Part shown: piece after piece, positions 1 to 64,000 of the stretch
Layout of the letters: the number at the start of each line of letters is the position of its first letter
Numbering within the stretch: the first letter of the stretch is position 1
Source: Candidatus Kaistella beijingensis
Lineage (GTDB): Bacteria; Bacteroidota; Bacteroidia; Flavobacteriales; Weeksellaceae
Length of the DNA stretch: 64,000 nt
Assembly (NCBI RefSeq): GCF_020084865.1
Contig: NZ_CP071953.1
Span: 1,178,001-1,242,000, forward strand
Reading direction: 5' to 3'
The notes under the pieces: model-generated
The model's database searches: none
What the model was told of the DNA's origin: nothing
Seen by the model: only the letters and a program-made list of their open reading frames with translations
Translations under genes and position numbers: made by a program

Positions 1-82
1 TGGATGTTGGGTGATGTAAGCTGGATGTTTTTTAAGAATCATCCCAATGCTTATTACTTATTACATTGCTCATTGCTCATTA
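1..82. repeat. Two 7-bp-period intergenic arrays
   Basis: The first 28 bases are four heptads of the type TGGATGT, TGGGTGA. Bases 43-79, read on the minus strand, are heptads of the type TGAGCAA and TAAGTAA, and they run into the stop codon of the kinase gene. A 16-base stretch from the first array (TGGATGTTGGGTGATG) recurs exactly at 34496-34511. Confidence 0.6.
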
Positions 83-694
83 AAACAAACCGTGCAATTC
101 CGTTTCTATCCTTTCTAAAATATAGCCGAAATCTTCAGGTCTTTCCACAAAATCTAAGTCATCAACTTCGATAATTAGTAGTTTTCCTTCTTTGTAGCTG
201 GAAATCCATTTCTCATATTTCTGGTTGAGTTTGGAGAGATATTCAATGGATATCGACGCTTCATAATCACGACCTCTCTTGTAAATTTTCTTTACCAAGT
301 TAGGAACATCCGATTTTAGATAAATCAATAAATCAGGCGCAGAAACAAAACTTTTCATCAGTTCAAAAACAGAAGAATAATTTTTGAAATCGCGGTCAGA
401 AAGCAGGTTCATGTCATTCAAGTTTTCTGCAAAAATGTGGGCATCTTCGTAAATGGTACGATCCTGAATAATGTTTTTTCCACTCTCACGAATTTCTTTT
501 ACCTGCCGGAAACGGCTTCCCAAAAAATAAATCTGAAGCGCAAAACTCCATTTGCTCATGTCGCCATAAAAATCCTCCAAATAAGGATTATGATCTACAT
601 CTTCAAACTGCGCATCCCAACCGTAATGCTTTGACAACATGGTAGTTAAAGTAGTTTTTCCTGCGCCGATATTTCCTGTAACCGCAATGTGCAT
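80..694 (-). CDS. Deoxynucleoside kinase
   Basis: Predicted to phosphorylate deoxynucleosides in the cytoplasm, as a salvage step for dNTP supply. The 204-residue protein starts with a P-loop (GNIGAGKTT, residues 8-16), has the DRTIYED segment near residue 78 that matches the DRS/ERS catalytic and base-contact motif of the dCK/dGK family, and an RGRDYE lid-like segment near 141-146. Length and motif order fit single-domain bacterial deoxynucleoside kinases. Substrate choice (dA, dG or dC) cannot be read from sequence alone. It is last in a run of three minus-strand genes, and its stop codon abuts a heptad-repeat array. Confidence 0.9.
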   Translation of the reverse strand: MHIAVTGNIGAGKTTLTTMLSKHYGWDAQFEDVDHNPYLEDFYGDMSKWSFALQIYFLGSRFRQVKEIRESGKNIIQDRTIYEDAHIFAENLNDMNLLSDRDFKNYSSVFELMKSFVSAPDLLIYLKSDVPNLVKKIYKRGRDYEASISIEYLSKLNQKYEKWISSYKEGKLLIIEVDDLDFVERPEDFGYILERIETELHGLF

Positions 695-745
695 GCCTAA
701 AATAAAAATTAAGTGATTAAGAAATTAAGAAATTCAGCAGAATTT

Positions 746-787
746 TACCTATTACCGATTGCTGATTATTCATTACTTATTGATTCG
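746..787. repeat. 7-bp-period array (TAAGTAA type)
   Basis: On the minus strand this reads as heptads such as TAAGTAA, TGAATAA and TCGGTAA. It overlaps the last codons and the TAA stop of the secreted-protein gene ending at 773. Confidence 0.55.
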
Positions 788-1540
788 GTAAAGATAAAGT
801 TTGTTGCCTTTGATTTCAAAATAAGCCGAAGAGTTTTTATCCACAATTTGTGAATTTTCAGCTTTGAAAATGGTTATCAGTGAATTATTTTCAAGTTTCT
901 GAATGGTATTTTTCCCAATGATTAAAATATTTTCGTTTTCTCGGCGAAGTTGTTTTCCATTTTCGAGGGGCGATTCAAAGAGTTTTGTAGACTTAAAGTC
1001 GTAAACAGAAAAATGTCTTTTAGTCAAAAGATAAAACTTATTGTCAAAAACCAAAACATCGGCAACATTTTCATAATCAATGTTAAACGAGAAAGAATTG
1101 ATGATTTGGTCGGTCCTGAAATTATACTGAATCAATCTTCTTGTCGCTTCATCCAAAAGCCAAACCTGCTGTAAATCTTCTACATAGAGTTCTTTGATGA
1201 AACCAAATTTTTGACGAAAATTGACGGTTTGAATTAAATTCAAATTTTGGTCAAAGAATTTCAATTCTTGTGCATTTTCAGAAAACGATGGAATATTTAA
1301 CGGATTTTGAACCAATTGAATTTTAAAGGGTAAAGTGAGCAACAATTTCCCCTGTTGCTTTCCGAGAGAATCGTATTTGGTAAAGGAAAAATCTTTGTTT
1401 TTGTAGAGGTAGATGTTTCCGTAATCGTCGGCGAATAAATCGTTTGCATCTTTTAACTTCAAAGAATCAATCGAGGTGATTTTCTGCGCAGAAATGGTGC
1501 AGAAAAGAAAGATGGATAATATTTTAAAGATTTTTTTCAA
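773..1540 (-). CDS. Secreted protein, possible beta-propeller, function unknown
   Basis: The reading frame is open to 1651, but its first 37 codons are simply the read-through of a hairpin repeat. The probable start is a TTG at 1538-1540, because it yields a normal signal peptide (MKKIFKILSIFLFCTISAQ) of 19 residues ending in an SAQ cleavage site typical of this group. The mature part of about 235 residues is rich in aromatic/aspartate turns with a repeating beta pattern (NDLFADDYGNIYLYKN, FDNKFYLLTKRHFSVYD), suggestive of propeller blades. No catalytic motif was recognised. It lies downstream of the glutaminyl cyclase gene on the same strand and may share its transcript, though a 130-base repeat-bearing gap separates them. 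Confidence 0.7.
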   Translation of the reverse strand: MKKIFKILSIFLFCTISAQKITSIDSLKLKDANDLFADDYGNIYLYKNKDFSFTKYDSLGKQQGKLLLTLPFKIQLVQNPLNIPSFSENAQELKFFDQNLNLIQTVNFRQKFGFIKELYVEDLQQVWLLDEATRRLIQYNFRTDQIINSFSFNIDYENVADVLVFDNKFYLLTKRHFSVYDFKSTKLFESPLENGKQLRRENENILIIGKNTIQKLENNSLITIFKAENSQIVDKNSSAYFEIKGNKLYLYRINK

Positions 1541-1618
1541 CCAACATTTCGGTGCTTCGCACCTCAAAATTATAGACCAATTATTTTCTACCAACATTTC
1601 GCGGCTTCGCCGCTTAAT
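1541..1618 (-). repeat. Two hairpin-plus-GAAATGTTGGT repeats
   Basis: Read on the minus strand, two units sit about 48 bases apart. Each is a 5-bp GC-rich hairpin with a GAA loop followed by GAAATGTTGGTNGAAAA. The stems are GCGGC/GCCGC in one and GGTGC/GCACC in the other, so both arms changed together while the loop and the 3' flank stayed the same. A third, stemless AAAATGTTGGT lies at 1662-1672. Confidence 0.7.
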
Positions 1619-1672
1619 GAAATCACTCTTAAAACACCCATTCACGAACACACCTACGCACCAACATTTTTA

Positions 1673-2698
1673 CTAATCAATCGAAACCTCGTAAATCTTC
1701 GACCATAATTTTCCCGTCACCAACATATTGTCGCCTTTAAAAGCGATTCCGTTCAACACGTCGTTTGTTGGATCTTTGGTGTGCAGTTTTGCAATTTCGG
1801 TGAAATCAAATTTCCCCACGACTTCGCCGTTTTGTGGATTAATTTTTAGGATGATTGGTTTTTGCCAAACGTTAGCGTAGATGAAACCTTTGTGGTATTC
1901 CAATTCGTTGAGTTGGTCATAAGCTTCGGTATTTCCTGCCACCGAAATGTAGCGAACCATTTTTGACGGATCAGAAACGTCGAGGAAATAAATATTTTTG
2001 GTACCGTCGGAAGCGATAAGGTTTTTGCCGTCATACGTTAAACCCCATCCTTCTCCCATCACGTTTGGATAAGCAAATTCGCCCAAAAGTTTTAGGGAAT
2101 TTTTATCGTAAATAAATCCCTTCTTATTTTGCCAAGTCAACTGATAAATTTTGTCGCCCACAATGGTTGCACCTTCCGAAAAAACATCTTCAGGTTGAGA
2201 AGTTGACGCGATTGGAGTGGTACTTCCCAAAGTATATTTCAAAATTCTAGACTCACCGTTTTGTCCGTCGGATTCATAGATTATATTTCCATCTAACTGA
2301 AAACCTTGCACGAAATTTTTCGGATCGTGCGGATATTCCTTCACAATCTTATAATTGAGTTTTGCTTCCGAATTTTTTGCAAAAACGTTGATGGTTGCGT
2401 CTTGAGTCAAAATTTCACCACTTTTTTTCTTTACGTTAAAAGTTACGGCATTATCTCCCAAAGTGAAAAATTTTGGATCAACCACCAAATTCGAGGTTTC
2501 CTTATCGCCGAAACTGATGGAAATGCTTTCCGCGTTATCGGTTACTTCTTTAGGTAAATTCAGTCGGTCGCCAAAATGATAACCTTTCGATTCCATCGAG
2601 GTGTTGTATTCGTTTAAAGTATTGAGAATTTCTTTGTCCTTGTTACAGGAAATGAGAAACGTGAAAGCAAAAACAGCTAAAAGAACTCTGATTTTCAT
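1673..2698 (-). CDS. Glutaminyl-peptide cyclotransferase (bacterial/plant type), lipoprotein
   Basis: Predicted to convert N-terminal glutamine of exported peptides to pyroglutamate. The start is placed at the ATG at 2698, 13 codons inside the open frame, because it gives a lipoprotein signal (MKIRVLLAVFAFTFLISC) with the lipidated Cys at residue 18. The C-terminal two thirds match the glutamine cyclotransferase propeller family: YPHDPKNFVQGFQLDG, YESDGQNGESRI, EGWGLTYDGKNLIASDGT, LNELEY and NVWQ are its hallmark blocks. The N-terminal about 110 residues form an extra beta-rich domain seen in Bacteroidota members. T9SS and Sec cargo in this phylum often carry pyroglutamate after signal cleavage, which fits an envelope role. 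Confidence 0.88.
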   Translation of the reverse strand: MKIRVLLAVFAFTFLISCNKDKEILNTLNEYNTSMESKGYHFGDRLNLPKEVTDNAESISISFGDKETSNLVVDPKFFTLGDNAVTFNVKKKSGEILTQDATINVFAKNSEAKLNYKIVKEYPHDPKNFVQGFQLDGNIIYESDGQNGESRILKYTLGSTTPIASTSQPEDVFSEGATIVGDKIYQLTWQNKKGFIYDKNSLKLLGEFAYPNVMGEGWGLTYDGKNLIASDGTKNIYFLDVSDPSKMVRYISVAGNTEAYDQLNELEYHKGFIYANVWQKPIILKINPQNGEVVGKFDFTEIAKLHTKDPTNDVLNGIAFKGDNMLVTGKLWSKIYEVSID

Positions 2699-2846
2699 TA
2701 ATAAATTTTTTCCAAAAATACTGATTTTTAGCAACAAAAAATAAGCCTAAAATTTTTAATGAAATGCTGTGGTTTTTGTGCCTCCAATACAGGAATTAAT
2801 TAAAGACTGAAAATTAAATTCGTACATTCACCGTAAACAAAAATCT

Positions 2847-2854
2847 TATCTTTG
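2847..2854 (+). promoter_or_regulatory. -7 element of the M1 peptidase promoter
   Basis: TATCTTTG matches the Bacteroidota -7 consensus TAnnTTTG and lies 16 bases before the ATG at 2871. No good TTG is seen 19-21 bases upstream. Confidence 0.55.
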
Positions 2855-2870
2855 TAATAAAATTATTTCA

Positions 2871-4481
2871 ATGAAGAATTTGCTTGTTCTATTCGTTTTC
2901 GTTTCAACCTTTATTTCAGCGCAGAATTTTAGTAAACAAGATACTTTGAAAGGTTCTGATACGCAATTCAGAAATTTTTGGGATGTCAAAAAATATGAAC
3001 TTTCCGTGGAGCCGAATTTTGAAAAGAAATCCGTATCAGGAACCAATAAAATTACATTTTCAATTATTAATAATGTTTCAAATCCAACATTTCAAATCGA
3101 TTTGCAGCAACCGATGGAATATAAAATCCTTGATTCTGACTTGAAAATTTCTTCTGAAAAACGCGACGTAGACTTTATTTTCATACAAACCAATCAAAAT
3201 TTAAAAAAAGGAGAGACGCATTTTCTTACCATTCAATATTCGGGAAATCCAACTATTGCAAAACGCGCACCTTGGGACGGAGGTTGGATTTTTGAAAAAG
3301 ATAACAACGGAAATCCCTGGATCACCGCTGCACAGGAAGGAATCGGAGCTTCTGTTTGGCTGCCGATAAAAGATATTTGGAGCGACGAACCCGACAACGG
3401 AATCGCGATGAAAATTGTTACTCCAAAAGATTTGGTCGGCGTAGGAAACGGAAGATTGATTTCTAAAGCTACTGAAAACGGTAAAAACATTTTCACTTGG
3501 GAAGTTAAAAATCCAATCAACACATACTCCATTATTCCAAGTGTTGGGAAATATGTGAATTTCAATGAAGTTTATGATGGCGAAAAAGGAAAACTCGACA
3601 TGGATTATTGGGTTTTGGATTACAATTTAGACAAGGCAAAAAAACAGTTTACCCAAGCAAAACCGATGATGAAGGCATTTGAATATTGGTTCGGCCCATA
3701 TCCGTTTTACGAAGATTCCTACAAATTGGTTGAAAGTCCGCATCTTGGGATGGAACACCAATCGAATGTTGCGTATGGAAATGGCTTTAAAAATGGTTAT
3801 TTGGGAAGAGATTTATCGGGAACAGGAGTTGGTTTGAATTGGGATTTCATCCTCATTCACGAAAGCGGTCACGAATGGTTTGCGAACAACATCACTGCAA
3901 AAGATCAAGCCGATATGTGGATTCATGAAGGTTTCACCTGTTATTCGGAAACGCTTTTCACTGAAAAATTCATGGACAAAAAATCGGCAGAAACTTATGT
4001 TCAAGGATTGCGACACAACATCCGAAACGACGTCCCAATTATCGGCAAATACGGCGTGAGAAAAGCAGGAAGTGGCGACATGTACTACAAAGGCGCAAAT
4101 ATGCTGCACACGATTCGCCAAGTAATTAATGATGATGAAAAATTCCGACAAATTTTGCGTGGTTTGAATAAAGATTTCTACCACCAAACCGTGACCACGA
4201 AACAGATTGAAGATTATATCAACCTAAAATCGGGAATCGACTTCTCCTCTGTTTTCAACCAATATTTAAGGACGACCAAAATTCCAATTTTAGAATATTC
4301 TCAAAAAGGAAAAGTATTAAAATACCGCTATACGAATCTAGTGGAAAACTTCAAACTTCCTTTAATAATCAATGGAAATCAGAAAATTTCGCCGACTGAA
4401 AAGTGGCATACTTTGAAATTGAAATCTAAAAAAGCGGTGGAGTTGGACGGGAATTATTATGTAGAGTATAAAAAGATGTAA
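2871..4481 (+). CDS. M1 family zinc metallopeptidase, secreted
   Basis: A periplasmic or surface aminopeptidase by family. A signal peptide (MKNLLVLFVFVSTFISAQ) is followed by an M1 N-terminal beta domain. The exopeptidase motif reads GMEHQSN, equivalent to GAMEN. The zinc site is HESGHEWF with the third ligand in HEGFTCYSE, 18 residues after the second histidine. At 536 residues it lacks the long C-terminal ARM-repeat domain of PepN-like enzymes, as is common for Bacteroidota M1 paralogues. It is a single transcription unit, convergent with the histidine kinase gene. Substrate is unknown. Confidence 0.92.
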   Translation: MKNLLVLFVFVSTFISAQNFSKQDTLKGSDTQFRNFWDVKKYELSVEPNFEKKSVSGTNKITFSIINNVSNPTFQIDLQQPMEYKILDSDLKISSEKRDVDFIFIQTNQNLKKGETHFLTIQYSGNPTIAKRAPWDGGWIFEKDNNGNPWITAAQEGIGASVWLPIKDIWSDEPDNGIAMKIVTPKDLVGVGNGRLISKATENGKNIFTWEVKNPINTYSIIPSVGKYVNFNEVYDGEKGKLDMDYWVLDYNLDKAKKQFTQAKPMMKAFEYWFGPYPFYEDSYKLVESPHLGMEHQSNVAYGNGFKNGYLGRDLSGTGVGLNWDFILIHESGHEWFANNITAKDQADMWIHEGFTCYSETLFTEKFMDKKSAETYVQGLRHNIRNDVPIIGKYGVRKAGSGDMYYKGANMLHTIRQVINDDEKFRQILRGLNKDFYHQTVTTKQIEDYINLKSGIDFSSVFNQYLRTTKIPILEYSQKGKVLKYRYTNLVENFKLPLIINGNQKISPTEKWHTLKLKSKKAVELDGNYYVEYKKM

Positions 4482-4587
4482 TACTTTAAAAAAATTGGCA
4501 AATCAGTTTTTGGGGATTGATTCTTCGTTTCCTATTTTAGAAAAAAGAATTTCCGGCGCAATTTAATTTTTTTTACAATCTTTTCCA

Positions 4588-5757
4588 TCACCCATTCTTC
4601 ATCAAAATCCTAAACGTACTTCCCTCTCCAACGGCGGTGTGCACAATTTTGATGTCGCCTTTATGATATTCCTTAATCACCCTTTTCGCCAAAGACAAAC
4701 CTAATCCCCATCCACGTTTTTTGGTAGAATATCCTGCCTTGAAGGCGTTTCTCGCCTGGAAATTCGTCATTCCGGAACCGGTGTCTTTAAAATCGATTAG
4801 GACGTTTTTATTTTTTTCGTATAGATTAATTTCAAGACGTCCTTCACCTTTCATTGCATCCACGGCATTTTTCACAATATTTTCAATCACCCAACTCAAA
4901 AGGATTCGGTTGTGCGGAATCAAGATTTCTTGTTGCGGCAGAACCAACATGAATTTCACTTTTTTAGAAATTCGCGATTTCAGGTAATCGTAGTTCTGTT
5001 GCAAGGTTTCATTGATGTTCAAGTCATTCAGTTCCGGAACAGAACCGATTTTCGAGAATCTTTCAGAAATGGTTTTCAGTCGGTTGATGTCGTTTTCGAT
5101 TTCTTTTACGCCTTCGCTGTTTTCGTTTTCCAAGCGCAGAATCTCAATCCAACCAATCATCGAGGAGAGCGGCGTACCGATTTGATGTGCGGTTTCTTTT
5201 GCCAATCCCGCCCAAACGTAACCTTCGTCGGTTTTTTTAATCGTCTGAAGAAACCAAAACGAAAAGAAAATATAGGTTAAAATAAACAGTCCCAACATGT
5301 ACGGAAAATACCGCAAATTATTAAGCAGTTGGGAATTGTCGTAGTACACGAACTGCTTCTGGGTCTGCGAAATTTTCAGCTCAAAGGGTTTGTAGCGGCT
5401 TTCCATATCGGCAATCAACCACTGAAGTTTTTTGGGGTCGTTAACAATCTCTTCAGGAATATTTCTATAAAAACCTTCAGCAATTATCGCTTTGTGATTT
5501 CCATCTGTAACAATAATGGGAAGCTTGTCGTTCTCCCTAAAAATGGTAAACAGTAAATTCTGGGTATCTGAATCAATGACCTTGTTGGCTTGCTGAATTT
5601 TCATTGCTTCCGCAAAAACACTGATTCTGTTGGTTTCCCGCTGTCTCAGTTCATTAATCAGAAACACGGAATAGAGCGCAATCCCGAAAACAATTGCGGT
5701 AAAAAGGATATAAAGGACCCAATTGTTTATTTTCGAAAAAAAACTCCGTTTCCTCAT
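4588..5757 (-). CDS. Membrane-bound sensor histidine kinase
   Basis: A signal-transducing kinase of the inner membrane. Two membrane segments (about 13-33 and 151-171) enclose a periplasmic loop of about 115 residues. The phospho-acceptor is H191 in KETAHQIGTPLSS, followed by the N box (ENIVKNAVDAMKGEG), G1 (DTGSGM) and G2 (GWGLGLSLAKRV) of the ATPase domain. No HAMP domain is evident and no response regulator is adjacent, so it behaves as an orphan. The gene starts five bases after the PBP4 gene on the same strand, so the two are probably co-transcribed. That pairing suggests, but does not prove, a cell-wall or envelope signal. Confidence 0.9.
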   Translation of the reverse strand: MRKRSFFSKINNWVLYILFTAIVFGIALYSVFLINELRQRETNRISVFAEAMKIQQANKVIDSDTQNLLFTIFRENDKLPIIVTDGNHKAIIAEGFYRNIPEEIVNDPKKLQWLIADMESRYKPFELKISQTQKQFVYYDNSQLLNNLRYFPYMLGLFILTYIFFSFWFLQTIKKTDEGYVWAGLAKETAHQIGTPLSSMIGWIEILRLENENSEGVKEIENDINRLKTISERFSKIGSVPELNDLNINETLQQNYDYLKSRISKKVKFMLVLPQQEILIPHNRILLSWVIENIVKNAVDAMKGEGRLEINLYEKNKNVLIDFKDTGSGMTNFQARNAFKAGYSTKKRGWGLGLSLAKRVIKEYHKGDIKIVHTAVGEGSTFRILMKNG

Positions 5758-5762
5758 GTTTG

Positions 5763-7133
5763 TTATTTCAATACATTCAACACTTTGTACAACGCGTCGC
5801 TCAAGTTTGAATTTTGATAATTGTTAATGATAATTGCAAAAACATATTTTTTACCGTCTTTGGAAGTGTGGTAACCTGCAAAAGATTTCGTGTCCTTCAT
5901 CGTGCCGCTTTTCATTTTCATGCCGTTTCCCTGCGTTGGGAAACCATCGAAAAATTCATTGAACCAAGGCTGTTTTCTGCTCCATAAAAGTGACTGAACT
6001 TCGGCTCTTGCTGAAACATAATTTTGAGGAGAAAGTCCGCTTCCGTCGGCAAAATTAATCATTGCGGAATTGATTCCCTTTCCTTTCCAGAAATCTTTTA
6101 GATAAGAAATTCCTGCATCAAAACTTCCCGAATTTTTCTTTTCTTTTCCTAATGTTTTAATTAAAGTTTCGCCATAAAAATTCACACTTTTTCGCATGAA
6201 CCAAAAAATAATTTTGTCCAAAGTCGGCGATTTGTATTCGAGTAGTACGTTATTTTTCGGAGCAGCCAGAATATATTCACCATTAATTTTCTGCATCGAG
6301 GTGGAAGTGATTTTTCCATTGAAATCAATTCCCGCTTCTTTCAGCCAATTTTTAATTTCGCTTCCTAAAGTTAAAGGCGGATTGGGTGTTGCTCCCGAAA
6401 CAGTAACCGCTTTTGCAGGCAAATTTCCGTTGATATAAGCGACGTCGGAATAAGGCGCTGTAAAAACCAAACTTTGGTCGGAACTTCCTCCCGTTTTCAC
6501 TTCATTTACCCATTTTACGTTTGGCAAATCAACGTTCAAATTTTTAATTTCTTTACCGTTCATATTGATATCGAACTGATTTTCACGCCAATTCAATCCC
6601 CAAACTCCGGCGCCGTAATAATTCCCCATATCGTTCCACGGCCAACCTCCGGGAGTTGTCTGAAAATCAAAGTAAGAATCATCCAAAATCAAATCACCGG
6701 AAATTTTTGAAATTCCGTTTTGCTTAAGGGCATCAATTAATTTTTGTTTAAAGTTTTCTGGTTTGTAGTTATCGTAGCGCCAACTTCCCAATGTGGGATC
6801 TCCGTTGGAACTGATGAAAATATTTCCCGACAGATTTCCAGCTGAAATATTTCCAGAATAAGAAGCCGTCGTGGTGTACTGATAATTTTTTCCTAAAGTT
6901 TCCAAAGCCGCTGCAGCCGTGAAAATTTTCTGTGTGGAAGCAGTTGAAAGTCCCTGATTTCCTTTGTATTCATAAATGAAATTTCCCGCTTCGTCGGCAA
7001 CATAAACCGAGAGATTTGCAGAATAAGCGGGTGTAGAATTCAATAGATCTTTGGTGGCTGCATCTAACTTTTGCGCGATATTTTGTGCAAAGAAAACTTG
7101 TGAACCGAGCAATAGAATAGGAATCAGCTTCAT
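5763..7133 (-). CDS. dacB: D-alanyl-D-alanine carboxypeptidase/endopeptidase (PBP4, S13 family)
   Basis: Trims or cleaves peptide cross-links of peptidoglycan in the periplasm. The start is taken at the ATG at 7133 (MKLIPILLLGSQVFFAQ signal peptide) rather than at the upstream Met of the open frame. The active-site tetrad STQK lies at residues 66-69, an SVN triad sits before YGETLIKTLG, and the KSGT box near the C-terminus (GMKMKSGTMKDT) completes the serine penicillin-binding set. A large insert between SxxK and SxN is characteristic of class C PBP4 enzymes. It is first of a two-gene unit with the histidine kinase. Confidence 0.92.
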   Translation of the reverse strand: MKLIPILLLGSQVFFAQNIAQKLDAATKDLLNSTPAYSANLSVYVADEAGNFIYEYKGNQGLSTASTQKIFTAAAALETLGKNYQYTTTASYSGNISAGNLSGNIFISSNGDPTLGSWRYDNYKPENFKQKLIDALKQNGISKISGDLILDDSYFDFQTTPGGWPWNDMGNYYGAGVWGLNWRENQFDINMNGKEIKNLNVDLPNVKWVNEVKTGGSSDQSLVFTAPYSDVAYINGNLPAKAVTVSGATPNPPLTLGSEIKNWLKEAGIDFNGKITSTSMQKINGEYILAAPKNNVLLEYKSPTLDKIIFWFMRKSVNFYGETLIKTLGKEKKNSGSFDAGISYLKDFWKGKGINSAMINFADGSGLSPQNYVSARAEVQSLLWSRKQPWFNEFFDGFPTQGNGMKMKSGTMKDTKSFAGYHTSKDGKKYVFAIIINNYQNSNLSDALYKVLNVLK

Positions 7134-7244
7134 AGTATGAATTTTATTTTCAAATATAACGAAATAATCTTTTTTGTGTTGCATCATTAATATTCACAAC
7201 ATATTTAAAAAATAATAAAATTTTAAAAAATAATAGCTGAAAAA

Positions 7245-7277
7245 TTTGTTAAATTCATAAATTTTTCGTAAACTTTG
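7245..7277 (+). promoter_or_regulatory. Promoter of the 7304 gene
   Basis: TTTG at 7245-7248, a 21-base spacer, then AAACTTTG at 7270-7277, close to TAnnTTTG. The ATG follows 26 bases later. Confidence 0.5.
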
Positions 7278-7303
7278 TACGGAATATATAAAAACATGTT
7301 ATT

Positions 7304-7741
7304 ATGGCTTCAATTATTACCGGCTTGTTCAAAAGCCAAAGTCAGTCGCAGAAAATTTCTGATGATTTAGAGCGTGCAGGTTTTAGGAATTCCGACTACA
7401 TTGTGTATCTTACCGATGCAGGAATTTCCAAGGAGGTAAAAACCTCAGTTTGGCAGTCATTTTTTAACGACAACCGTATCTTGGACGACGACAGTTTGGT
7501 GGTAAGCGTAAAAGTGAGAGGCCCTGTTTCGACAGAAATTGCACGGGATATTTTCAGGCAAAACGAAAGCATTCATCAAAACTATTTCGAAAACATGAGG
7601 TTTGAAGATGCAAAATCACTGGAATACCTGAAAAGAATTGCCTCGTTACGGGCGAAATCAGAAATATTTTCTTCACCGGAAATACAAACAAGAAAAACAT
7701 CCAGAGGCATTAATTCGGAAGTCTTTTTCGGTAAAAATTAA
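7304..7741 (+). CDS. Conserved small cytoplasmic protein, function unknown
   Basis: The 145-residue protein has no signal peptide or membrane segment. Its start (MASIITGLFKSQSQSQKISDDLERAGF) and alternating charged helices resemble the short ferredoxin-like folds of YflT/general-stress-17M-like proteins, where a sequence such as GLF..SQ.Q...I.DLE..GF begins the domain. This is a weak pattern-level resemblance, not an assignment. It has its own promoter and a strong terminator 16 bases after its stop, so it is monocistronic. Confidence 0.75.
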   Translation: MASIITGLFKSQSQSQKISDDLERAGFRNSDYIVYLTDAGISKEVKTSVWQSFFNDNRILDDDSLVVSVKVRGPVSTEIARDIFRQNESIHQNYFENMRFEDAKSLEYLKRIASLRAKSEIFSSPEIQTRKTSRGINSEVFFGKN

Positions 7742-7756
7742 GTAACCATTTTCTTT

Positions 7757-7785
7757 AATCCGCTTCATTTTTGAAGCGGATTTTT
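7757..7785 (+). terminator. Rho-independent terminator
   Basis: Inverted arms AATCCGCTTCA and TGAAGCGGATT around a TTTT loop, followed by a T run. It closes the 7304 gene. The same stem sequence (AATCCGCTTC) is reused in the terminator at 33090. Confidence 0.85.
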
Positions 7786-7838
7786 CATTGTTTTAATTTT
7801 TCTCGAAAATTTGCATATCAAGTCATTATTCTCCCAAA

Positions 7839-7896
7839 TTTAGCAGATTGCGCATATTTTTTAAAGCCATTTTATCTGCTAAATCTGCGAGACTTT
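7839..7896. repeat. 10-bp inverted repeat and 9-bp-period sequence in a 302-base gap
   Basis: TTTAGCAGAT at 7839-7848 is the exact reverse complement of ATCTGCTAAA at 7874-7883. The right arm continues as a 9-bp-period run (ATCTGCTAA, ATCTGCGAG). A related 9-bp-period run (AATCTGCGC, AATCAGCTT, AATCAGCGA) lies near 61347. Apart from this and the terminator at 7757, the gap between 7742 and 8043 is AT-rich with no other structure seen. Confidence 0.5.
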
Positions 7897-8043
7897 ATCA
7901 TTTCAAATCAGAAATCAATAAGACGAATATCATAATTAATGGTAATATTCTTTCTGAAAATAAATCCGCATTCATTTTATAAAGATTTAATCCAAAAAAT
8001 TCCCTATTTTTTCTTATTTTCGTGTATAAATTGGCTTTCTTAA

Positions 8044-10248
8044 ATGGTTTACGATTTAGAACAGGAAAACAAAGAAATTCTCGCCCGTTATAAAGACTTG
8101 ATTTCCAATACGTACCGAACGTTAGATGAGGAACAGAACAAACTCATCCGCAAAGCGTTTGATATTGCTTTGGATGCACACAAAGATCAGCGCAGAAAAA
8201 CCGGCGAACCATACATTTACCATCCTATTGAGGTGGCAAAAATCGTCGCGAACGAAATCGGTTTGGGTGCGACTTCTATTGCTTGTGCACTGCTTCACGA
8301 CGTTATTGAAGATTCCGACTATACTTACGAAGACCTCAAAAAAATATTTGGGAAAAAGATTGCCGATATTGTGAACGGACTCACCAAAATTTCGGTGATG
8401 AACCATCAGAATATTTCGATTCAGTCAGAAAATTACCGTAAACTCTTGCTTACCCTTTCGGAAGATTTCCGGGTGATTTTAATTAAGATTGCAGACCGTC
8501 TTCACAATATGCGGACGCTCGAAAGCATGACGCCCGAAAAGCAGAAAAAAATTGCTTCGGAAACGGTTTACATCTATGCTCCTCTTGCCCACCGATTGGG
8601 ACTTTATAATATTAAATCGGAACTTGAAGATTTATCTTTAAAGTTTAATAATCCTGATGTTTATTGGGACATTTCTGAAAAGTTAGAACTTGCTAAAGAA
8701 AACCGTGAAAAATATGTGCAGGAATTCACCAAAGAAGTTTCGGAACAACTTGCTGAAGAAGGCTTGAATTTTTCCATCAAAGGCCGTGCAAAAGCAATTT
8801 CCTCGATTTACAGAAAGATGCTTAAACAGGGCGTGACTTTCGATGAAGTGTTTGACAATTATGCGATTCGAATCATCTATAAATCGGATGCCAAGAACGA
8901 AAAATTTCTTGCCTGGAAAATTTATTCCATCGTAACCGACCTTTATCACAGTAATCCGCAAAGAATGCGGGATTGGATTTCGCAGCCGCGTTCCACCGGT
9001 TATGAAAGTTTGCATCTAACCGTTTTAGGTCCCGACAAAAAGTGGATCGAGGTGCAAATCCGTTCCGAAAGAATGGACGATATCGCTGAAAAAGGTGTCG
9101 CAGCACATTATAAATATAAGGAAGGTTTCAGGCAAAACACCGACGAGAAAAATTTTGAGCGTTGGGTTACAGAAATCCGCGAGGTTTTAGAAAACCAGCA
9201 AGAGCTTTCTACCACGGAACTTTTAGATAATATTAAACTGAACCTTTATTCCAAAGAAGTTTTTGTTTTTACGCCAAAAGGTGAAATTAAAATTCTTCCG
9301 ATTGGTTCTACCGCGCTTGATTTTGCTTTTGCAGTTCATTCCGATTTAGGCACAAAATGTCTGGGCGCAAAAGTGAACGGGAAACTCGTTCCGATTTCTT
9401 ATGTACTCCAAAACGGTGATCAAGTTGATATCCTTTCCTCCCAAAATCAAAAACCAAAATTGGATTGGTTGGATATCGTGGTTACTTCCAAAGCCAAATC
9501 TAAAATCAAGGCTTACCTCAATTCCCATAAAAATGAGGCGTCGCAAGAAGGAAAAGAAACCCTGCAGCGAAAATTGCGGCATGCGAAAATAAACTTCAAT
9601 GATGAGGAAATCAACAAGATGCAAAAATTTTTCAACCTGAAGACTTCGCAGGAATTGTTTATGGCTTTTCAGGATGGAACTTTGGATACGGGAGACCTTA
9701 GGAGATACATTGAGAGCAAAAGTGTTTTCAACAATCTTCTCAACAGATTAAGAAAGTCTCCAACAAAAAATCAGTTGTACGAGGAAGCTCCGGAAACCAA
9801 TCTCGACATGATTGTTTTCGGGAAAGATGAGGAAAAAATGAATTATTCCTTTGCGAAATGTTGCAACGTGATTCCAGGTGATAAAATTTTTGGATTTATC
9901 ACGATTTCGGATGGTATTAAAGTACACAACGACAACTGTCCCAATGCCATCAATCTACGTGCACAGTACGATTACCGAGTTCTCCCCGCAAAATGGGTGA
10001 ATGAGGAAAGTTTCAAAAACCGTATCAAAATTGAAATCGAAGGTCTGGACAGAATGGGGATGATCAACGATATTACCGCCGTAATCAGCAACAATATGAG
10101 CATGGACATGAAAAGCATGTCGATTGAATCCAACAACGGCGTTTTTCTAGGGAATATCAACCTTGAAGTGAAAAACAGAAGCCAGCTTGAGGAAACCTTT
10201 AAACAACTAAAAAACATTAATGGAGTTTCGCGGGTGAAAAGACTTTAG
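8044..10248 (+). CDS. Bifunctional RelA/SpoT family (p)ppGpp synthetase/hydrolase
   Basis: Controls the stringent-response alarmone. Domain order is HD hydrolase (about 45-195), synthetase (about 240-360), TGS (about 400-460), helical/zinc-finger region and C-terminal ACT. The hydrolase keeps H60, HD at 85-86 and ED at 89-90. The synthetase keeps GRAKAISSIYRKM, the substrate loop PRSTGYESLHLTV and the EVQIRSERMDDIAE block. Both halves therefore look active, as expected for a single Rel of the phylum. The CC-type region contains the AKCCNVIPGD motif. The 734-residue length is normal. Transcription start was not located with confidence; a TATTTTCG at 8015-8022 is a possible -7 element. Confidence 0.95.
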   Translation: MVYDLEQENKEILARYKDLISNTYRTLDEEQNKLIRKAFDIALDAHKDQRRKTGEPYIYHPIEVAKIVANEIGLGATSIACALLHDVIEDSDYTYEDLKKIFGKKIADIVNGLTKISVMNHQNISIQSENYRKLLLTLSEDFRVILIKIADRLHNMRTLESMTPEKQKKIASETVYIYAPLAHRLGLYNIKSELEDLSLKFNNPDVYWDISEKLELAKENREKYVQEFTKEVSEQLAEEGLNFSIKGRAKAISSIYRKMLKQGVTFDEVFDNYAIRIIYKSDAKNEKFLAWKIYSIVTDLYHSNPQRMRDWISQPRSTGYESLHLTVLGPDKKWIEVQIRSERMDDIAEKGVAAHYKYKEGFRQNTDEKNFERWVTEIREVLENQQELSTTELLDNIKLNLYSKEVFVFTPKGEIKILPIGSTALDFAFAVHSDLGTKCLGAKVNGKLVPISYVLQNGDQVDILSSQNQKPKLDWLDIVVTSKAKSKIKAYLNSHKNEASQEGKETLQRKLRHAKINFNDEEINKMQKFFNLKTSQELFMAFQDGTLDTGDLRRYIESKSVFNNLLNRLRKSPTKNQLYEEAPETNLDMIVFGKDEEKMNYSFAKCCNVIPGDKIFGFITISDGIKVHNDNCPNAINLRAQYDYRVLPAKWVNEESFKNRIKIEIEGLDRMGMINDITAVISNNMSMDMKSMSIESNNGVFLGNINLEVKNRSQLEETFKQLKNINGVSRVKRL

Positions 10249-10291
10249 CGAATTACGGGATACGAGGTTCGAGATTTGTAATTCGTATTTG
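10249..10291. repeat. 7-bp-period array (GRGATWC type)
   Basis: Six consecutive degenerate heptads (for example GGGATAC, GAGGTTC) start directly after the stop codon of the relA/spoT gene and fill half of the gap before nhaA. Confidence 0.65.
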
Positions 10292-10337
10292 TACTCCATT
10301 TTTAATTTTTCATTATTAATTTTTAAAATACAAACAT

Positions 10338-11519
10338 TTGACCATCACCAATTATTTTAAAAAATTTCTCCACAGTTCTCAATCTTCTGGAATAATATTG
10401 ATTCTCTGCGTTGCGATCTCGTTGCTAATTGCCAATTCCTCTTTGGGCGAATCTTTCCAGAATTTGCTCGATAAAAATATTGGCACCGAACTTTTTCACC
10501 TGAATTATCCATTAAGCATTTGGATTAATGATGGTTTGATGGCGATTTTCTTTTTACTGGTCGGCTTAGAAATTAAACGTGAAATTGTGGAAGGCGAACT
10601 TTCTAATTTCAAAAGTGCGTCGCTTCCCATTATTGCTGCGATTGGTGGAATGATAGTTCCTGCAGCAATTTATTTCCTTTTCAATCACGGAACGGAATAC
10701 GCAAAAGGTTGGGGAATTCCTATGGCGACGGATATTGCATTTTCATTGGCGATTATTTCAATGTTGGGAAGAAAAGTTCCACTCTCCCTGAAAATTTTTT
10801 TGGCGGCACTTGCGATTGTGGATGATTTGGGAGCGATTCTGGTGATTGCGGTTTTTTATACCGACCAAATTCATTGGGATTATTTGGGACTTTCAGCTTT
10901 GATGGTGACCATTCTTGTTGCACTAAATTTCTTCAACTTCAAAAAACACATTTTTTATATTATTCCGGGATTATTTTTGTGGTACTTCATGCATCACTCC
11001 GGAATTCATGCGACCATTGCAGGAGTTTTGTTGGCATTTACTATTCCTACCAACATCTCGACAACAGAAATTTCGCCGCTTGAAAAATTAGAACAGAAAC
11101 TTCATCTTCCCGTAAACTTCTTAATCATGCCGATTTTTGCTCTGGCAAACACCAACATTACATTCCAGTCGGGAATGGTGGACGGGCTTTTCACCAATTT
11201 CGGGTACGGAATTATTTTAGGATTGTTTTTAGGAAAACTTCTTGGAATTACGTTTTTTTCATGGATCTTTATCAAACTGAAAATCAGTTCTTTGCCTGAT
11301 CAAAGTTCATGGACGCAGGTTATGGGCGCTGCACTTCTGGCCGGAATTGGATTCACCATGTCGATTTTTATAGCCCTGCTTTCATTCAAAGGTCATCCGG
11401 AAATTCAGGATGAAGCAAAATTTGCTGTTCTTGTAGCATCATTGATTTCAGGTTTTGCAGGGTACTCTTTACTGCGATATGTGGGGAAAAAGAAAATAAC
11501 AAAAACTGCTAAAGCATAA
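10338..11519 (+). CDS. nhaA: Na+/H+ antiporter NhaA
   Basis: Exchanges internal sodium for external protons across the inner membrane. The 393-residue protein is rich in hydrophobic helices. The antiport acids are present: D132 in TDIAF and the D162-D163 pair in LAIVDDLGAI, equivalent to D133, D163 and D164 of the E. coli protein. The open frame starts with TTG (10338-10340); no in-frame ATG would give the first helix, so TTG is the likely start. A terminator-like hairpin lies about 155 bases downstream. Confidence 0.93.
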   Translation: MTITNYFKKFLHSSQSSGIILILCVAISLLIANSSLGESFQNLLDKNIGTELFHLNYPLSIWINDGLMAIFFLLVGLEIKREIVEGELSNFKSASLPIIAAIGGMIVPAAIYFLFNHGTEYAKGWGIPMATDIAFSLAIISMLGRKVPLSLKIFLAALAIVDDLGAILVIAVFYTDQIHWDYLGLSALMVTILVALNFFNFKKHIFYIIPGLFLWYFMHHSGIHATIAGVLLAFTIPTNISTTEISPLEKLEQKLHLPVNFLIMPIFALANTNITFQSGMVDGLFTNFGYGIILGLFLGKLLGITFFSWIFIKLKISSLPDQSSWTQVMGAALLAGIGFTMSIFIALLSFKGHPEIQDEAKFAVLVASLISGFAGYSLLRYVGKKKITKTAKA

Positions 11520-11673
11520 ATATTTACTGTTAAGAAAATTTAACACATACAGCCGAAAGATCTCAAAATATTTTGTTGATGATTCCGTTAAATATACAAA
11601 TCCTAAAATAGTTTCATGAATTTTTTGAAATTCTGTTCCTAGTTTATTTTTTTAATAGTTTATTATTTGAAGG
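11520..11673. other. AT-rich start of a 404-base intergenic stretch
   Basis: Nothing recognisable is seen in this part of the gap between nhaA (ends 11519) and the EamA gene (starts 11924). The rest of the gap holds the hairpin at 11674, the repeat arrays at 11711 and 11818, and a further array-like stretch up to about 11910 that ends in TAAATTCG, a possible -7 element. Confidence 0.6.
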
Positions 11674-11706
11674 CCCCGAAAGTTTAAAAAATTTTCGGGG
11701 TTTTTT
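11674..11706 (+). terminator. Rho-independent terminator
   Basis: CCCCGAAA and TTTCGGGG arms around an A/T-rich loop, followed by TTTTTT. Probably ends the nhaA transcript. Confidence 0.8.
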
Positions 11707-11710
11707 GTAG

Positions 11711-11757
11711 GAGATGCGAAATGCGGGATACGCGTTGCGAGATTCGGGATTCGGGAT
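11711..11757. repeat. 7-bp-period array, seven units
   Basis: The clearest array in the window: seven in-register heptads of consensus GRGATNC, for example GAGATGC and GGGATTC. Shorter runs of the same type occur at 10249 and 28361, and in inverted orientation near 11870. Confidence 0.75.
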
Positions 11758-11817
11758 AAAGAAAAAGTAAAGAATTTCTTCTAAGCTAATTAAAGTCATC
11801 TCAAATATGAGCAGTTT

Positions 11818-11862
11818 CCTCAAACCCTCAAACAATCAAACCCTCAAACCCTCAAACAAAAA
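11818..11862. repeat. 8-bp-period array (TCAAACCC)
   Basis: Five units of TCAAACCC or TCAAACAA in register. A shorter relative (TCAAACGC, TCAAACTC) is at 28436 over the truA stop codon. Confidence 0.75.
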
Positions 11863-11923
11863 AACTCGCCTCCCGCATCTCGAAGCAATTTCGTAAATTC
11901 GCAAACTTAAAGCAACATCTATC

Positions 11924-12817
11924 ATGGTCAACAAATCCGAACTTTTTCGATTACATTTCATTGTTTTTTTGTGGGGATTTACAGCTATTTTAGGAAAATT
12001 AATTCAGGCGAATGCTCAGGTTTTAGTTTTTTACAGGATGTCTTTTGCGGCTCTGTTTCTGTATATTTTCATCCGATTTTTTAAAAAGGAAAGTTTAAAA
12101 ATTTCCAAAAAACTTTTGATTCAACTTGCGGCGATTGGTGGGTTTATGGCTTTTCACTGGTTGTGTTTTTTCTATTCCATCAAAGTTTCCAATGTTTCTA
12201 TTGCGTTGAGTTGTCTGTCGTTATCAACACTTTTTGCCTCGATCTTAGAACCGATTATTTTTAAAAGGAAGATCGATATTTCGGAAGTGGTGATGGGAAT
12301 CGTGATTGTGATTTGTATGGGGCTGATTTTCAAAACAGAGTTTCATTACAAGGAAGGAATTTTCTACGGAATCCTCACTGCACTGTTCGGAACGATTTTC
12401 TCGGTTTTTAACGGGAAAATCTTTGGCAAGACAAGTTCGGGAAATATTATTTTCTATGAGATTTTTTCAGGATTTCTTATTTTAAGCGTCTTTTATTTGA
12501 TAACGGGACAAATTTTCCAGGTGAATGAAATAAGTTACCGTGATTTGGCGTTAATCATATTACTGGCAAGTGTTTTCACGGCATTTCCAATGTTGGAGTC
12601 GGTGAATTTGATGAAGTATATTTCACCTTTCACCTTAATTTTAACCGTGAATTTGGAGCCTATTTACGGAATTATCCTTGCTTTTTTTATCTTTGGGGAA
12701 TCCGAACAAATGAGCCCAATTTTTTATATCGCTTCATTAATAATGATTTTAGCAATTATTGCAAACGGCGTGATTAAGGCAAGAAAAAATGCAGCCACCA
12801 AAAAAGTAGAATTTTGA
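11924..12817 (+). CDS. EamA (DMT) family transporter
   Basis: A 10-helix drug/metabolite transporter. The 297 residues hold two EamA repeats, each with about five hydrophobic helices (roughly 8-135 and 150-285). Signature-like segments are FLWGFTAILGKL at the start, SIALSCLSLSTLFASILEPI in the first repeat and LTVNLEPIYGIILAFFIFGE in the second. Substrate is unknown. The stop codon overlaps the next start (TGATG), so it is translationally linked to the PorV-like gene, although no functional link is obvious. Confidence 0.88.
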   Translation: MVNKSELFRLHFIVFLWGFTAILGKLIQANAQVLVFYRMSFAALFLYIFIRFFKKESLKISKKLLIQLAAIGGFMAFHWLCFFYSIKVSNVSIALSCLSLSTLFASILEPIIFKRKIDISEVVMGIVIVICMGLIFKTEFHYKEGIFYGILTALFGTIFSVFNGKIFGKTSSGNIIFYEIFSGFLILSVFYLITGQIFQVNEISYRDLALIILLASVFTAFPMLESVNLMKYISPFTLILTVNLEPIYGIILAFFIFGESEQMSPIFYIASLIMILAIIANGVIKARKNAATKKVEF

Positions 12818-13899
12818 TGAAAAAAATATTTTTTACAGCTTTCATTCTTTCAGGGATTTTTTCTGAAGCACAAATCATACGAAAATATTCCAACGAATTT
12901 CTAAACATTGGAGCTGGAGCAAGAGGTTTAGCGATGGGAGGCGCGGTAATTTCCAACCAAGAAGATGTCTATTCCCCAATGTGGAATCCCGCGGGATTGA
13001 TCGGAATCGACCGTGATTGGCAGGGCGCTGCAATGCACGCAGAATATTTTGAATCCATTGCCAAATATGATTATCTCGCCTATGCAAAACCACTCGACAA
13101 CAAGGGCGGTGTTTTTGCGATTTCGGTGGTTCGGTTAGGCGTTGACAATATTTTGAACACCACCCAAATGATTGATGCGGAAGGAAATATTGATTACGAT
13201 AAAATTACAAGTTTTTCGCAGTCGGATTATGCAGGATTGGTTTCTTATGCGTTTCGTCCGGGTGGAAATCACCGACTTTCCGTAGGTGTAAATGCTAAAT
13301 TGGTTTACCGAAATGTAGGGAAATTTGCGAACGGTTTCGGATTTGGGTTTGATTTGGGAATGCTCTATAATTCCGATACAGGTTGGAAATATGGCGCAAT
13401 GTTGCGAGACGCCACAACAACCGTGAATTTTTGGACAGTGAATCAAAAAGAACTTTCAGCCGTTGTAAATGGTGAAGAATTCAACCCTGCGCCGAAAGAC
13501 AGGATGGAACTCACGATGCCAAAACTGAATTTAGGAATGAGCCGAAATTTTGAGATCAACCGCGACTTGGAACTTCTTCCAGAAGCGGGATTAAATATTG
13601 ATTTTGCGAAAACTGCAGCTTTGATTTCTACCGATTTTGCGAGCATTACGCCTTATGCAGGAGCTGAGTTGAAATTTCAGGATATGATCTTTGTGCGCGT
13701 TGGATTGAACCGATTTCAAACGGTGACCGATATTGAAAATTTGAAGCGTAAACTTTCCTTTCAGCCAAGTGCAGGAATCGGCATTAAATATCAAGGCTTA
13801 ACATTAGATTACGCAATCACCAATTCCGGAGTGGGTGGCTCCAACTTTTACTCCAATTTTTTCTCCCTGAAATTGGATATGGGGGATTTCAGAAATTAA
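12817..13899 (+). CDS. PorV/PorQ-like outer-membrane protein
   Basis: An outer-membrane beta-barrel of the family that includes the type IX secretion shuttle proteins PorV and PorQ. The ATG at 12817 overlaps the preceding stop by one base. It has a signal peptide ending SEAQ, then the family hallmark FLNIGAGARGLAMGGAVIS and MWNPAGL. The rest alternates amphipathic strands and ends in a hydrophobic strand (FYSNFFSLKLDMGDF), as FadL-like barrels do. The 360-residue length fits the PorV/PorQ class. Which member it is functionally cannot be decided; the window holds no core por genes. Confidence 0.8.
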   Translation: MKKIFFTAFILSGIFSEAQIIRKYSNEFLNIGAGARGLAMGGAVISNQEDVYSPMWNPAGLIGIDRDWQGAAMHAEYFESIAKYDYLAYAKPLDNKGGVFAISVVRLGVDNILNTTQMIDAEGNIDYDKITSFSQSDYAGLVSYAFRPGGNHRLSVGVNAKLVYRNVGKFANGFGFGFDLGMLYNSDTGWKYGAMLRDATTTVNFWTVNQKELSAVVNGEEFNPAPKDRMELTMPKLNLGMSRNFEINRDLELLPEAGLNIDFAKTAALISTDFASITPYAGAELKFQDMIFVRVGLNRFQTVTDIENLKRKLSFQPSAGIGIKYQGLTLDYAITNSGVGGSNFYSNFFSLKLDMGDFRN

Positions 13900-13909
13900 A
13901 TAAAAAATT

Positions 13910-14698
13910 ATGAAAAAGTTTTTACAGATTTTTGGATTGCTTTTTTCGTTAATCCTTTTTGCCCAAAATATTTCCGACTACAAACATATTTACATACCAC
14001 AAGAATTTGCAGATTCCAAAATCAATCAATATGGATTAGGCGGTTTACTGGCTTCCAAACTGAAAACCAAAAAATTCGTCATCAATGAAAGTTCTGAGGT
14101 AAATCCCTGTGAAATTTTACATGCGGAAATTTCTGACATTAGCAATATGTTCACCAACAAGGTGAAAGTTGACTTTAAGAACTGTAAAAACATCACAGTG
14201 GCTTCATTTGTCGGAAAATCGCTCATCAAAGAATTTGAGCCTGGAATGATTGATGCCCTGGAAAAAGCAGCGAAAGGTATTGCTGCTTCCAATCCTGTGG
14301 AAAAGAAGTTGGAAGAAAATCTAAAACCCACAGAATCAGTAGCTGTAAAAGAAACTCCAAAATCTGTTGAAAGCGATGAAAAGATTTTGATCACAGAAAA
14401 GTCGGCGCCAAAAACGGAATTGAAAACCAATACAACCATTCAAAATAAAGCCGAAATCTACACCAACGGACTTTTGAATCTAACTAAAATTAATATTTCA
14501 GCCAACCAGTTTATTCTTGCAAATCCAAACAATTCTGTTCCATATGCGGTTTTTAACGCTTCTGCTAAGAAAGATGTTTTCCGGGTGCAGCTTGAGAACG
14601 GAACTCCAACTTTAGGTTATTGGGAAGATGGCAAAATTGTGGTGGAAATCCCGAATTCTGATGGAAGTTTCAAAAGAGAGGTTTTTTCAAAAAAATAA
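13910..14698 (+). CDS. Exported protein of unknown function, linker-rich
   Basis: Signal peptide (MKKFLQIFGLLFSLILFAQ), a folded N-terminal part with the phrase HIYIPQEFADSKINQYGLGG, then a long Lys/Glu/Thr/Ser linker (about 130-180) and a C-terminal beta-rich segment beginning YTNGLLNLTKINIS. The first domain looks like conserved Bacteroidota proteins of unknown role. It follows the PorV-like gene by 10 bases and probably shares its transcript. Its stop abuts that of the convergent uvrC gene with no gap, so any terminator must lie inside coding DNA. Confidence 0.75.
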   Translation: MKKFLQIFGLLFSLILFAQNISDYKHIYIPQEFADSKINQYGLGGLLASKLKTKKFVINESSEVNPCEILHAEISDISNMFTNKVKVDFKNCKNITVASFVGKSLIKEFEPGMIDALEKAAKGIAASNPVEKKLEENLKPTESVAVKETPKSVESDEKILITEKSAPKTELKTNTTIQNKAEIYTNGLLNLTKINISANQFILANPNNSVPYAVFNASAKKDVFRVQLENGTPTLGYWEDGKIVVEIPNSDGSFKREVFSKK

Positions 14699-16495
14699 TT
14701 ATTCCGTTCCATTAAAATACTCCCAAACTACTTTCCCTTTTGATTTTCCCAAGATTTCTTCCAAGGTTTCCAATGAGGATTCTTTGATTCTTTTCACCGA
14801 TTTCAATTTGGAAAGCAAAAGTTCCACCGATTTTTCTCCCACTCCGGGAATTTCTTCGAGTTCGGATTTGATGGTTGAATTCTTTCTTCTCGTTCGGTGA
14901 TGTTTTACACCGAAACGGTGAGATTCGTCACGAACTCTTTGCAGAATCTTCAACGTCTCAGATTTCTTATCAAGGTAAAGCGGAATGGAGTCTTCAGGAA
15001 AATAAATTTCCTCCAAACGTTTTGCGATACCGATGATGGTTATTTTTCCGTATAAACCGAGAAGTTTCAAACTTTTCACAGCGGAAGAAAGTTGACCTTT
15101 TCCACCATCAATTAAAATTAATTGTGGAAGCGGTTCGTTTTCATCCAAAAGTCTTTTGTAGCGGCGATAAATCACTTCTTCCATTGTCGCAAAATCGTTC
15201 GCTCCAACTACGGTTTTTGGGTGAAAAATTCGGTAATCATTTTTGCTTGGTTTTCCATCTTTGAAAACCACGCATGCAGAAACAGGATTTGTTCCTTGGA
15301 TATTGGAGTTGTCGAAACCTTCGATATGTCTCGGTTCAGTCGGCATTCGCAGCAATTTCTGCATTTCTGCCATTATTCTGTTCGTGTGTCTTTCGGGATC
15401 AACAATCTGAACTTGCTTTAACTTTTCGATTCGATATTCTTTCGCATTTTTTTCGGAAAGTTCCACGATACGTTTTTTGTCGCCGACTTTTGGAACAATT
15501 AATTTCACATTCGGAATTTCAAATGAAAGATGAAAAGGAATTAAAATTTCTTTAGAATCTGAAAGAAATTTTTGTCGAATTTCGATAATGGCTTCTTCCA
15601 AAATATCTTCATCACTTTCCTCCAAAACTTTTTTGATTTCCGTAGTATAACTTTGGATGATATTTCCGTTTTGAATTTTGAAATAATTCACATAAGCCGC
15701 TGTTTCGTCGCTTGTCATTCCAAAAACATCCACTTCATCAATATTAGGATTTACCACCGTGTGTTTGTGTTGATAATCTTCGAGCAAATCCATTCTTTCC
15801 TTAACAGCCTGCGCATTTTCAAACTCTAAATTTTCTGCAAATCTCATCATCTGCTTCACCAAATATTCTTTAGCTTTCCGAAAATCGCCTTTAATTATTC
15901 CACGAATTGCCTCAACTTTTCGGTCGTAATCTTCCTTGCTTTCCAACATTTCGCAAGGACCTTCACAATTTTTGATGTGGTATTCCAAACAGACTTTATA
16001 TTTACCTTCCGCAATTTTTGATGGAGCCAAATTCAAATTACAAGTTCTGATTTTGTAAATATGTTTAATCGTATCAAGCAAAACCTTTGCAGGACGAACT
16101 TTCGCATAAGGACCATAATATTCGGAACCGTCTTTAATTAAAGTCCGCGTCATGAAAATCCTCGGAAAATCTTCATTCTTAATACAAATCCATGGGAACG
16201 ATTTGTCGTCCTTCATCATCACGTTATAAAACGGTTGATGTTCCTTAATCAGATTATTTTCGAGTAAAAGTGCATCGTATTCGCTGTTTACCACGGTTGT
16301 CTCCAAGCGGTAAATTTTTCCGACCATGATTTTGGTTCGGTAACCGGAAAGATTTTTATTGAAATAGGAAAGGACCCTCTTCTTCAAATTTTTGGCTTTT
16401 CCCACGTAAAGAAGTTGACCGTTTTTGTCGTAATAACGATAAACACCGGGATCAGAAGGCAAAGTTTTGAGTTGAAGTTCGAGGTGGGAATTCAT
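14699..16495 (-). CDS. uvrC: Excinuclease ABC subunit C
   Basis: Makes both incisions in nucleotide excision repair. The ATG at 16495 is preferred over an upstream in-frame start because it gives the usual N-terminus (MNSHLELQLKTLP). Domains in order: GIY-YIG nuclease (PGVYRYYDKNGQLLYVGKAKN, about 16-37), a Cys cluster (CNLNLA, CLEYHIKNCEGPC), UVR helix (ENAQAVKERMDLLEDY), RNase H-like nuclease (IEGFDNSNIQGT) and tandem HhH (LEEIPGVGEKSVELLLSKL). The length of 598 is normal. Confidence 0.96.
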   Translation of the reverse strand: MNSHLELQLKTLPSDPGVYRYYDKNGQLLYVGKAKNLKKRVLSYFNKNLSGYRTKIMVGKIYRLETTVVNSEYDALLLENNLIKEHQPFYNVMMKDDKSFPWICIKNEDFPRIFMTRTLIKDGSEYYGPYAKVRPAKVLLDTIKHIYKIRTCNLNLAPSKIAEGKYKVCLEYHIKNCEGPCEMLESKEDYDRKVEAIRGIIKGDFRKAKEYLVKQMMRFAENLEFENAQAVKERMDLLEDYQHKHTVVNPNIDEVDVFGMTSDETAAYVNYFKIQNGNIIQSYTTEIKKVLEESDEDILEEAIIEIRQKFLSDSKEILIPFHLSFEIPNVKLIVPKVGDKKRIVELSEKNAKEYRIEKLKQVQIVDPERHTNRIMAEMQKLLRMPTEPRHIEGFDNSNIQGTNPVSACVVFKDGKPSKNDYRIFHPKTVVGANDFATMEEVIYRRYKRLLDENEPLPQLILIDGGKGQLSSAVKSLKLLGLYGKITIIGIAKRLEEIYFPEDSIPLYLDKKSETLKILQRVRDESHRFGVKHHRTRRKNSTIKSELEEIPGVGEKSVELLLSKLKSVKRIKESSLETLEEILGKSKGKVVWEYFNGTE

Positions 16496-16626
16496 GTTAC
16501 AAAAATAGGGAAATGATTTTTGAATATACATTTGCCATTTTCTATTTTTTATGATAGTGAAATTTACTCCATATATTCAATTTTAGTAATCTTCAAAATT
16601 TCCTTACTTTTAAGACCAAATAATTC

Positions 16627-18117
16627 ATGATGATTTACGGCGTAGACACTTTCACCATTTCCGATGTGATGGCGATTTTAGATAATCCCAAAAAAGCAAA
16701 ACTCAACAAAGAAGCCAAAGATAAAATCCTAAAATCCCAAAAAAATGTACAGAAAATTGTGGAATCAGACCGCACTGTTTATGGGATTAACACAGGATTT
16801 GGGCCGCTTTGCGACGTGAAAATTTCTGAAGAGGAAACTGCGAAACTTCAACATAATTTAATTATATCCCATGCAGTAGGAGTTGGAAAACCCATTTCCA
16901 AAAATTTATCTAGAGTGATGATGATTTCTAAAATTCACGCCCTTTCCAAAGGATTTTCGGGGGTGTCTTTGAAAGTGATTGAAAGACTCATCGAAATGTT
17001 GCAAAAAGACATCATTCCTGTAGTTCCCGAACAAGGATCGGTAGGCGCTTCAGGAGATTTGGCGCCGCTTGCGCATTTGGTCCTACCGCTTCTCGGTTTG
17101 GGAAAAGTTTGGGAAAATAATGAACCTGTTGAAACTTCAAAAATTTTAGAAAAACACGGGTTGAAACCATTAGTCCTCGGTCCAAAAGAAGGTTTGGGTT
17201 TAATTAACGGTACGCAATTTATTTTAGCTCACGCCATTTTAGGCATCGATAAGTTTGAATACTTGTTAGATTTGGCAGATTTGACAGCGGCAATGAGTTT
17301 AGAAGCCTATCGCGGTTCAGCAAGTCCATTTAAAAAGGAACTTCATGAAATCCGTCCGTTTGCAGGAAGCAAAAAAGTAGCGGCAAGAATGTTGAAATTT
17401 TTGAAAGGTTCAGAAAATCTTCACGCTCATGAATTCTGCGACCGTGTTCAAGATCCTTATTCGATGCGTTGTGTTCCACAAGTTCATGGTGCAAGTAGAA
17501 ATGCTTTTGAACATTTAAAGAATTTAGCTGAAACTGAGCTGAATTCCGTAACCGATAATCCAGTCGTTTTAAGTGCCGAAGAATCTATTTCAGGAGGAAA
17601 TTTCCACGGACAATTATTAGCCTTACCTTTAGATTACGCAACTTTAGCCGCGGCGGAAATCGGTAATATTTCTGACCGTAGAAGTTACCTTTTATTAGAA
17701 GGACAATTTGGGTTGCCAAAACTTTTGGTGGAAAGCTCGGGTTTGAATTCAGGTTTTATGATTCCGCAATATACTTCAGCTGCACTGGTTACTGAAAATA
17801 AAACACTATGCTTTCCTGCATCTTCAGATTCCATCCCTACAAGTTTGGGACAGGAAGACCATGTTTCGATGGGAAGTATTTCGGGTAGAAAATTCAATCA
17901 GGTTTTAGAAAATCTTGAAAATATTTTAGCGATTGAACTGATGTTCGGTGCACAAGGTTTAGAATTCCGAAGACCTGCAAAATGCTCAAAATTTGTAGAA
18001 AACACCTATGATTTAATTCGATCTAAAGTCGCAAAACTAGAAGACGACCGTTTGATTGGGGACGACATTTTAGCAATTGCAGACCTCATAAATAGCAGGA
18101 AATTTATAACTAATTAA
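16627..18117 (+). CDS. hutH: Histidine ammonia-lyase
   Basis: Deaminates histidine to urocanate, the first step of histidine degradation. The MIO prosthetic-group triad Ala-Ser-Gly is at residues 141-143 in SVGASGDLAPLAH. The catalytic Tyr region (VYGINTGFGPL) and the SSDSIPTSLGQEDHVSMG block are intact. The length of 496 is normal. No hutU, hutI or hutG lies next to it, so the rest of the pathway must be elsewhere. The start has two consecutive ATG codons. Tyrosine ammonia-lyase is an alternative, but the QEDHVSMG region favours histidine. Confidence 0.92.
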   Translation: MMIYGVDTFTISDVMAILDNPKKAKLNKEAKDKILKSQKNVQKIVESDRTVYGINTGFGPLCDVKISEEETAKLQHNLIISHAVGVGKPISKNLSRVMMISKIHALSKGFSGVSLKVIERLIEMLQKDIIPVVPEQGSVGASGDLAPLAHLVLPLLGLGKVWENNEPVETSKILEKHGLKPLVLGPKEGLGLINGTQFILAHAILGIDKFEYLLDLADLTAAMSLEAYRGSASPFKKELHEIRPFAGSKKVAARMLKFLKGSENLHAHEFCDRVQDPYSMRCVPQVHGASRNAFEHLKNLAETELNSVTDNPVVLSAEESISGGNFHGQLLALPLDYATLAAAEIGNISDRRSYLLLEGQFGLPKLLVESSGLNSGFMIPQYTSAALVTENKTLCFPASSDSIPTSLGQEDHVSMGSISGRKFNQVLENLENILAIELMFGAQGLEFRRPAKCSKFVENTYDLIRSKVAKLEDDRLIGDDILAIADLINSRKFITN

Positions 18118-18140
18118 TCTTTTAAAATACATTTTTTGTA

Positions 18141-18170
18141 TCCGATGAAAGCTTTCGTCGGATTGTTTGT
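18141..18170 (+). terminator. Terminator of hutH
   Basis: A near-perfect palindrome TCCGATGAAAGCTTTCGTCGG followed by a T-rich run (TTGTTTGT), 23 bases after the hutH stop. Confidence 0.7.
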
Positions 18171-18212
18171 ATAGCTTCTCGTCCAATAAAAACTTTACAT
18201 ATAACATAAATC

Positions 18213-18248
18213 AAAAAAAGTCCCCAACTACATTCGTAATTGGGGACT
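18213..18248 (-). terminator. Terminator of the rRNA operon
   Basis: On the minus strand AGTCCCCAA and TTGGGGACT form a 9-bp stem followed by seven T residues, just after the 5S gene. Confidence 0.9.
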
Positions 18249-18257
18249 CTGAAAAAA

Positions 18258-18366
<109 letters not shown>

Positions 18367-18509
18367 ATATTATTATAATTAGGAGATTAAGAGATTAGGG
18401 TGTCAGGATATTGGCAATCCCTCAACACACCAATCTTTAAAATTCTTAATTTTTATCGATAAAAACTTTCACAAAGAGCAAACCTGCGCTTGCCCCCGGG
18501 TGCCCAACC

Positions 18510-21272
<2,763 letters not shown>

Positions 21273-21438
21273 TTGTTATATTAGTATATTTTTATACTCG
21301 GCGCCCGAAGGCGCTCGGTTTTCTCTTTGTGATGTCTTTACCGTTAATGTCAATGATCTTAATGTCTTTTCTTCGTCCTGATGAACAGATGTTGTTTTTG
21401 GCTCCATCCGTAACCTTTAAACCAGGCCCCCGAAACTG

Positions 21439-21512
21439 TGGAGAATAAGGGAGTCGAACCCTTGACCTCCTGCGTGCAAGGCAGGCGCTCTAGCCAGCTG
21501 AGCTAATTCCCC
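21439..21512 (-). tRNA. tRNA-Ala(TGC)
   Basis: A 74-nt cloverleaf with acceptor GGGGAAT/ATTCTCC (one G-T pair), anticodon stem CCTGC/GCAGG and loop CTTGCAC giving anticodon TGC, and T arm GGTTCGACTCC. CCA is not encoded. It lies in the 16S-23S spacer. Confidence 0.97.
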
Positions 21513-21524
21513 TCTATCAATTAG

Positions 21525-21598
21525 TAGTCTCGGGCAGGCTCGAACTGCCGACCTCTACATTATCAGTGTAGCGCTCTAACCAGCTGAGCTACGAGACT
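21525..21598 (-). tRNA. tRNA-Ile(GAT)
   Basis: A 74-nt cloverleaf with acceptor AGTCTCG/CGAGACT, anticodon stem CTACA/TGTAG and loop CTGATAA giving GAT. CCA is not encoded. The 16S, Ile, Ala, 23S order is the usual bacterial one. Confidence 0.97.
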
Positions 21599-21737
21599 GC
21601 TTGCTATTAATCTCTTCCCTGTACTAATTTCTAGTGGGTTTATTTTTAAATACCAACCAAAGTAAAAAAACTAAAGCGAACTTCAAGCAAGTTCTTTCGT
21701 GCCGAGGCACTTGTCTGTTTAACGTCGAACGACGCTC

Positions 21738-23256
<1,519 letters not shown>

Positions 23257-23395
23257 ATGTTTGTCTTGACTCGCTCAAAGTTGTTTACGCCTTAGTTTTT
23301 TCCTTACTTTTTTGGTTGTTATTTGTATGTCAATGAACTTGTATTCTCTTCGCGCCCCGGAAACTCTCTCTGTCGTTTGTTCCGATTTGCGAGTG

Positions 23396-23427
23396 CAAAA
23401 GTATGAACTATTTTTGATGTGGCAAAA
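23396..23427 (-). promoter_or_regulatory. rRNA operon promoter P3 (proximal)
   Basis: Minus strand: TTTTG (23427-23423), 19-base spacer, TACTTTTG (23403-23396). An exact match to TAnnTTTG, about 140 bases before the 16S 5' end. Confidence 0.85.
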
Positions 23428-23562
23428 TTTTTTGGAGAAAAATTTAAAATATTTTCTAACTGCTTAAAATTCAGTGCGAAAAATTTCAGAGATTTTAACT
23501 CCTACCAAATTCATAACCAAATCCTCTACTCCGCTACCCCAAACTCTACCGATTAGGGACTG

Positions 23563-23594
23563 CAAAGATAATAAGATTTTTCAATACACCAAAA
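23563..23594 (-). promoter_or_regulatory. rRNA operon promoter P2
   Basis: Minus strand: TTTTG (23594-23590), 19-base spacer, TATCTTTG (23570-23563). Its transcribed leader contains GGTAGCGGAGTAGA (complement at 23525-23538). Confidence 0.85.
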
Positions 23595-23691
23595 CTTTTT
23601 TTTAAAAAGTTGCCGAGGTTCTTTCCTCAACAAATCTCCTTTTTTATTTATATTTTCTACTTCGCTACCACTATATCTCAAATGGTGGGTG

Positions 23692-23724
23692 CAAAAGTAT
23701 GTTAATTAATTATTAACTTCCAAA
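23692..23724 (-). promoter_or_regulatory. rRNA operon promoter P1 (distal)
   Basis: Minus strand: TTTG (23724-23721), 21-base spacer, TACTTTTG (23699-23692). Its leader contains GGTAGCGAAGTAGA (complement at 23656-23669), nearly the same as in P2. Confidence 0.8.
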
Positions 23725-23825
23725 TGGAAACTAAAGTAAATTTTTGGGATGTGTAAAAATGTGTTCGTAAAATATTGGTTTTAAGTACCGTATAATCGTT
23801 CAAAAAGTTATCCACATTATCAAAT

Positions 23826-23972
23826 TAGCGGAAAACCGCGGTAGGGATAGAAGTGGAAACCCCGCAGTTGCATGGAAATTTGGCAGTGGCACGAGGAGTT
23901 GCAACGAATAGCCCGACCCGAGTTGAGGGAAAATTTTGAGTAAGTTGGTAAGCATTGGCCAGGGAACCGCCC
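23826..23972 (+). ncRNA. Candidate structured RNA (Flavobacteria intergenic type, possibly Flavo-1-like)
   Basis: A GC-rich 147-base island in an AT-rich gap between the rRNA promoters and the VanZ gene. It contains GGTAGGGATAGAAG, a hairpin formed by GTTGCA (23867-23872) and TGCAAC (23900-23905), then ACGAATAGCCCGACCC and a terminal GGGAACCGCCC followed by eight A residues. The pair TAGGGATAGAAG ... CGAATAGCCCGA recalls intergenic elements common in Flavobacteria. Whether it is the Rfam Flavo-1 motif needs a covariance search; strand and function are inferred. The overlapping short open frames have no protein character. Confidence 0.45.
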
Positions 23973-23983
23973 AAAAAAAATAT

Positions 23984-24343
23984 TTATAAATTGATTGCTT
24001 TAGTCTTTTGAAAGACAAAATACCCGATGAGAACTCCTATTGTATCTGCGACCAAATCGAGCCCTTCCAAAGACCTGCCTAAAGCCATCTCTTCCTGTAG
24101 GATTTCGGTGAGAATGCCGTAACAGAGCATGATCTGAATGTAAATGATGAATTTTGTTCTTGGGAATGCTGCCATAAAACAGAATCCCAATAACGCGAAG
24201 ATGCTTAAATGCAAGATTTTGTCGATTCCTTGGAACATAAAGGGATACTCCATGTTTTCCACGCCGGGTTTGAGGAGCATATAAGTAAGAAATGCCCAAT
24301 AAATGGGCAAAATCTTCGTAAATATTTTTGATATTTTATCCAA
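23984..24343 (-). CDS. VanZ-like membrane protein
   Basis: A small inner-membrane protein of about 119 residues with four hydrophobic helices. It carries the VanZ-family pattern GIDKILHLSIFALLGF in helix two and the ILTEILQEEMALGRSLEGLDLVADTIGVLIG block, with the conserved E..Q and D...N/D positions. Function is unknown for most family members; the founding VanZ gives low-level teicoplanin resistance. The likely start is TTG at 24343, which overlaps the gcvH stop by eight bases. A longer frame from 24391 would overlap gcvH by 56 bases. It is co-transcribed with gcvH. Confidence 0.8.
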   Translation of the reverse strand: MDKISKIFTKILPIYWAFLTYMLLKPGVENMEYPFMFQGIDKILHLSIFALLGFCFMAAFPRTKFIIYIQIMLCYGILTEILQEEMALGRSLEGLDLVADTIGVLIGYFVFQKTKAINL

Positions 24344-24713
24344 GTGATGCTTGGTATTGCTCTGCTGAAAGGAGTTGTGAGGTATCTGCACCTTCGCCGA
24401 TGTCTAATTTGATAATCCATCCGTTTCCGTACGGGTCGGTGTTTAGTAGTTCCGGCTCGTCTTCAATCTTTGTATTAAATTCTACAACTTTTCCTGATAA
24501 TGGCAAGAATAAGTCGGAAACGGTCTTCACAGCTTCCACGCTTCCGAAAACGTCTCCCGCAGAAAGTTCGTCATCCACAGTATCTACATCCACGAAAACG
24601 ATGTCGCCCAACTCGCTTTGTGCAAAATCGGTGATTCCGATGGTTGCGATGTTTCCTTCAATTCTAACCCATTCGTGGTCTTTGGTGTACTTTAATTCAG
24701 ACGGTGTGTTCAT
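24336..24713 (-). CDS. gcvH: Glycine cleavage system H protein
   Basis: Lipoyl carrier that shuttles the aminomethyl group between the P, T and L proteins. It has 125 residues, and the lipoyl-lysine is K63 in GSVEAVKTVSDL. The N-terminal SELKYTKDHEWVRIEG and the C-terminal NTDPYGNGWIIKL blocks are typical. gcvP and gcvT are not in the window, which is usual for Bacteroidota where gcvH is often next to a VanZ gene. A possible -7 element TAATTTTG lies at 24746-24739. Confidence 0.95.
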   Translation of the reverse strand: MNTPSELKYTKDHEWVRIEGNIATIGITDFAQSELGDIVFVDVDTVDDELSAGDVFGSVEAVKTVSDLFLPLSGKVVEFNTKIEDEPELLNTDPYGNGWIIKLDIGEGADTSQLLSAEQYQASLG

Positions 24714-25236
24714 TTTTTATCTGTTTTTATTATTTTTTCAAAATTAAAGAAAATATTCTATTTCTACCTAAAATAGTAGATATTTAAAATATTTTTTTTA
24801 TTCAATACTTTGGGCTTTATGCAAAAGTATTCAAAAAATCAAGACTGGATTTTTTGTTAAAAAAAATAAAATTTCTTGCAAGAAAATTTGAAAAACTCGG
24901 GCGGAAAGTTAAGTTTTGAATGGTAAGAAAATGAATTGCCGCCACTCAAACAATGGAAATTTTTATTTAGTTATAATTTAGTGAATTACCGCTGAAAGAA
25001 ATTTCAATTTTTCTTAACCCAAAAATCTCCTAGGTCGAAATGAACTCCATTTAAGATATTTCATTTTTCATTGAAAGTTCGATATATATAAAACGGCAAA
25101 CGATTCTCTGATTTTCTTCATCAATGTTTTCAAAAGAGAATTTATTGGTTTTCAAAAAGTGCTTTGCATCGTTTTTGCTATATTTGTTCATATCACTTTT
25201 ACACCCTATATATAATAAGGTCAAAAATTCCAAACA
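24714..25236. other. 523-base AT-rich intergenic region
   Basis: It holds TAATTTTG (minus strand, 24746-24739) and TACTTTTG (minus strand, about 24829-24822) as possible gcvH -7 elements, a doubtful 46-codon frame at 25051-25191, and TATATTTG near 25178 as a possible -7 element for the aldehyde dehydrogenase. No repeat array or other structure was seen in the remainder. Confidence 0.5.
25051..25191 (-). CDS. Possible 46-residue small protein
   Basis: The frame starts MNKYSKNDAKHFLKTNKF and ends SMKNEIS. It is polar with a central CRFIYIEL strand and is divergent from the aldehyde dehydrogenase gene. Residue use looks protein-like, but there is no recognised family, and its DNA is also the upstream region of the neighbour. 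It could equally be a chance frame or a remnant. Confidence 0.3.
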   Translation of the reverse strand: MNKYSKNDAKHFLKTNKFSFENIDEENQRIVCRFIYIELSMKNEIS

Positions 25237-26523
25237 ATGAATTTACAATCTAAATTAAATGCCGCTCAAAAAAGTTTTGAGAGTTGGAAGAAAGTCCCTT
25301 TTTCAAATAGACAGAAACTTCTGCTGAAATTAGCCGATAAACTTGAAAAGAATTCAGAGTCTTTAGGTAAAATTATTACCAAAGAAATGAACAAACCCAT
25401 TTCACAATCTATTGCCGAAATTAAAAAATGTGCTTTAATGTGCAGTTATTATGCGAACGCAGAAAATATTTTGAAACCCGAAAAAATAAAAACCGAATAT
25501 CGAATTTCCGAAATCCATTATGTTCCGAAAGGGGTTATTCTTGGAGTGATGCCGTGGAATTTTCCGTTTTGGCAAGTTTTAAGGTTTGCAGTTCCTGCGA
25601 TTCTTGCAGGTAATGCGGTGGTTTTGAAACACGCTTCAATTTGTTTTGGAAGTGGAAACCGAATTGAAAAGCTATTTCTTGAAGCAGGTTTCCCAAAAGG
25701 AATTTTTCAAAATCTGGAAATCGGTCATGAAGAGGTGACGAAAGTTTTAGAAAATCCCATTGTTCGTGGAGTAAGTTTAACAGGAAGTGAAAAAGCCGGT
25801 GCTGAAGTCGCAGCAACTGCAGGAAGAAATATTAAAAAATCTCTTTTGGAATTAGGAGGAAGCGACGCATTCATTGTTTTGGATGACGCTAATTTCAAAA
25901 AAGCGGCGGAAAGTGGCGCTAAAGCAAGACTTCAAAATTGCGGACAAGCGTGTAATGCCGGAAAACGATTCATCATCCAAAAGAATATTGAGAAAGAATT
26001 TTTGCCGATTTTCATTAAAGAATATCAAAAATACATTCCCGGAAAACCCTTGAAAAAAGACACCTTAATTGCAGGAATGGCTCGTCCCGATTTGGCGGAT
26101 GAATTGGAAATGCAATATAAGAAAGCTCTCAAGAACGGAGCGGAAGTTATTTTGCCGTTGAAAAGAATCTCACCCAATGAATTTATGCCGGGTTTAATTA
26201 AAGTAAAATCAGGAAATCCGATTTTGGAAGAGGAACTTTTCGGTCCGCTTGGAATGGTGATGATTGCTAAAAATGATGAAGAAGCGCTGAAATTGGCGAA
26301 CGATATTCCTTTCGGACTTTCAAATTCTGTTTGGACAAAGGATAAAAAAAGACAGCAGTTTTTTATTGAAAACTTGGAATCTGGAACGGTGAGTGTAAAC
26401 AAGGAATCGAGTTCTGACCCACGATTGCCATTTGGCGGAGCAAAATCTTCGGGTTACGGAACGGAGCTTTCGCTGATTGCTTTGAAGGAGTTTGTGACGG
26501 TGAAGACGGTTGTGGGAAATTAA
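25237..26523 (+). CDS. NAD(P)-dependent aldehyde dehydrogenase, succinate-semialdehyde type
   Basis: Oxidises an aldehyde to the acid; the closest pattern is the short succinate-semialdehyde dehydrogenase (GabD/Sad-like) group of about 430-460 residues. Catalytic C239 is in CGQACNAGKRFI and the general base E205 in LLELGGSDAF. The cofactor fold shows MPWNFPFWQ and SLTGSEKAGAEVA, and the C-terminal PFGGAKSSGYG is present. The protein is slightly short at 428. It is monocistronic and convergent with the ABC exporter. The true substrate is not certain. Confidence 0.88.
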   Translation: MNLQSKLNAAQKSFESWKKVPFSNRQKLLLKLADKLEKNSESLGKIITKEMNKPISQSIAEIKKCALMCSYYANAENILKPEKIKTEYRISEIHYVPKGVILGVMPWNFPFWQVLRFAVPAILAGNAVVLKHASICFGSGNRIEKLFLEAGFPKGIFQNLEIGHEEVTKVLENPIVRGVSLTGSEKAGAEVAATAGRNIKKSLLELGGSDAFIVLDDANFKKAAESGAKARLQNCGQACNAGKRFIIQKNIEKEFLPIFIKEYQKYIPGKPLKKDTLIAGMARPDLADELEMQYKKALKNGAEVILPLKRISPNEFMPGLIKVKSGNPILEEELFGPLGMVMIAKNDEEALKLANDIPFGLSNSVWTKDKKRQQFFIENLESGTVSVNKESSSDPRLPFGGAKSSGYGTELSLIALKEFVTVKTVVGN

Positions 26524-26576
26524 TCAGGAGCCAAATTATTTTGGTGTGTTGGGGTGAGTAACAATTCGCAAATTCT

Positions 26577-28322
26577 TTACTCACTCTCCTCTACTTCATG
26601 CTTTAGTTGCGCTTTGTACAAAGTTGAGTAATAGCCATTTTTGTTGAGGAGTTCCATGTGTTTACCTTCTTCCACGATTTTGCCGTGTTCCATGACGATG
26701 ATTTTATCGGCTTTTTCGATGGTGGAAAGTCGGTGTGCAATGATGATGGAAGTTCGGTTTTTGGTGATTTTTTCTGTCGCTCTTTGAATCAGTTTCTCAC
26801 TTTCGTGGTCGATGGAAGAAGTCGCTTCGTCGAGAATCAGAATTTTCGGGTCAGAAAGATAAGCTCTTAAAAATGACAAAAGCTGTCTTTGTCCCAGAGA
26901 AATGGAGGAACCTCTTTCACGAACAACATAATCGTAACCTCCAGGAAGTGATTCAATGAAATCATCCACTTCTATTTCTTTCGCAATTTTCCTGATTTTT
27001 TCTAAAGTTATCGTGTCATCGCCAAAAGAAAGGTTTTCAAAAATACTTCCGTGGAATAAGAAAACATCCTGCAAAACAACTCCAATGTGACTTCTTAAAT
27101 TATAGAGTTCATAATCTTTTAAATCCACATCATCCAACAAAATTTTCCCTGAATTGATGTCGTAAAGTCGTGTAATCAAACTGATAATCGTTGATTTTCC
27201 TGCTCCTGTTGCACCAACAATTGCCACGGTTTCGCCCGGATTTACCTTAAAACTTATTCCTTTTAAAACTTCCTGTTTTTCATCGTAGGCAAAATGAACA
27301 TTCTGAAATTCAATTTTTCCGTCGAAGTGGTTTTTAACGATTTCTCCTTGATTCGGTAATGTGAAATCTTCATCCATCACACCCAAAACTCTCTCTGCAC
27401 CAACAATTCCTCGTTGAATATTGTTGAATCGGTCCGCGATTTGTCTTAAAGGACGGATCAACATCGAAATATATTGAATGAAGGCAATCACCGCTCCTGC
27501 TTTGATGGTAATAAATCCGCCGTAAAGCAAGATAAATCCAAGGAAAAGTGAAGAAATTAATTCAACAACAGGAAAAAACAATGAGAAAATGAAAACCGTT
27601 CTTAATAAAGCCGATTTTAAGGTAATGTTGATTTCATCAAACTTTTTGAACTCCGCCTGTTGACGGTTAAATACCTGAATTAAAGTCATTCCCGAAAGTC
27701 GCTCCTGAACGAAAGAATTCTGATTTGCCGTCCAAGTTCTTTCATCACCAAAAGCTTTCTTTAATCTTTTCTGAAAAAATCTTGTAATAATCACCATTAA
27801 CGGAAGAATCGCCAATGAAATGTAACTCAAATGAACATCAACTTGAAACATAGCGACCAAAACGAAAATGATTCGAAGAATATCCCCGAAAACCATCAAA
27901 AATCCATCGGTATAAACCGTCGCAATGGTTTCTACATCTCCCACTGCTCTGGTGACGAGTTGACCAATTGCCGTTTTGTCAAAAAATGAAGTTCGGAAAT
28001 AGATGAGTTTATGATAAAGCCGTTCCCGAATATCACGAATTACATTTTGAGAAATAAAGTTTGAAAAATAAACCAAGAAAAAGTTCAAAACCGTTTCCCC
28101 AAAAACCAAAGCCACCAAAATATAGATGTGTTTCATCATCAACTCTTTGTCTTTGAGCTGAATGATGTCAACGTCCACAATCTGCATCGTGAGATACGGT
28201 CGATACGTGGAAATTACTGAGAGTACAATGGAAATTAGAAGCGTAACAATAAACCAAGACCGGAATTTCATCCCAATCACAAAAAGCCTCCTAATAATAT
28301 CCCAAGTCGTTTGTTTCTTCAT
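26577..28322 (-). CDS. ABC exporter, fused membrane and ATPase domains
   Basis: A half-transporter of the MsbA/MDR type that works as a dimer. Six helices occupy about 20-310. The ATPase has Walker A GATGAGKSTI, the Q loop VVLQDVFLF, signature SLGQRQLLSFLRA (the first Ser-Leu-Gly replaces the usual LSGGQ), Walker B KILILDEATSS and the H loop IIIAHRLST. A second exporter of the same type lies at 59422. Substrate unknown: lipid, peptide or drug. The altered signature is common in the heterodimeric YheH/YheI-like members, so a partner elsewhere is possible. Confidence 0.9.
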   Translation of the reverse strand: MKKQTTWDIIRRLFVIGMKFRSWFIVTLLISIVLSVISTYRPYLTMQIVDVDIIQLKDKELMMKHIYILVALVFGETVLNFFLVYFSNFISQNVIRDIRERLYHKLIYFRTSFFDKTAIGQLVTRAVGDVETIATVYTDGFLMVFGDILRIIFVLVAMFQVDVHLSYISLAILPLMVIITRFFQKRLKKAFGDERTWTANQNSFVQERLSGMTLIQVFNRQQAEFKKFDEINITLKSALLRTVFIFSLFFPVVELISSLFLGFILLYGGFITIKAGAVIAFIQYISMLIRPLRQIADRFNNIQRGIVGAERVLGVMDEDFTLPNQGEIVKNHFDGKIEFQNVHFAYDEKQEVLKGISFKVNPGETVAIVGATGAGKSTIISLITRLYDINSGKILLDDVDLKDYELYNLRSHIGVVLQDVFLFHGSIFENLSFGDDTITLEKIRKIAKEIEVDDFIESLPGGYDYVVRERGSSISLGQRQLLSFLRAYLSDPKILILDEATSSIDHESEKLIQRATEKITKNRTSIIIAHRLSTIEKADKIIVMEHGKIVEEGKHMELLNKNGYYSTLYKAQLKHEVEESE

Positions 28323-28360
28323 TTAAATTCTAGAAAATTGCTGTGCAAAAATAAGGAAAA

Positions 28361-28459
28361 GTTGCGAGGTTCGAGATACGGGGTTCGAGATGCGATTTTC
28401 GGTAAAAAAGATTGTGTAGAGATGTTTATTTCCTTTCAAACGCTCAAACTCTCAAACAA
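28361..28459. repeat. 7-bp and 8-bp-period arrays upstream of and over the truA stop
   Basis: 28361-28402 holds five to six heptads of the GAGATAC/GAGGTTC type. 28434-28459 holds three TCAAACNC units of 8 bp. The latter, read on the minus strand, supplies the truA stop codon TGA. Confidence 0.65.
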
Positions 28460-29186
28460 AATCATAACCCACGTCGACCAAAAACAAACCTTGAGGTGGT
28501 GCGGAAGTTCCTGCGGAACTGCGGTTTTTTTTTGCTATGATTTTTCGTAAATCTTCGGGTTGAAGTTTGCCGTTGCCAATTTCAACCATGGTTCCAACAA
28601 TCGATCGAACCATATTTCTCAAAAATCTGTCGGCTGAAATGGTGAACTTCAATTCGGTTCCGTTTTGTTCCCAAAATGCCTTGTAGATCTTGCAGTTATT
28701 GGTTTTATTGTCGGTGTGAAGTTTGGCAAAACTTGTGAAATCCTCAAATTCAAAAAGTATTTTGCAGGCTTCATTCATTTTATCTATATCTAAATTCCGC
28801 TTCCAAATTTGCCAAGAAGAATCTTGAGTAAAAGGATTTTTATCTAAAGAAATATAATATTCATAAGTTCGGAAAGTTGCATCAAATCTTGCATGGAAAT
28901 CATCTTTGACTTTAAAAATTGTCTTCACCGAAATATCGGGTGGAAGAAAACTGTTGAGTTTGTGTGGAAGATTTTCATCTAAAATCTGTTCGGTATCAAA
29001 ATGCGCAAACATTTTTTTGGCGTGAACTCCGGTGTCGGTTCTCCCCGCTCCTGTCGTTTTGATTTCTTCGCGAAGGATTGTAGACAAAGCTTTTTCAAGT
29101 TCTTGCTGAACCGAAATTTCTCTTGGCTGAATTTGATAGCCGAAATAATTTTTACCGTGGTATGAAAATTCGATGAAATATCTCAT
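28452..29186 (-). CDS. truA: tRNA pseudouridine(38-40) synthase
   Basis: Isomerises uridines 38-40 in the anticodon stem-loop of tRNAs. Catalytic D51 lies in GAGRTDTGVHA, and the FHARFDATFRTYEY and ADRFLRNMVRSIVGTM blocks are intact. It has 244 residues, of normal size. The stop codon falls inside an 8-bp-period repeat. The metallophosphoesterase gene diverges from it. Confidence 0.95.
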   Translation of the reverse strand: MRYFIEFSYHGKNYFGYQIQPREISVQQELEKALSTILREEIKTTGAGRTDTGVHAKKMFAHFDTEQILDENLPHKLNSFLPPDISVKTIFKVKDDFHARFDATFRTYEYYISLDKNPFTQDSSWQIWKRNLDIDKMNEACKILFEFEDFTSFAKLHTDNKTNNCKIYKAFWEQNGTELKFTISADRFLRNMVRSIVGTMVEIGNGKLQPEDLRKIIAKKNRSSAGTSAPPQGLFLVDVGYDFV

Positions 29187-29248
29187 TGATGCAAATTTCT
29201 AAAATTTAATCCGTAAAATTCAAGAAAAATCGAGTAATTTGCTTTCCC

Positions 29249-29743
29249 ATGAAAAAGATTTTACTCCTTTCCGACACGCATTCTTATATGGACGAAAGAA
29301 TTCTTGAATATGCCAAAAATGCCGACGAAATTTGGCATTGCGGCGATTTCGGGAGTTTGGAAGTGATTGAAGCATTAGAAAAAATTAAACCTGTTCGCGG
29401 TGTTTACGGAAATATCGACAACGAAAAAATCCGAAAAATTTTTCCCGAAGTTTTAAGATTTAAATGCGAGGAAGCGGAAGTTTTGATGATTCATATTGGT
29501 GGTTATCCGGGAAAATATTCGCCTTTAGCCAAAAAAGAAATTGCAGAAAATCCGCCGAAAGTATTTATTTCAGGACATTCGCATATTTTAAAAGCGATGT
29601 TTGACCAAAAAAATCAATTACTTCATTTGAATCCAGGTGCAGCGGGAAATCAAGGATGGCATAAAGTGAGAACGATGATGCGGTTTGAAATTAATGGGGA
29701 AAAGATCGAAAATTTGGAAGTGATTGAGTTGGGGAAACGCTAA
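29249..29743 (+). CDS. YfcE-like metallophosphoesterase
   Basis: A small cytoplasmic phosphodiesterase of the calcineurin-like class, metal dependent. The full motif set is visible: SDTH (8-11), WHCGDFGS, YGNID, MIHIGGY and SGHSHI, then LNPGAAG. The length of 164 fits the YfcE/MJ0936 group. The natural substrate is unknown. It is followed by a TGAGTAA-type heptad array and then by the 29821 gene. Confidence 0.9.
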   Translation: MKKILLLSDTHSYMDERILEYAKNADEIWHCGDFGSLEVIEALEKIKPVRGVYGNIDNEKIRKIFPEVLRFKCEEAEVLMIHIGGYPGKYSPLAKKEIAENPPKVFISGHSHILKAMFDQKNQLLHLNPGAAGNQGWHKVRTMMRFEINGEKIENLEVIELGKR

Positions 29744-29748
29744 CTTCA

Positions 29749-29780
29749 TGAGCAATAAGTAATGAGTAATGATTAATGAC
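29749..29780. repeat. 7-bp-period array (TRAGTAA type)
   Basis: Four heptads including TGAGCAA, TAAGTAA and TGAGTAA. The same family occurs at 43-79 and 746-787 in inverted orientation and at 34459-34487. Confidence 0.65.
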
Positions 29781-29820
29781 AAATTTCTGAATGTTCGTAA
29801 TTTTGAATAAATAACAAGCC

Positions 29821-30396
29821 ATGAGAAAGAAACTGCGCGAAATGCCGCTTTACCAAAAATCGGAAGAAATTTACCGAACTGTAAAAACAATTTGCGATTT
29901 AATTCCCGAAGAAAACGAATATTTACAGCACACCAAAATGCATTTGATGGAAAATACGATGGTGATTCAGGCGAAAATTTCGGGAGCAGAAGCAGTGAAT
30001 CTTTGGGACATCAAAATGGAAAACGCCGCCATCATTAGAAAATGCGCAAGAGAATTGGTGGTTTTGTATCACAGTTTGACCTCTTTCGGTTTTGATGAAG
30101 CGCATTATTACTTGATTGTTCGTAAACAATTGGAGGAATTTCGTTTGCTGTTCAGAGATTGGGTGGCTTCATTTGACCCAAAAAAATTTATTGTGGATGA
30201 ATGGGGACTTTTCAATCCGCCTGGAATTCCGCAAGATTACGTGCAGGACGGTGTAGAACTGAATTGGATAGACGAAGATGATGACGAACTGGATTTCGGT
30301 TTTGATGCCTCTGAAATTGACCTTGACGATTTTAATCTCGATGGTTTTGATTTTAAAGATGATGACGATGAATCAGATGATGAAGGTGGAGATTAG
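29821..30396 (+). CDS. Helical protein with acidic tail, function unknown
   Basis: The 191-residue protein has four predicted helices over residues 1-125, opening LREMPLYQKSEEIYRTVKTI, a layout that recalls S23/four-helix-bundle proteins. It then has a Pro-containing link (LFNPPGIPQDYVQDG) and an extremely acidic C-terminal tail of about 40 residues. No catalytic motif is seen. The relationship to four-helix-bundle proteins is inference from the opening pattern only. It is followed 11 bases later by the convergent Ppx/GppA-like gene. Confidence 0.7.
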   Translation: MRKKLREMPLYQKSEEIYRTVKTICDLIPEENEYLQHTKMHLMENTMVIQAKISGAEAVNLWDIKMENAAIIRKCARELVVLYHSLTSFGFDEAHYYLIVRKQLEEFRLLFRDWVASFDPKKFIVDEWGLFNPPGIPQDYVQDGVELNWIDEDDDELDFGFDASEIDLDDFNLDGFDFKDDDDESDDEGGD

Positions 30397-30407
30397 TTTC
30401 CCACAAA

Positions 30408-31292
30408 TCATTTCTTCTTTAAGCCATCATAAATCTGATGAATCAAACCATCCGCAACGGAGATTTTCGGAACAAAGATTTTGTTGATGTCGCTCCAAGT
30501 CATCACTTTGGTGAAAATTTCTAAGGCAGGAACCAAAACATCCGCGCGGTCTTCTCGCAGATTGTGTTTCGCCATTCGTTCCGTTACAGATAGCAAACTT
30601 AATTCTTTGTAGGTGTTTTTTAAGCCCGATAAAAAGAGAGGTTTTCCGTCCTTGGTTTTGCTCATGGAGAAAACTTTGTTGATATTTCCGCCCGATCCAA
30701 TTGCTACAACCGCTTTTTTACTGTTGATATTTTTGCGTATTTCCTCTTTCATATCTTTCCAATGATCTTCTGTAACGAGATTGTTCAGCAACCGGATGGT
30801 TCCGATATTAAAGGAATTTTTGTATTTCATCTTTCCGTTTTCATAGAAAGTGAGTTCGGTTGAACCACCTCCAACATCAATGTACAAATAAGAAAAATCT
30901 TTGTCAAGTCCCTCTGCAACGTGGTTTTCATAAACCAATGAAGCTTCCTCGTCGCCGGAAATAATTTCGATATCAATTCCGGAAGTCTTTTTTACCAATT
31001 CACGAATCTTCACGCCGTTTTTCGCATCACGCATCGCCGAAGTTGCACACGCTCGATAATGTTCAACCCCATAAATTTTCATTAAATCCGAAAACACTTT
31101 CATGGAATCGACCACCATTTTCTCCCGTTCAGGACCAATTTCGCCATTCGTAAAAACATCCATTCCCAATCGCAACGGAATCCGCAACAAGTTGAGTTTG
31201 GTAAATTCGGGTTTGCCTTTTTTAGGTTCTATGACTTCATTGATGAGAAGTCGTGCAGCATTACTTCCGATATCGATCGCGGCGATTTTCAT
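30408..31292 (-). CDS. Ppx/GppA-family phosphatase, single domain
   Basis: An ASKHA-fold phosphatase related to exopolyphosphatase and pppGpp phosphohydrolase. The phosphate loops are AAIDIGSNAARLLI at the N-terminus and YIDVGGGSTELT near 138-149, and the IGTIRL block is present. With 294 residues only the catalytic ASKHA domain is present and the C-terminal HD-like domain of Ppx is missing, as in many Bacteroidota members. Activity on polyphosphate or on pppGpp cannot be decided. The gap to the upstream cdd gene is 21 bases, so the two are likely co-transcribed. Confidence 0.85.
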   Translation of the reverse strand: MKIAAIDIGSNAARLLINEVIEPKKGKPEFTKLNLLRIPLRLGMDVFTNGEIGPEREKMVVDSMKVFSDLMKIYGVEHYRACATSAMRDAKNGVKIRELVKKTSGIDIEIISGDEEASLVYENHVAEGLDKDFSYLYIDVGGGSTELTFYENGKMKYKNSFNIGTIRLLNNLVTEDHWKDMKEEIRKNINSKKAVVAIGSGGNINKVFSMSKTKDGKPLFLSGLKNTYKELSLLSVTERMAKHNLREDRADVLVPALEIFTKVMTWSDINKIFVPKISVADGLIHQIYDGLKKK

Positions 31293-31313
31293 AAGTCTGA
31301 AAAAATTTAATAT

Positions 31314-31793
31314 CTAAAGATAAGAAGAATCAAATGAAAATGGAAGCAAATCTCTAATGGATTTTGTTTTGAAAATTTCGCCATCAAGAGATGCAAAATA
31401 AATTTCGATTTCTTCTTTCTGTTTCGCTTCGTATTCTAAAATCGACTGTCTGCAAGCTCCACACGGAGGAATTGGTGATGATGAAATGGCATCTTTCGGT
31501 GCTCCAATTACAAATAATTTTTTCATCTTCACTCCAGGATAATTGGCGGATGTCCAAAAAATTGTAGTCCTTTCCGCACATAAACCTGAAGGATAAGCCG
31601 CGTTTTCCTGGTTGCTTCCTGTGACAATTTCACCATTTTGAAGAAGAATCGCACAACCAACATGAAAGTTGGAATAGGCAGCATAAGCATTTTCACGAAC
31701 TTTTTTGGCGGCATCAAATAATTTTTTTTCAGTTTCATCAAGCGCGTCGTAATTCCTGATGGCTTCGAAAGTGATTTTAAATTCTTTTTCCAT
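31314..31793 (-). CDS. cdd: Cytidine deaminase
   Basis: Deaminates cytidine and deoxycytidine for pyrimidine salvage. The zinc ligands are C72 with catalytic E74 (LCAERTTIF) and C111, C114 (PPCGACRQ). The length of 159 fits the small tetrameric enzyme. It is first of a probable pair with the Ppx/GppA gene. Confidence 0.94.
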   Translation of the reverse strand: MEKEFKITFEAIRNYDALDETEKKLFDAAKKVRENAYAAYSNFHVGCAILLQNGEIVTGSNQENAAYPSGLCAERTTIFWTSANYPGVKMKKLFVIGAPKDAISSSPIPPCGACRQSILEYEAKQKEEIEIYFASLDGEIFKTKSIRDLLPFSFDSSYL

Positions 31794-31840
31794 TTTTAAA
31801 AATCGGGGAGTAAATATAGGAAAAAATTAGTAATAATTCG

Positions 31841-32012
31841 GTGCAGTAGGTGCAAGTTGCAAATGGTTTTGAGCGTTCTCATTAATAAGTTTTCACTGAA
31901 TATCATTTCAATTGTTGGTCAATAAGATATTACTAGTAACTTTGTGAAAAGTTGTACTAACTGTACCAATATTCACCCTTTGCAACTTGCACCAACTGCA
32001 TCTTGCATCAAT
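31841..32012. repeat. 7-bp-period GRTGCAA-type runs upstream of the OYE gene
   Basis: Short runs of GGTGCAA/GTTGCAA at 31841-31865 and, inverted, TTGCAAC/TTGCACC at 31979-32008. They flank about 110 bases of AT-rich sequence that contains no recognisable gene. Confidence 0.45.
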
Positions 32013-32014
32013 TT

Positions 32015-33061
32015 ATGTTATACTCAAAAATAAAATTTAGAAATTTAGAACTGAAAAACCGTTGGGTAATGTCCCCGATGTGTATGTATTCAGCAGAAAA
32101 TGGCGTTCCGAATGATTTTCATTTCGTTCATTACGGAAGTCGTGCTCAAGGTGGAACTGGATTAATCATCGTGGAAGCAACCGGCGTTGTTCCCGAAGGA
32201 AGAATCACCAACAAATGCACCGGAATTTGGAATGACGAACAAGTTGAAGCATTTCGAAAAATTGTAAAATTTGTTCATGAAAACTCGGAAAGCAAAATCG
32301 GAATTCAGTTAGCACATGCAGGAAGAAAAGCTTCAACCTGGAACGGAAAACAGATTTCTTTGGAGGAAGGTTGGAAAACCGTGGCTCCATCACCGATTGC
32401 TTATCATGAAAGCGAAAGAATTCCACATGTACTTTCAACTGAAGAAATCAAAAGTTTGGTTCAGAGTTTTAGAGATGCTGCAAAACGTTCCATTAATGCT
32501 GGTTTTGATTTGGTGGAAATTCACGCTGCCCATGGTTATTTAGTTCATCAGTTTTTGTCGCCATTATCGAATATCAGAACCGATGAATATGGCGGAAGTT
32601 TTGAAAATAGAATTCGTTTCTTATTGGAAATTGTTGATGCTGTGAATGAAGTTTTAGATGAAAACCACCCACTTTTTGTAAGAATTTCTGCGACAGATTA
32701 TGCGGAAAACGGTTGGGATTTAGAACAAAGTGTGGAACTCGCAAAAATTCTGAAAACTAAAAACGTCGATTTAATCGATGTTTCAAGCGGTGGAAATATT
32801 CACGGCGCAAAAATCACCTTATTTGATGGTTATCAAGTTTCCTTCGCGGCAGAAATCAAGAAAAAATCAGGAATAAAAACCGGCGCAGTTGGATTGATAA
32901 AAACCGCTGAACAAGCCGAAGAAATTCTGCAGAAAGAGGAAGCCGATTTAATTTTCGTGGCACGAGAAATTTTGAGAAATCCATATTTAGCGGTACAGAA
33001 TTCTTTTAATGAAAAAGGAGAATGTTTTTTTCCGCATCAATATGAAAGAGCGAGAATTTAA
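32015..33061 (+). CDS. Old-yellow-enzyme family NADPH dehydrogenase (NamA/YqjM-like)
   Basis: An FMN flavoenzyme that reduces activated C=C bonds. The ATG at 32015 is chosen; an in-frame TTG 12 bases upstream lies inside a repeat. Motifs: the classical YqjM start SKIKFRNLELKNRWVMSPMCMYSA with its Cys, QLAHAGRKAS, the active-site pair in EIHAAHGYLVHQFLSPLSN, and the C-terminal phosphate loop GAVGLIKT with VAREILRNP. The length of 348 fits. The physiological substrate is unknown. It has its own terminator. Confidence 0.92.
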   Translation: MLYSKIKFRNLELKNRWVMSPMCMYSAENGVPNDFHFVHYGSRAQGGTGLIIVEATGVVPEGRITNKCTGIWNDEQVEAFRKIVKFVHENSESKIGIQLAHAGRKASTWNGKQISLEEGWKTVAPSPIAYHESERIPHVLSTEEIKSLVQSFRDAAKRSINAGFDLVEIHAAHGYLVHQFLSPLSNIRTDEYGGSFENRIRFLLEIVDAVNEVLDENHPLFVRISATDYAENGWDLEQSVELAKILKTKNVDLIDVSSGGNIHGAKITLFDGYQVSFAAEIKKKSGIKTGAVGLIKTAEQAEEILQKEEADLIFVAREILRNPYLAVQNSFNEKGECFFPHQYERARI

Positions 33062-33089
33062 CCTTGTCAACTTTTGAAACCTTCTAAAA

Positions 33090-33122
33090 AATCCGCTTCT
33101 AAATTTGAAGCGGATTTGTATT
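33090..33122 (+). terminator. Rho-independent terminator
   Basis: AATCCGCTTC and GAAGCGGATT arms with a 7-base loop, followed by TTGTATTTTATTTT. Serves the OYE gene and possibly, in the opposite sense, hemL. Confidence 0.8.
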
Positions 33123-33175
33123 TTATTTTCTCGGAAATTATGGGTATTGCGCAGATCTTTTTATTCTAAATGCTT

Positions 33176-34459
33176 TTACGAATATTCAAATTTTCTGATG
33201 ACTTCCAAAGTCTTGTCGATTTCCTGATCTTTAATCGCATCGGAAATAAACCACGTTTCGTAACCACTTGGTGGAAGATAAATTCCTTTTTCTAAAAGTT
33301 GGTGGAAAAAATTGTTGAATAGAGCATGATTGGAATCTGCCGCTTCATCAAAATTAGAAACCGATTTCGTGTGGAAGAAAACACTCATCATCGAACCTTT
33401 TCTGTTAATTCGGTGTGGAATATTTTTAGAATTTAAGATTTTTCCAATTTCAAAATCTAAGGTTTCTGTCGTTTTATTGATGTTTTGGTAGAAATTTTCA
33501 TCATTTTTAATGAGCTGCAAAGTCGTTAAACCTGCCCTCATCGCCAAAGGATTTCCGCTCAAAGTTCCGGCTTGATATACCGCGCCACGTGGAGCAAGAT
33601 GATTCATGATTTCACTTCTTCCCGCAAAAGCACCAACAGGAAGTCCGCCTCCGATGACTTTTCCGTAAGTCACCAAATCGGCTTTCACATTGAAAACTTC
33701 CTGTGCGCCACCGAAAGCCAAACGAAAACCTGTCATTACCTCATCGAAAATCAATAATGCTCCGTTTTCATCACAAATGGTTCTCAATTTTTGAAGGAAA
33801 TTATTTTCCGGCAAAACGCATCCCATATTTCCTGCAACAGGTTCGATGATGATTGCTGCAATTTCACCTTGATTCAAACGGAACAAATCTTCAACCTGTT
33901 CGAAATCGTTGTATCTCGCCAACAAAGTATCTTTCGCAGTTCCGGCGGTAACTCCGGGAGAATTTGGATTCCCGAAAGTTGCAGCACCACTTCCCGCTTT
34001 AATTAAAAAAGAATCGGAATGTCCGTGATAACAACCTTCGAACTTGATGATTTTGTCTCTTCCGGTAAAACCTCTCGCCAAACGAATCGCACTCATACAT
34101 GCTTCAGTTCCTGAAGAAACCATTCTGATTTCATCGATGTTTGGCACATTTTCTACGATGAATTTTGCGATTTCAGTTTCCAATTCAGTTGGAGTTCCGT
34201 AAGAAAAACCATTTTCTGCCTGCTTTTTAATGGCTTCTAAAACTTCGGGATGAGTGTGCCCCAAAATTGCGGGTCCCCAAGAATTGATGTAGTCGATATA
34301 AACATTATCGTCCACATCGGTCATGTATGCTCCTTTTGCAGATTTCATAAAAATTGGAACTCCGCCAACAGATTTAAAGGCGCGAACCGGGGAATTTACT
34401 CCACCGGGAATATATTTTTGGGCTTCATGGAATAAGGCCGAACTTCTTTGGTAAATCAT
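33176..34459 (-). CDS. hemL: Glutamate-1-semialdehyde 2,1-aminomutase
   Basis: Converts glutamate-1-semialdehyde to 5-aminolevulinate, for tetrapyrrole synthesis by the C5 pathway. The PLP lysine is in [15 protein letters not shown], and [25 protein letters not shown] and [10 protein letters not shown] are all present. It has 427 residues, of normal size. The start codon is immediately preceded by a TGAGTAA heptad array. The heme it supplies is relevant to the cytochromes, heme oxygenase and phytochrome encoded elsewhere in the window. Confidence 0.95.
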
Positions 34460-34516
34460 GAGTAATGGGTAATAAGTAATGAGTAATATTTTGGCTGGAT
34501 GTTGGGTGATGGATCA
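34459..34516. repeat. Two adjacent 7-bp-period arrays
   Basis: 34459-34487: TGAGTAA, TGGGTAA, TAAGTAA, TGAGTAA. 34496-34516: TGGATGT, TGGGTGA, TGGATCA. The same two families stand side by side at 1-79. Confidence 0.7.
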
Positions 34517-34576
34517 TGTACGCAGAAAAATTCGATCAAAGAAATTGCAGCGAAGCAAATTGACCATACACCAAAA

Positions 34577-35626
34577 TTATCCTCTTGGTTTTTTTTCCTG
34601 TAGATAAATTAATTGTCCCGGTTTTGGTTGTTGCCCGAAATCCATACGGTTTTTGGAATATAATTTTTTCAACTTTATTCCGAATTTTTGCGCGATATCG
34701 TGCATAGATTCTCCGGATTGTGATTTGTAAGTAGCGATGTTTCCGTTCGAAGATTTCGATTCTAAAAAGAGAATATCGTTTCTTTTCAATTGATTTCCAT
34801 CGAGTTCGTTCCATTTCATCAAACGACTTTCACTGATTCCGAATTTTTTAGAAATTGAAGCTAAATCAACGTTATCAGGAATAATGACAAACTTTTTGTT
34901 TTCGTTGGGATGACTTTTAATTAAAATTGAATTGAGGGTTTCTGCTTTTGTAACAATTTTCTGAACGTTTTTTTGTTGTTGAGCATAAGAAGTCTGTTGA
35001 TAAGGAACCGTTACTGTGACAGGTTTTGAGGAGGCTTTGTTTTGGTCGAGTTGCGCCATAAACATTTTGTCGTTTCTCAAATCGGGATACATTTTTAAGA
35101 CTGCGTAAAGGACTTCCTTTGAATTGGTATTGTCGAATTCGTAAAGCTTGTATCGCTCGATTTTATCGATAAGAATGTAAGCGTAACGCGGATTTGTAGC
35201 GTATCCTGCTTTTTTCAGTCCATGCGCCCAAGCTTTGTAGTCTTTCATGTCAAGTTTGAAGAGATTCTGATAATATTTTCGGTAAGCCAGAAACTTTGAA
35301 TGGTCTTCGTAGGACTCTCTCGGATCGTCATAAACACGAAAACATTCGTTGGGAGCGTCATCGGTGTGCTTCATGGTTTTTCCGGTCCACTCTTCTTTAC
35401 ATTTGATACCGAAATGATTGTTGCCTTGAATGGCGAGTCGGCTTTGTCCACCACCGGTTTCTAAAAGTCCTTGCGCTAAAGTGATGGAGGCGGGAATTTT
35501 ATATTTCTCCATTTCCTCGACGGCGTAGGTTGCAAATCTTTGGATGTATTGGTCTTCAGTTTTCCAAGTTTGGGCTTGGAATTTTGATAAAATAAGTATT
35601 GCGAATGCAAAAAATATTTTTTTCAT
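34577..35626 (-). CDS. Secreted N-acetylglucosaminidase with two LysM domains
   Basis: A peptidoglycan hydrolase by family. Signal peptide MKKIFFAFAILILSKFQAQ, then a glucosaminidase (GH73, FlgJ/AcmA-like) domain at about 25-180 with the catalytic-glutamate region ITLAQGLLETGGGQSRLA and NHFGIKC, and YAYILIDKIERY at its end. Two LysM-like peptidoglycan-binding segments follow (about 246-290 and 303-343, the second ending KPGQLIYLQE). The length of 349 fits. The start codon is 14 bases downstream of one copy of the two-hairpin intercistronic repeat. Confidence 0.9.
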   Translation of the reverse strand: MKKIFFAFAILILSKFQAQTWKTEDQYIQRFATYAVEEMEKYKIPASITLAQGLLETGGGQSRLAIQGNNHFGIKCKEEWTGKTMKHTDDAPNECFRVYDDPRESYEDHSKFLAYRKYYQNLFKLDMKDYKAWAHGLKKAGYATNPRYAYILIDKIERYKLYEFDNTNSKEVLYAVLKMYPDLRNDKMFMAQLDQNKASSKPVTVTVPYQQTSYAQQQKNVQKIVTKAETLNSILIKSHPNENKKFVIIPDNVDLASISKKFGISESRLMKWNELDGNQLKRNDILFLESKSSNGNIATYKSQSGESMHDIAQKFGIKLKKLYSKNRMDFGQQPKPGQLIYLQEKKPRG

Positions 35627-35640
35627 AAATGGATTTAAGT

Positions 35641-35704
35641 TTTGGCTAAAGCCAATAATTATTTACCTTTTATTAAAACGGACTAAAGTGCGTTCCTATT
35701 GATT
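35641..35704 (-). repeat. Two-hairpin intercistronic repeat, copy A
   Basis: Read on the minus strand it begins ATCAATAGGAACG, passes a degraded hairpin (CGCACTTTAGTCCG) and ends with GGCTTTAGCCAAAACTT before the glucosaminidase start. It overlaps the last codons and stop of the upstream ACC-deaminase-like gene. Confidence 0.75.
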
Positions 35705-36600
35705 ATTAAATCTCTTTTCTTTTTCCTCAACATTTCGTTGGCGCCTTCAATTCCCTGTAATCCGCCGGTGTGAAATGCGAGAATTTTGCTGTTTTCAGGA
35801 AAATAACTTACTTCTATCAATTCAAAAACCTTCTTCATCATTTTTCCTGTGTAAATGGGTTCCAACTGAATTCCAAACTTTTCCGAGAAATCATTGATAA
35901 AACGGATATTTTCATCAGTTATTTTGCCGTAACTTCCGTCGTGTGCTTCGATGAGTTCAAAATTATTTCTTTCGGAAAGTTTTAAAACACTATCATTCAA
36001 TGAATGATCATCAACAACCTTGAAACCTAAAACCTTCTGATTTTCCTCTGCAAATTTGGATATTCCGGCAACGGTTCCGCCTGTTCCAACTGCGGTGCAA
36101 AGATAATCAAAACTTTTCGTATCGCTGTTCAGTAGGTGTTGAATGCCTTTTAAAGCGAATTCATTAGTTCCGCCTTCTGGAATAATTAATGCGTTTGGAA
36201 ATTCTATTTCTAAGTTTTTAGTTAAAATCTCTTTGTCACGAAAATCTTCTCTTGTAACAAATCTGAAATCCATTCCGTTTTCGTGAGCGAATTTTAGGGT
36301 TGGATTTTGCTGCCATTTACTTTGCAATTCCTCACCTCGAATTATCCCTAAAGTTTTTATCTCTAAATCTTTTCCTAAAGCTGAAACTGCGGAAATGTGG
36401 TTTGAGAAAGCGCCACCAAAAGTAATGATAGAAGGATTTGTTGGATCTTCGTCTAAGTAGTTGTTGATATTATATAAAAGCTTCCAATATTTGTTTCCTG
36501 AAATTTGGGGATGAATGAGATCTTCTCTTTTGATAAAAAGTTGAATGTTTCCCTTTAAAGGAATTTCGATTATTGGAATCTGAGTATCAGGAATTTTCAT
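35683..36600 (-). CDS. ACC deaminase / D-cysteine desulfhydrase-like PLP enzyme
   Basis: A fold-type II PLP enzyme. The cofactor lysine sits in ISGNKYWKLLY, the substrate-contact block is FGGAFSNHISAVSALGK, and a phosphate loop AVGTGGTVAGIS and C-terminal HTGGLQG are present. The length is 305. Sequence alone does not separate 1-aminocyclopropane-1-carboxylate deaminase from D-cysteine desulfhydrase; Bacteroidota members are usually annotated as the former without proof. The final residues (INRNAL) are encoded by an intergenic repeat that overlaps the gene end. Confidence 0.85.
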   Translation of the reverse strand: MKIPDTQIPIIEIPLKGNIQLFIKREDLIHPQISGNKYWKLLYNINNYLDEDPTNPSIITFGGAFSNHISAVSALGKDLEIKTLGIIRGEELQSKWQQNPTLKFAHENGMDFRFVTREDFRDKEILTKNLEIEFPNALIIPEGGTNEFALKGIQHLLNSDTKSFDYLCTAVGTGGTVAGISKFAEENQKVLGFKVVDDHSLNDSVLKLSERNNFELIEAHDGSYGKITDENIRFINDFSEKFGIQLEPIYTGKMMKKVFELIEVSYFPENSKILAFHTGGLQGIEGANEMLRKKKRDLIINRNAL

Positions 36601-36632
36601 TGTTACAAATTTATTCGAAAGAAAATCAAAAA

Positions 36633-36662
36633 CAAAAAAGGGTGCATATCAATACACCCTTT
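36633..36662 (-). terminator. Terminator of the T9SS-cargo gene
   Basis: AAAGGGTG and CACCCTTT arms around a 10-base loop, followed by T residues on the minus strand. Confidence 0.8.
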
Positions 36663-36686
36663 AATCTGCTTGAAGATAAAATCCTA

Positions 36687-37793
36687 CTACTTCTTAATAA
36701 CTTTCAGCGTTTTGACTCCTTGTTGAGTATCCACTTTCAAAATGTAAACATTCACCGGCAAATCGTGTAAGTTCAGCTTTGTTTTAGATTCATTAATATT
36801 TTTAAACTGTTTTACCAGCTGACCAGAAGCAGAGAATAATTGCACCGTATTTATTTTGCTTTCTGTCTCTACATTAATATAATCTGTTGTAGGATTTGGA
36901 AATACTGAAACATATTTTGCGGCAATGTTATCAACTGCCAAATTACCGTTAATCAAAGTAAAGTATTGGTAATTTCCAGCAATAATCTGTGTTGATGCTC
37001 CCGTAGCTGCGTCCACTTTTTGCACACCATTTGAGTTGGAGCACAAGTAGTTGCCATTAGAAGTCTGTATCGCTCCACGTAAACCCGTAACATTATTCCA
37101 TTTGTTTAAGATATTTCCTGTAGGCGAAATAACATACAGTCCGCTTGTGTTTCCGGAGGTTGCATTGCTACTAAATACGGCCAGTACATAATTTCCGGCC
37201 GAAGTTTTATTGATTTGTTCAATTCCTGACAAAATTCCTGCATCAACCAAATTTCCCGCCACTGTTCCGTCATAATTCATCATTTGAATTCCACTGCTTC
37301 CGAAAGAGGTAATATATGCTTTCCCAGCGCCATTATCAATCGCATCAAAAGGATCCGCAATTGTGTTGTAGGCACCAAGTGAATTGCCTGCAAAATCAAG
37401 CCTTCTCACAGAATTGGCAATTGCTCCATTTGTACTTCCCGCATTGGTTACCCAAACTTCGTTATTTACCACATTCAATCCGCGAATGTTACTTAAACCA
37501 ACCGTTGAAGGGATTGTGGACACATAAGTCCCATCGAGTGCGAAAGTGTAAATTCGATTATTAGTCTGATCCGAAATCCAAATTTTGTCCTGAACCTGCA
37601 CAATACCCTTTATGGTTCCTGCCGAAAGTGATGTTAAGTTGATAAACCCAGAATTAATCACCGATCCATCTGCAGCATTAAGTTGTGCTACCGTTTTGGC
37701 TGTAGAGTTCATTACCAAAATTGACTGTTGAGATTTGAGAATCACATTCCCAAAGAAAAATGCAAGGATTAAAAAAAGTAAATTTGTTTTCAT
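36687..37793 (-). CDS. Secreted beta-propeller protein with T9SS sorting tail
   Basis: Signal peptide (ends in the LKSQ region), six or seven propeller-like repeats over about 25-285 with the pattern VQDKIWISDQTNNRIYTFALDG, VVNNEVWVTNAG and AGKAYITSFG, resembling NHL/YncE-type propellers. It then has a type A C-terminal sorting domain: VFPNPTTDYINVE, FSASGQLVKQF and the end VDTQQGVKTLKVIKK. It is therefore predicted to cross the outer membrane through the type IX system. Ligand unknown. Followed by its own terminator. Confidence 0.88.
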   Translation of the reverse strand: MKTNLLFLILAFFFGNVILKSQQSILVMNSTAKTVAQLNAADGSVINSGFINLTSLSAGTIKGIVQVQDKIWISDQTNNRIYTFALDGTYVSTIPSTVGLSNIRGLNVVNNEVWVTNAGSTNGAIANSVRRLDFAGNSLGAYNTIADPFDAIDNGAGKAYITSFGSSGIQMMNYDGTVAGNLVDAGILSGIEQINKTSAGNYVLAVFSSNATSGNTSGLYVISPTGNILNKWNNVTGLRGAIQTSNGNYLCSNSNGVQKVDAATGASTQIIAGNYQYFTLINGNLAVDNIAAKYVSVFPNPTTDYINVETESKINTVQLFSASGQLVKQFKNINESKTKLNLHDLPVNVYILKVDTQQGVKTLKVIKK

Positions 37794-37877
37794 ATTTTAA
37801 ATATTTGTAGTGACTAAATTACAAACAAAATACAATTTGAAAACATTTTTATTTAAATTTCGAAGGAAATGAAGTAA

Positions 37878-38210
37878 TTAATTTGCTAAATATTTCCAAA
37901 AGCTCCAAATTTTGCGGGTTTCCAAATAATTCAAGTCGTCTTCCATTGCATAAGCTTCTCTTTCGAACGATATATATTTGTAGGCAAGAAAACTGTCTTT
38001 CAAACGAAAATACCAATAATAATATTCGATGACGTACCACAGGTAAAAGAAAATCACCAACAATTCTAGCTGTTGCCGAAGGTGAATTTTTTCATGATTA
38101 ATGAGAATCTTGTTGTTCTTGTCTTGCGGTTTTTTCAGCAAAATAAAGGGAAAAAGAGTAATGCCGTTAATTTTTGTATTTTTGAGTAAATTTTGGCACA
38201 CGATTATCAT
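37878..38210 (-). CDS. Conserved Bacteroidota protein with HEKIH motif, unknown function
   Basis: The ATG at 38210 (MIIVCQNLLKNTKINGITLF) is preferred over an upstream Met. The 110-residue protein has NHEKIHLRQQLELLVIFFYLWYVIEYYYW, where HEKIH resembles a zinc HExxH of M56/BlaR1-like or related membrane proteins, followed by a hydrophobic stretch and a conserved-looking SFEREAYAMEDDLNYL. This pattern is widespread in Bacteroidota proteins without known role. TATATTTG at 38222-38215 matches a -7 element only five bases before the ATG, so the message could be leaderless or the start may differ. Confidence 0.65.
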   Translation of the reverse strand: MIIVCQNLLKNTKINGITLFPFILLKKPQDKNNKILINHEKIHLRQQLELLVIFFYLWYVIEYYYWYFRLKDSFLAYKYISFEREAYAMEDDLNYLETRKIWSFWKYLAN

Positions 38211-38245
38211 GTGACAAATATAAAATTTTTGGGTATTTATTTTAA

Positions 38246-38967
<722 letters not shown>

Positions 38968-38985
38968 CACAAATTCTATATATCA

Positions 38986-39013
38986 GAAAAACCGCTTGAT
39001 GGCGGTTTTTTTG
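38986..39013 (+). terminator. Rho-independent terminator
   Basis: AAACCGC and GCGGTTT arms around TTGATG, followed by seven or more T residues. Confidence 0.85.
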
Positions 39014-39035
39014 TTGTTAAAAAAATCTTTAGTTC

Positions 39036-39066
39036 TTTTCGGCGGCGGCTTCGCCGCCGCCGAAAA
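39036..39066. repeat. 14-bp GC-rich perfect palindrome
   Basis: Arms TTTTCGGCGGCGGC and GCCGCCGCCGAAAA with a TTC loop. The ten GC pairs are unusual in this AT-rich genome. No T tract follows on either strand, so it is not a standard terminator; it sits 16 bases from the end of the pafA-like gene. Confidence 0.7.
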
Positions 39067-39081
39067 ACATTACTTCAAAAA

Positions 39082-40725
39082 TTATTTACCGATCACTTCT
39101 ACTATAGGATTCCCGATGTTTCCGCTTGGAAACTGAATTCTTAAAAGTGATGCAATTGTTGGTGAAATATCGGTCATATTGTATTCTTTGTTACTTTCAC
39201 CATTTTTAATTCCCCATCCCATAAAAATCAATGGAACACGCGAATCATACGAATTCCAAACGCTGTGAGTCGTTCCCTTCTTTGCATAAGGAGGAAGCAT
39301 GGAATCATGTGAAATTAATTGAATATCGCCGCTCCTCTGCCAATTGTAACCGTTGATAATTCTAGTTTTAATCGGTTCAGGAATGGGAGCTTGTCCTAAT
39401 TTTTTAAGATTTACTGCAAATAAAACTGATTGGTCTTTATTGAGTTCATCGACCAAATAATCAACAACATTGGTCATGTCTAGCTTGTTTTTTTCAACCA
39501 AGCTTTGATCCAAATAAATTTGATAATTATCAATTGAGGTCAACAGATTTTCAACTCCATATTTGAGTTTGTATTTTTCGTTCAAACTTTTTTCTGCGCC
39601 TTCTCCAAAAAATCCTGTCGCCATTTTGTGTTCCTGCATAAAACCTACGGCGTGAGCTCCACCGTGATCCGCAGAAAGGAAAACCGTATATTCATTTTTG
39701 CCAATATTTTTATCTAAATATTTAAAAAATTCTGCCAAATCTTGGTCTAATCTCAAATAAATATCTTGAACCTCGATAGAATTGGGTCCGAATTTGTGTC
39801 CTGCATAATCAGTTGAAGCAATATTGATGGCAAGAAAATCGGTAATATTGTCTTTTCCCAAACTTTCTCCTTCAATTGCAGCTTCAGCAACTTTCAAAGT
39901 CAAGGTATTTCCAAAAGGTGTGTAGCGGATGTTATCTTTTTTGGCCTGATAATCAGCCGCTAAATTATTGTATGGAAAAGTTGGTGTTTTTGCACTTCCT
40001 AAAAGTCCTTCCCACGGAGAATTATCTGGTGAACTTTCGGTATATTGGTTGAGTGGAAGCAAAGTATTCCAACCATTTGCGACTAATTTTTCAGGCAGAT
40101 TTTGGGCGTTGAAATTTTTCATCCATTGCGGAAGATCATTCATATAATACGAACTCGTTACAAAATTTCCTGAAGAGTCATCAAACCAATATGCTCCAGT
40201 CGGATTATGTCCTGCTGGAAGAATTGAGGCTCTGTCTTTCAAAGAAACACCCACAACTTTTCCCTGAAAATTGGTAGCCAATCTTAATTCATCTGTAATT
40301 GTTGTGGACCACAAATTTTTTGGTGAATGACTTCCTACTTTTACATTCTGGGTTCCAACCGGTTTTACAGTTTCATCGGTTGTACAATACACATTTTTCC
40401 CTGTGCCCTTGTCATACCAATCGTTTCCAGCGATCCCATGAATTGCAGGAACAGAACCTGTATAAATCGATGTATGTCCTAAAGCTGTCACTGTAGGAAC
40501 ATAATTGATATGAACATTATTCAAGGAAAAACCCTTGTTCAAAAGTCTTTTGAAGCCATCATTGCCATATTTGCTGTAATAACGATATAGATAATCCCAT
40601 CTCATTTGATCGACAACTAGACCTACAACTAATTTTGGACGATTCGGTTGGTTAATTTTTGCTTTTTGCGCATTGATTCCTATGGAGAATACAGCCAATG
40701 CAATAAGGCTCGCTTTTTTGAACAT
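39082..40725 (-). CDS. pafA: PafA-type alkaline phosphatase
   Basis: A secreted phosphomonoesterase of the alkaline phosphatase/NPP superfamily, described in Flavobacteria as able to work without phosphate repression. Signal peptide (ending GINAQ), catalytic Thr in VPTVTALGHTSIYTG (near residue 79), metal ligands in VVGLVVDQMRWD (near 35-45), SADHGGAHAVGF, and a NDWYDKGTGK motif after GIAG. It has 547 residues as expected. A -7 element TAATTTTG lies at 40765-40758 on the minus strand. The upstream thioredoxin-like gene ends 49 bases before it. Confidence 0.9.
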   Translation of the reverse strand: MFKKASLIALAVFSIGINAQKAKINQPNRPKLVVGLVVDQMRWDYLYRYYSKYGNDGFKRLLNKGFSLNNVHINYVPTVTALGHTSIYTGSVPAIHGIAGNDWYDKGTGKNVYCTTDETVKPVGTQNVKVGSHSPKNLWSTTITDELRLATNFQGKVVGVSLKDRASILPAGHNPTGAYWFDDSSGNFVTSSYYMNDLPQWMKNFNAQNLPEKLVANGWNTLLPLNQYTESSPDNSPWEGLLGSAKTPTFPYNNLAADYQAKKDNIRYTPFGNTLTLKVAEAAIEGESLGKDNITDFLAINIASTDYAGHKFGPNSIEVQDIYLRLDQDLAEFFKYLDKNIGKNEYTVFLSADHGGAHAVGFMQEHKMATGFFGEGAEKSLNEKYKLKYGVENLLTSIDNYQIYLDQSLVEKNKLDMTNVVDYLVDELNKDQSVLFAVNLKKLGQAPIPEPIKTRIINGYNWQRSGDIQLISHDSMLPPYAKKGTTHSVWNSYDSRVPLIFMGWGIKNGESNKEYNMTDISPTIASLLRIQFPSGNIGNPIVEVIGK

Positions 40726-40774
40726 AATTTTAAAATATTATTCTATATAAATTTTCACAAAATTAAGAAAACTA

Positions 40775-42046
40775 TTATTGAAATAGTTTCTTAAATTCTT
40801 CGGTGTTATAGCTCTTCAAGACCACCTCACCTTTACGGTTCAAAAGTAGATAACTTGGGTTAGAAAAAACCCCTAATTCCTCTTGATACTTTGCATTGTT
40901 GTTCTTGCTTTTAACATTCTGCCAATCTTGCATCTTATGATCTTCGACAAATTTTTTCCATTGTAGATCAGTTGTTGTGTTTAGAAATGCTAAAATCTTA
41001 ACATCTTTTGTAAACTGATTTTCTTTTAGGAATTTCTGAATTTCAGGCATTTTCTCTTGGCAATGTACACAATCAGGATCATAAAAAATAATCAAAGTGT
41101 AATCATGGTTTGGATAGATTGATTTCAAGTTCGTATCTATCCCGCTAAAATCGGTCATTGCAATATCCGAAATTACAGAACCCAATGGTAATTTTTCATT
41201 CTGTTTAAGTTTAACCAAGGTCGTTTGATAAAGTTTTTCATCTGCTTTCATACAATCAACTGAATTAAGATATTTGTTGAAAACATAATTGTAAGTCTCA
41301 TTCAGATTGTATTTATTTAAATAATCCAAATTCAAGAAAACCCATTTTAGGTAGTACAAATAATTCGGGCTTTTACAAGTTTGACCTTTCAGTAAAATAT
41401 CTACGTTTGACTTATAGTTTTCATTAGTTATAGGTAATACTTTAACATAATTGAAAAGCGATGAATAAATATTTGGAAGTAACTTAATACGTTTATCATT
41501 AAGATCTATCCCCTTAAAATATTGATTTCTGAAATTTTTTAGTTGTAACTCTTCTGTTGGGATGGTCAATTCTTTCAGTTCTAATTTTGCGTATAAAGCT
41601 GCGGCTGAAAGTGGAAAATTTTGGACGATTGCCTTCAAGTTTGTTTCTCTTTGTTCCCTGTTAATGACATTTTGGGAAAGCAATAATGCCTTATTCAAAG
41701 GGTCTGAAGTTGTCATTGATCGTAGAACACTATTATCAAGATTGAAGACAAGGTTTGAACCGTTTACCAAATCAATATTTGCAAAATTAAGTTTGTCATT
41801 TTTTTTGAAACTCAACCGATAAACCGCACCAATAATTTTCTTCTGCTGAATAAATGCAACCTCGTTTTTTCCTGAGACTAAAGCAGAGTCGACCGCTGTA
41901 GTTTTACCCAATGAACCGTTATAGTAACTTAAGTATAATTTTTCTTCATTTACATCTTTCAGATTTATTTTAACCTGAAAACCAATTTTTTGTGAAAACA
42001 ACAATTGACTTATAAACAGTAATGCAATAAAAACAGATCTTTTCAT
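40775..42046 (-). CDS. Exported thioredoxin-like (TlpA/AhpC-type) protein
   Basis: Signal peptide MKRSVFIALLFISQLLFSQ. The N-terminal part resembles the DUF4369-like beta domain (FQVKINLKDVNEEKLYLSYY), followed by a helical middle and a C-terminal thioredoxin fold (about 285-420) with active site DPDCVHCQEKMPEIQKF, that is C-V-H-C, and cis-Pro region GVFSNPSYLLLN. This layout is common in Bacteroidota periplasmic proteins that keep cytochrome or sorting-pathway thiols reduced. The specific partner is unknown. Followed on the minus strand by the pafA gene. Confidence 0.82.
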   Translation of the reverse strand: MKRSVFIALLFISQLLFSQKIGFQVKINLKDVNEEKLYLSYYNGSLGKTTAVDSALVSGKNEVAFIQQKKIIGAVYRLSFKKNDKLNFANIDLVNGSNLVFNLDNSVLRSMTTSDPLNKALLLSQNVINREQRETNLKAIVQNFPLSAAALYAKLELKELTIPTEELQLKNFRNQYFKGIDLNDKRIKLLPNIYSSLFNYVKVLPITNENYKSNVDILLKGQTCKSPNYLYYLKWVFLNLDYLNKYNLNETYNYVFNKYLNSVDCMKADEKLYQTTLVKLKQNEKLPLGSVISDIAMTDFSGIDTNLKSIYPNHDYTLIIFYDPDCVHCQEKMPEIQKFLKENQFTKDVKILAFLNTTTDLQWKKFVEDHKMQDWQNVKSKNNNAKYQEELGVFSNPSYLLLNRKGEVVLKSYNTEEFKKLFQ

Positions 42047-42104
42047 TTTTAATAATTATTTGCAAATTTAATTCTTTTTGTTTTTCAAACGCTGTTTGCA
42101 ACAA

Positions 42105-42132
42105 ATAAAAAAACGTACCAAATGGTACGTTT
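42105..42132 (-). terminator. Terminator of mdh
   Basis: AAACGTACCA and TGGTACGTTT arms with a two-base loop, followed on the minus strand by T residues. Confidence 0.85.
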
Positions 42133-42158
42133 CTTACAGTATTTGTTTAGAAAAAATC

Positions 42159-43085
42159 TTAAAATCCTAAATCTCCGTTAACTTCTCTAACAGCGTTTGC
42201 AGCTTCTGCAAATTTTGCTTTTTCAGCTTCTGTTAAAGATATTTCAACAATTTTTTCAACTCCGTTTTTACCGATGATTGCAGGAACACCAAGACAAATA
42301 TCGCTTTGTCCGTATTCACCATCTAACATCAATGAACAAGGAATCATTTTCTTTTGATCGCAAGCAATTGCTTGAACCATTACAGAAACAGCCGCACCTG
42401 GAGCATACCAAGCTGATGTCCCTAATAATTTTGTTAAAGTCGCACCACCAACTTTAGTTTCTTCGATAACGTAGCTTTGTTTTTCTTCGCTCAAAAATTC
42501 TGAAACTGGAACACCGTTTCTAGTTGCTTTAGACATCAATGGCAACATTCCTGTGTCGCTGTGAGCGGCAATTACCATTCCGTCCACATCAGAAATTGGA
42601 CATTCTAAAGCTTCTGCCAATCTGTATTTGAAACGTGCAGAATCTAAAGCACCACCCATTCCGATGATTTTATTTTTTGGAAGACCCGAAGTTTTGTGAA
42701 CTAAATAAGCCATGGTATCCATTGGATTAGAAACTACGACGATGATGACGTCTGGAGAATGTTTCACCAAATTCGCCGTTACTTCTTTCACAATTCCGGC
42801 GTTGATTCCGATTAATTCTTCTCTTGTCATTCCCGGTTTTCTTGGAATTCCCGAAGTAATTACGGCGACTTTTGAACCTGCAGTTTTGCTGTAATCGCCT
42901 GTTGTTCCTGTGATTTTGGTATCAAAACCATTCAAAGAAGCGCACTGCATCAAATCCATTGCTTTACCTTCGGCAAATCCTTCTTTGATATCAACCAAAA
43001 CAACTTCTGAAGCGAAATTTTTCATCGCGATGTATTCAGCGCAACTCGCGCCCACTGCTCCTGCTCCAACTACGGTAACTTTCAT
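42159..43085 (-). CDS. mdh: Malate dehydrogenase
   Basis: NAD-dependent malate to oxaloacetate conversion in the TCA cycle. The ATG at 43085 (MKVTVVGAGAVGASCAEYIA) is used; an open frame extends 25 codons further but has no family support and contains the promoter. It is of the LDH-like clade: NAD loop GAGAVGASC, D in VLVDIKEG, mobile-loop arginines in ITSGIPRKPGMTREELI, the NP motif VVVSNPMD, and catalytic His in VIAAHSDTGMLP. The length of 308 fits. Confidence 0.95.
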   Translation of the reverse strand: MKVTVVGAGAVGASCAEYIAMKNFASEVVLVDIKEGFAEGKAMDLMQCASLNGFDTKITGTTGDYSKTAGSKVAVITSGIPRKPGMTREELIGINAGIVKEVTANLVKHSPDVIIVVVSNPMDTMAYLVHKTSGLPKNKIIGMGGALDSARFKYRLAEALECPISDVDGMVIAAHSDTGMLPLMSKATRNGVPVSEFLSEEKQSYVIEETKVGGATLTKLLGTSAWYAPGAAVSVMVQAIACDQKKMIPCSLMLDGEYGQSDICLGVPAIIGKNGVEKIVEISLTEAEKAKFAEAANAVREVNGDLGF

Positions 43086-43129
43086 AATACTATTATTTTT
43101 ATATTTTTTTAATGTCTTTGTTAGAACTC

Positions 43130-43160
43130 CAAATTTACGAAATATTGAAATTACTGCCAA
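43130..43160 (-). promoter_or_regulatory. mdh promoter
   Basis: TTG (43160-43158), 20-base spacer, TAAATTTG (43137-43130), 44 bases before the ATG. A full match to the Bacteroidota consensus; it also supports the short mdh start. Confidence 0.75.
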
Positions 43161-43181
43161 TTTAGAATTATAAAATATTCC

Positions 43182-43733
43182 TCAAAATAATCCGAGTAAA
43201 AATTCAAAAGCTCTCATGGCTCCCCTTAAAACATCATCGTATTGATGTTCAGAAACATTTTCATCAAGCGACTCTTTGAAATTTTTCCATAAAACTCCGG
43301 TATCCTCACCATAACAATTAAAATAATGGAAAGAAATATTTTGAAATTCAGGACTTTTTGCGAGTTGTTTTGCAATGACATTTCCGCCCAAAGTGGAACC
43401 TTCCATCACATAAAGAAAACCGAATGCTTCGGCTTCATTTACTATTTCTGGCAGATTTTCAGGTTTGGATTTTTCTATATGTAAAGAAGACAAATCTTTT
43501 TCAATTAAAGGAAGTTTTCTCCTTTTTTCTAAATGTAAATTCTGCGCCGTTTCTTTTGAAAGTGTTTTGAAAACATCACTTTCAAAATTCAAAAGGAAAA
43601 GGTAATTGAAATGAATTAATTTTCGGTAATTATCTAAAGTATACGTTTTATCGAAGATTTTTGAGGATTGGAATTGCTGTTCCAACTTATCGTGAAGGGA
43701 TTTTGTTTTTTCTTTTAAGGTTTGTGAAATCAT
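43182..43733 (-). CDS. Biliverdin-producing heme oxygenase
   Basis: Opens heme to biliverdin, the chromophore of the phytochrome encoded just upstream. The 183-residue protein has the proximal-His segment KTKSLHDKLEQ (H14) and the distal-helix block GFLYVMEGSTLGGNVIAKQL, characteristic of bacterial BphO/HmuO-type enzymes. It is downstream of the phytochrome gene on the same strand, with one copy of the two-hairpin repeat occupying the gap. Confidence 0.88.
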   Translation of the reverse strand: MISQTLKEKTKSLHDKLEQQFQSSKIFDKTYTLDNYRKLIHFNYLFLLNFESDVFKTLSKETAQNLHLEKRRKLPLIEKDLSSLHIEKSKPENLPEIVNEAEAFGFLYVMEGSTLGGNVIAKQLAKSPEFQNISFHYFNCYGEDTGVLWKNFKESLDENVSEHQYDDVLRGAMRAFEFLLGLF

Positions 43734-43740
43734 ATGGTTT

Positions 43741-43811
43741 TGTAAGTTTCGGCTAAAGCCTGATTCGGATTTTTAATATTAAAAAACGGGCTAAAGCCCG
43801 TCCCTATTGAT
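43741..43811 (-). repeat. Two-hairpin intercistronic repeat, copy B
   Basis: The best-preserved copy. On the minus strand it reads ATCAATAGGGACGGGC, then a perfect ACGGGCTTTAGCCCGT hairpin followed by T residues, a 25-base spacer and GGCTTTAGCCGAAACTT. It ends 7 bases before the heme oxygenase start codon. Confidence 0.8.
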
Positions 43812-43826
43812 AAATGCTACTATAAA

Positions 43827-46019
43827 TCAAGGTTTTTGAAAAGTAAGGATAAATGTAGTTCCCTCGTTCACTTTGCTTTCAAACGAGATATTTCCGCCAA
43901 GCCTTTTCATCAGTCGATATACGATTGAAAGTCCTACGCCATTTCCCTGGAATGACTTCGCATTTTCCATTCGGCTGAAGATTTTGAACATTTTTTCGTT
44001 ATTTTTATCCGCAATTCCGATTCCGTTGTCTTTGATTTTATAGATGACGCTTTCGCCTGAAACTTCACCATGAATTTCCACTTTCGGAGATTCACTTTTG
44101 GAGGAATATTTTATCGCATTTCCGATTACGTTTTGTAAAACCTGTTTCAACATGGTTTTATCGGCCAAAACATTTGGACAATCACCTTTAATGACTTCGG
44201 TACTTTCAGCTTGCAGAGTGAATTTAGCATCGTACATAATTTTATCAATCAACGAAAGTGTTTCCATGTTTTCTAGATGGATTTCAGAGGTTTTCGCACG
44301 ACTTAAATCAAGAACGTTGCGCATCATCACCTCCATGCTGTTGATTTCTTCAATAATTTTCTTGACTTTTTTCTGAACGTCTGGATTTTCTTTTTGGGTT
44401 CTTTCGAGCAACTGTGCGTTCAGCTTCATAACGGTTAAAGGCGTTCCCAAATCGTGAGAAATGGTATGTGAAAAACTGTCGAGTTCTTCATTCAATTTTT
44501 TCAATTGGTCATTCAGTTCCACGATTTTTGAGCTTAGATTTATCGAAGTTTCCAAAATCACGGGAATCAGCTTTTCTACGGCGATGATGTTTTTATTTTG
44601 CCAATGCTTAGATTTTCCGTTGATGTCTTCCGAAAATATCTCGAAAGATTTTCTTGGCGAAATCATGATTTTTTCTGTACCGTAATGATTGACGGTTTCG
44701 GGTTTTTTCTCTTCATAACCTGCCCAATTGATGTGTTCGGTGTATTCTTTTCGGAACCATATCAACATTTGTGTTTTCAAACTGTCGAGATTGGCAATAA
44801 AAACTCCTGCAGCATTTTGGTCTACATCAAACTGCTCTTTAAAATCCTTCAAAAATGAATTACTGTAAAACATTTTTTCCGGTTGGCTTTGCATCCATTC
44901 ACCAATTTTGCGAATTGCATTTTCGGCCGGAACCGTTCCAAAAGTCTTCAACCCATCCCCCATGATAATCGCCAAACCATCAGATTCCACCATGTTTTTT
45001 AAAACTTCAATATTCTCAAAAAGTGAATCTTTTAAAGTGTTATGTTTTAGAAACTGCTCCCTTAAAAAACGGGTTTTATTGTTGAACTCATTAATATCAT
45101 CAATTTTCTGTTGAGATTTGAATGACATATAGGAGTTTGCTGCCAAAGCGGTAAAAACTTCTGCCCGAATTCTGTTGGCTAAATCGATATGTTTGGCTTC
45201 AATATTTTGACACGTTACCAAACCCCAAAGTTGATTGTCGATAATAATCGAAGTGCTGAAACTTGAAGCGACACCCGTATTCTTCAAGTATTGCCCATGA
45301 ATTGGCGACATTGCCCGAACTGAAGAATAAGTTAAATCAATTTTTTCGTCGGTTTTGCTAAAAATCGGGACCATTTCAGAATACACATCGCTGAAAATAC
45401 GTTCGCGTTTTTTTAAATAAAGCGCTCTGGCTTGTCTTGGAATATCGCTCTCCGGATAATGAAGATTCATGTAGCTTTCCAGACCGGGATTGATGTGCTC
45501 TGCAATTACTTTTCCGGTGCCGTCTTCCAAAAAACGATACACCATAATTCTGTCGTAACCCACCACATCGTAAATCAACCGCGCCAGATTTTTCCATAAT
45601 TCTTCTGAACTTAAAAGGCTGCTTGGATTGGCATATTTATTTGAAAGGTAAACTTTCTGGGAATTATTGTCGATAAATCGTTCAAATTCCAGGAAAATAT
45701 TTCCACTGAATTTATAGATTAAAAAATGATGCGGAATGCCGTTGACAATAATTTTATCAACAAAATAATCATTTTCTTTCTGGGTAAATTTTTCGAGGTT
45801 CTGATAGAGTTCAGATTCGGCAATTTGTGAAAAACTTTGAGGTAAACTTTCGATTTCCGCACCAAAAATATCACCTTCTATTTGAAAAAGCGTTGCAATG
45901 TTCTGGCTGTAAAATTTTATGGTCTTAGTCTCGGCATCAAGTCCAATCAGGTAACCATAGCTCTGAATGTGTCCCGGAATGTGAATTTCTTCCTCGTGAC
46001 AGTCTAAAAATTCCTTCAT
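43827..46019 (-). CDS. Bacteriophytochrome histidine kinase
   Basis: A red/far-red light sensor kinase with biliverdin. The 730-residue protein begins with the chromophore-anchoring Cys (C7, in FLDCHEEEIHIPGHIQSYG), followed by PAS-like, GAF (with HYPESDIPRQARALY, equivalent to the PASDIP motif), PHY (tongue motif ISPRKSFEIFSE) and a kinase module with H in SHTISHDLGTPLTVMK, N box NVIGNAIKYS, G1 DNGIGIAD and G2 GNGVGLSIVYR. The kinase type is classical HisKA, not HWE. The heme oxygenase gene is directly downstream, so chromophore and apoprotein are made together. No response regulator gene lies adjacent. Confidence 0.93.
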   Translation of the reverse strand: MKEFLDCHEEEIHIPGHIQSYGYLIGLDAETKTIKFYSQNIATLFQIEGDIFGAEIESLPQSFSQIAESELYQNLEKFTQKENDYFVDKIIVNGIPHHFLIYKFSGNIFLEFERFIDNNSQKVYLSNKYANPSSLLSSEELWKNLARLIYDVVGYDRIMVYRFLEDGTGKVIAEHINPGLESYMNLHYPESDIPRQARALYLKKRERIFSDVYSEMVPIFSKTDEKIDLTYSSVRAMSPIHGQYLKNTGVASSFSTSIIIDNQLWGLVTCQNIEAKHIDLANRIRAEVFTALAANSYMSFKSQQKIDDINEFNNKTRFLREQFLKHNTLKDSLFENIEVLKNMVESDGLAIIMGDGLKTFGTVPAENAIRKIGEWMQSQPEKMFYSNSFLKDFKEQFDVDQNAAGVFIANLDSLKTQMLIWFRKEYTEHINWAGYEEKKPETVNHYGTEKIMISPRKSFEIFSEDINGKSKHWQNKNIIAVEKLIPVILETSINLSSKIVELNDQLKKLNEELDSFSHTISHDLGTPLTVMKLNAQLLERTQKENPDVQKKVKKIIEEINSMEVMMRNVLDLSRAKTSEIHLENMETLSLIDKIMYDAKFTLQAESTEVIKGDCPNVLADKTMLKQVLQNVIGNAIKYSSKSESPKVEIHGEVSGESVIYKIKDNGIGIADKNNEKMFKIFSRMENAKSFQGNGVGLSIVYRLMKRLGGNISFESKVNEGTTFILTFQKP

Positions 46020-46034
46020 AGTTTTTTAACCGAC

Positions 46035-46042
46035 CAAAGATA
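46035..46042 (-). promoter_or_regulatory. -7 element of the phytochrome promoter
   Basis: TATCTTTG on the minus strand, 15 bases before the phytochrome ATG. No clear TTG at -33 was found. Confidence 0.5.
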
Positions 46043-46107
46043 ACTTTTTATTTAACATAATTTGCTGGTCAACAGAAATTATTATTCCGCTAATCTTTTA
46101 AAATCTG

Positions 46108-47124
46108 CTATTTTTCTTCCTCGAAATAAAGTCGGTAATATTTTCCCTTTTCGTCCTGCCCTGTCTCAATCATCTTTCGGTCGCCGTGAACATAGATGTG
46201 GAAATTTTTATCGAGTTTGATGACACTTTTGAAACCCCTGCTCTGCTTTTTCACCGCCGCTTCATTAATCGCAAAATCCTCTGAAATTGAAACCTGCATA
46301 TCGTTTTCGTAATCGGATTTGAAGTTGCTGAAACTTTCGATGACGTTTTTGTCTTCTAAAACTTCGTTGGTAAATTCCTCGAAATCGAATTTTTCTTTTT
46401 CCTTGAAAAAGTTGATGGATTTGTTGAGGAAATCGGCTTGGTCGGCTTTTGAAACCTCGAATTCTGTTGGCAATTGTTTGGTGATGAAATCTTTGTAAAC
46501 TGCGAGTGTTTCTTGGGTGTGGAAATATTCGTCGTCGCGTTGTTTTACTTTTAGAAAATCTTCGAACCAATAATAGATGTCGCCGTTTTTGTTGTTGTCA
46601 ATCACGGAGACTGCATAACCGGTCTCTCTGCCCGTATTATAAATCAACGCACCTTTATCCAGTTTTGAAAGTCCGATCCCATAATCTTTTTCAATTTCAA
46701 AGGTTTCGTTTTGAGGGAAAATTTTCAGGAAAGGATTTTTATTTTCTGTTTTAAATATTCCAATAGAGTCTATTTTATTTCCGTCCGCGTTTTCCTCCCC
46801 TTCAAAATAAACGATGAAGAGTTCACCGCTTTGAACACGCGGATTTTCGGTGATTTCGTAAAGATGTTTTGCCAAATTCTCGCTTTCCCAAACGAATTTA
46901 TTTTTGTCTTCAAAAATTTCGGAAACTGAGGAATAAACGGGATTGTTCACCAAATAAGAATCGCTGTAGAAACGAAACTGCTCTTCTGATTTGAAATTTT
47001 TCAGGAAAAAATCTTGCAGAAGTACTTTCATATCATCTTCCAGTTTCAACTCTTCTTGTGAGAGAATTAAAGATTCCTGATTGATTTTGTTTCCGACTTT
47101 GTGGACGATTATTTTGGAGAGCAT
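46108..47124 (-). CDS. Nucleoid-associated protein (YejK/NdpA family)
   Basis: A DNA-associated protein of the 37-kDa nucleoid-associated family. The start is the ATG at 47124 (MLSKIIVHKVGNKINQESLILS), matching the family N-terminus. Other recognisable parts are LFIVYFEGEENADGNKIDSIGIFKTENKNPFLKI and LDKGALIYN. The length is 338. A -7 element TATCTTTG lies at 47150-47143. It is monocistronic, upstream of the phytochrome gene on the same strand, but no functional link is implied. Confidence 0.88.
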   Translation of the reverse strand: MLSKIIVHKVGNKINQESLILSQEELKLEDDMKVLLQDFFLKNFKSEEQFRFYSDSYLVNNPVYSSVSEIFEDKNKFVWESENLAKHLYEITENPRVQSGELFIVYFEGEENADGNKIDSIGIFKTENKNPFLKIFPQNETFEIEKDYGIGLSKLDKGALIYNTGRETGYAVSVIDNNKNGDIYYWFEDFLKVKQRDDEYFHTQETLAVYKDFITKQLPTEFEVSKADQADFLNKSINFFKEKEKFDFEEFTNEVLEDKNVIESFSNFKSDYENDMQVSISEDFAINEAAVKKQSRGFKSVIKLDKNFHIYVHGDRKMIETGQDEKGKYYRLYFEEEK

Positions 47125-47142
47125 TTTTAGATTTTTGAAGTG

Positions 47143-47150
47143 CAAAGATA
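47143..47150 (-). promoter_or_regulatory. -7 element upstream of the nucleoid-associated protein
   Basis: TATCTTTG on the minus strand, 18 bases before the ATG at 47124. The nearest TTG is 17 bases upstream, a little close. Confidence 0.5.
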
Positions 47151-47339
47151 AATGATTAAATTAGAAACAACCCACTCATTGCCATTTAAAATTGCCTGAA
47201 ATTTGCTTTCTTAAAAAATACTGGAAAACTAAAAAGTCACAAAAATTTTTAAGGTTTGAAGAATATGTGATTAAAAGAGCAAAAAAATAATTGATTGCAT
47301 CAAAAAATCCTTTTTTAAATACAATAAACGTATAGATAA

Positions 47340-47906
47340 ATGAAACTCTGCATACCAGATCAAGGTGCAATTTCACAAGGACAAAACGCCACAAAAAGCG
47401 TTGGGAAAAATGCGCGACGCTCACTGCACAAACCGAAAAATTCGTTTGGGAACGGGCGGAACAATGATGATGAATTATTCTCCGTACAAAATGGCGGAGA
47501 CTTTCAAAACTTTATCCGCTTACGCCCCGGGCAAAATTGATTTTGGTGCAGGACGCGCTCCGGGCGGCTACGGAAAATCCATTTTGGCTTTATCTGAAGG
47601 CAAAGACACACGTTTTCAGGATCTTTATAAAAAATTCTCGGAAACTTTACATTTAATGAACGATGAAAACGGTGAGGATTATTTCAACCAGAATGTGGTC
47701 GCAAATCCTACAGGATGGAGAACGGCTTTATTGAGCAGAATAAAAAATGGCACATCCGAGGAGAAATAAATGAGGTGGTTGATTAACTCAAAAAAAACAA
47801 CAAGTGCACCGGTTTGACGAACTGACAGTCCGTACAATTCCAATTTGCACAGGATTTAAAACTGAAAGAGTATGAAATGTTGGCGAAAGGATTCGCACTG
47901 AGTTGA
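47340..47906 (+). pseudogene. Decayed LLM-class flavin-dependent oxidoreductase
   Basis: Three pieces of a luciferase-like monooxygenase of about 330 residues remain in different frames. At 47340 the N-terminus MKLCIPDQGAISQGQNATK matches the family opening. From about 47425 in another frame comes NRKIRLGTGGTMMMNYSPYK, AGRAPGGYG and NPTGWRTALL. Near 47847-47906 a third piece, LKEYEMLAKGFALS, resembles the family C-terminus. About 60 residues before the IRLGTGG block and most of the second half are missing. A 134-codon frame (47365-47769) survives but lacks the N-terminal and C-terminal barrel parts. No functional product is expected. Confidence 0.8.
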
Positions 47907-48081
47907 AAACAATTATAACATTCTATAAAATTGGCAACTTTAGGATCTGTATTTCCGTAACTTACAATTCTTACATCCAAAGGAACATTTCTGAACTTTT
48001 CCACTGAAATCCTGAAGGCCTCCAGAATTTAGGATACTTCATTGCCAAAAACCCCATGGATAATTATTTCGTTAAAAATAC

Positions 48082-48105
48082 AAAAAATCCCCACCAAAGT
48101 GGGGA
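48082..48105 (-). terminator. Terminator of dnaK
   Basis: GTCCCCAC and GTGGGGA arms, followed by T residues on the minus strand, about 50 bases after the dnaK stop. Confidence 0.85.
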
Positions 48106-48155
48106 CTTCCAATTATTTGTTGATTCTTCATGAGAATCTGTCATTCAATCCAGAA

Positions 48156-50054
48156 TTACTTCACTTCTTCAAAATCCGCATCCTGAACATCTTCTGCTGC
48201 TCCTGCGTTTCCTGTAGGATTTCCTTGTGCTTGTTCTGCACCTTGCGCTTGTTGTCCTGCTGCGTAAAGTTCTTCTGAAGCGGCCATCCAAGCTGCGTCT
48301 AAAGCTTCGGTTTTGATTTTCGTAGCATCGGCATCTTTTGCTTCGAAAGCGGTTTTTAATTCTGCAACGGCAGTTTCGATGGCTGCTTTTTTGTCAGCTG
48401 AAAGTTTGTCGCCAAATTCTTTCAATTGCTTTTCAGTTTGGAAAATCAAACCGTCGGCTTTGTTGAAGAGTTCAACTTCTTCTTTTCTTTTTGCATCGGC
48501 AGAAGCATTTTCTTCGGCTTCGCGTTTCATTCTTTCAATTTCAGCGTCAGAAAGTCCTGAACTTGCCTGAATTTTAATCGATTGTTCTTTTCCTGTTCCT
48601 TTATCTTTCGCGGAAACGCTCAAAATACCGTTTGCGTCGATATCGAAAGTTACCTCGATCTGTGGAACGCCTCTTGGAGCCGGTGGAATGTCGGTCAAAT
48701 CAAATCTTCCGATTTCTTTATTGTCATTAAACATTGGTCTTTCTCCTTGTCCAACTCTAATGGAAACTGCAGGCTGATTGTCGCTTGCCGTAGAGAAAAC
48801 CTCAGATTTTTTAGTAGGAATAGTCGTGTTCGCTTCAATTAATTTGGTGAAAACAGAACCCATCGTTTCAATACCCAATGAAAGTGGCGTAACGTCTAAT
48901 AAAAGAACGTCTTTCACATCACCGGTTAAAACTCCCCCCTGAATTGCGGCACCAATAGCCACAACTTCGTCAGGATTTACGCCTTTTGACGGTTTTTTAC
49001 CGAAGAATTTTTCAACCTGTTCCTGGATGATTGGAATTCTTGTAGAACCACCCACTAAAATTACCTCATCAATGTCAGAAGTTTGCAAACCTGCATCAGA
49101 TAACGCTTTTTTACAAGGCTCCATTGAACGTCTTACCAAATCTTCGGAAAGTTGCTCAAATTTCGCTCTCGTCAATGTTTTTACCAAGTGTTTTGGACCT
49201 GTCGCAGTCGCTGTGATATAAGGAAGGTTGATTTCTGTTTGCGTAGTTGCAGAAAGTTCAATTTTTGCTTTTTCAGCCGCTTCTTTCAAACGCTGAAGTG
49301 CGATTGGATCCGCTTTCAAATCTACCCCTTCTTCATTTTTAAATTCGTCAACCAACCAGTTGATGATTACATCGTCAAAATCGTCACCTCCTAAATGTGT
49401 GTCACCATTTGTAGACAAAACTTCGAAAACACCGTCACCCAAATCAAGGATTGAGATGTCAAAAGTTCCACCACCTAAATCGTACACCGCGATTTTTTGG
49501 TCTTTATGTCCTTTATCCAAACCATAAGCCAATGCTGCAGCCGTTGGTTCGTTGATAATTCTTTCAACTTTCAAACCTGCGATTTCTCCGGCTTCTTTGG
49601 TGGCTTGTCTTTGGCTGTCGTTGAAGTAAGCTGGAACTGTAATTACCGCTCTTGTTACTTCCTGACCAAGATAATCTTCTGCCGTTTTTTTCATTTTTTG
49701 CAAAATCATTGCAGAAATTTCTTGCGGCGTATATTCTCTGTCGTCAATTTTTACTTTTACCGTATCGTTCGGTCCGGAAACTACTTTGTAGGCTACTCTT
49801 CCGATTTCAGAAGCATCGTCTTTAAAGTGCGTTCCAATAAATCTTTTGATAGAATATACCGTATTTTGAGGATTGGTTACCGCCTGTCTTTTTGCAGGAT
49901 CTCCTACCAATCTTTCTCCGTCTTTCGTGAATGCCACAACAGATGGCGTTGTTCTTTTACCTTCCGCATTAGGAATTACAACAGGGTCTTTACCCTCCAT
50001 TACGGCAACACAAGAGTTGGTCGTACCTAAGTCGATTCCAATTATTTTACTCAT
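48156..50054 (-). CDS. dnaK: Molecular chaperone DnaK (Hsp70)
   Basis: ATP-driven protein folding chaperone. The N-terminal [18 protein letters not shown], the [12 protein letters not shown] and [19 protein letters not shown]ase motifs, the VGGSTRIP block, the linker [16 protein letters not shown] and a C-terminal Gly/Ala/Gln-rich tail ending [14 protein letters not shown] are all present. The length of 632 is normal. No dnaJ or grpE lies adjacent. The gene is monocistronic with its own terminator. Confidence 0.98.
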
Positions 50055-50103
50055 AATATTTATATTTTTTAATTTTAATTTTAAGATTTGCTAATCCTTT
50101 CTC

Positions 50104-50136
50104 CAATTTTATACCAAGGAAATTTTTGTGACAAAA
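50104..50136 (-). promoter_or_regulatory. Probable dnaK promoter
   Basis: TTTTG (50136-50132), 20-base spacer, TAAAATTG (50111-50104) on the minus strand, one base off TAnnTTTG. No CIRCE repeat was seen, so no sign of HrcA control here. Confidence 0.5.
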
Positions 50137-50321
50137 TGACATTCTTTTTGATTTTTAGAATTAGTAAATCAAACTATTCATATTTTGTAAATCAAAACAT
50201 CCTCGTTTTTATTTATATTATCAATAATTAATTATAAATTAATATACAAAATCAATATACAATACAATAAAATATTAAAAAATTTATATTATTTTTACAT
50301 TAATTTTAAAAAATCCTATCT

Positions 50322-51329
50322 ATGAAAACAAAACTATTTTCTTTAATGGCTTTATTGCCAATCATCACATTTGCACAATACAACAACGGTGGCTTAAGCA
50401 CGGGCGCAACTTCTAACAATGGTACAGCCGCACCCGCTGGTTACACATGGTCTGAAGTACAAAACAATACAGGTAACAGTACCGAATCTAATACTACTGC
50501 AGGTGTAGGCTGCCAAAAAGTTGGAACAAATTCCAATTTCTGTGCGGACGATTTTATTATTCCTGCAGGACAAAGTTGGACAATAAGCTCCATTGAACTT
50601 TTCGGATATCAAACAGGTTATTCCGGCACAACAAGCCCTTTTACGGGGGTTACTCTAAACATTTTTTCTTCTAATCCTTCGGCTGCAGGAGCGGTTAGTG
50701 TTTTTGGGGACGATACCACCAATCGATTTGCATCAAGTAGTGATGGTATGATGTATCGAATTTTCAATTCCAGTGTACCTGCTCCAGGTAATCCAGTGGG
50801 AACGACGAGAAGAATTTGGAAAGTGATAGGAACCGCTTCAAAAACTCTTGCTGCGGGAACATACTGGTTGAAATTTCAATTGGACGCAGGTGCGACAGGA
50901 AACTTTGCTCCTCCGGTAACTTTGCCGGGAACGAGAGGATTAGCTACTTTCAATGCAGTTCAATACCAAAGTGCAACTTCAACTTGGACTCCACTCATAG
51001 ATGCTGGAAATCCATCATCGGCACCAGATTACACAATGGATATGCCTTTTATTATCAATTATACTGTTTTAGGAACTAATGAAAACTTGCAATACGACAA
51101 TAGAGTTGTGCTTTATCCTAATCCAGCGAAAGATTATTTTAAACTGAACTTACCCCCTGAAAGCAAAAAGGCAAGCACCATTGTTTTCGTTTACGATGCC
51201 GCAGGAAAACTAATACAGTCATTTAACTATAGTGAATCTTATGACATTAGAAAACTTTCTGCGGGTATTTATCTTCTTAAAATAAATGATGGTCAAAATG
51301 TAAAAACAGCAAAATTGATTAAGAGATAA
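50322..51329 (+). CDS. Secreted protein with T9SS sorting tail
   Basis: Signal peptide MKTKLFSLMALLPIITFAQ, a Gly/Ser/Thr/Asn-rich beta domain of about 235 residues without recognised motif (it includes two Cys pairs around GCQKVGTNSNFCADDF), then a type A sorting domain: VVLYPNPAKDYFKLN, VYDAAGKLIQSF, KLSAGIYLLKI and NVKTAKLIKR. Predicted to be carried across the outer membrane by the type IX system. The gap upstream is very AT-rich and shows no clear promoter. Followed by a good terminator. Confidence 0.88.
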   Translation: MKTKLFSLMALLPIITFAQYNNGGLSTGATSNNGTAAPAGYTWSEVQNNTGNSTESNTTAGVGCQKVGTNSNFCADDFIIPAGQSWTISSIELFGYQTGYSGTTSPFTGVTLNIFSSNPSAAGAVSVFGDDTTNRFASSSDGMMYRIFNSSVPAPGNPVGTTRRIWKVIGTASKTLAAGTYWLKFQLDAGATGNFAPPVTLPGTRGLATFNAVQYQSATSTWTPLIDAGNPSSAPDYTMDMPFIINYTVLGTNENLQYDNRVVLYPNPAKDYFKLNLPPESKKASTIVFVYDAAGKLIQSFNYSESYDIRKLSAGIYLLKINDGQNVKTAKLIKR

Positions 51330-51353
51330 ATTTAAGTTTAAAAAGGAAAAGGG

Positions 51354-51384
51354 GTTGTCTTCACTGAGGACAACTTCTTTTTTT
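51354..51384 (+). terminator. Terminator of the T9SS-cargo gene
   Basis: GTTGTCTTC and GAGGACAAC arms (one G-T pair) around ACT, then TTCTTTTTTT. Confidence 0.85.
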
Positions 51385-51410
51385 ATTTGGGGTTATTGTA
51401 TAGGTGTCAA

Positions 51411-51444
51411 GAAAAAGCACTTCATTTAAAATAATGAAGTGCTT
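51411..51444 (-). terminator. Terminator of the 51465 cytochrome gene
   Basis: AAGCACTTCATT and AATGAAGTGCTT arms on the minus strand followed by T residues. Confidence 0.85.
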
Positions 51445-51464
51445 AGTTTAAGTATATAAAGTTC

Positions 51465-51848
51465 TTATTTCTTCAAAGTCAGAATATATTCCACCATCTT
51501 TTTTGCAGTTTCTTTGCTCATTCCTGCATGTGGAGTCATTGGGATTTCGCCCCAATTTCCTTTACCGCCTTCGATTATTTTTGTGGCAAGCATATCGATG
51601 TCTGCATCGGTATATTTGTCCGCAACTTCTTGATATGAAGGACCCACAACTTTAGCGTCTACTTTATGGCAAGTCAAGCAATCTGCACCCTCTATGAGGG
51701 CTAAACCTTCATGTTTTCCAGCTGCTGCTGAATCTACTGCTACCACTGCAGGTTCTTCAAGCATTACGTTGCTTTCTGCGTTGGATTCCACTTTTTTGCT
51801 ACAGGAAAATGTAACAGCTAAAACGCCTAGAATTAGAAATTTTCTCAT
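51465..51848 (-). CDS. Monoheme cytochrome c, lipoprotein
   Basis: A small electron carrier of the periplasm, lipid-anchored. The start is the ATG at 51848 (MRKFLILGVLAVTFSC), not the earlier Met. The heme site is CLTCH, and the methionine ligand is the Met of IPMTPHAGMS near the C-terminus. The length is 127. It is divergent from the nos operon and shares with it a palindromic operator, so it is a candidate electron donor for N2O reduction under the same control. Confidence 0.88.
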   Translation of the reverse strand: MRKFLILGVLAVTFSCSKKVESNAESNVMLEEPAVVAVDSAAAGKHEGLALIEGADCLTCHKVDAKVVGPSYQEVADKYTDADIDMLATKIIEGGKGNWGEIPMTPHAGMSKETAKKMVEYILTLKK

Positions 51849-51894
51849 CTTTTTATTATTAAATTTTAACAAATCTATGACTTTTTTTCGAGAA

Positions 51895-51970
51895 CAAAAT
51901 TCACGATAAAAGTCATATTAAGTGTATGATTCTAATCATACCCCCGTAAAGTAAAAACGTGGTACTTTTG
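51895..51970. promoter_or_regulatory. FNR-like operator between divergent promoters of cytochrome c and nos genes
   Basis: A perfect palindrome, GTATGATTCTAATCATAC (51924-51941), contains TGAT-N4-ATCA, the core of FNR/DNR-type sites. Rightward, TACTTTTG (51963-51970) is a full -7 match with no TTG at -33. Leftward, GAATTTTG (51902-51895) is a 7-of-8 match. Each -7 centre is 34 bases from the palindrome centre, which puts the operator near -41.5 for both, the class II activator position. Confidence 0.8.
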
Positions 51971-51991
51971 GTTATATAAAAAATTAAAAAT

Positions 51992-52483
51992 ATGAAATCA
52001 TTAAAAACATTGGCTTTTGCAGCTGTAACTCTCGCTCTTCTATCTTGCGGTGGCGACAAGAAAGACTCAATTCCGACCGCATCTAGCGAAACTAGTGCTA
52101 CAACAGAAACTACCGCAAGTTCTTCCAGTCCTTCTTCTTATGATCCGAAAAGAGGTCTTGGTCCCCACGAAAATGTTGATGTAAGCAAATTCGATCCTGC
52201 AATGGCTGCAGCCGGTAAAAAAATCGCTGACGTAAAATGTACTTCTTGCCACAAACCTACGGAAGAAAAATTAGTGGGTCCGGGTTGGAAAGGCGTTACT
52301 ACAAGACAAACTCCGGAATGGATTATGAATTTTATTTCTAATCCTGATCCAATGATTGATGTAGATCCTGAATTACAAAAACAACTAGAACTTTGTTTGG
52401 TAAGAATGCCAAACCAAGGTTTGAACGATACTGAAGCACGCGAAGTTCTCGAATACATGCGAGAAATCGACGGAGCGAAGTAA
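51992..52483 (+). CDS. Monoheme cytochrome c, lipoprotein, first gene of the nos operon
   Basis: A lipid-anchored electron carrier predicted to feed NosZ. Lipoprotein signal MKSLKTLAFAAVTLALLSC, then a Ser/Thr-rich linker (about 24-52), then the heme domain with CTSCHKP, GPGWKGV and a Met-ligand region VRMPNQGLND. The length is 163. It begins about 17 bases after the predicted transcription start and is followed 34 bases later by nosZ. In clade II nos clusters a cytochrome c often stands next to nosZ, which agrees. Confidence 0.88.
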   Translation: MKSLKTLAFAAVTLALLSCGGDKKDSIPTASSETSATTETTASSSSPSSYDPKRGLGPHENVDVSKFDPAMAAAGKKIADVKCTSCHKPTEEKLVGPGWKGVTTRQTPEWIMNFISNPDPMIDVDPELQKQLELCLVRMPNQGLNDTEAREVLEYMREIDGAK

Positions 52484-52517
52484 TTCCTTCTCAAGAAACA
52501 ATTAATCAATATATATA

Positions 52518-54518
52518 ATGAAAAGTTTAAAATTATTTGGACTTTCTGTCATTGCTGCCATTACAGTTTTGACAGGATGCAAACCAAAAGGAACCGAAAA
52601 CGCCGTAAGTGGCGACGCCGCTGAAAAAGTGTACGTTGCTCCAGGAAAATACGACGAGTTTTATAACTTCGTGAGTGGCGGTTTCAACGGACAGGTAAAC
52701 GTTTACGGATTACCGAGCGGAAGATTGCTAAAAGTTCTTCCAGTTTTCGCCCAAAACCCTGAAAACGGTTATGGATACAGCGAAGAAACAAAACCGATGC
52801 TTCAGACTTCCCACGGATTTATTCCTTGGGATGACCAACACCACCTTTCACTTTCGCAAACCAACGGTGAAGTGGACGGAAGATGGTTGTTTGCGAATGC
52901 GAACAATACACCGCGAGTGGCTCGTCTTGATTTGAAAACATTCAAAACAGTAGAAATTTTAGAACTTCCGAATTCTGCGGGAAATCACTCCTCACCTTTC
53001 TTGACTGAAAATACAGAGTATGTTGTTGCAGGAACACGTTTCGCAGTTCCAACGGATGATAAAAACGGTGACGTTCCTATCAATACCATGAAAGAAAATT
53101 TCAAAGGCGTTTTATCTTTCATCGGAATTAATAAAGACAGCGGAGATATGGATTTATCTTTCCAGATTGAAGCTCCGGGAATTAACTTTGACCTTTCTCA
53201 CGCAGGTAAAGGAAAATCTACTGATTGGTTCTTCTTCTCTTGCTACAATTCTGAGAAAGCAAACACGCTTCTTGAAGTGAACGCTTCCCAAAATGATAAA
53301 GACTTTATCATGGCGGTGAACTGGAAAAAAGCAGCCGAATTGGTGAAAGCAGGCAAAGGTAGAAAAGTTCAAACTGAATACGCTCACAATAAATTCGACG
53401 AGAAAACACACACCGCAACTTCAACCATGAAAAAAGAAGTTACTGTACTTTCTGTGGAAGATATGAAGGAAGCAATGTATTTAATTCCTTGTCCAAAATC
53501 TCCTCACGGATGTGACGTTGACCCAACTGGTGAATACATCATTGGTTCAGGTAAATTGGCAGCTTTAATCCCTGTTTTCAGTTTTGATAAAATTCAGAAA
53601 GCAATTGCTGACAAAGCGTTTAGTGGAGATTATGACGGTGTAACTGTTATTAAATATGAAGCCGCTCTTCACGGTGAGGTTCAAAAACCGGGATTAGGTC
53701 CGCTTCACACCGAGTTTGACGGAAAAGGAAATGCCTACACTTCTATGTTCGTTTCTTCTGAAGTGGTGAAATGGAACATCAAAGATTTGAAAGTTCTTGA
53801 CAGACAGCCTACTTTCTACTCCGTTGGTCACTTGATGATTCCAGGTGGAGACAGCAAAAAACCTTTCGGAAAATATTTGGTAGCGTATAATAAAATTACC
53901 AAAGACCGATATTTACCAACAGGTCCTGAATTGGCGCAATCTGCACAATTGTACGACATTAGTGGTGACAAAATGAAGCTTTTGCTTGACTTCCCTACTT
54001 TTGGTGAGCCGCATTATGCACAAGCTTGTCCGGGAGATTTAATTTCTAAAAATCAGGTGAAATTCTTCAAGATTGCTGAAAATCAGCACCCTTATGCAAC
54101 TAAAGGTGAAGCGGAAAGCAAAGTGGTAAGAGAAGGAAACAAAGTTCATGTTTATATGACCTCCATCCGTTCTCACTTCGCTCCCGACAATATTGAAGGA
54201 ATCAGAGTCGGTGACGAAGTCTACTTCCACGTTACAAATCTTGAGCAAGATTGGGACGTTCCACACGGATTCGCAATCAAAGGCGCACAAAATGCCGAAC
54301 TCTTAATTATGCCTGGAGAAACTTGCACCCTACTTTGGAAACCTCTAAAAGCAGGAATGTATCCGATGTATTGTACCGACTTCTGTTCTGCACTACACCA
54401 AGAAATGCAAGGTTACGTAAGAGTATCACCTGCAGGAAGCAGCACTCCTTTAATTTATTCACTGAATAATAAGAAAGACAATGCACAAGGTCCTGTAAAA
54501 CAAGGTGAAACCAAATAA
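52518..54518 (+). CDS. nosZ: Nitrous-oxide reductase, Sec-type clade II
   Basis: Reduces N2O to N2 at the copper CuZ cluster, fed through CuA. The signal MKSLKLFGLSVIAAITVLTGC is a lipoprotein type without a twin-arginine motif, a hallmark of clade II. A seven-bladed propeller domain includes the CuZ-His region DDQHHLSLSQTNGEVDGRW, NFDLSHAGKG and CPKSPHGCDVDP, and the C-terminal cupredoxin domain carries the CuA set CTDFCSALHQEM. The length is 666. A terminator follows, so nosZ and the cytochrome form one unit separate from the maturation genes. Confidence 0.96.
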   Translation: MKSLKLFGLSVIAAITVLTGCKPKGTENAVSGDAAEKVYVAPGKYDEFYNFVSGGFNGQVNVYGLPSGRLLKVLPVFAQNPENGYGYSEETKPMLQTSHGFIPWDDQHHLSLSQTNGEVDGRWLFANANNTPRVARLDLKTFKTVEILELPNSAGNHSSPFLTENTEYVVAGTRFAVPTDDKNGDVPINTMKENFKGVLSFIGINKDSGDMDLSFQIEAPGINFDLSHAGKGKSTDWFFFSCYNSEKANTLLEVNASQNDKDFIMAVNWKKAAELVKAGKGRKVQTEYAHNKFDEKTHTATSTMKKEVTVLSVEDMKEAMYLIPCPKSPHGCDVDPTGEYIIGSGKLAALIPVFSFDKIQKAIADKAFSGDYDGVTVIKYEAALHGEVQKPGLGPLHTEFDGKGNAYTSMFVSSEVVKWNIKDLKVLDRQPTFYSVGHLMIPGGDSKKPFGKYLVAYNKITKDRYLPTGPELAQSAQLYDISGDKMKLLLDFPTFGEPHYAQACPGDLISKNQVKFFKIAENQHPYATKGEAESKVVREGNKVHVYMTSIRSHFAPDNIEGIRVGDEVYFHVTNLEQDWDVPHGFAIKGAQNAELLIMPGETCTLLWKPLKAGMYPMYCTDFCSALHQEMQGYVRVSPAGSSTPLIYSLNNKKDNAQGPVKQGETK

Positions 54519-54534
54519 ACAGAATAAAAATAAA

Positions 54535-54558
54535 GGGCGGTTTTCACTGCCCTTTTTT
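54535..54558 (+). terminator. Terminator after nosZ
   Basis: GGGCGG and CTGCCC arms (one G-T pair) around TTTTCA, then six T residues. Confidence 0.85.
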
Positions 54559-54563
54559 ACTTC

Positions 54564-54599
54564 TGTAACATAGGTTACAAAACACACTTTTAAAAGTGT
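54564..54599 (+). promoter_or_regulatory. Two palindromes upstream of the nos maturation genes
   Basis: TGTAACATAGGTTACA (54564-54579) has 6-bp arms and a 4-base spacer, of the CRP/FNR-superfamily form TGTAA-N6-TTACA. ACACTTTTAAAAGTGT (54584-54599) is a perfect 16-bp palindrome without spacer. Only a weak -7-like TAAAATTA (54599-54606) is present, 7 bases before the ATG, so promoter placement is uncertain. Confidence 0.5.
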
Positions 54600-54613
54600 A
54601 AAATTAAAAAACA

Positions 54614-55198
54614 ATGAAAAATTATTCATTATCAAAACTGTCAAGAATACTGCTTATCGTTTGCGGAATAAGTTTGATAGTAAGCATTTTTGTTCCATTG
54701 TGGGCAATTTATCTAGAAGCTCCGCAATATCCGGAAGGATTAGGAATGTTTCTATGGTCCAACAAAATCACGGGTGATTACGAAATCATCAACGGCTTGA
54801 ATCACTATATCGGAATGAAAACCATTCATCAGGAAGATTTTTGGGAATTTAAAGTTCTTCCTTATGCCCTCGGATTTTTTGCGATAATATGTTTGGTTGC
54901 AGCATTTTTAAACAAGAAAATTTGGCTGTACCTTACAACTGTTTTATTTCTGATTTTCGGAGTTGCGTTTATGGTAGATTTTTGGATGTGGGAGTACGAT
55001 TATGGTCACAATCTCGATCCAAATGCAGCGATTGTAGTTCCTGGAATGAGTTATCAGCCGCCATTGATTGGCTTTAAACAGCTTCTCAATTTTGGTGCAT
55101 ATTCTTATCCCGATATTGGCGGAATCATCATGTTTGCAGTTGCAGCGATTTTGATTATCTTAGCTTTTATTGAATTCAGAAAAGCGAAAACTGCCTGA
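54614..55198 (+). CDS. Polytopic membrane protein of the nos cluster (NosB position)
   Basis: The 194-residue protein has about four to five membrane helices (about 13-33, 83-100, 106-122, 165-185). Between helices it carries NGLNHYIGMKTI and the strikingly Pro/Gly-rich VVPGMSYQPPLIGFKQLLNFGAYSYPD loop. It follows nosZ directly, the place where clade II clusters have the membrane protein often called NosB. The equivalence is by position and topology only; the biochemical role is not known. First gene of the second nos unit, followed by nosL after 42 bases. Confidence 0.75.
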   Translation: MKNYSLSKLSRILLIVCGISLIVSIFVPLWAIYLEAPQYPEGLGMFLWSNKITGDYEIINGLNHYIGMKTIHQEDFWEFKVLPYALGFFAIICLVAAFLNKKIWLYLTTVLFLIFGVAFMVDFWMWEYDYGHNLDPNAAIVVPGMSYQPPLIGFKQLLNFGAYSYPDIGGIIMFAVAAILIILAFIEFRKAKTA

Positions 55199-55240
55199 AA
55201 TTTTATGAAATTAATCCCTTAAAAAATAATTCAAAGTATT

Positions 55241-55651
55241 ATGGAATTGAAAAAAAGTTTGATCATTGCAGGTTCAGTTTTGGCATTTATGTCTTGTCAA
55301 CAATCAGGTCCGAAAGATTTTCTTCTTGGTAAAGACCAATGCGACAACTGCAAAATGACCATTACCGAACTGAAATATGCGGCAGAATTAATCACCCAAA
55401 AAGGAAAGGTTTACAAATTCGACGACATCAGCTGTATGACGATGTACGAAAGCTCCAATCCCGACAAAGCAACCAACGCCAAAAAATATGTAATTGATTT
55501 CCCATCCGAAAAATTTTTGGAAACCACGAAAGCGACTTTCATTAAAGGTGGAAACATCAAATCACCAATGGGTGGAAATACACAGGCTTATCAAAACAAA
55601 TCGGCAGCAGAAAAAGCAGCAGCAACTTTGGGCGCAAGTTTAACCAAATAA
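55241..55651 (+). CDS. nosL: NosL copper chaperone, lipoprotein
   Basis: Delivers Cu(I) for NosZ maturation in the periplasm. Lipoprotein signal with Cys at residue 20 (LAFMSCQQSG), then the metal motif CDNCKMTI and KVYKFDDISCMTMY. The length of 136 is normal for NosL. It is four bases from the nosD frame, so the two are tightly coupled. Confidence 0.92.
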   Translation: MELKKSLIIAGSVLAFMSCQQSGPKDFLLGKDQCDNCKMTITELKYAAELITQKGKVYKFDDISCMTMYESSNPDKATNAKKYVIDFPSEKFLETTKATFIKGGNIKSPMGGNTQAYQNKSAAEKAAATLGASLTK

Positions 55652-55658
55652 GTTATTG

Positions 55659-56885
55659 ATGTTCAGAGTATTGTTTCTGTTTCTCCCCATTTTTATTTTT
55701 TCAAACATTTTAAAAGTCGGGAAGAACGAAAAATTTAAAACCATACAAAGCGCTGTCGCCTCCTCACAAAGTGGCGACAGTATTTTAGTGGAAAGTGGCC
55801 ATTACAAGGAAGGCAACATCAACATTACCAAACCTTTGACAATTATTGGAATTGGAAGACCTGTCTTGGATGGCGAAATGAAATATGAAATTTTGTCTTT
55901 CCGCGCGAATCACATTGTTTTGAAGGGGTTTAAAATCATCAATTCAGGCGAAGACGAGGTGGAAAATATTGGTGCAATTCGTCTTTACAACAGCCAGTAC
56001 ACCACCATTGAAGACAATATTTTCGAGAATAATTATTTTGGAATTTACATTCAGCGTGGTTATAAATGTTTGATTAAGAACAACAAAATCACTTCCACTC
56101 GTGCAAAATCTCAAGAAGGGAGCGGCGATGGAATTCATGCATGGGTAAGTCAGGAAATTTGGATTAAAAATAATTACATTTCAGGTCACAAAGACGGAAT
56201 TTACCTTGAAAAGGTCATCAATTCCTACATTTACCACAACAATTCGGTAAAAAATTTAAGGTATGGTTTGCATTTTATGTTTGCGAATGACAATGTTTAT
56301 GTGAACAACACTTTCGACAACAACAATGCTGGAGTTGCCGTGATGTACAGCAATAATGTGGGAATGGTAGGAAACCGATTCGTCAACAATTGGGGCGATG
56401 GAAGTTATGGGTTGTTATTAAAAGACATTTCTTTCAGTAAAATCAAACACAATATTTTTGAGAGTAACACGGTCGCCATTTTCCTTGACGGAGCCACAAA
56501 AATCGATTTCTATAAAAATGATTTCGAAAACAACGGATGGGGAATGAAAATCAATGCGAATTGTATGGAAAACCGCGTCATCAACAATAATTTCATCAAC
56601 AACACCTTCGATGTAAGCACCAACGGAACAATGGTGATGAACGATTTCAAGAAAAATTATTGGGACAAATATGAAGGTTACGACCTCAACAAAGACGGAA
56701 CAGGAGACGTGAAATTTCATCCTTTAAGTCTATATTCTTATCTCGTGGAAAAAAATCCGTCGGTAATGCTCTTATTTAAAACATTTATTGTGGATTTGCT
56801 TGACAAAACGGAAAAGATAATTCCAAGTCTCACTCCCGAAAGTTTTGTGGATGAGGAGCCACTGATGAAGAAAATTAAAATTTAA
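55659..56885 (+). CDS. nosD: NosD copper-cluster maturation protein
   Basis: A periplasmic right-handed beta-helix protein that works with NosFY in CuZ assembly. The ATG at 55659 is taken (an in-frame TTG directly precedes it). A signal peptide (MFRVLFLFLPIFIFSN) is followed by about ten beta-helix coils with NosD/CASH-type repeats such as GIYIQRGYKCLIKNNKI, GIYLEKVINSYIYHNN and YGLLLKDISFSKIKHNIF. The length of 408 is normal. The gap to nosF (245 bases) is unusually large because it contains an S23 element remnant. Confidence 0.92.
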   Translation: MFRVLFLFLPIFIFSNILKVGKNEKFKTIQSAVASSQSGDSILVESGHYKEGNINITKPLTIIGIGRPVLDGEMKYEILSFRANHIVLKGFKIINSGEDEVENIGAIRLYNSQYTTIEDNIFENNYFGIYIQRGYKCLIKNNKITSTRAKSQEGSGDGIHAWVSQEIWIKNNYISGHKDGIYLEKVINSYIYHNNSVKNLRYGLHFMFANDNVYVNNTFDNNNAGVAVMYSNNVGMVGNRFVNNWGDGSYGLLLKDISFSKIKHNIFESNTVAIFLDGATKIDFYKNDFENNGWGMKINANCMENRVINNNFINNTFDVSTNGTMVMNDFKKNYWDKYEGYDLNKDGTGDVKFHPLSLYSYLVEKNPSVMLLFKTFIVDLLDKTEKIIPSLTPESFVDEEPLMKKIKI

Positions 56886-57123
56886 GGCGGGAAGATGGAA
56901 GCGGGAAGAAAAAAAGTAAAAATTTAGAGATATGAGTTTTAAATCTGAGAAATTAATAATTTGGCAAAAGTCGATGGAATTTGGCGAAGAAATTCTTTCA
57001 AGAAAACTATGACAAGTGTTTTAATTTAATGAACCAAATAATTGCATTTAGAAATTAATAATGAAAATTAATGGGCGAGTTTTAGAAGTTCTTTTGTAAA
57101 CTTCCATCTCCCATCTTCCAGCC
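56886..57123 (+). mobile_element. Remnant S23/four-helix-bundle element with imperfect terminal inverted repeats
   Basis: The gap between nosD and nosF is bounded by GGCGGGAAGATGGAAGC... (56886-56908) and its approximate reverse complement (57101-57123), 19 of 23 positions matching. Inside, an ATG at 56932 opens a 26-codon frame MSFKSEKLIIWQKSMEFGEE that is the standard start of S23/four-helix-bundle proteins (about 120 residues when intact) and stops at 57012; the rest of the gene is absent. Such proteins are known from 23S rRNA intervening sequences, which also have complementary ends. Mobility of this copy is inference. Confidence 0.6.
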
Positions 57124-57130
57124 AAAAGAT

Positions 57131-57844
57131 ATGATATTAGTAAAAAATCTCACCAAGAAATTCGGCAAATTCACAGCTATTGATGACGTGAATCTGTCTT
57201 TCCAAAACGGTCATTCCATCGCGTTGATCGGTCCGAACGGTTGCGGAAAAACCACTTTAATAAAATGTATTTTAGGATTGAATGTGGTGGAAAACGGCGA
57301 TATTTTCGTAGACGAAAAAAGCGTTAAAGACGATTATCTTTACCGAAAAAACATCGGTTATATGCCTCAAATCGGGCGATACCCTGAAAACATGACGATT
57401 GGTCACACCATCCAAATGATTAAGGACACCCGAAAATTATCGGAAGAACATTTAGACACCGAACTTCTTGAAGATTTCGAGTTGGAAAAAATGTATGACA
57501 AAAAAATGGGTAATCTTTCTGGGGGAACCACGCAAAAAGTGAGTGCCGTTTTGGCGTTTATGTTTGACCCGAAAATCATCATTCTCGACGAACCCACTGC
57601 AGGACTTGATCCACTTGCTTCGGAAATTTTGAAAAAGAAAATCATCAAAGAAAAAAACAAAGGTAAACTTATCATCATCACCTCGCATTTATTAAGCGAA
57701 CTCGATGACATTGTGAGCGAAATCATCTTCATGAACGAAGGGAAAATCCTTGTCCATCAATCGGTTGAAGATTTGTTATACCAAACCAATTCGGAAAAAA
57801 TTTCAGAATCGATTGTGACTATTTTAAAGGAAATGAAAAAGTAA
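57131..57844 (+). CDS. nosF: NosF ABC-transporter ATPase
   Basis: ATPase that, with NosY and NosD, supports CuZ cluster assembly. Walker A GPNGCGKTTL (near 34-43), Q loop YMPQIGRYPE, signature NLSGGTTQKVSAVLAF (LSGGT in place of LSGGQ), Walker B IIILDEPTAGLDP and H loop ITSHLLSE. The length of 237 is normal. It begins 7 bases after the right inverted repeat of the S23 element. Confidence 0.93.
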   Translation: MILVKNLTKKFGKFTAIDDVNLSFQNGHSIALIGPNGCGKTTLIKCILGLNVVENGDIFVDEKSVKDDYLYRKNIGYMPQIGRYPENMTIGHTIQMIKDTRKLSEEHLDTELLEDFELEKMYDKKMGNLSGGTTQKVSAVLAFMFDPKIIILDEPTAGLDPLASEILKKKIIKEKNKGKLIIITSHLLSELDDIVSEIIFMNEGKILVHQSVEDLLYQTNSEKISESIVTILKEMKK

Positions 57845-57856
57845 AATACTTATTTC

Positions 57857-57923
57857 ATCAATAGGAGCGGGCTTTAGCCCGCTGGTTAAAAAAATAAATT
57901 CCAATTGGCATCAGCCAAAATAT
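57857..57923 (+). repeat. Two-hairpin intercistronic repeat, copy C
   Basis: ATCAATAGGAGCGGGC, a perfect AGCGGGCTTTAGCCCGCT hairpin, a 24-base spacer, then GGCATCAGCCAAAAT ending at the nosY start codon. It occupies nearly the whole nosF-nosY gap. Confidence 0.8.
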
Positions 57924-58697
57924 ATGATAATGAACAAAATCGCACGTTTTATATTTTTCGATATTTTAAAGAACAAAATCATTATTTTCTACACCATTTT
58001 GCTGTTCATTCTTTCTTGGTCAGTTCTTGGTTTAGAAAGTAATTATACCAAAGCTACTTTGAGTTTGCTGAATGTGGTTTTGTTGGTTGTTCCTTTAGTA
58101 AGTATTATATTTTCAACAATTTATGTTTACAATAGCAGTCAGTTTGTGGAGTTGCTTTTAAGTCAACCCGTTCCGAGAACCAAGGTTTGGTTTAATATTT
58201 TCCTTGGACTTTCGAGCGCATTGGTATTGGCGTTTATCATTGGTTGCGGAGTTCCGATTTTGCTTTATTCTTCGATTGAAACAGGATTTTCGTTAATGAT
58301 TGTAGGAATTTTGCTCTCTACTATTTTCACCTCTTTTGCGATGCTTTCTGCCATTTCAAGCCGAGACAAAGCCAAAGGAATTGGGATTTCCATTTTCATT
58401 TGGGTCTTTTTTGCCATTATTTATGATGGAATTCTTTTGGTTTTGATGTTCCAATTTGCGGATTATCCTATCGAGGGCATTATGGCGACTTTGGCAGGAT
58501 TAAATCCTGTAGGTTTGGCAAGAATTTTCGTATTGCTGCAACTTAATATTTCCGCGATGCTTGGAGCTTCGGGAGCGATTTTTCAACAGGTTTTCGGTTC
58601 AGGAGGCGGAATGGGAATCTCGATTGTCGTGATGTTGATTTGGGCGATTGTTCCTTTTGTTCTGTCTTTGATAAAATTCAATAAAAAAGATTTATAA
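57924..58697 (+). CDS. nosY: NosY ABC-transporter permease
   Basis: Membrane partner of NosF. It has 257 residues with six hydrophobic helices and the ABC-2 pattern; TIYVYNSSQFVELLLSQPVPRTKVWF and ISSRDKAKGIGISIFIWVFFAIIYDG are the conserved cytoplasmic and core blocks of NosY. A second in-frame ATG six bases later is equally possible as start. The start codon abuts the intercistronic repeat. It ends the nos cluster and is convergent with the lipoprotein gene. Confidence 0.92.
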   Translation: MIMNKIARFIFFDILKNKIIIFYTILLFILSWSVLGLESNYTKATLSLLNVVLLVVPLVSIIFSTIYVYNSSQFVELLLSQPVPRTKVWFNIFLGLSSALVLAFIIGCGVPILLYSSIETGFSLMIVGILLSTIFTSFAMLSAISSRDKAKGIGISIFIWVFFAIIYDGILLVLMFQFADYPIEGIMATLAGLNPVGLARIFVLLQLNISAMLGASGAIFQQVFGSGGGMGISIVVMLIWAIVPFVLSLIKFNKKDL

Positions 58698-58712
58698 TCA
58701 AAGTTTCTTATC

Positions 58713-59288
58713 CTATTTCTTCACCTCCACAAACTGATAAACCATCTGATTTTTAGGGTTAAAAATAATCGTGCTCGAATTCGGGAAACGTTTCACCTTA
58801 TAATATTCGATGTTTTTATCGTTTTTAATATCATCCAAAAAACTCGTGTCAATCGTATTGGCGGGAAGGAACTTTTCAAAGAAAGTCAATTTTTCAACGA
58901 TTGTGGAACCGTCGATTTTTTCAAATTCTTTTTTGGATTTTGCTTCGTCGGAAGTGGGTTGTTCCACCAAAGTTTTTAGCAGCAAATCTTTGTGGGTTGC
59001 TTTATATTTAAAAACATAAAATGGAGTTCCATTCGGGAATGCGACTCTTTTCCCGACTTCATTTTCAATGAGCAAACTATTTTGATTGGGGAAAATGCTG
59101 TCGAACTTAACAGATTTTGCGTTGACATACTTATTGAGTTGTTCGCTGACGGTTTCCTGAATCATTTCATTCGCCTTCTGTTGCGCTTTTTCTTTTGCAG
59201 AATCTACACTTTGAGTGAATATCTCTTCTATTTTATTACAAGAAATCAAGGTTGTTGCTGCAATGATTGCTAAAAGTGTTTTTTTCAT
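58713..59288 (-). CDS. Lipoprotein of unknown function
   Basis: Lipoprotein signal MKKTLLAIIAATTLISC with Cys at residue 17, then a charged helix (VDSAKEKAQQKANEMIQETVSEQLNKYV), and a C-terminal alpha/beta part with TPFYVFKYKATHKDLLLKTL, ILFN-type strand TIIFNPKNQMVYQFVEV. No family recognised. The length is 191. It lies downstream of the ABC exporter gene on the minus strand, with one copy of the two-hairpin repeat between them. Confidence 0.7.
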   Translation of the reverse strand: MKKTLLAIIAATTLISCNKIEEIFTQSVDSAKEKAQQKANEMIQETVSEQLNKYVNAKSVKFDSIFPNQNSLLIENEVGKRVAFPNGTPFYVFKYKATHKDLLLKTLVEQPTSDEAKSKKEFEKIDGSTIVEKLTFFEKFLPANTIDTSFLDDIKNDKNIEYYKVKRFPNSSTIIFNPKNQMVYQFVEVKK

Positions 59289-59293
59289 TTATT

Positions 59294-59363
59294 TTAAGTT
59301 TTCGGCTCAAAGCCACTGGACTCTAAAATTTAATAAACTGATAAAGTCCGTTCCTGTCGATTT
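59294..59363 (-). repeat. Two-hairpin intercistronic repeat, copy D
   Basis: A more degraded copy, minus strand: ATCGACAGGAACGGAC, degraded first hairpin, and GGCTTTGAGCCGAAAACTT five bases before the lipoprotein start codon. Confidence 0.7.
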
Positions 59364-59421
59364 CTGTATCGCTTCAAAAATTTCACCCAAAGATAAAATT
59401 ATTTGGGTATTAGTGGCAAAA

Positions 59422-61230
59422 TTAATTTTCCCGATACGAACTTACGAGTTTATCCAAGTTCAAACTTCTGGCCGAAGCATCAAAAATTTCGCGATAAGTT
59501 CCGTTCATATTGATCAATTCATCGTGGGTTCCGCTTTCTACCACTTCCCCTTTTTTCATTACATAAATCTTGTCGCTGTCTAAAATTTGAGATAGTGAAT
59601 GCGAAATGATAATCACCGTTCTACCAGCTTTAATAGCATCCAAAGAATTTTTGATTTGTTCCGTGGCAATCGCGTCCAAACTTGCAGTAGGTTCATCGAG
59701 AAAGATAATGGGTGGATCTTTCAGGAACAATCTTGCTATCGCAATCCGCTGTTGTTGTCCGCCGGAAAGTTGCGTTGCATCGTGGTTGTACTGATCAGGT
59801 AATTCTAAAATTTGGTTGTGTAAATAGGCCTTTTTTGCGGCGGTTTCAATTTCCTCAAAACTCGCGTTCATGTTTCCGTAACGGATGTTGTCTTCGATAC
59901 TTCCTTTAAAAATATGGTTTTTCTGTAAAACCAAACCAATATCGTCACGTAAAAAAGTGTTTTCGTAATCGTTCAAATTCACGCCATCCAACAAAATTTG
60001 GCCCGAATCGGGAAGATAAAATTTACACAAAAGGTTAATGACTGTAGATTTTCCTGCACCGCTTAAGCCAACCAAAGCAGTAGTCTTTCCGTTTTCAATG
60101 AGCATGGAAACGTTGTTTAAAGCCTTCGTTCCGTTTGGATACGTGAAGTCCACATTTTTCAATTCAAACTCTCCCTTGATGTCATTTTCAATAAATTTTC
60201 CGTTGGGTTCGGTTTCTTCATCGGCATTCAAAATGTCGAAATATCCTTCTGCATAAATCATTGCATCATTCATATCATCATAAATTCGGTGAAGTTGCCG
60301 AATCGGCGCAGAAACGTTATTAAACAACAAAATATGAAGCATAATCGCACCAATCGTCATTTGTTGATCGAGAACGAGATAAACGGTGAGCAAAATAATT
60401 AAAACCACGCCGAATTGCTCGATAAAAGTCTTTAAACCATCATAAATAAAATTGGTTCTTCGTGTAAACATTTGACTTTCCATCAATTGCATCTGTAAAT
60501 CGTATTGCTTCTTTCCCTCAAATTTTTCACGGACGAAACTTTTAATCACCATAATTGAATTGATTAAATTTAAAAGTCCCGAAGTTTTCTGTTCCCGTTG
60601 ATTTCTCAACTGGCGACGAACTCCCGACAATTTTTTTGCCTGTAATGAACTGACATAGAAGTAAATAGGAACAACCACGGTGGAAACCAAACCAACGTAC
60701 ACATTCTGCATATACATAATAACGAGCGCAATAATCGCATTGGAAAAGAGCGGCAAAATATCGATGAAAAAGTTCTGAACCAATTTCGTCAAACTCTCAA
60801 TTCCTCTGTCGATGCGGATTTGCAGTTTTCCCGATTCGTGGTTCTCGTCATTAAAATAGGCAACACGATAGGTTAAAATTTTGTCTATGGCGGATTGTGC
60901 CAAAACAGAACTTACATTTATCCTAATCTTCTCGCCATAAAATTTCTGCCCAAACTGAATGAAAATATTCAACAATTCTTTTCCCAATAAAATTGCGGAA
61001 ATAATGACCAAAACGTGAATTCCTTCCTGCATCGGATTCGGAAGTTGGGTTAAATGCGTTACTTCATCAACGGTATATTTTAAAACCAACGGATTCACTT
61101 GCGCCATTAACGCACCTAAAAAAGTCAACACCAAAGTTCCGTAAATCATTAAACGATAAGTTTTTATGAACGGAATAAGTTGCTGATAAATGTGGTAAAG
61201 TGTGATGGTTCTGTTGAAAGGTTTCGGCAT
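59422..61230 (-). CDS. ABC exporter, fused membrane and ATPase domains
   Basis: A half-transporter of the MsbA/MDR type, 602 residues. Six helices lie in about 20-330. The ATPase has Walker A GLSGAGKSTV, Q loop LVLQKNHIF, canonical signature QLSGGQQQRIAIARL, Walker B IIFLDEPTAS and H loop IISHSLSQ. It differs from the exporter at 26577 in having a canonical signature. Substrate unknown. It is upstream of the lipoprotein gene on the same strand, and copy D of the intercistronic repeat lies between them. Confidence 0.9.
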   Translation of the reverse strand: MPKPFNRTITLYHIYQQLIPFIKTYRLMIYGTLVLTFLGALMAQVNPLVLKYTVDEVTHLTQLPNPMQEGIHVLVIISAILLGKELLNIFIQFGQKFYGEKIRINVSSVLAQSAIDKILTYRVAYFNDENHESGKLQIRIDRGIESLTKLVQNFFIDILPLFSNAIIALVIMYMQNVYVGLVSTVVVPIYFYVSSLQAKKLSGVRRQLRNQREQKTSGLLNLINSIMVIKSFVREKFEGKKQYDLQMQLMESQMFTRRTNFIYDGLKTFIEQFGVVLIILLTVYLVLDQQMTIGAIMLHILLFNNVSAPIRQLHRIYDDMNDAMIYAEGYFDILNADEETEPNGKFIENDIKGEFELKNVDFTYPNGTKALNNVSMLIENGKTTALVGLSGAGKSTVINLLCKFYLPDSGQILLDGVNLNDYENTFLRDDIGLVLQKNHIFKGSIEDNIRYGNMNASFEEIETAAKKAYLHNQILELPDQYNHDATQLSGGQQQRIAIARLFLKDPPIIFLDEPTASLDAIATEQIKNSLDAIKAGRTVIIISHSLSQILDSDKIYVMKKGEVVESGTHDELINMNGTYREIFDASARSLNLDKLVSSYREN

Positions 61231-61290
61231 TTTTGAAAACGAAATAAATTTACTGACGGTCTAATTTAACAAAAATCTAACCATTTATTT

Positions 61291-61375
61291 GGCTTTCGGC
61301 AATCTGCTTTCGGCTTTCGGCGGTGGATGGTTGAATTACGTAAAAGAAAATCTGCGCAATCAGCTTAATCAGCGA
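61291..61375. repeat. 7-bp-period GGCTTTC array and 9-bp-period run
   Basis: 61291-61332 holds about six heptads such as GGCTTTC and TGCTTTC. The following sequence (61347-61373) has a 9-bp period (AATCTGCGC, AATCAGCTT, AATCAGCGA) related to the sequence at 7872. They lie in the 219-base gap between the ABC exporter and lptB. Confidence 0.6.
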
Positions 61376-61449
61376 GAAAATAAAATATTGTGAATTAAAA
61401 ACTACCCCGTCTTCGTCCAAAGAGAGTTTACCCTTTCAGAGAAGGGGAA

Positions 61450-62511
61450 TTACGCGTCAAACGAATAACTCGTCAAATAGTGAAGTTGTGGTTTGCTGGC
61501 AACTTTCGAATCCGATTCGGCTTGTTCGAGCGAATAAGTGGAATTTACTTCCTTTCGCTGGAAAAGAAACGCATTATTCGCAGTTTTATCCACGACATTA
61601 TTGAAAACATGTTCAATCTCAGAATTGGAAAGCGAGGCAAAACTGATGTCCTCGAAACCGTAAATCAAACGCAAATTATCCTGTCCAACAAAATTTTCAT
61701 CCACGAAATCTTGGAACTGATTTTTGTTGTCGAAATTTCCTGCCCAAATATTATAAACATAAGATCTCTTTTTCGGCTTGTTCAAAATGTCCTGGTAAAC
61801 AAAGTTTTCACCAAGATAAGCTTCACGAACTTGCGGATCATTTGCCAAATCTGCGGGAAGTCCTTCCTTTAAAATTCGACCTTCGAACATGATGTACGTT
61901 TTATGGGTAATCGCCAAAGTTTGCTGAACATTGTGGTCGGTAATTAAAATCCCGATGTTTTTATCCACCAAACTTCTCACAATTTTTTGGATGTCTTCTA
62001 CCGCGATTGGGTCAACTCCTGCAAACGGTTCGTCCAATAGAATAAAGTTCGGACTTGTTGCGAGACAGCGCGCGATTTCAGTTCTACGTCTTTCTCCACC
62101 TGAAAGTAAATCGCCTCGGTTTTTGCGGACGTGTTGCAAAGAAAACTCTTCAATCAGTTCGTCGCATTTCATTTGCTGTTCGCGCTTTGAGAGTTTCGTG
62201 AGTTGCAGTACTCCCAAAATATTATCTTCCACGGAAAGTTTTCGGAAAACGGATGCTTCCTGTGCAAGATAACCGATTCCTTTTTGAGCACGGCGATACA
62301 TCGCATCGTTGGTAATTTCTTTATTATCGAGGAAAATTTTTCCGGAAGTCGGCTTCACCAAACCTACAATCATATAGAAAGAAGTGGTTTTTCCGGCACC
62401 GTTTGGACCGAGAAGTCCAACGATTTCTCCTTGTGAAACTTCCACTGAAACGCCTTTTACAACTTTCTTCGGGCCGTACTCTTTGATTAAATTTTCTCCG
62501 CGTAGAATCAT
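61450..62511 (-). CDS. lptB: LPS export ATPase LptB with a C-terminal extra domain
   Basis: ATPase of the LptBFG complex that extracts LPS from the inner membrane. Residues 1-240 are a standard LptB: Walker A GPNGAGKTTS, YLAQEASVFRKL, signature LLSGGERRRTEIARCLA, Walker B FILLDEPFAGVDPI and the LptB-specific end GRILKEGLPADL...REAYLGENF. LptB normally stops there (about 240 residues); this one continues to 353. The extension contains YNIWAGNFDNKNQFQDFVDE and NNAFLFQRK, loosely resembling the DUF4284/Imm22 pattern. It is a single uninterrupted frame. The extra domain's role is unknown. Confidence 0.88.
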   Translation of the reverse strand: MILRGENLIKEYGPKKVVKGVSVEVSQGEIVGLLGPNGAGKTTSFYMIVGLVKPTSGKIFLDNKEITNDAMYRRAQKGIGYLAQEASVFRKLSVEDNILGVLQLTKLSKREQQMKCDELIEEFSLQHVRKNRGDLLSGGERRRTEIARCLATSPNFILLDEPFAGVDPIAVEDIQKIVRSLVDKNIGILITDHNVQQTLAITHKTYIMFEGRILKEGLPADLANDPQVREAYLGENFVYQDILNKPKKRSYVYNIWAGNFDNKNQFQDFVDENFVGQDNLRLIYGFEDISFASLSNSEIEHVFNNVVDKTANNAFLFQRKEVNSTYSLEQAESDSKVASKPQLHYLTSYSFDA

Positions 62512-62532
62512 TTGGCAAATATATAATTTTTG

Positions 62533-62635
62533 TGGGAGAGTTGGAGAGTCGGAGTGATTGAGTGAGGAGTTTTTGAGTGAATGTGTTTGTAAAATAATTT
62601 CAAATTACATCAAACAATTTCAAACCACATCAAAC
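62533..62635. repeat. 8-bp-period array and 20-bp tandem repeat upstream of the sigma gene
   Basis: 62533-62580 shows GAGAGTTG, GAGAGTCG and GAGTGATT-type 8-bp units. 62596-62615 and 62616-62635 are two copies of a 20-base unit with two mismatches (AATTTCAAATTACATCAAAC). Confidence 0.65.
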
Positions 62636-62688
62636 CTGAAAGATTAAACAAATTCCTTAAATTCGCTTCGGAAAAAATTGAAAGGGTT

Positions 62689-63183
62689 TTGAGCGCGAAA
62701 GAAAAAGAATTTTCACAATTAATCAAGGATAATCAAGGTTTGATTATCAAGGTTTCGCGGCTTTATACCAATTCGATCGAAGATGAGCAGGATTTATTTC
62801 AAGAAATCGTGTTACAACTTTGGCGTTCTTACGACACATTCAAAGGTCAGTCGAAAATTTCGACATGGATGTATCGTGTCGCTTTAAATACGGCAATAAC
62901 CCTTTTCCGAAAGAAAACAAAATCACCACAAACAGACGAACTGCAAGATTTTCATTATAAGGATTTTGTGGAAGACGATGAGGAAAAACAACAGCAAATC
63001 TCAACACTTTACAAGGTCATCAAAATGTTGCCAAACGTGGAAAGAGCGATTGTGACGATGTATCTCGACGATTTGCCTTACAAAGATATCGCAGAAAACT
63101 TGGGTATTACCGAAGTGAACGCACGTGTGAAAATGAACCGACTGAAAAAAACTTTAAAAGAACTGATGGAAAAACATGGCTGA
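62689..63183 (+). CDS. ECF-type RNA polymerase sigma factor
   Basis: A sigma-70-family factor of 164 residues with region 2 (EDEQDLFQEIVLQLWRSYDTFKGQSKISTWMYRVALNTA) and region 4 (LPNVERAIVTMYLDDLPYKDIAENLGITEVNARVKMNRLKKTL), and no region 1 or 3. The frame starts with TTG at 62689; no upstream ATG is in frame, so TTG is the likely start. TAAATTCG at 62659-62666 is a possible -7 element. The stop overlaps the next start by eight bases, so the pair is translationally coupled, as is typical of a sigma with its regulator. Confidence 0.92.
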   Translation: MSAKEKEFSQLIKDNQGLIIKVSRLYTNSIEDEQDLFQEIVLQLWRSYDTFKGQSKISTWMYRVALNTAITLFRKKTKSPQTDELQDFHYKDFVEDDEEKQQQISTLYKVIKMLPNVERAIVTMYLDDLPYKDIAENLGITEVNARVKMNRLKKTLKELMEKHG

Positions 63184-63847
63184 ATTTGATTTAGACCACT
63201 TAAAGAAAACTTGGCAGGAACAGGAAGTTCAGCCGAAATATGACAGTCCGCAAATTGAGGCGATGCTGAATAAATCCTCACGAAATTATGTGAAATACAT
63301 TTTGTGGATTAGTATTGCTGAATTTTTGGTGATTCTGGGTCTGAACTTTTATTACTCTTTTATCGGAGATGACTCTGAAAGTTTCATGAATATTCTTGGA
63401 AAACTCGGCATTGAAAACACCGTAGATTTACAAGCAGATTTTGCCCATCTTTATTTTGTTTTAAAATTCGTCAGTTTAGTGTTGACAGGCGTTTTCGTGG
63501 TTTTGTTTTATCAAAATTATAAAAAAATTAACGTAGAATCGAACCTCAAGAAATTCATACTGCAAATCATCAGTTTCAAGAAAACGGTGAATATTTTTAT
63601 CCTTGCGAATATCTTACTGTTGGTTTTCTTTACCGCAGTTCTTACGGTTTTTACCTTTTATATCTTGTCACAACAACATATTCAGTTAAGTCACCCAACT
63701 TTAATTGGTTTTATTGTGGGAACCGTTTTAATGACGATACTTAGCATTGTTTTGATTTGGCTTTATTACCGAATTGTGTACGGAATTATCATGAAGAGAT
63801 TGGGGAAAAATCTGGATGAGTTGAAGAAAATGGAAAGCGTGGAATAA
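63176..63847 (+). CDS. Membrane protein coupled to the sigma factor, possible anti-sigma
   Basis: The 223-residue protein has a soluble N-terminal part of about 40 residues (MAEFDLDHLKKTWQEQEVQ) followed by four membrane helices (about 40-62, 90-112, 138-160, 176-200). The N-terminal helix-linker ahead of membrane segments, and coupling by ATG overlap, resemble anti-sigma factors, but no zinc or FecR-like motif was recognised. Homologues are usually left unnamed. Regulation of the preceding sigma factor is inference from context. Confidence 0.65.
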   Translation: MAEFDLDHLKKTWQEQEVQPKYDSPQIEAMLNKSSRNYVKYILWISIAEFLVILGLNFYYSFIGDDSESFMNILGKLGIENTVDLQADFAHLYFVLKFVSLVLTGVFVVLFYQNYKKINVESNLKKFILQIISFKKTVNIFILANILLLVFFTAVLTVFTFYILSQQHIQLSHPTLIGFIVGTVLMTILSIVLIWLYYRIVYGIIMKRLGKNLDELKKMESVE

Positions 63848-63926
63848 TTTCTGTTCAAAGTCGATTAACTATGTTGTGAATTCGCTTCGCCAAGAATGGT
63901 GAAATTTATTGATGATAATTCGTTTC

Positions 63927-64000
63927 ATGGACAAATCACGATTGGTCCGTAAAAAAATTCCTGCCATTAAATTTAACACACACGATCATCACAACTTTTC
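63927..64000 (+). CDS. Possible start of a further gene, cut by the window edge
   Basis: An ATG at 63927 opens a frame reading MDKSRLVRKKIPAIKFNTHD to the window end. Only 24 codons are visible, so neither coding status nor identity can be judged. Confidence 0.25.
   Translation, partial: MDKSRLVRKKIPAIKFNTHDHHNF

Follow-up and report, generated by a model that had tools for sequence, protein, structure and literature searches.

A two-hairpin REP-like repeat oriented mainly in the gene direction in Candidatus Kaistella beijingensis, and an IS200-type transposase as its probable partner

Copies of the repeat in the window

The analysed stretch of DNA (hereafter the window, 64,000 nt) contains four copies of a short repeat with two hairpins (Table 1). 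Their positions are confirmed and, as the earlier note had claimed, each copy is flanked by genes of the same strand and runs in the gene direction. The 3' edge lies 14 nt (copy A), 7 nt (B), 0 nt (C) and 5 nt (D) from the called downstream start; for copy C the start at 57930 is the more likely one, because relatives begin with ATGAAC. In copy A the upstream reading frame enters the element and has its stop codon within the first hairpin. The consensus quoted previously, with a perfect CGGGCTTTAGCCCG hairpin, holds for copies B and C but not for A and D: copy A has CGCACTTTAGTCCG, and copy D, whose first hairpin is broken, reads ATCGACAGGAACGGAC. The second hairpin is GGCTTTAGCC in copies A and B, GGCATCAGCC in C and GGCTTTGAGCC in D. 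A 24-nt pattern, allowing up to 3 mismatches, has three matches in the window (A, B and C) versus none in 100 shuffles; the more diverged copy D is missed by this search. An Rfam scan of the window returned only rRNA and tRNA matches.

Table 1. Location and gene context of the repeat copies in the window
Copy	Position	Strand	Context
A	35641..35704	-	between PALP-domain enzyme gene (35683-36600) and glucosaminidase/LysM gene (34577-35626)
B	43741..43811	-	between phytochrome histidine kinase gene (43827-46019) and haem oxygenase gene (43182-43733)
C	57857..57923	+	between ABC ATPase (57131-57844) and ABC permease (57924 or 57930-58697) genes
D (diverged)	59294..59363	-	between ABC transporter gene (59422-61230) and gene without Pfam match (58713-59288)

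Architecture and spread of the family

The unit is about 70 nt long and consists of a ATCAATAGG tag, a strong first hairpin (RRCGGGC-TTTA-GCCCGYY), an AT-rich spacer, a weaker second hairpin (TTGGC-TTTA-GCCAA) and an AAAAYTTA tail. Conservation in 66 copies begins at (A)TCAATAGG and stops after AAAAYTTA; in these copies the two ends of one unit do not form an inverted repeat, and no flanking duplication is evident. Both hairpins carry the TTTA loop on the same strand, so the unit is not a BIME or REPIN, i.e. two REPs in inverse orientation. The tag reads AATAG in 165 of 178 distinct units, AGTAG in 8, GATAG in 3 and AACAG in 2, a distribution that the selecting pattern itself restricts. Within the paired columns of the unit alignment 95.1% of cells are paired, and double-sided changes are found in 21 cells, compared to 7.2 in shuffles (0 of 500 shuffles as high). 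Counted by pairs, double changes are not above chance (4 vs 3.0 in shuffles, 129 of 500 shuffles), and no pair of the second helix shows one.

The repeat family is confirmed as real and above chance, with 29 genome-wide matches to the 24-nt pattern (up to 3 mismatches) versus none to the reversed pattern. A model search of the 2.8-Mb genome yielded 41 matches at E<=1, of which 38 were classified, two being dropped as other-strand overlaps of a listed copy and one as weak (E 0.17). All 38 are placed between genes called by a purpose-written codon-usage script, i.e. they are dispersed and intergenic in the manner of REPs. Copy numbers are 12-99 in 32 genomes that bear the transposase gene described below and are labelled Weeksellaceae, and 2-9 in 9 others, these counts being lower bounds, with 123-150 candidates per genome scored by the model; of 15 genomes from beyond the genus, 14 have no copies.

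Orientation and placement

The orientation was proposed in the earlier note to be fixed. There is a strong co-directional bias, the same-strand gaps of the genome holding 26 copies in sense and 3 in antisense orientation, but 5 convergent and 4 divergent copies complete the set of 38; the transposase frame was missed by the gene caller and, if it is counted, one copy turns antisense (26:4). The same-strand gaps of five congeners contain 38 sense and 3 antisense copies, from a set of 57 copies in all types of gap (of 74 matches at E<=0.01), although insertions are partly orthologous (G006/G023, G003/G024) and the independent ones are fewer than the count. Only a weak bias is seen beyond the genus: same-strand gaps in four genomes from other genera hold 18 sense and 8 antisense copies (p=0.08). 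The underlying sample comprises 55 of 308 matches from five genomes, picked from the best-scoring among the matches listed, and the ratio falls from 32:8 to 18:8 on exclusion of G051, which is labelled Chryseobacterium and is 98.9% identical to our genome over 2184 nt at one locus. Copies in divergent gaps are few in all sets (4 of 38 in our genome, 5 of 57 in the five congeners, 1 of 55 in the five-genome sample that includes other genera). The earlier note would have taken both orientations and convergent gaps, with no strand bias, as the mark of an ordinary transposable repeat; both orientations and convergent gaps do occur and speak for a transposable repeat, but the strand bias is present.

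With respect to replication, 28 of the 38 copies run with the fork (p=0.005); where gene and fork conflict in same-strand gaps, 7 copies run with the gene and 2 with the fork. The 20 best-scoring copies are 16:0 sense to antisense, and the remaining 18 are 10:3. An end 0-14 bases before the downstream start, as described for the window, is seen in 10 of 26 sense copies, and the distance extends from overlap to 241 nt. For these 26 copies the median gap length minus the element is 67 nt, against expected medians of 249 nt when gaps are weighted by length and 84 nt when each junction is counted once. A preference for short junctions was considered and dropped: the 32 sense copies of the five-genome sample (including G051) have a median gap of about 316 nt, and therefore no junction target is claimed.

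Orthologous junctions and the associated transposase

Orthologous junctions were located in congeners via the neighbouring proteins. The junction of copy B is short and empty in 16 of 18 readable congeners and that of copy C in 21 of 29. For copy A it is short and empty in 7 of 28, contains decayed relics in 6, and is longer, without a recognisable element, in 15. No copy was found near the homologous permease of copy D in 29 congener loci, which are not scored as empty sites. Some orthologous copies, found through the hairpin model itself, retain both hairpins despite a diverged spacer.

In this genome an IS200-type Y1 transposase gene sits between two facing units, with its stop codon inside one of them. 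Its HUH motif and tyrosine are conserved, and it scores 88.4 bits against PF01797 and 56.8 against NF033573 (cut-off 55), which places it in IS200/IS605 (Y1 fold, Y...Q); against the NCBIfam REP model it reaches only 35.7 bits (cut-off 80), unlike a RAYT (class-2 TnpA-REP). The genome has three Y1 genes at E<=0.001, with Q after the tyrosine in all three and the NP motif in none. The protein reads YIKNQEEYH (consensus of 13 aligned proteins YIKNQExHH), in agreement with the Y---Q--HH motif of subclass 1.2, but its HUH motif is DHCH rather than DH[IV]H, the comparison with the survey being by motif only. A PDB sequence search with the transposase gave no match at E<=0.001.

Among Bacteroidota relatives of the transposase, a palindrome of this kind occurs within 250 nt upstream in 66 and downstream in 65 of 78 loci, compared to 8 of 1180 control windows; the test covered the best 80 of 166 relatives, 78 with enough flank on both sides and many orthologous, and its loop rule was fixed after inspecting earlier results. 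Against this association, five congeners carrying 9-23 copies have no transposase relative above 39% identity, so that the partnership of this transposase with the unit is inferred rather than observed.

Origin of the repeat and of its bias

Repetition, sharp ends, absence from several relatives' orthologous junctions, decay after insertion and facing copies around a Y1 gene are the grounds for regarding the repeat as mobile. Probably it is a gene-less DNA element of about 70 nt, moved by a Y1 transposase via single-stranded DNA with strand-biased insertion. The transposase would bind the single-stranded hairpins, the tag and first hairpin resembling a left end or REP and the second hairpin a right end, and would cut the bound strand and paste it into exposed single-stranded DNA, presumably the coding strand or lagging-strand template. 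For a gene directed with the fork, the lagging-strand template is the coding strand freed by transcription, so that insertion there would yield both the sense bias and the bias with replication. Inserted copies would then drift, and the host function of most is probably nil.

While we prefer single-strand transposition into the coding strand as the source of the bias, its main rival is selection, a serious though less probable explanation: the mobile element would insert both ways, and antisense copies would be lost. An antisense copy puts the strong hairpin at the downstream start or upsets expression, whereas a sense copy puts the weak hairpin and AT-rich tail there, and start sites in Bacteroidota prefer AT-rich, open sequence. 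The bias following genes more than the fork and the scarcity of divergent-gap copies fit selection, but none of the best-scoring copies, which are presumably the youngest, is antisense, and most copies follow the fork.

It is very unlikely that a class-2 TnpA-REP enzyme moves the unit as a classical GTAG REP. The first hairpin does resemble a REP of Haemophilus influenzae given as GTAGGGTGGGCTTTAGCCCACC in the available text of PMC2817692, and one congener copy reads ATAGGGGTGGGCTTTAGCCCACC, but the residue after the tyrosine and the low score against the REP model argue otherwise.

We find similarly little room for a selected cis-regulatory RNA between operon genes, although the earlier note had suggested attenuation, termination or protection of the 3' end. 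The sense bias, the double changes in the first stem, the hairpins kept in orthologous copies and T runs after some copies would suit such a role. However, just 11 of 29 aligned copies have at least four T in the 6 nt past the first stem, most readable relatives lack the repeat or retain it in decayed form (empty junctions at A, B and C, or decayed at A), convergent and divergent copies exist, and palindromes accompany the transposase genes.

A MITE of a DDE transposon with terminal inverted repeats, which the two facing copies around the gene superficially recall, is highly improbable given the ends of single units, the flanks without evident duplication and the Y1 nature of the enclosed enzyme.

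Beyond this genome, we tentatively raise a possibility that we consider doubtful at present, namely a separate, Bacteroidota-wide REP system, in which an IS200-type transposase (Y...Q, subclass 1.2-like) and a two-hairpin mini-element would coevolve. The first hairpin of the element would be variable and the second (TTGGCTTTAGCCAA) recurrent, and the preferred insertion site of the element would be the coding strand at junctions that are transcribed. If so, single-stranded DNA exposed by transcription would be a target of single-strand transposition. The repeat links a recurring Bacteroidota palindrome pattern with a single enzyme clade, and it provides a natural setting in which to ask whether the target strand of single-strand transposition is exposed by transcription and not just by replication. 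It also calls for caution in taking hairpins of this type in Bacteroidota operons for regulators by default.

Comparison with known systems

The earlier note knew of no described family, but elements of this kind are already known, resembling REP/RAYT and PATE elements. As in the REP/RAYT systems (GTAG superfamily, REPtrons, BIMEs), a hairpin located between genes and preceded by a 5' tag (ATAG, sometimes GTAG) is present in many dispersed copies, and a Y1 gene lies between facing copies; the TTTA loop also occurs in a Marinomonas REP, according to the available text of PMC8266576. In contrast to these systems, the unit has two hairpins in direct order, the second without a tag, the enzyme is of the Y...Q type, the tag is usually ATAG, and the sense bias is strong. 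Around the transposase gene, complete units are found in inverted arrangement.

PATEs (palindrome-associated transposable elements) of Haloquadratum, as far as described in the available part of PMC3119063, likewise have similar near-terminal palindromes, lack terminal inverted repeats, are too short to code and are related to IS605-type ends. They derive from TnpB-bearing transposons; in the present case the gene is enclosed by two whole inverted units instead of by a left end and a right end.

With TnpA-Y1 subclass 1.2 (PMC6006769, available text) the transposase shares the YIKNQxxHH-type motif, the WQ motif and presence in Bacteroidota. The survey gives this subclass the HUH motif DH[IV]H and REP as 'no', whereas the clade described here mostly has DHCH and palindromes beside most genes; a REP-like partner is suggested for a transposase group there listed without REPs.

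Repeat family and unit structure

The four copies (A-D) of a two-hairpin repeat that the earlier note had described in the window exist, with corrections to details. In the genome, a single contig of 2,816,191 bases containing the window, a 24-nt pattern matched 29 sites versus none for the reversed control, and a covariance model built from 28 of these sites (L029 was excluded) and copy D gave 41 matches at E<=1. The stretch conserved among 66 copies begins (A)TCAATAGG and ends after AAAAYTTA. In 177 of 178 distinct units, chosen by a pattern, the hairpin cores lie 22-29 nt apart, with both loops on the same strand. Among the aligned copies, 97.5% of cells are paired in the first helix, with double changes in four of seven pairs, and 91.7% in the second, with double changes at none.

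Coordinates of the features in the window and the genome that holds it
Feature	Reference	Position	Strand	Remarks
Copy A	window	35641-35704	-
Copy B	window	43741-43811	-
Copy C	window	57857-57923	+
Copy D	window	59294-59363	-	diverged
rRNA operon	window	18258-23256	-	complete, with two tRNA genes; one of two in the genome
Y1 gene between two facing units	genome	2606677-2607123	-
Another Y1 gene (L032)	genome	1583443-1583790	-	motif YVLNQEEHH
Third Y1 gene (L030)	genome	527045-527389	-
Frame next to the Y1 cassette	locus L031	2057-2788		presumably resembles a fragment of another transposase

Y1 transposase gene and its palindromes

Three Y1 (PF01797) genes were found in the genome. One of these genes lies between two facing units, and its stop codon is inside one of the units, in the second hairpin. 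Both H, W-Q, Y and Q are invariant across 13 aligned Y1 proteins. Among the best 80 of 166 relatives of this gene in named genomes (78 with enough flank), a palindrome with a TTYA/TRAA loop occurs within 250 nt upstream in 66/78 and downstream in 65/78, with at least two on both sides in 20/78; the control windows, at least 1 kb away, contain one in 8/1180. Loci with Weeksellaceae titles account for 33/37 upstream and 31/37 downstream, and those without for 33/41 and 34/41. Under a looser palindrome rule either flank is positive in 69/78 loci versus 47/1173 windows. The first hairpin varies from group to group, and TTGGCTTTAGCCAA, in either orientation, is found in the flanks of 29/37 Weeksellaceae-titled and 14/41 other loci.

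The L032 gene is flanked by a different palindrome pair, GCACTCCGTAGGAGTGC and GCGTTCCTACGGAACGC, and perhaps represents a second REP-like family; no palindrome was found within 250 nt on either side of the L030 match. At several distant Y1 genes of relatives (L177-L200), other palindromes (e.g. CATCGGGCTTTGCCCGATG) are confined to a single flank and are perhaps ordinary IS200-like ends, and at L071 two copies of the long palindrome TATTGCCACTGACTAAAGTCAGTGGCAATA adjoin a Y1 gene.

Distribution among genomes

The model matched in all 41 gene-bearing genomes searched (from the 80 genomes of the best relatives), with 12-99 copies in each of 32 Weeksellaceae-titled genomes and 2-9 in the nine others. 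In a set of 40 genomes, copies are present in 19: the genome holding the window, 17/24 congeners and 1/15 genomes outside the genus. Gene relatives of at least 55% identity occur in this set in the window's genome, G020, G024, G003, G011 and G030, the last two each with an internal stop. None was found in G006, G023, G012, G002 and G017, although these have 9-23 copies each, and such genomes count against a simple pairing of gene and repeat. In G006 a lone unit occupies the site of the gene cassette of G003 and G024, as judged from the flanking genes, which encode the same pair of proteins; a possible loss of the gene in G006 would account for this.

Empty, occupied and decayed junctions

At copy B, the phytochrome/haem oxygenase junction measures -2 to +8 nt in 16/18 congener loci (the other two not being simply readable) versus 93 nt in the window. 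At copy C, the ATPase frame reaches the permease start (ATGA overlap) in 21/29 congener loci and the junction is wider in eight, six of which contain an apparent decayed relic, as judged by eye. For copy A, 28 congeners were readable: seven have a 13-15 nt gap, six an element or relic (G050, G003, G015, G024, G049, G005), and in 15, whose junctions are longer, no recognisable element was found. In the window's genome the junction upstream of the PLP-enzyme gene of L117 spans 72 nt including the element, and in 16 relatives it spans 4-32 nt in 12 and 71-238 nt in four. At the PLP-enzyme junction of G016 (L364) there is a different short repeat, GATAGGATGTAATCCTATC-like, with several copies.

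Orientation relative to genes and replication

In same-strand gaps of the window's genome, 26 copies are sense, i.e. point in the reading direction of the flanking genes, versus three antisense (p=1.5e-5); five others are convergent and four divergent, two of the latter flanking the transposase gene, whose frame the gene caller overlooked (if counted, one becomes antisense). In five congeners, 57 of 74 copies comprise 38 sense, 3 antisense, 11 convergent and 5 divergent, and all three antisense and three of the sense copies adjoin the transposase gene. Another five genomes have 308 copies, and the 55 of these that were classified comprise 32 sense, 8 antisense, 14 convergent and 1 divergent (p=1.8e-4), reduced to 18:8 sense:antisense (p=0.08) without G051, which may be a congener; Halpernia contributes 3:3. 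Thus, the sense bias is strong within the genus and only suggested outside it.

The orientation of both rRNA operons, gene strands and weak skew placed the origin near 1.65 Mb, far from dnaA at 442. With this origin, 28/38 copies follow the direction of the fork (p=0.005); two lie close to the assumed origin, and shifting it gives 26/38 (p=0.03). Where gene and fork conflict in same-strand gaps, seven copies follow the gene and two the fork.

IS200/IS605 and TnpA-REP enzymes act on single-stranded DNA, read one strand and prefer the lagging-strand template (PMC6006769, PMC8266576). When a gene is co-directional with the fork, its coding strand is this template and is also the one that transcription leaves single-stranded; insertion into it, the mechanism proposed as most likely, would produce both biases, sense to genes and with the fork. 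The main rival explanation is selection against antisense copies; the 20 best-scoring copies, at 16:0 sense:antisense, argue against slow purging but are still compatible with immediate loss.

Relation to known repeats

Both REPs and the Y1 genes associated with them have been described in detail. CGTC-tagged repeats are reported from Bacteroidetes (PMC3733652), many palindromes from Flavobacterium (PMC12306157), and a RayT gene close to a multidrug-pump gene from Chryseobacterium (PMC11194056; 'palindrom' is absent from the text). The survey in PMC6006769 gives no REPs for TnpA-Y1 subclass 1.2. No description of this two-hairpin repeat was found in the open-access literature searched, and we regard the repeat as a new form within the REP/RAYT type.
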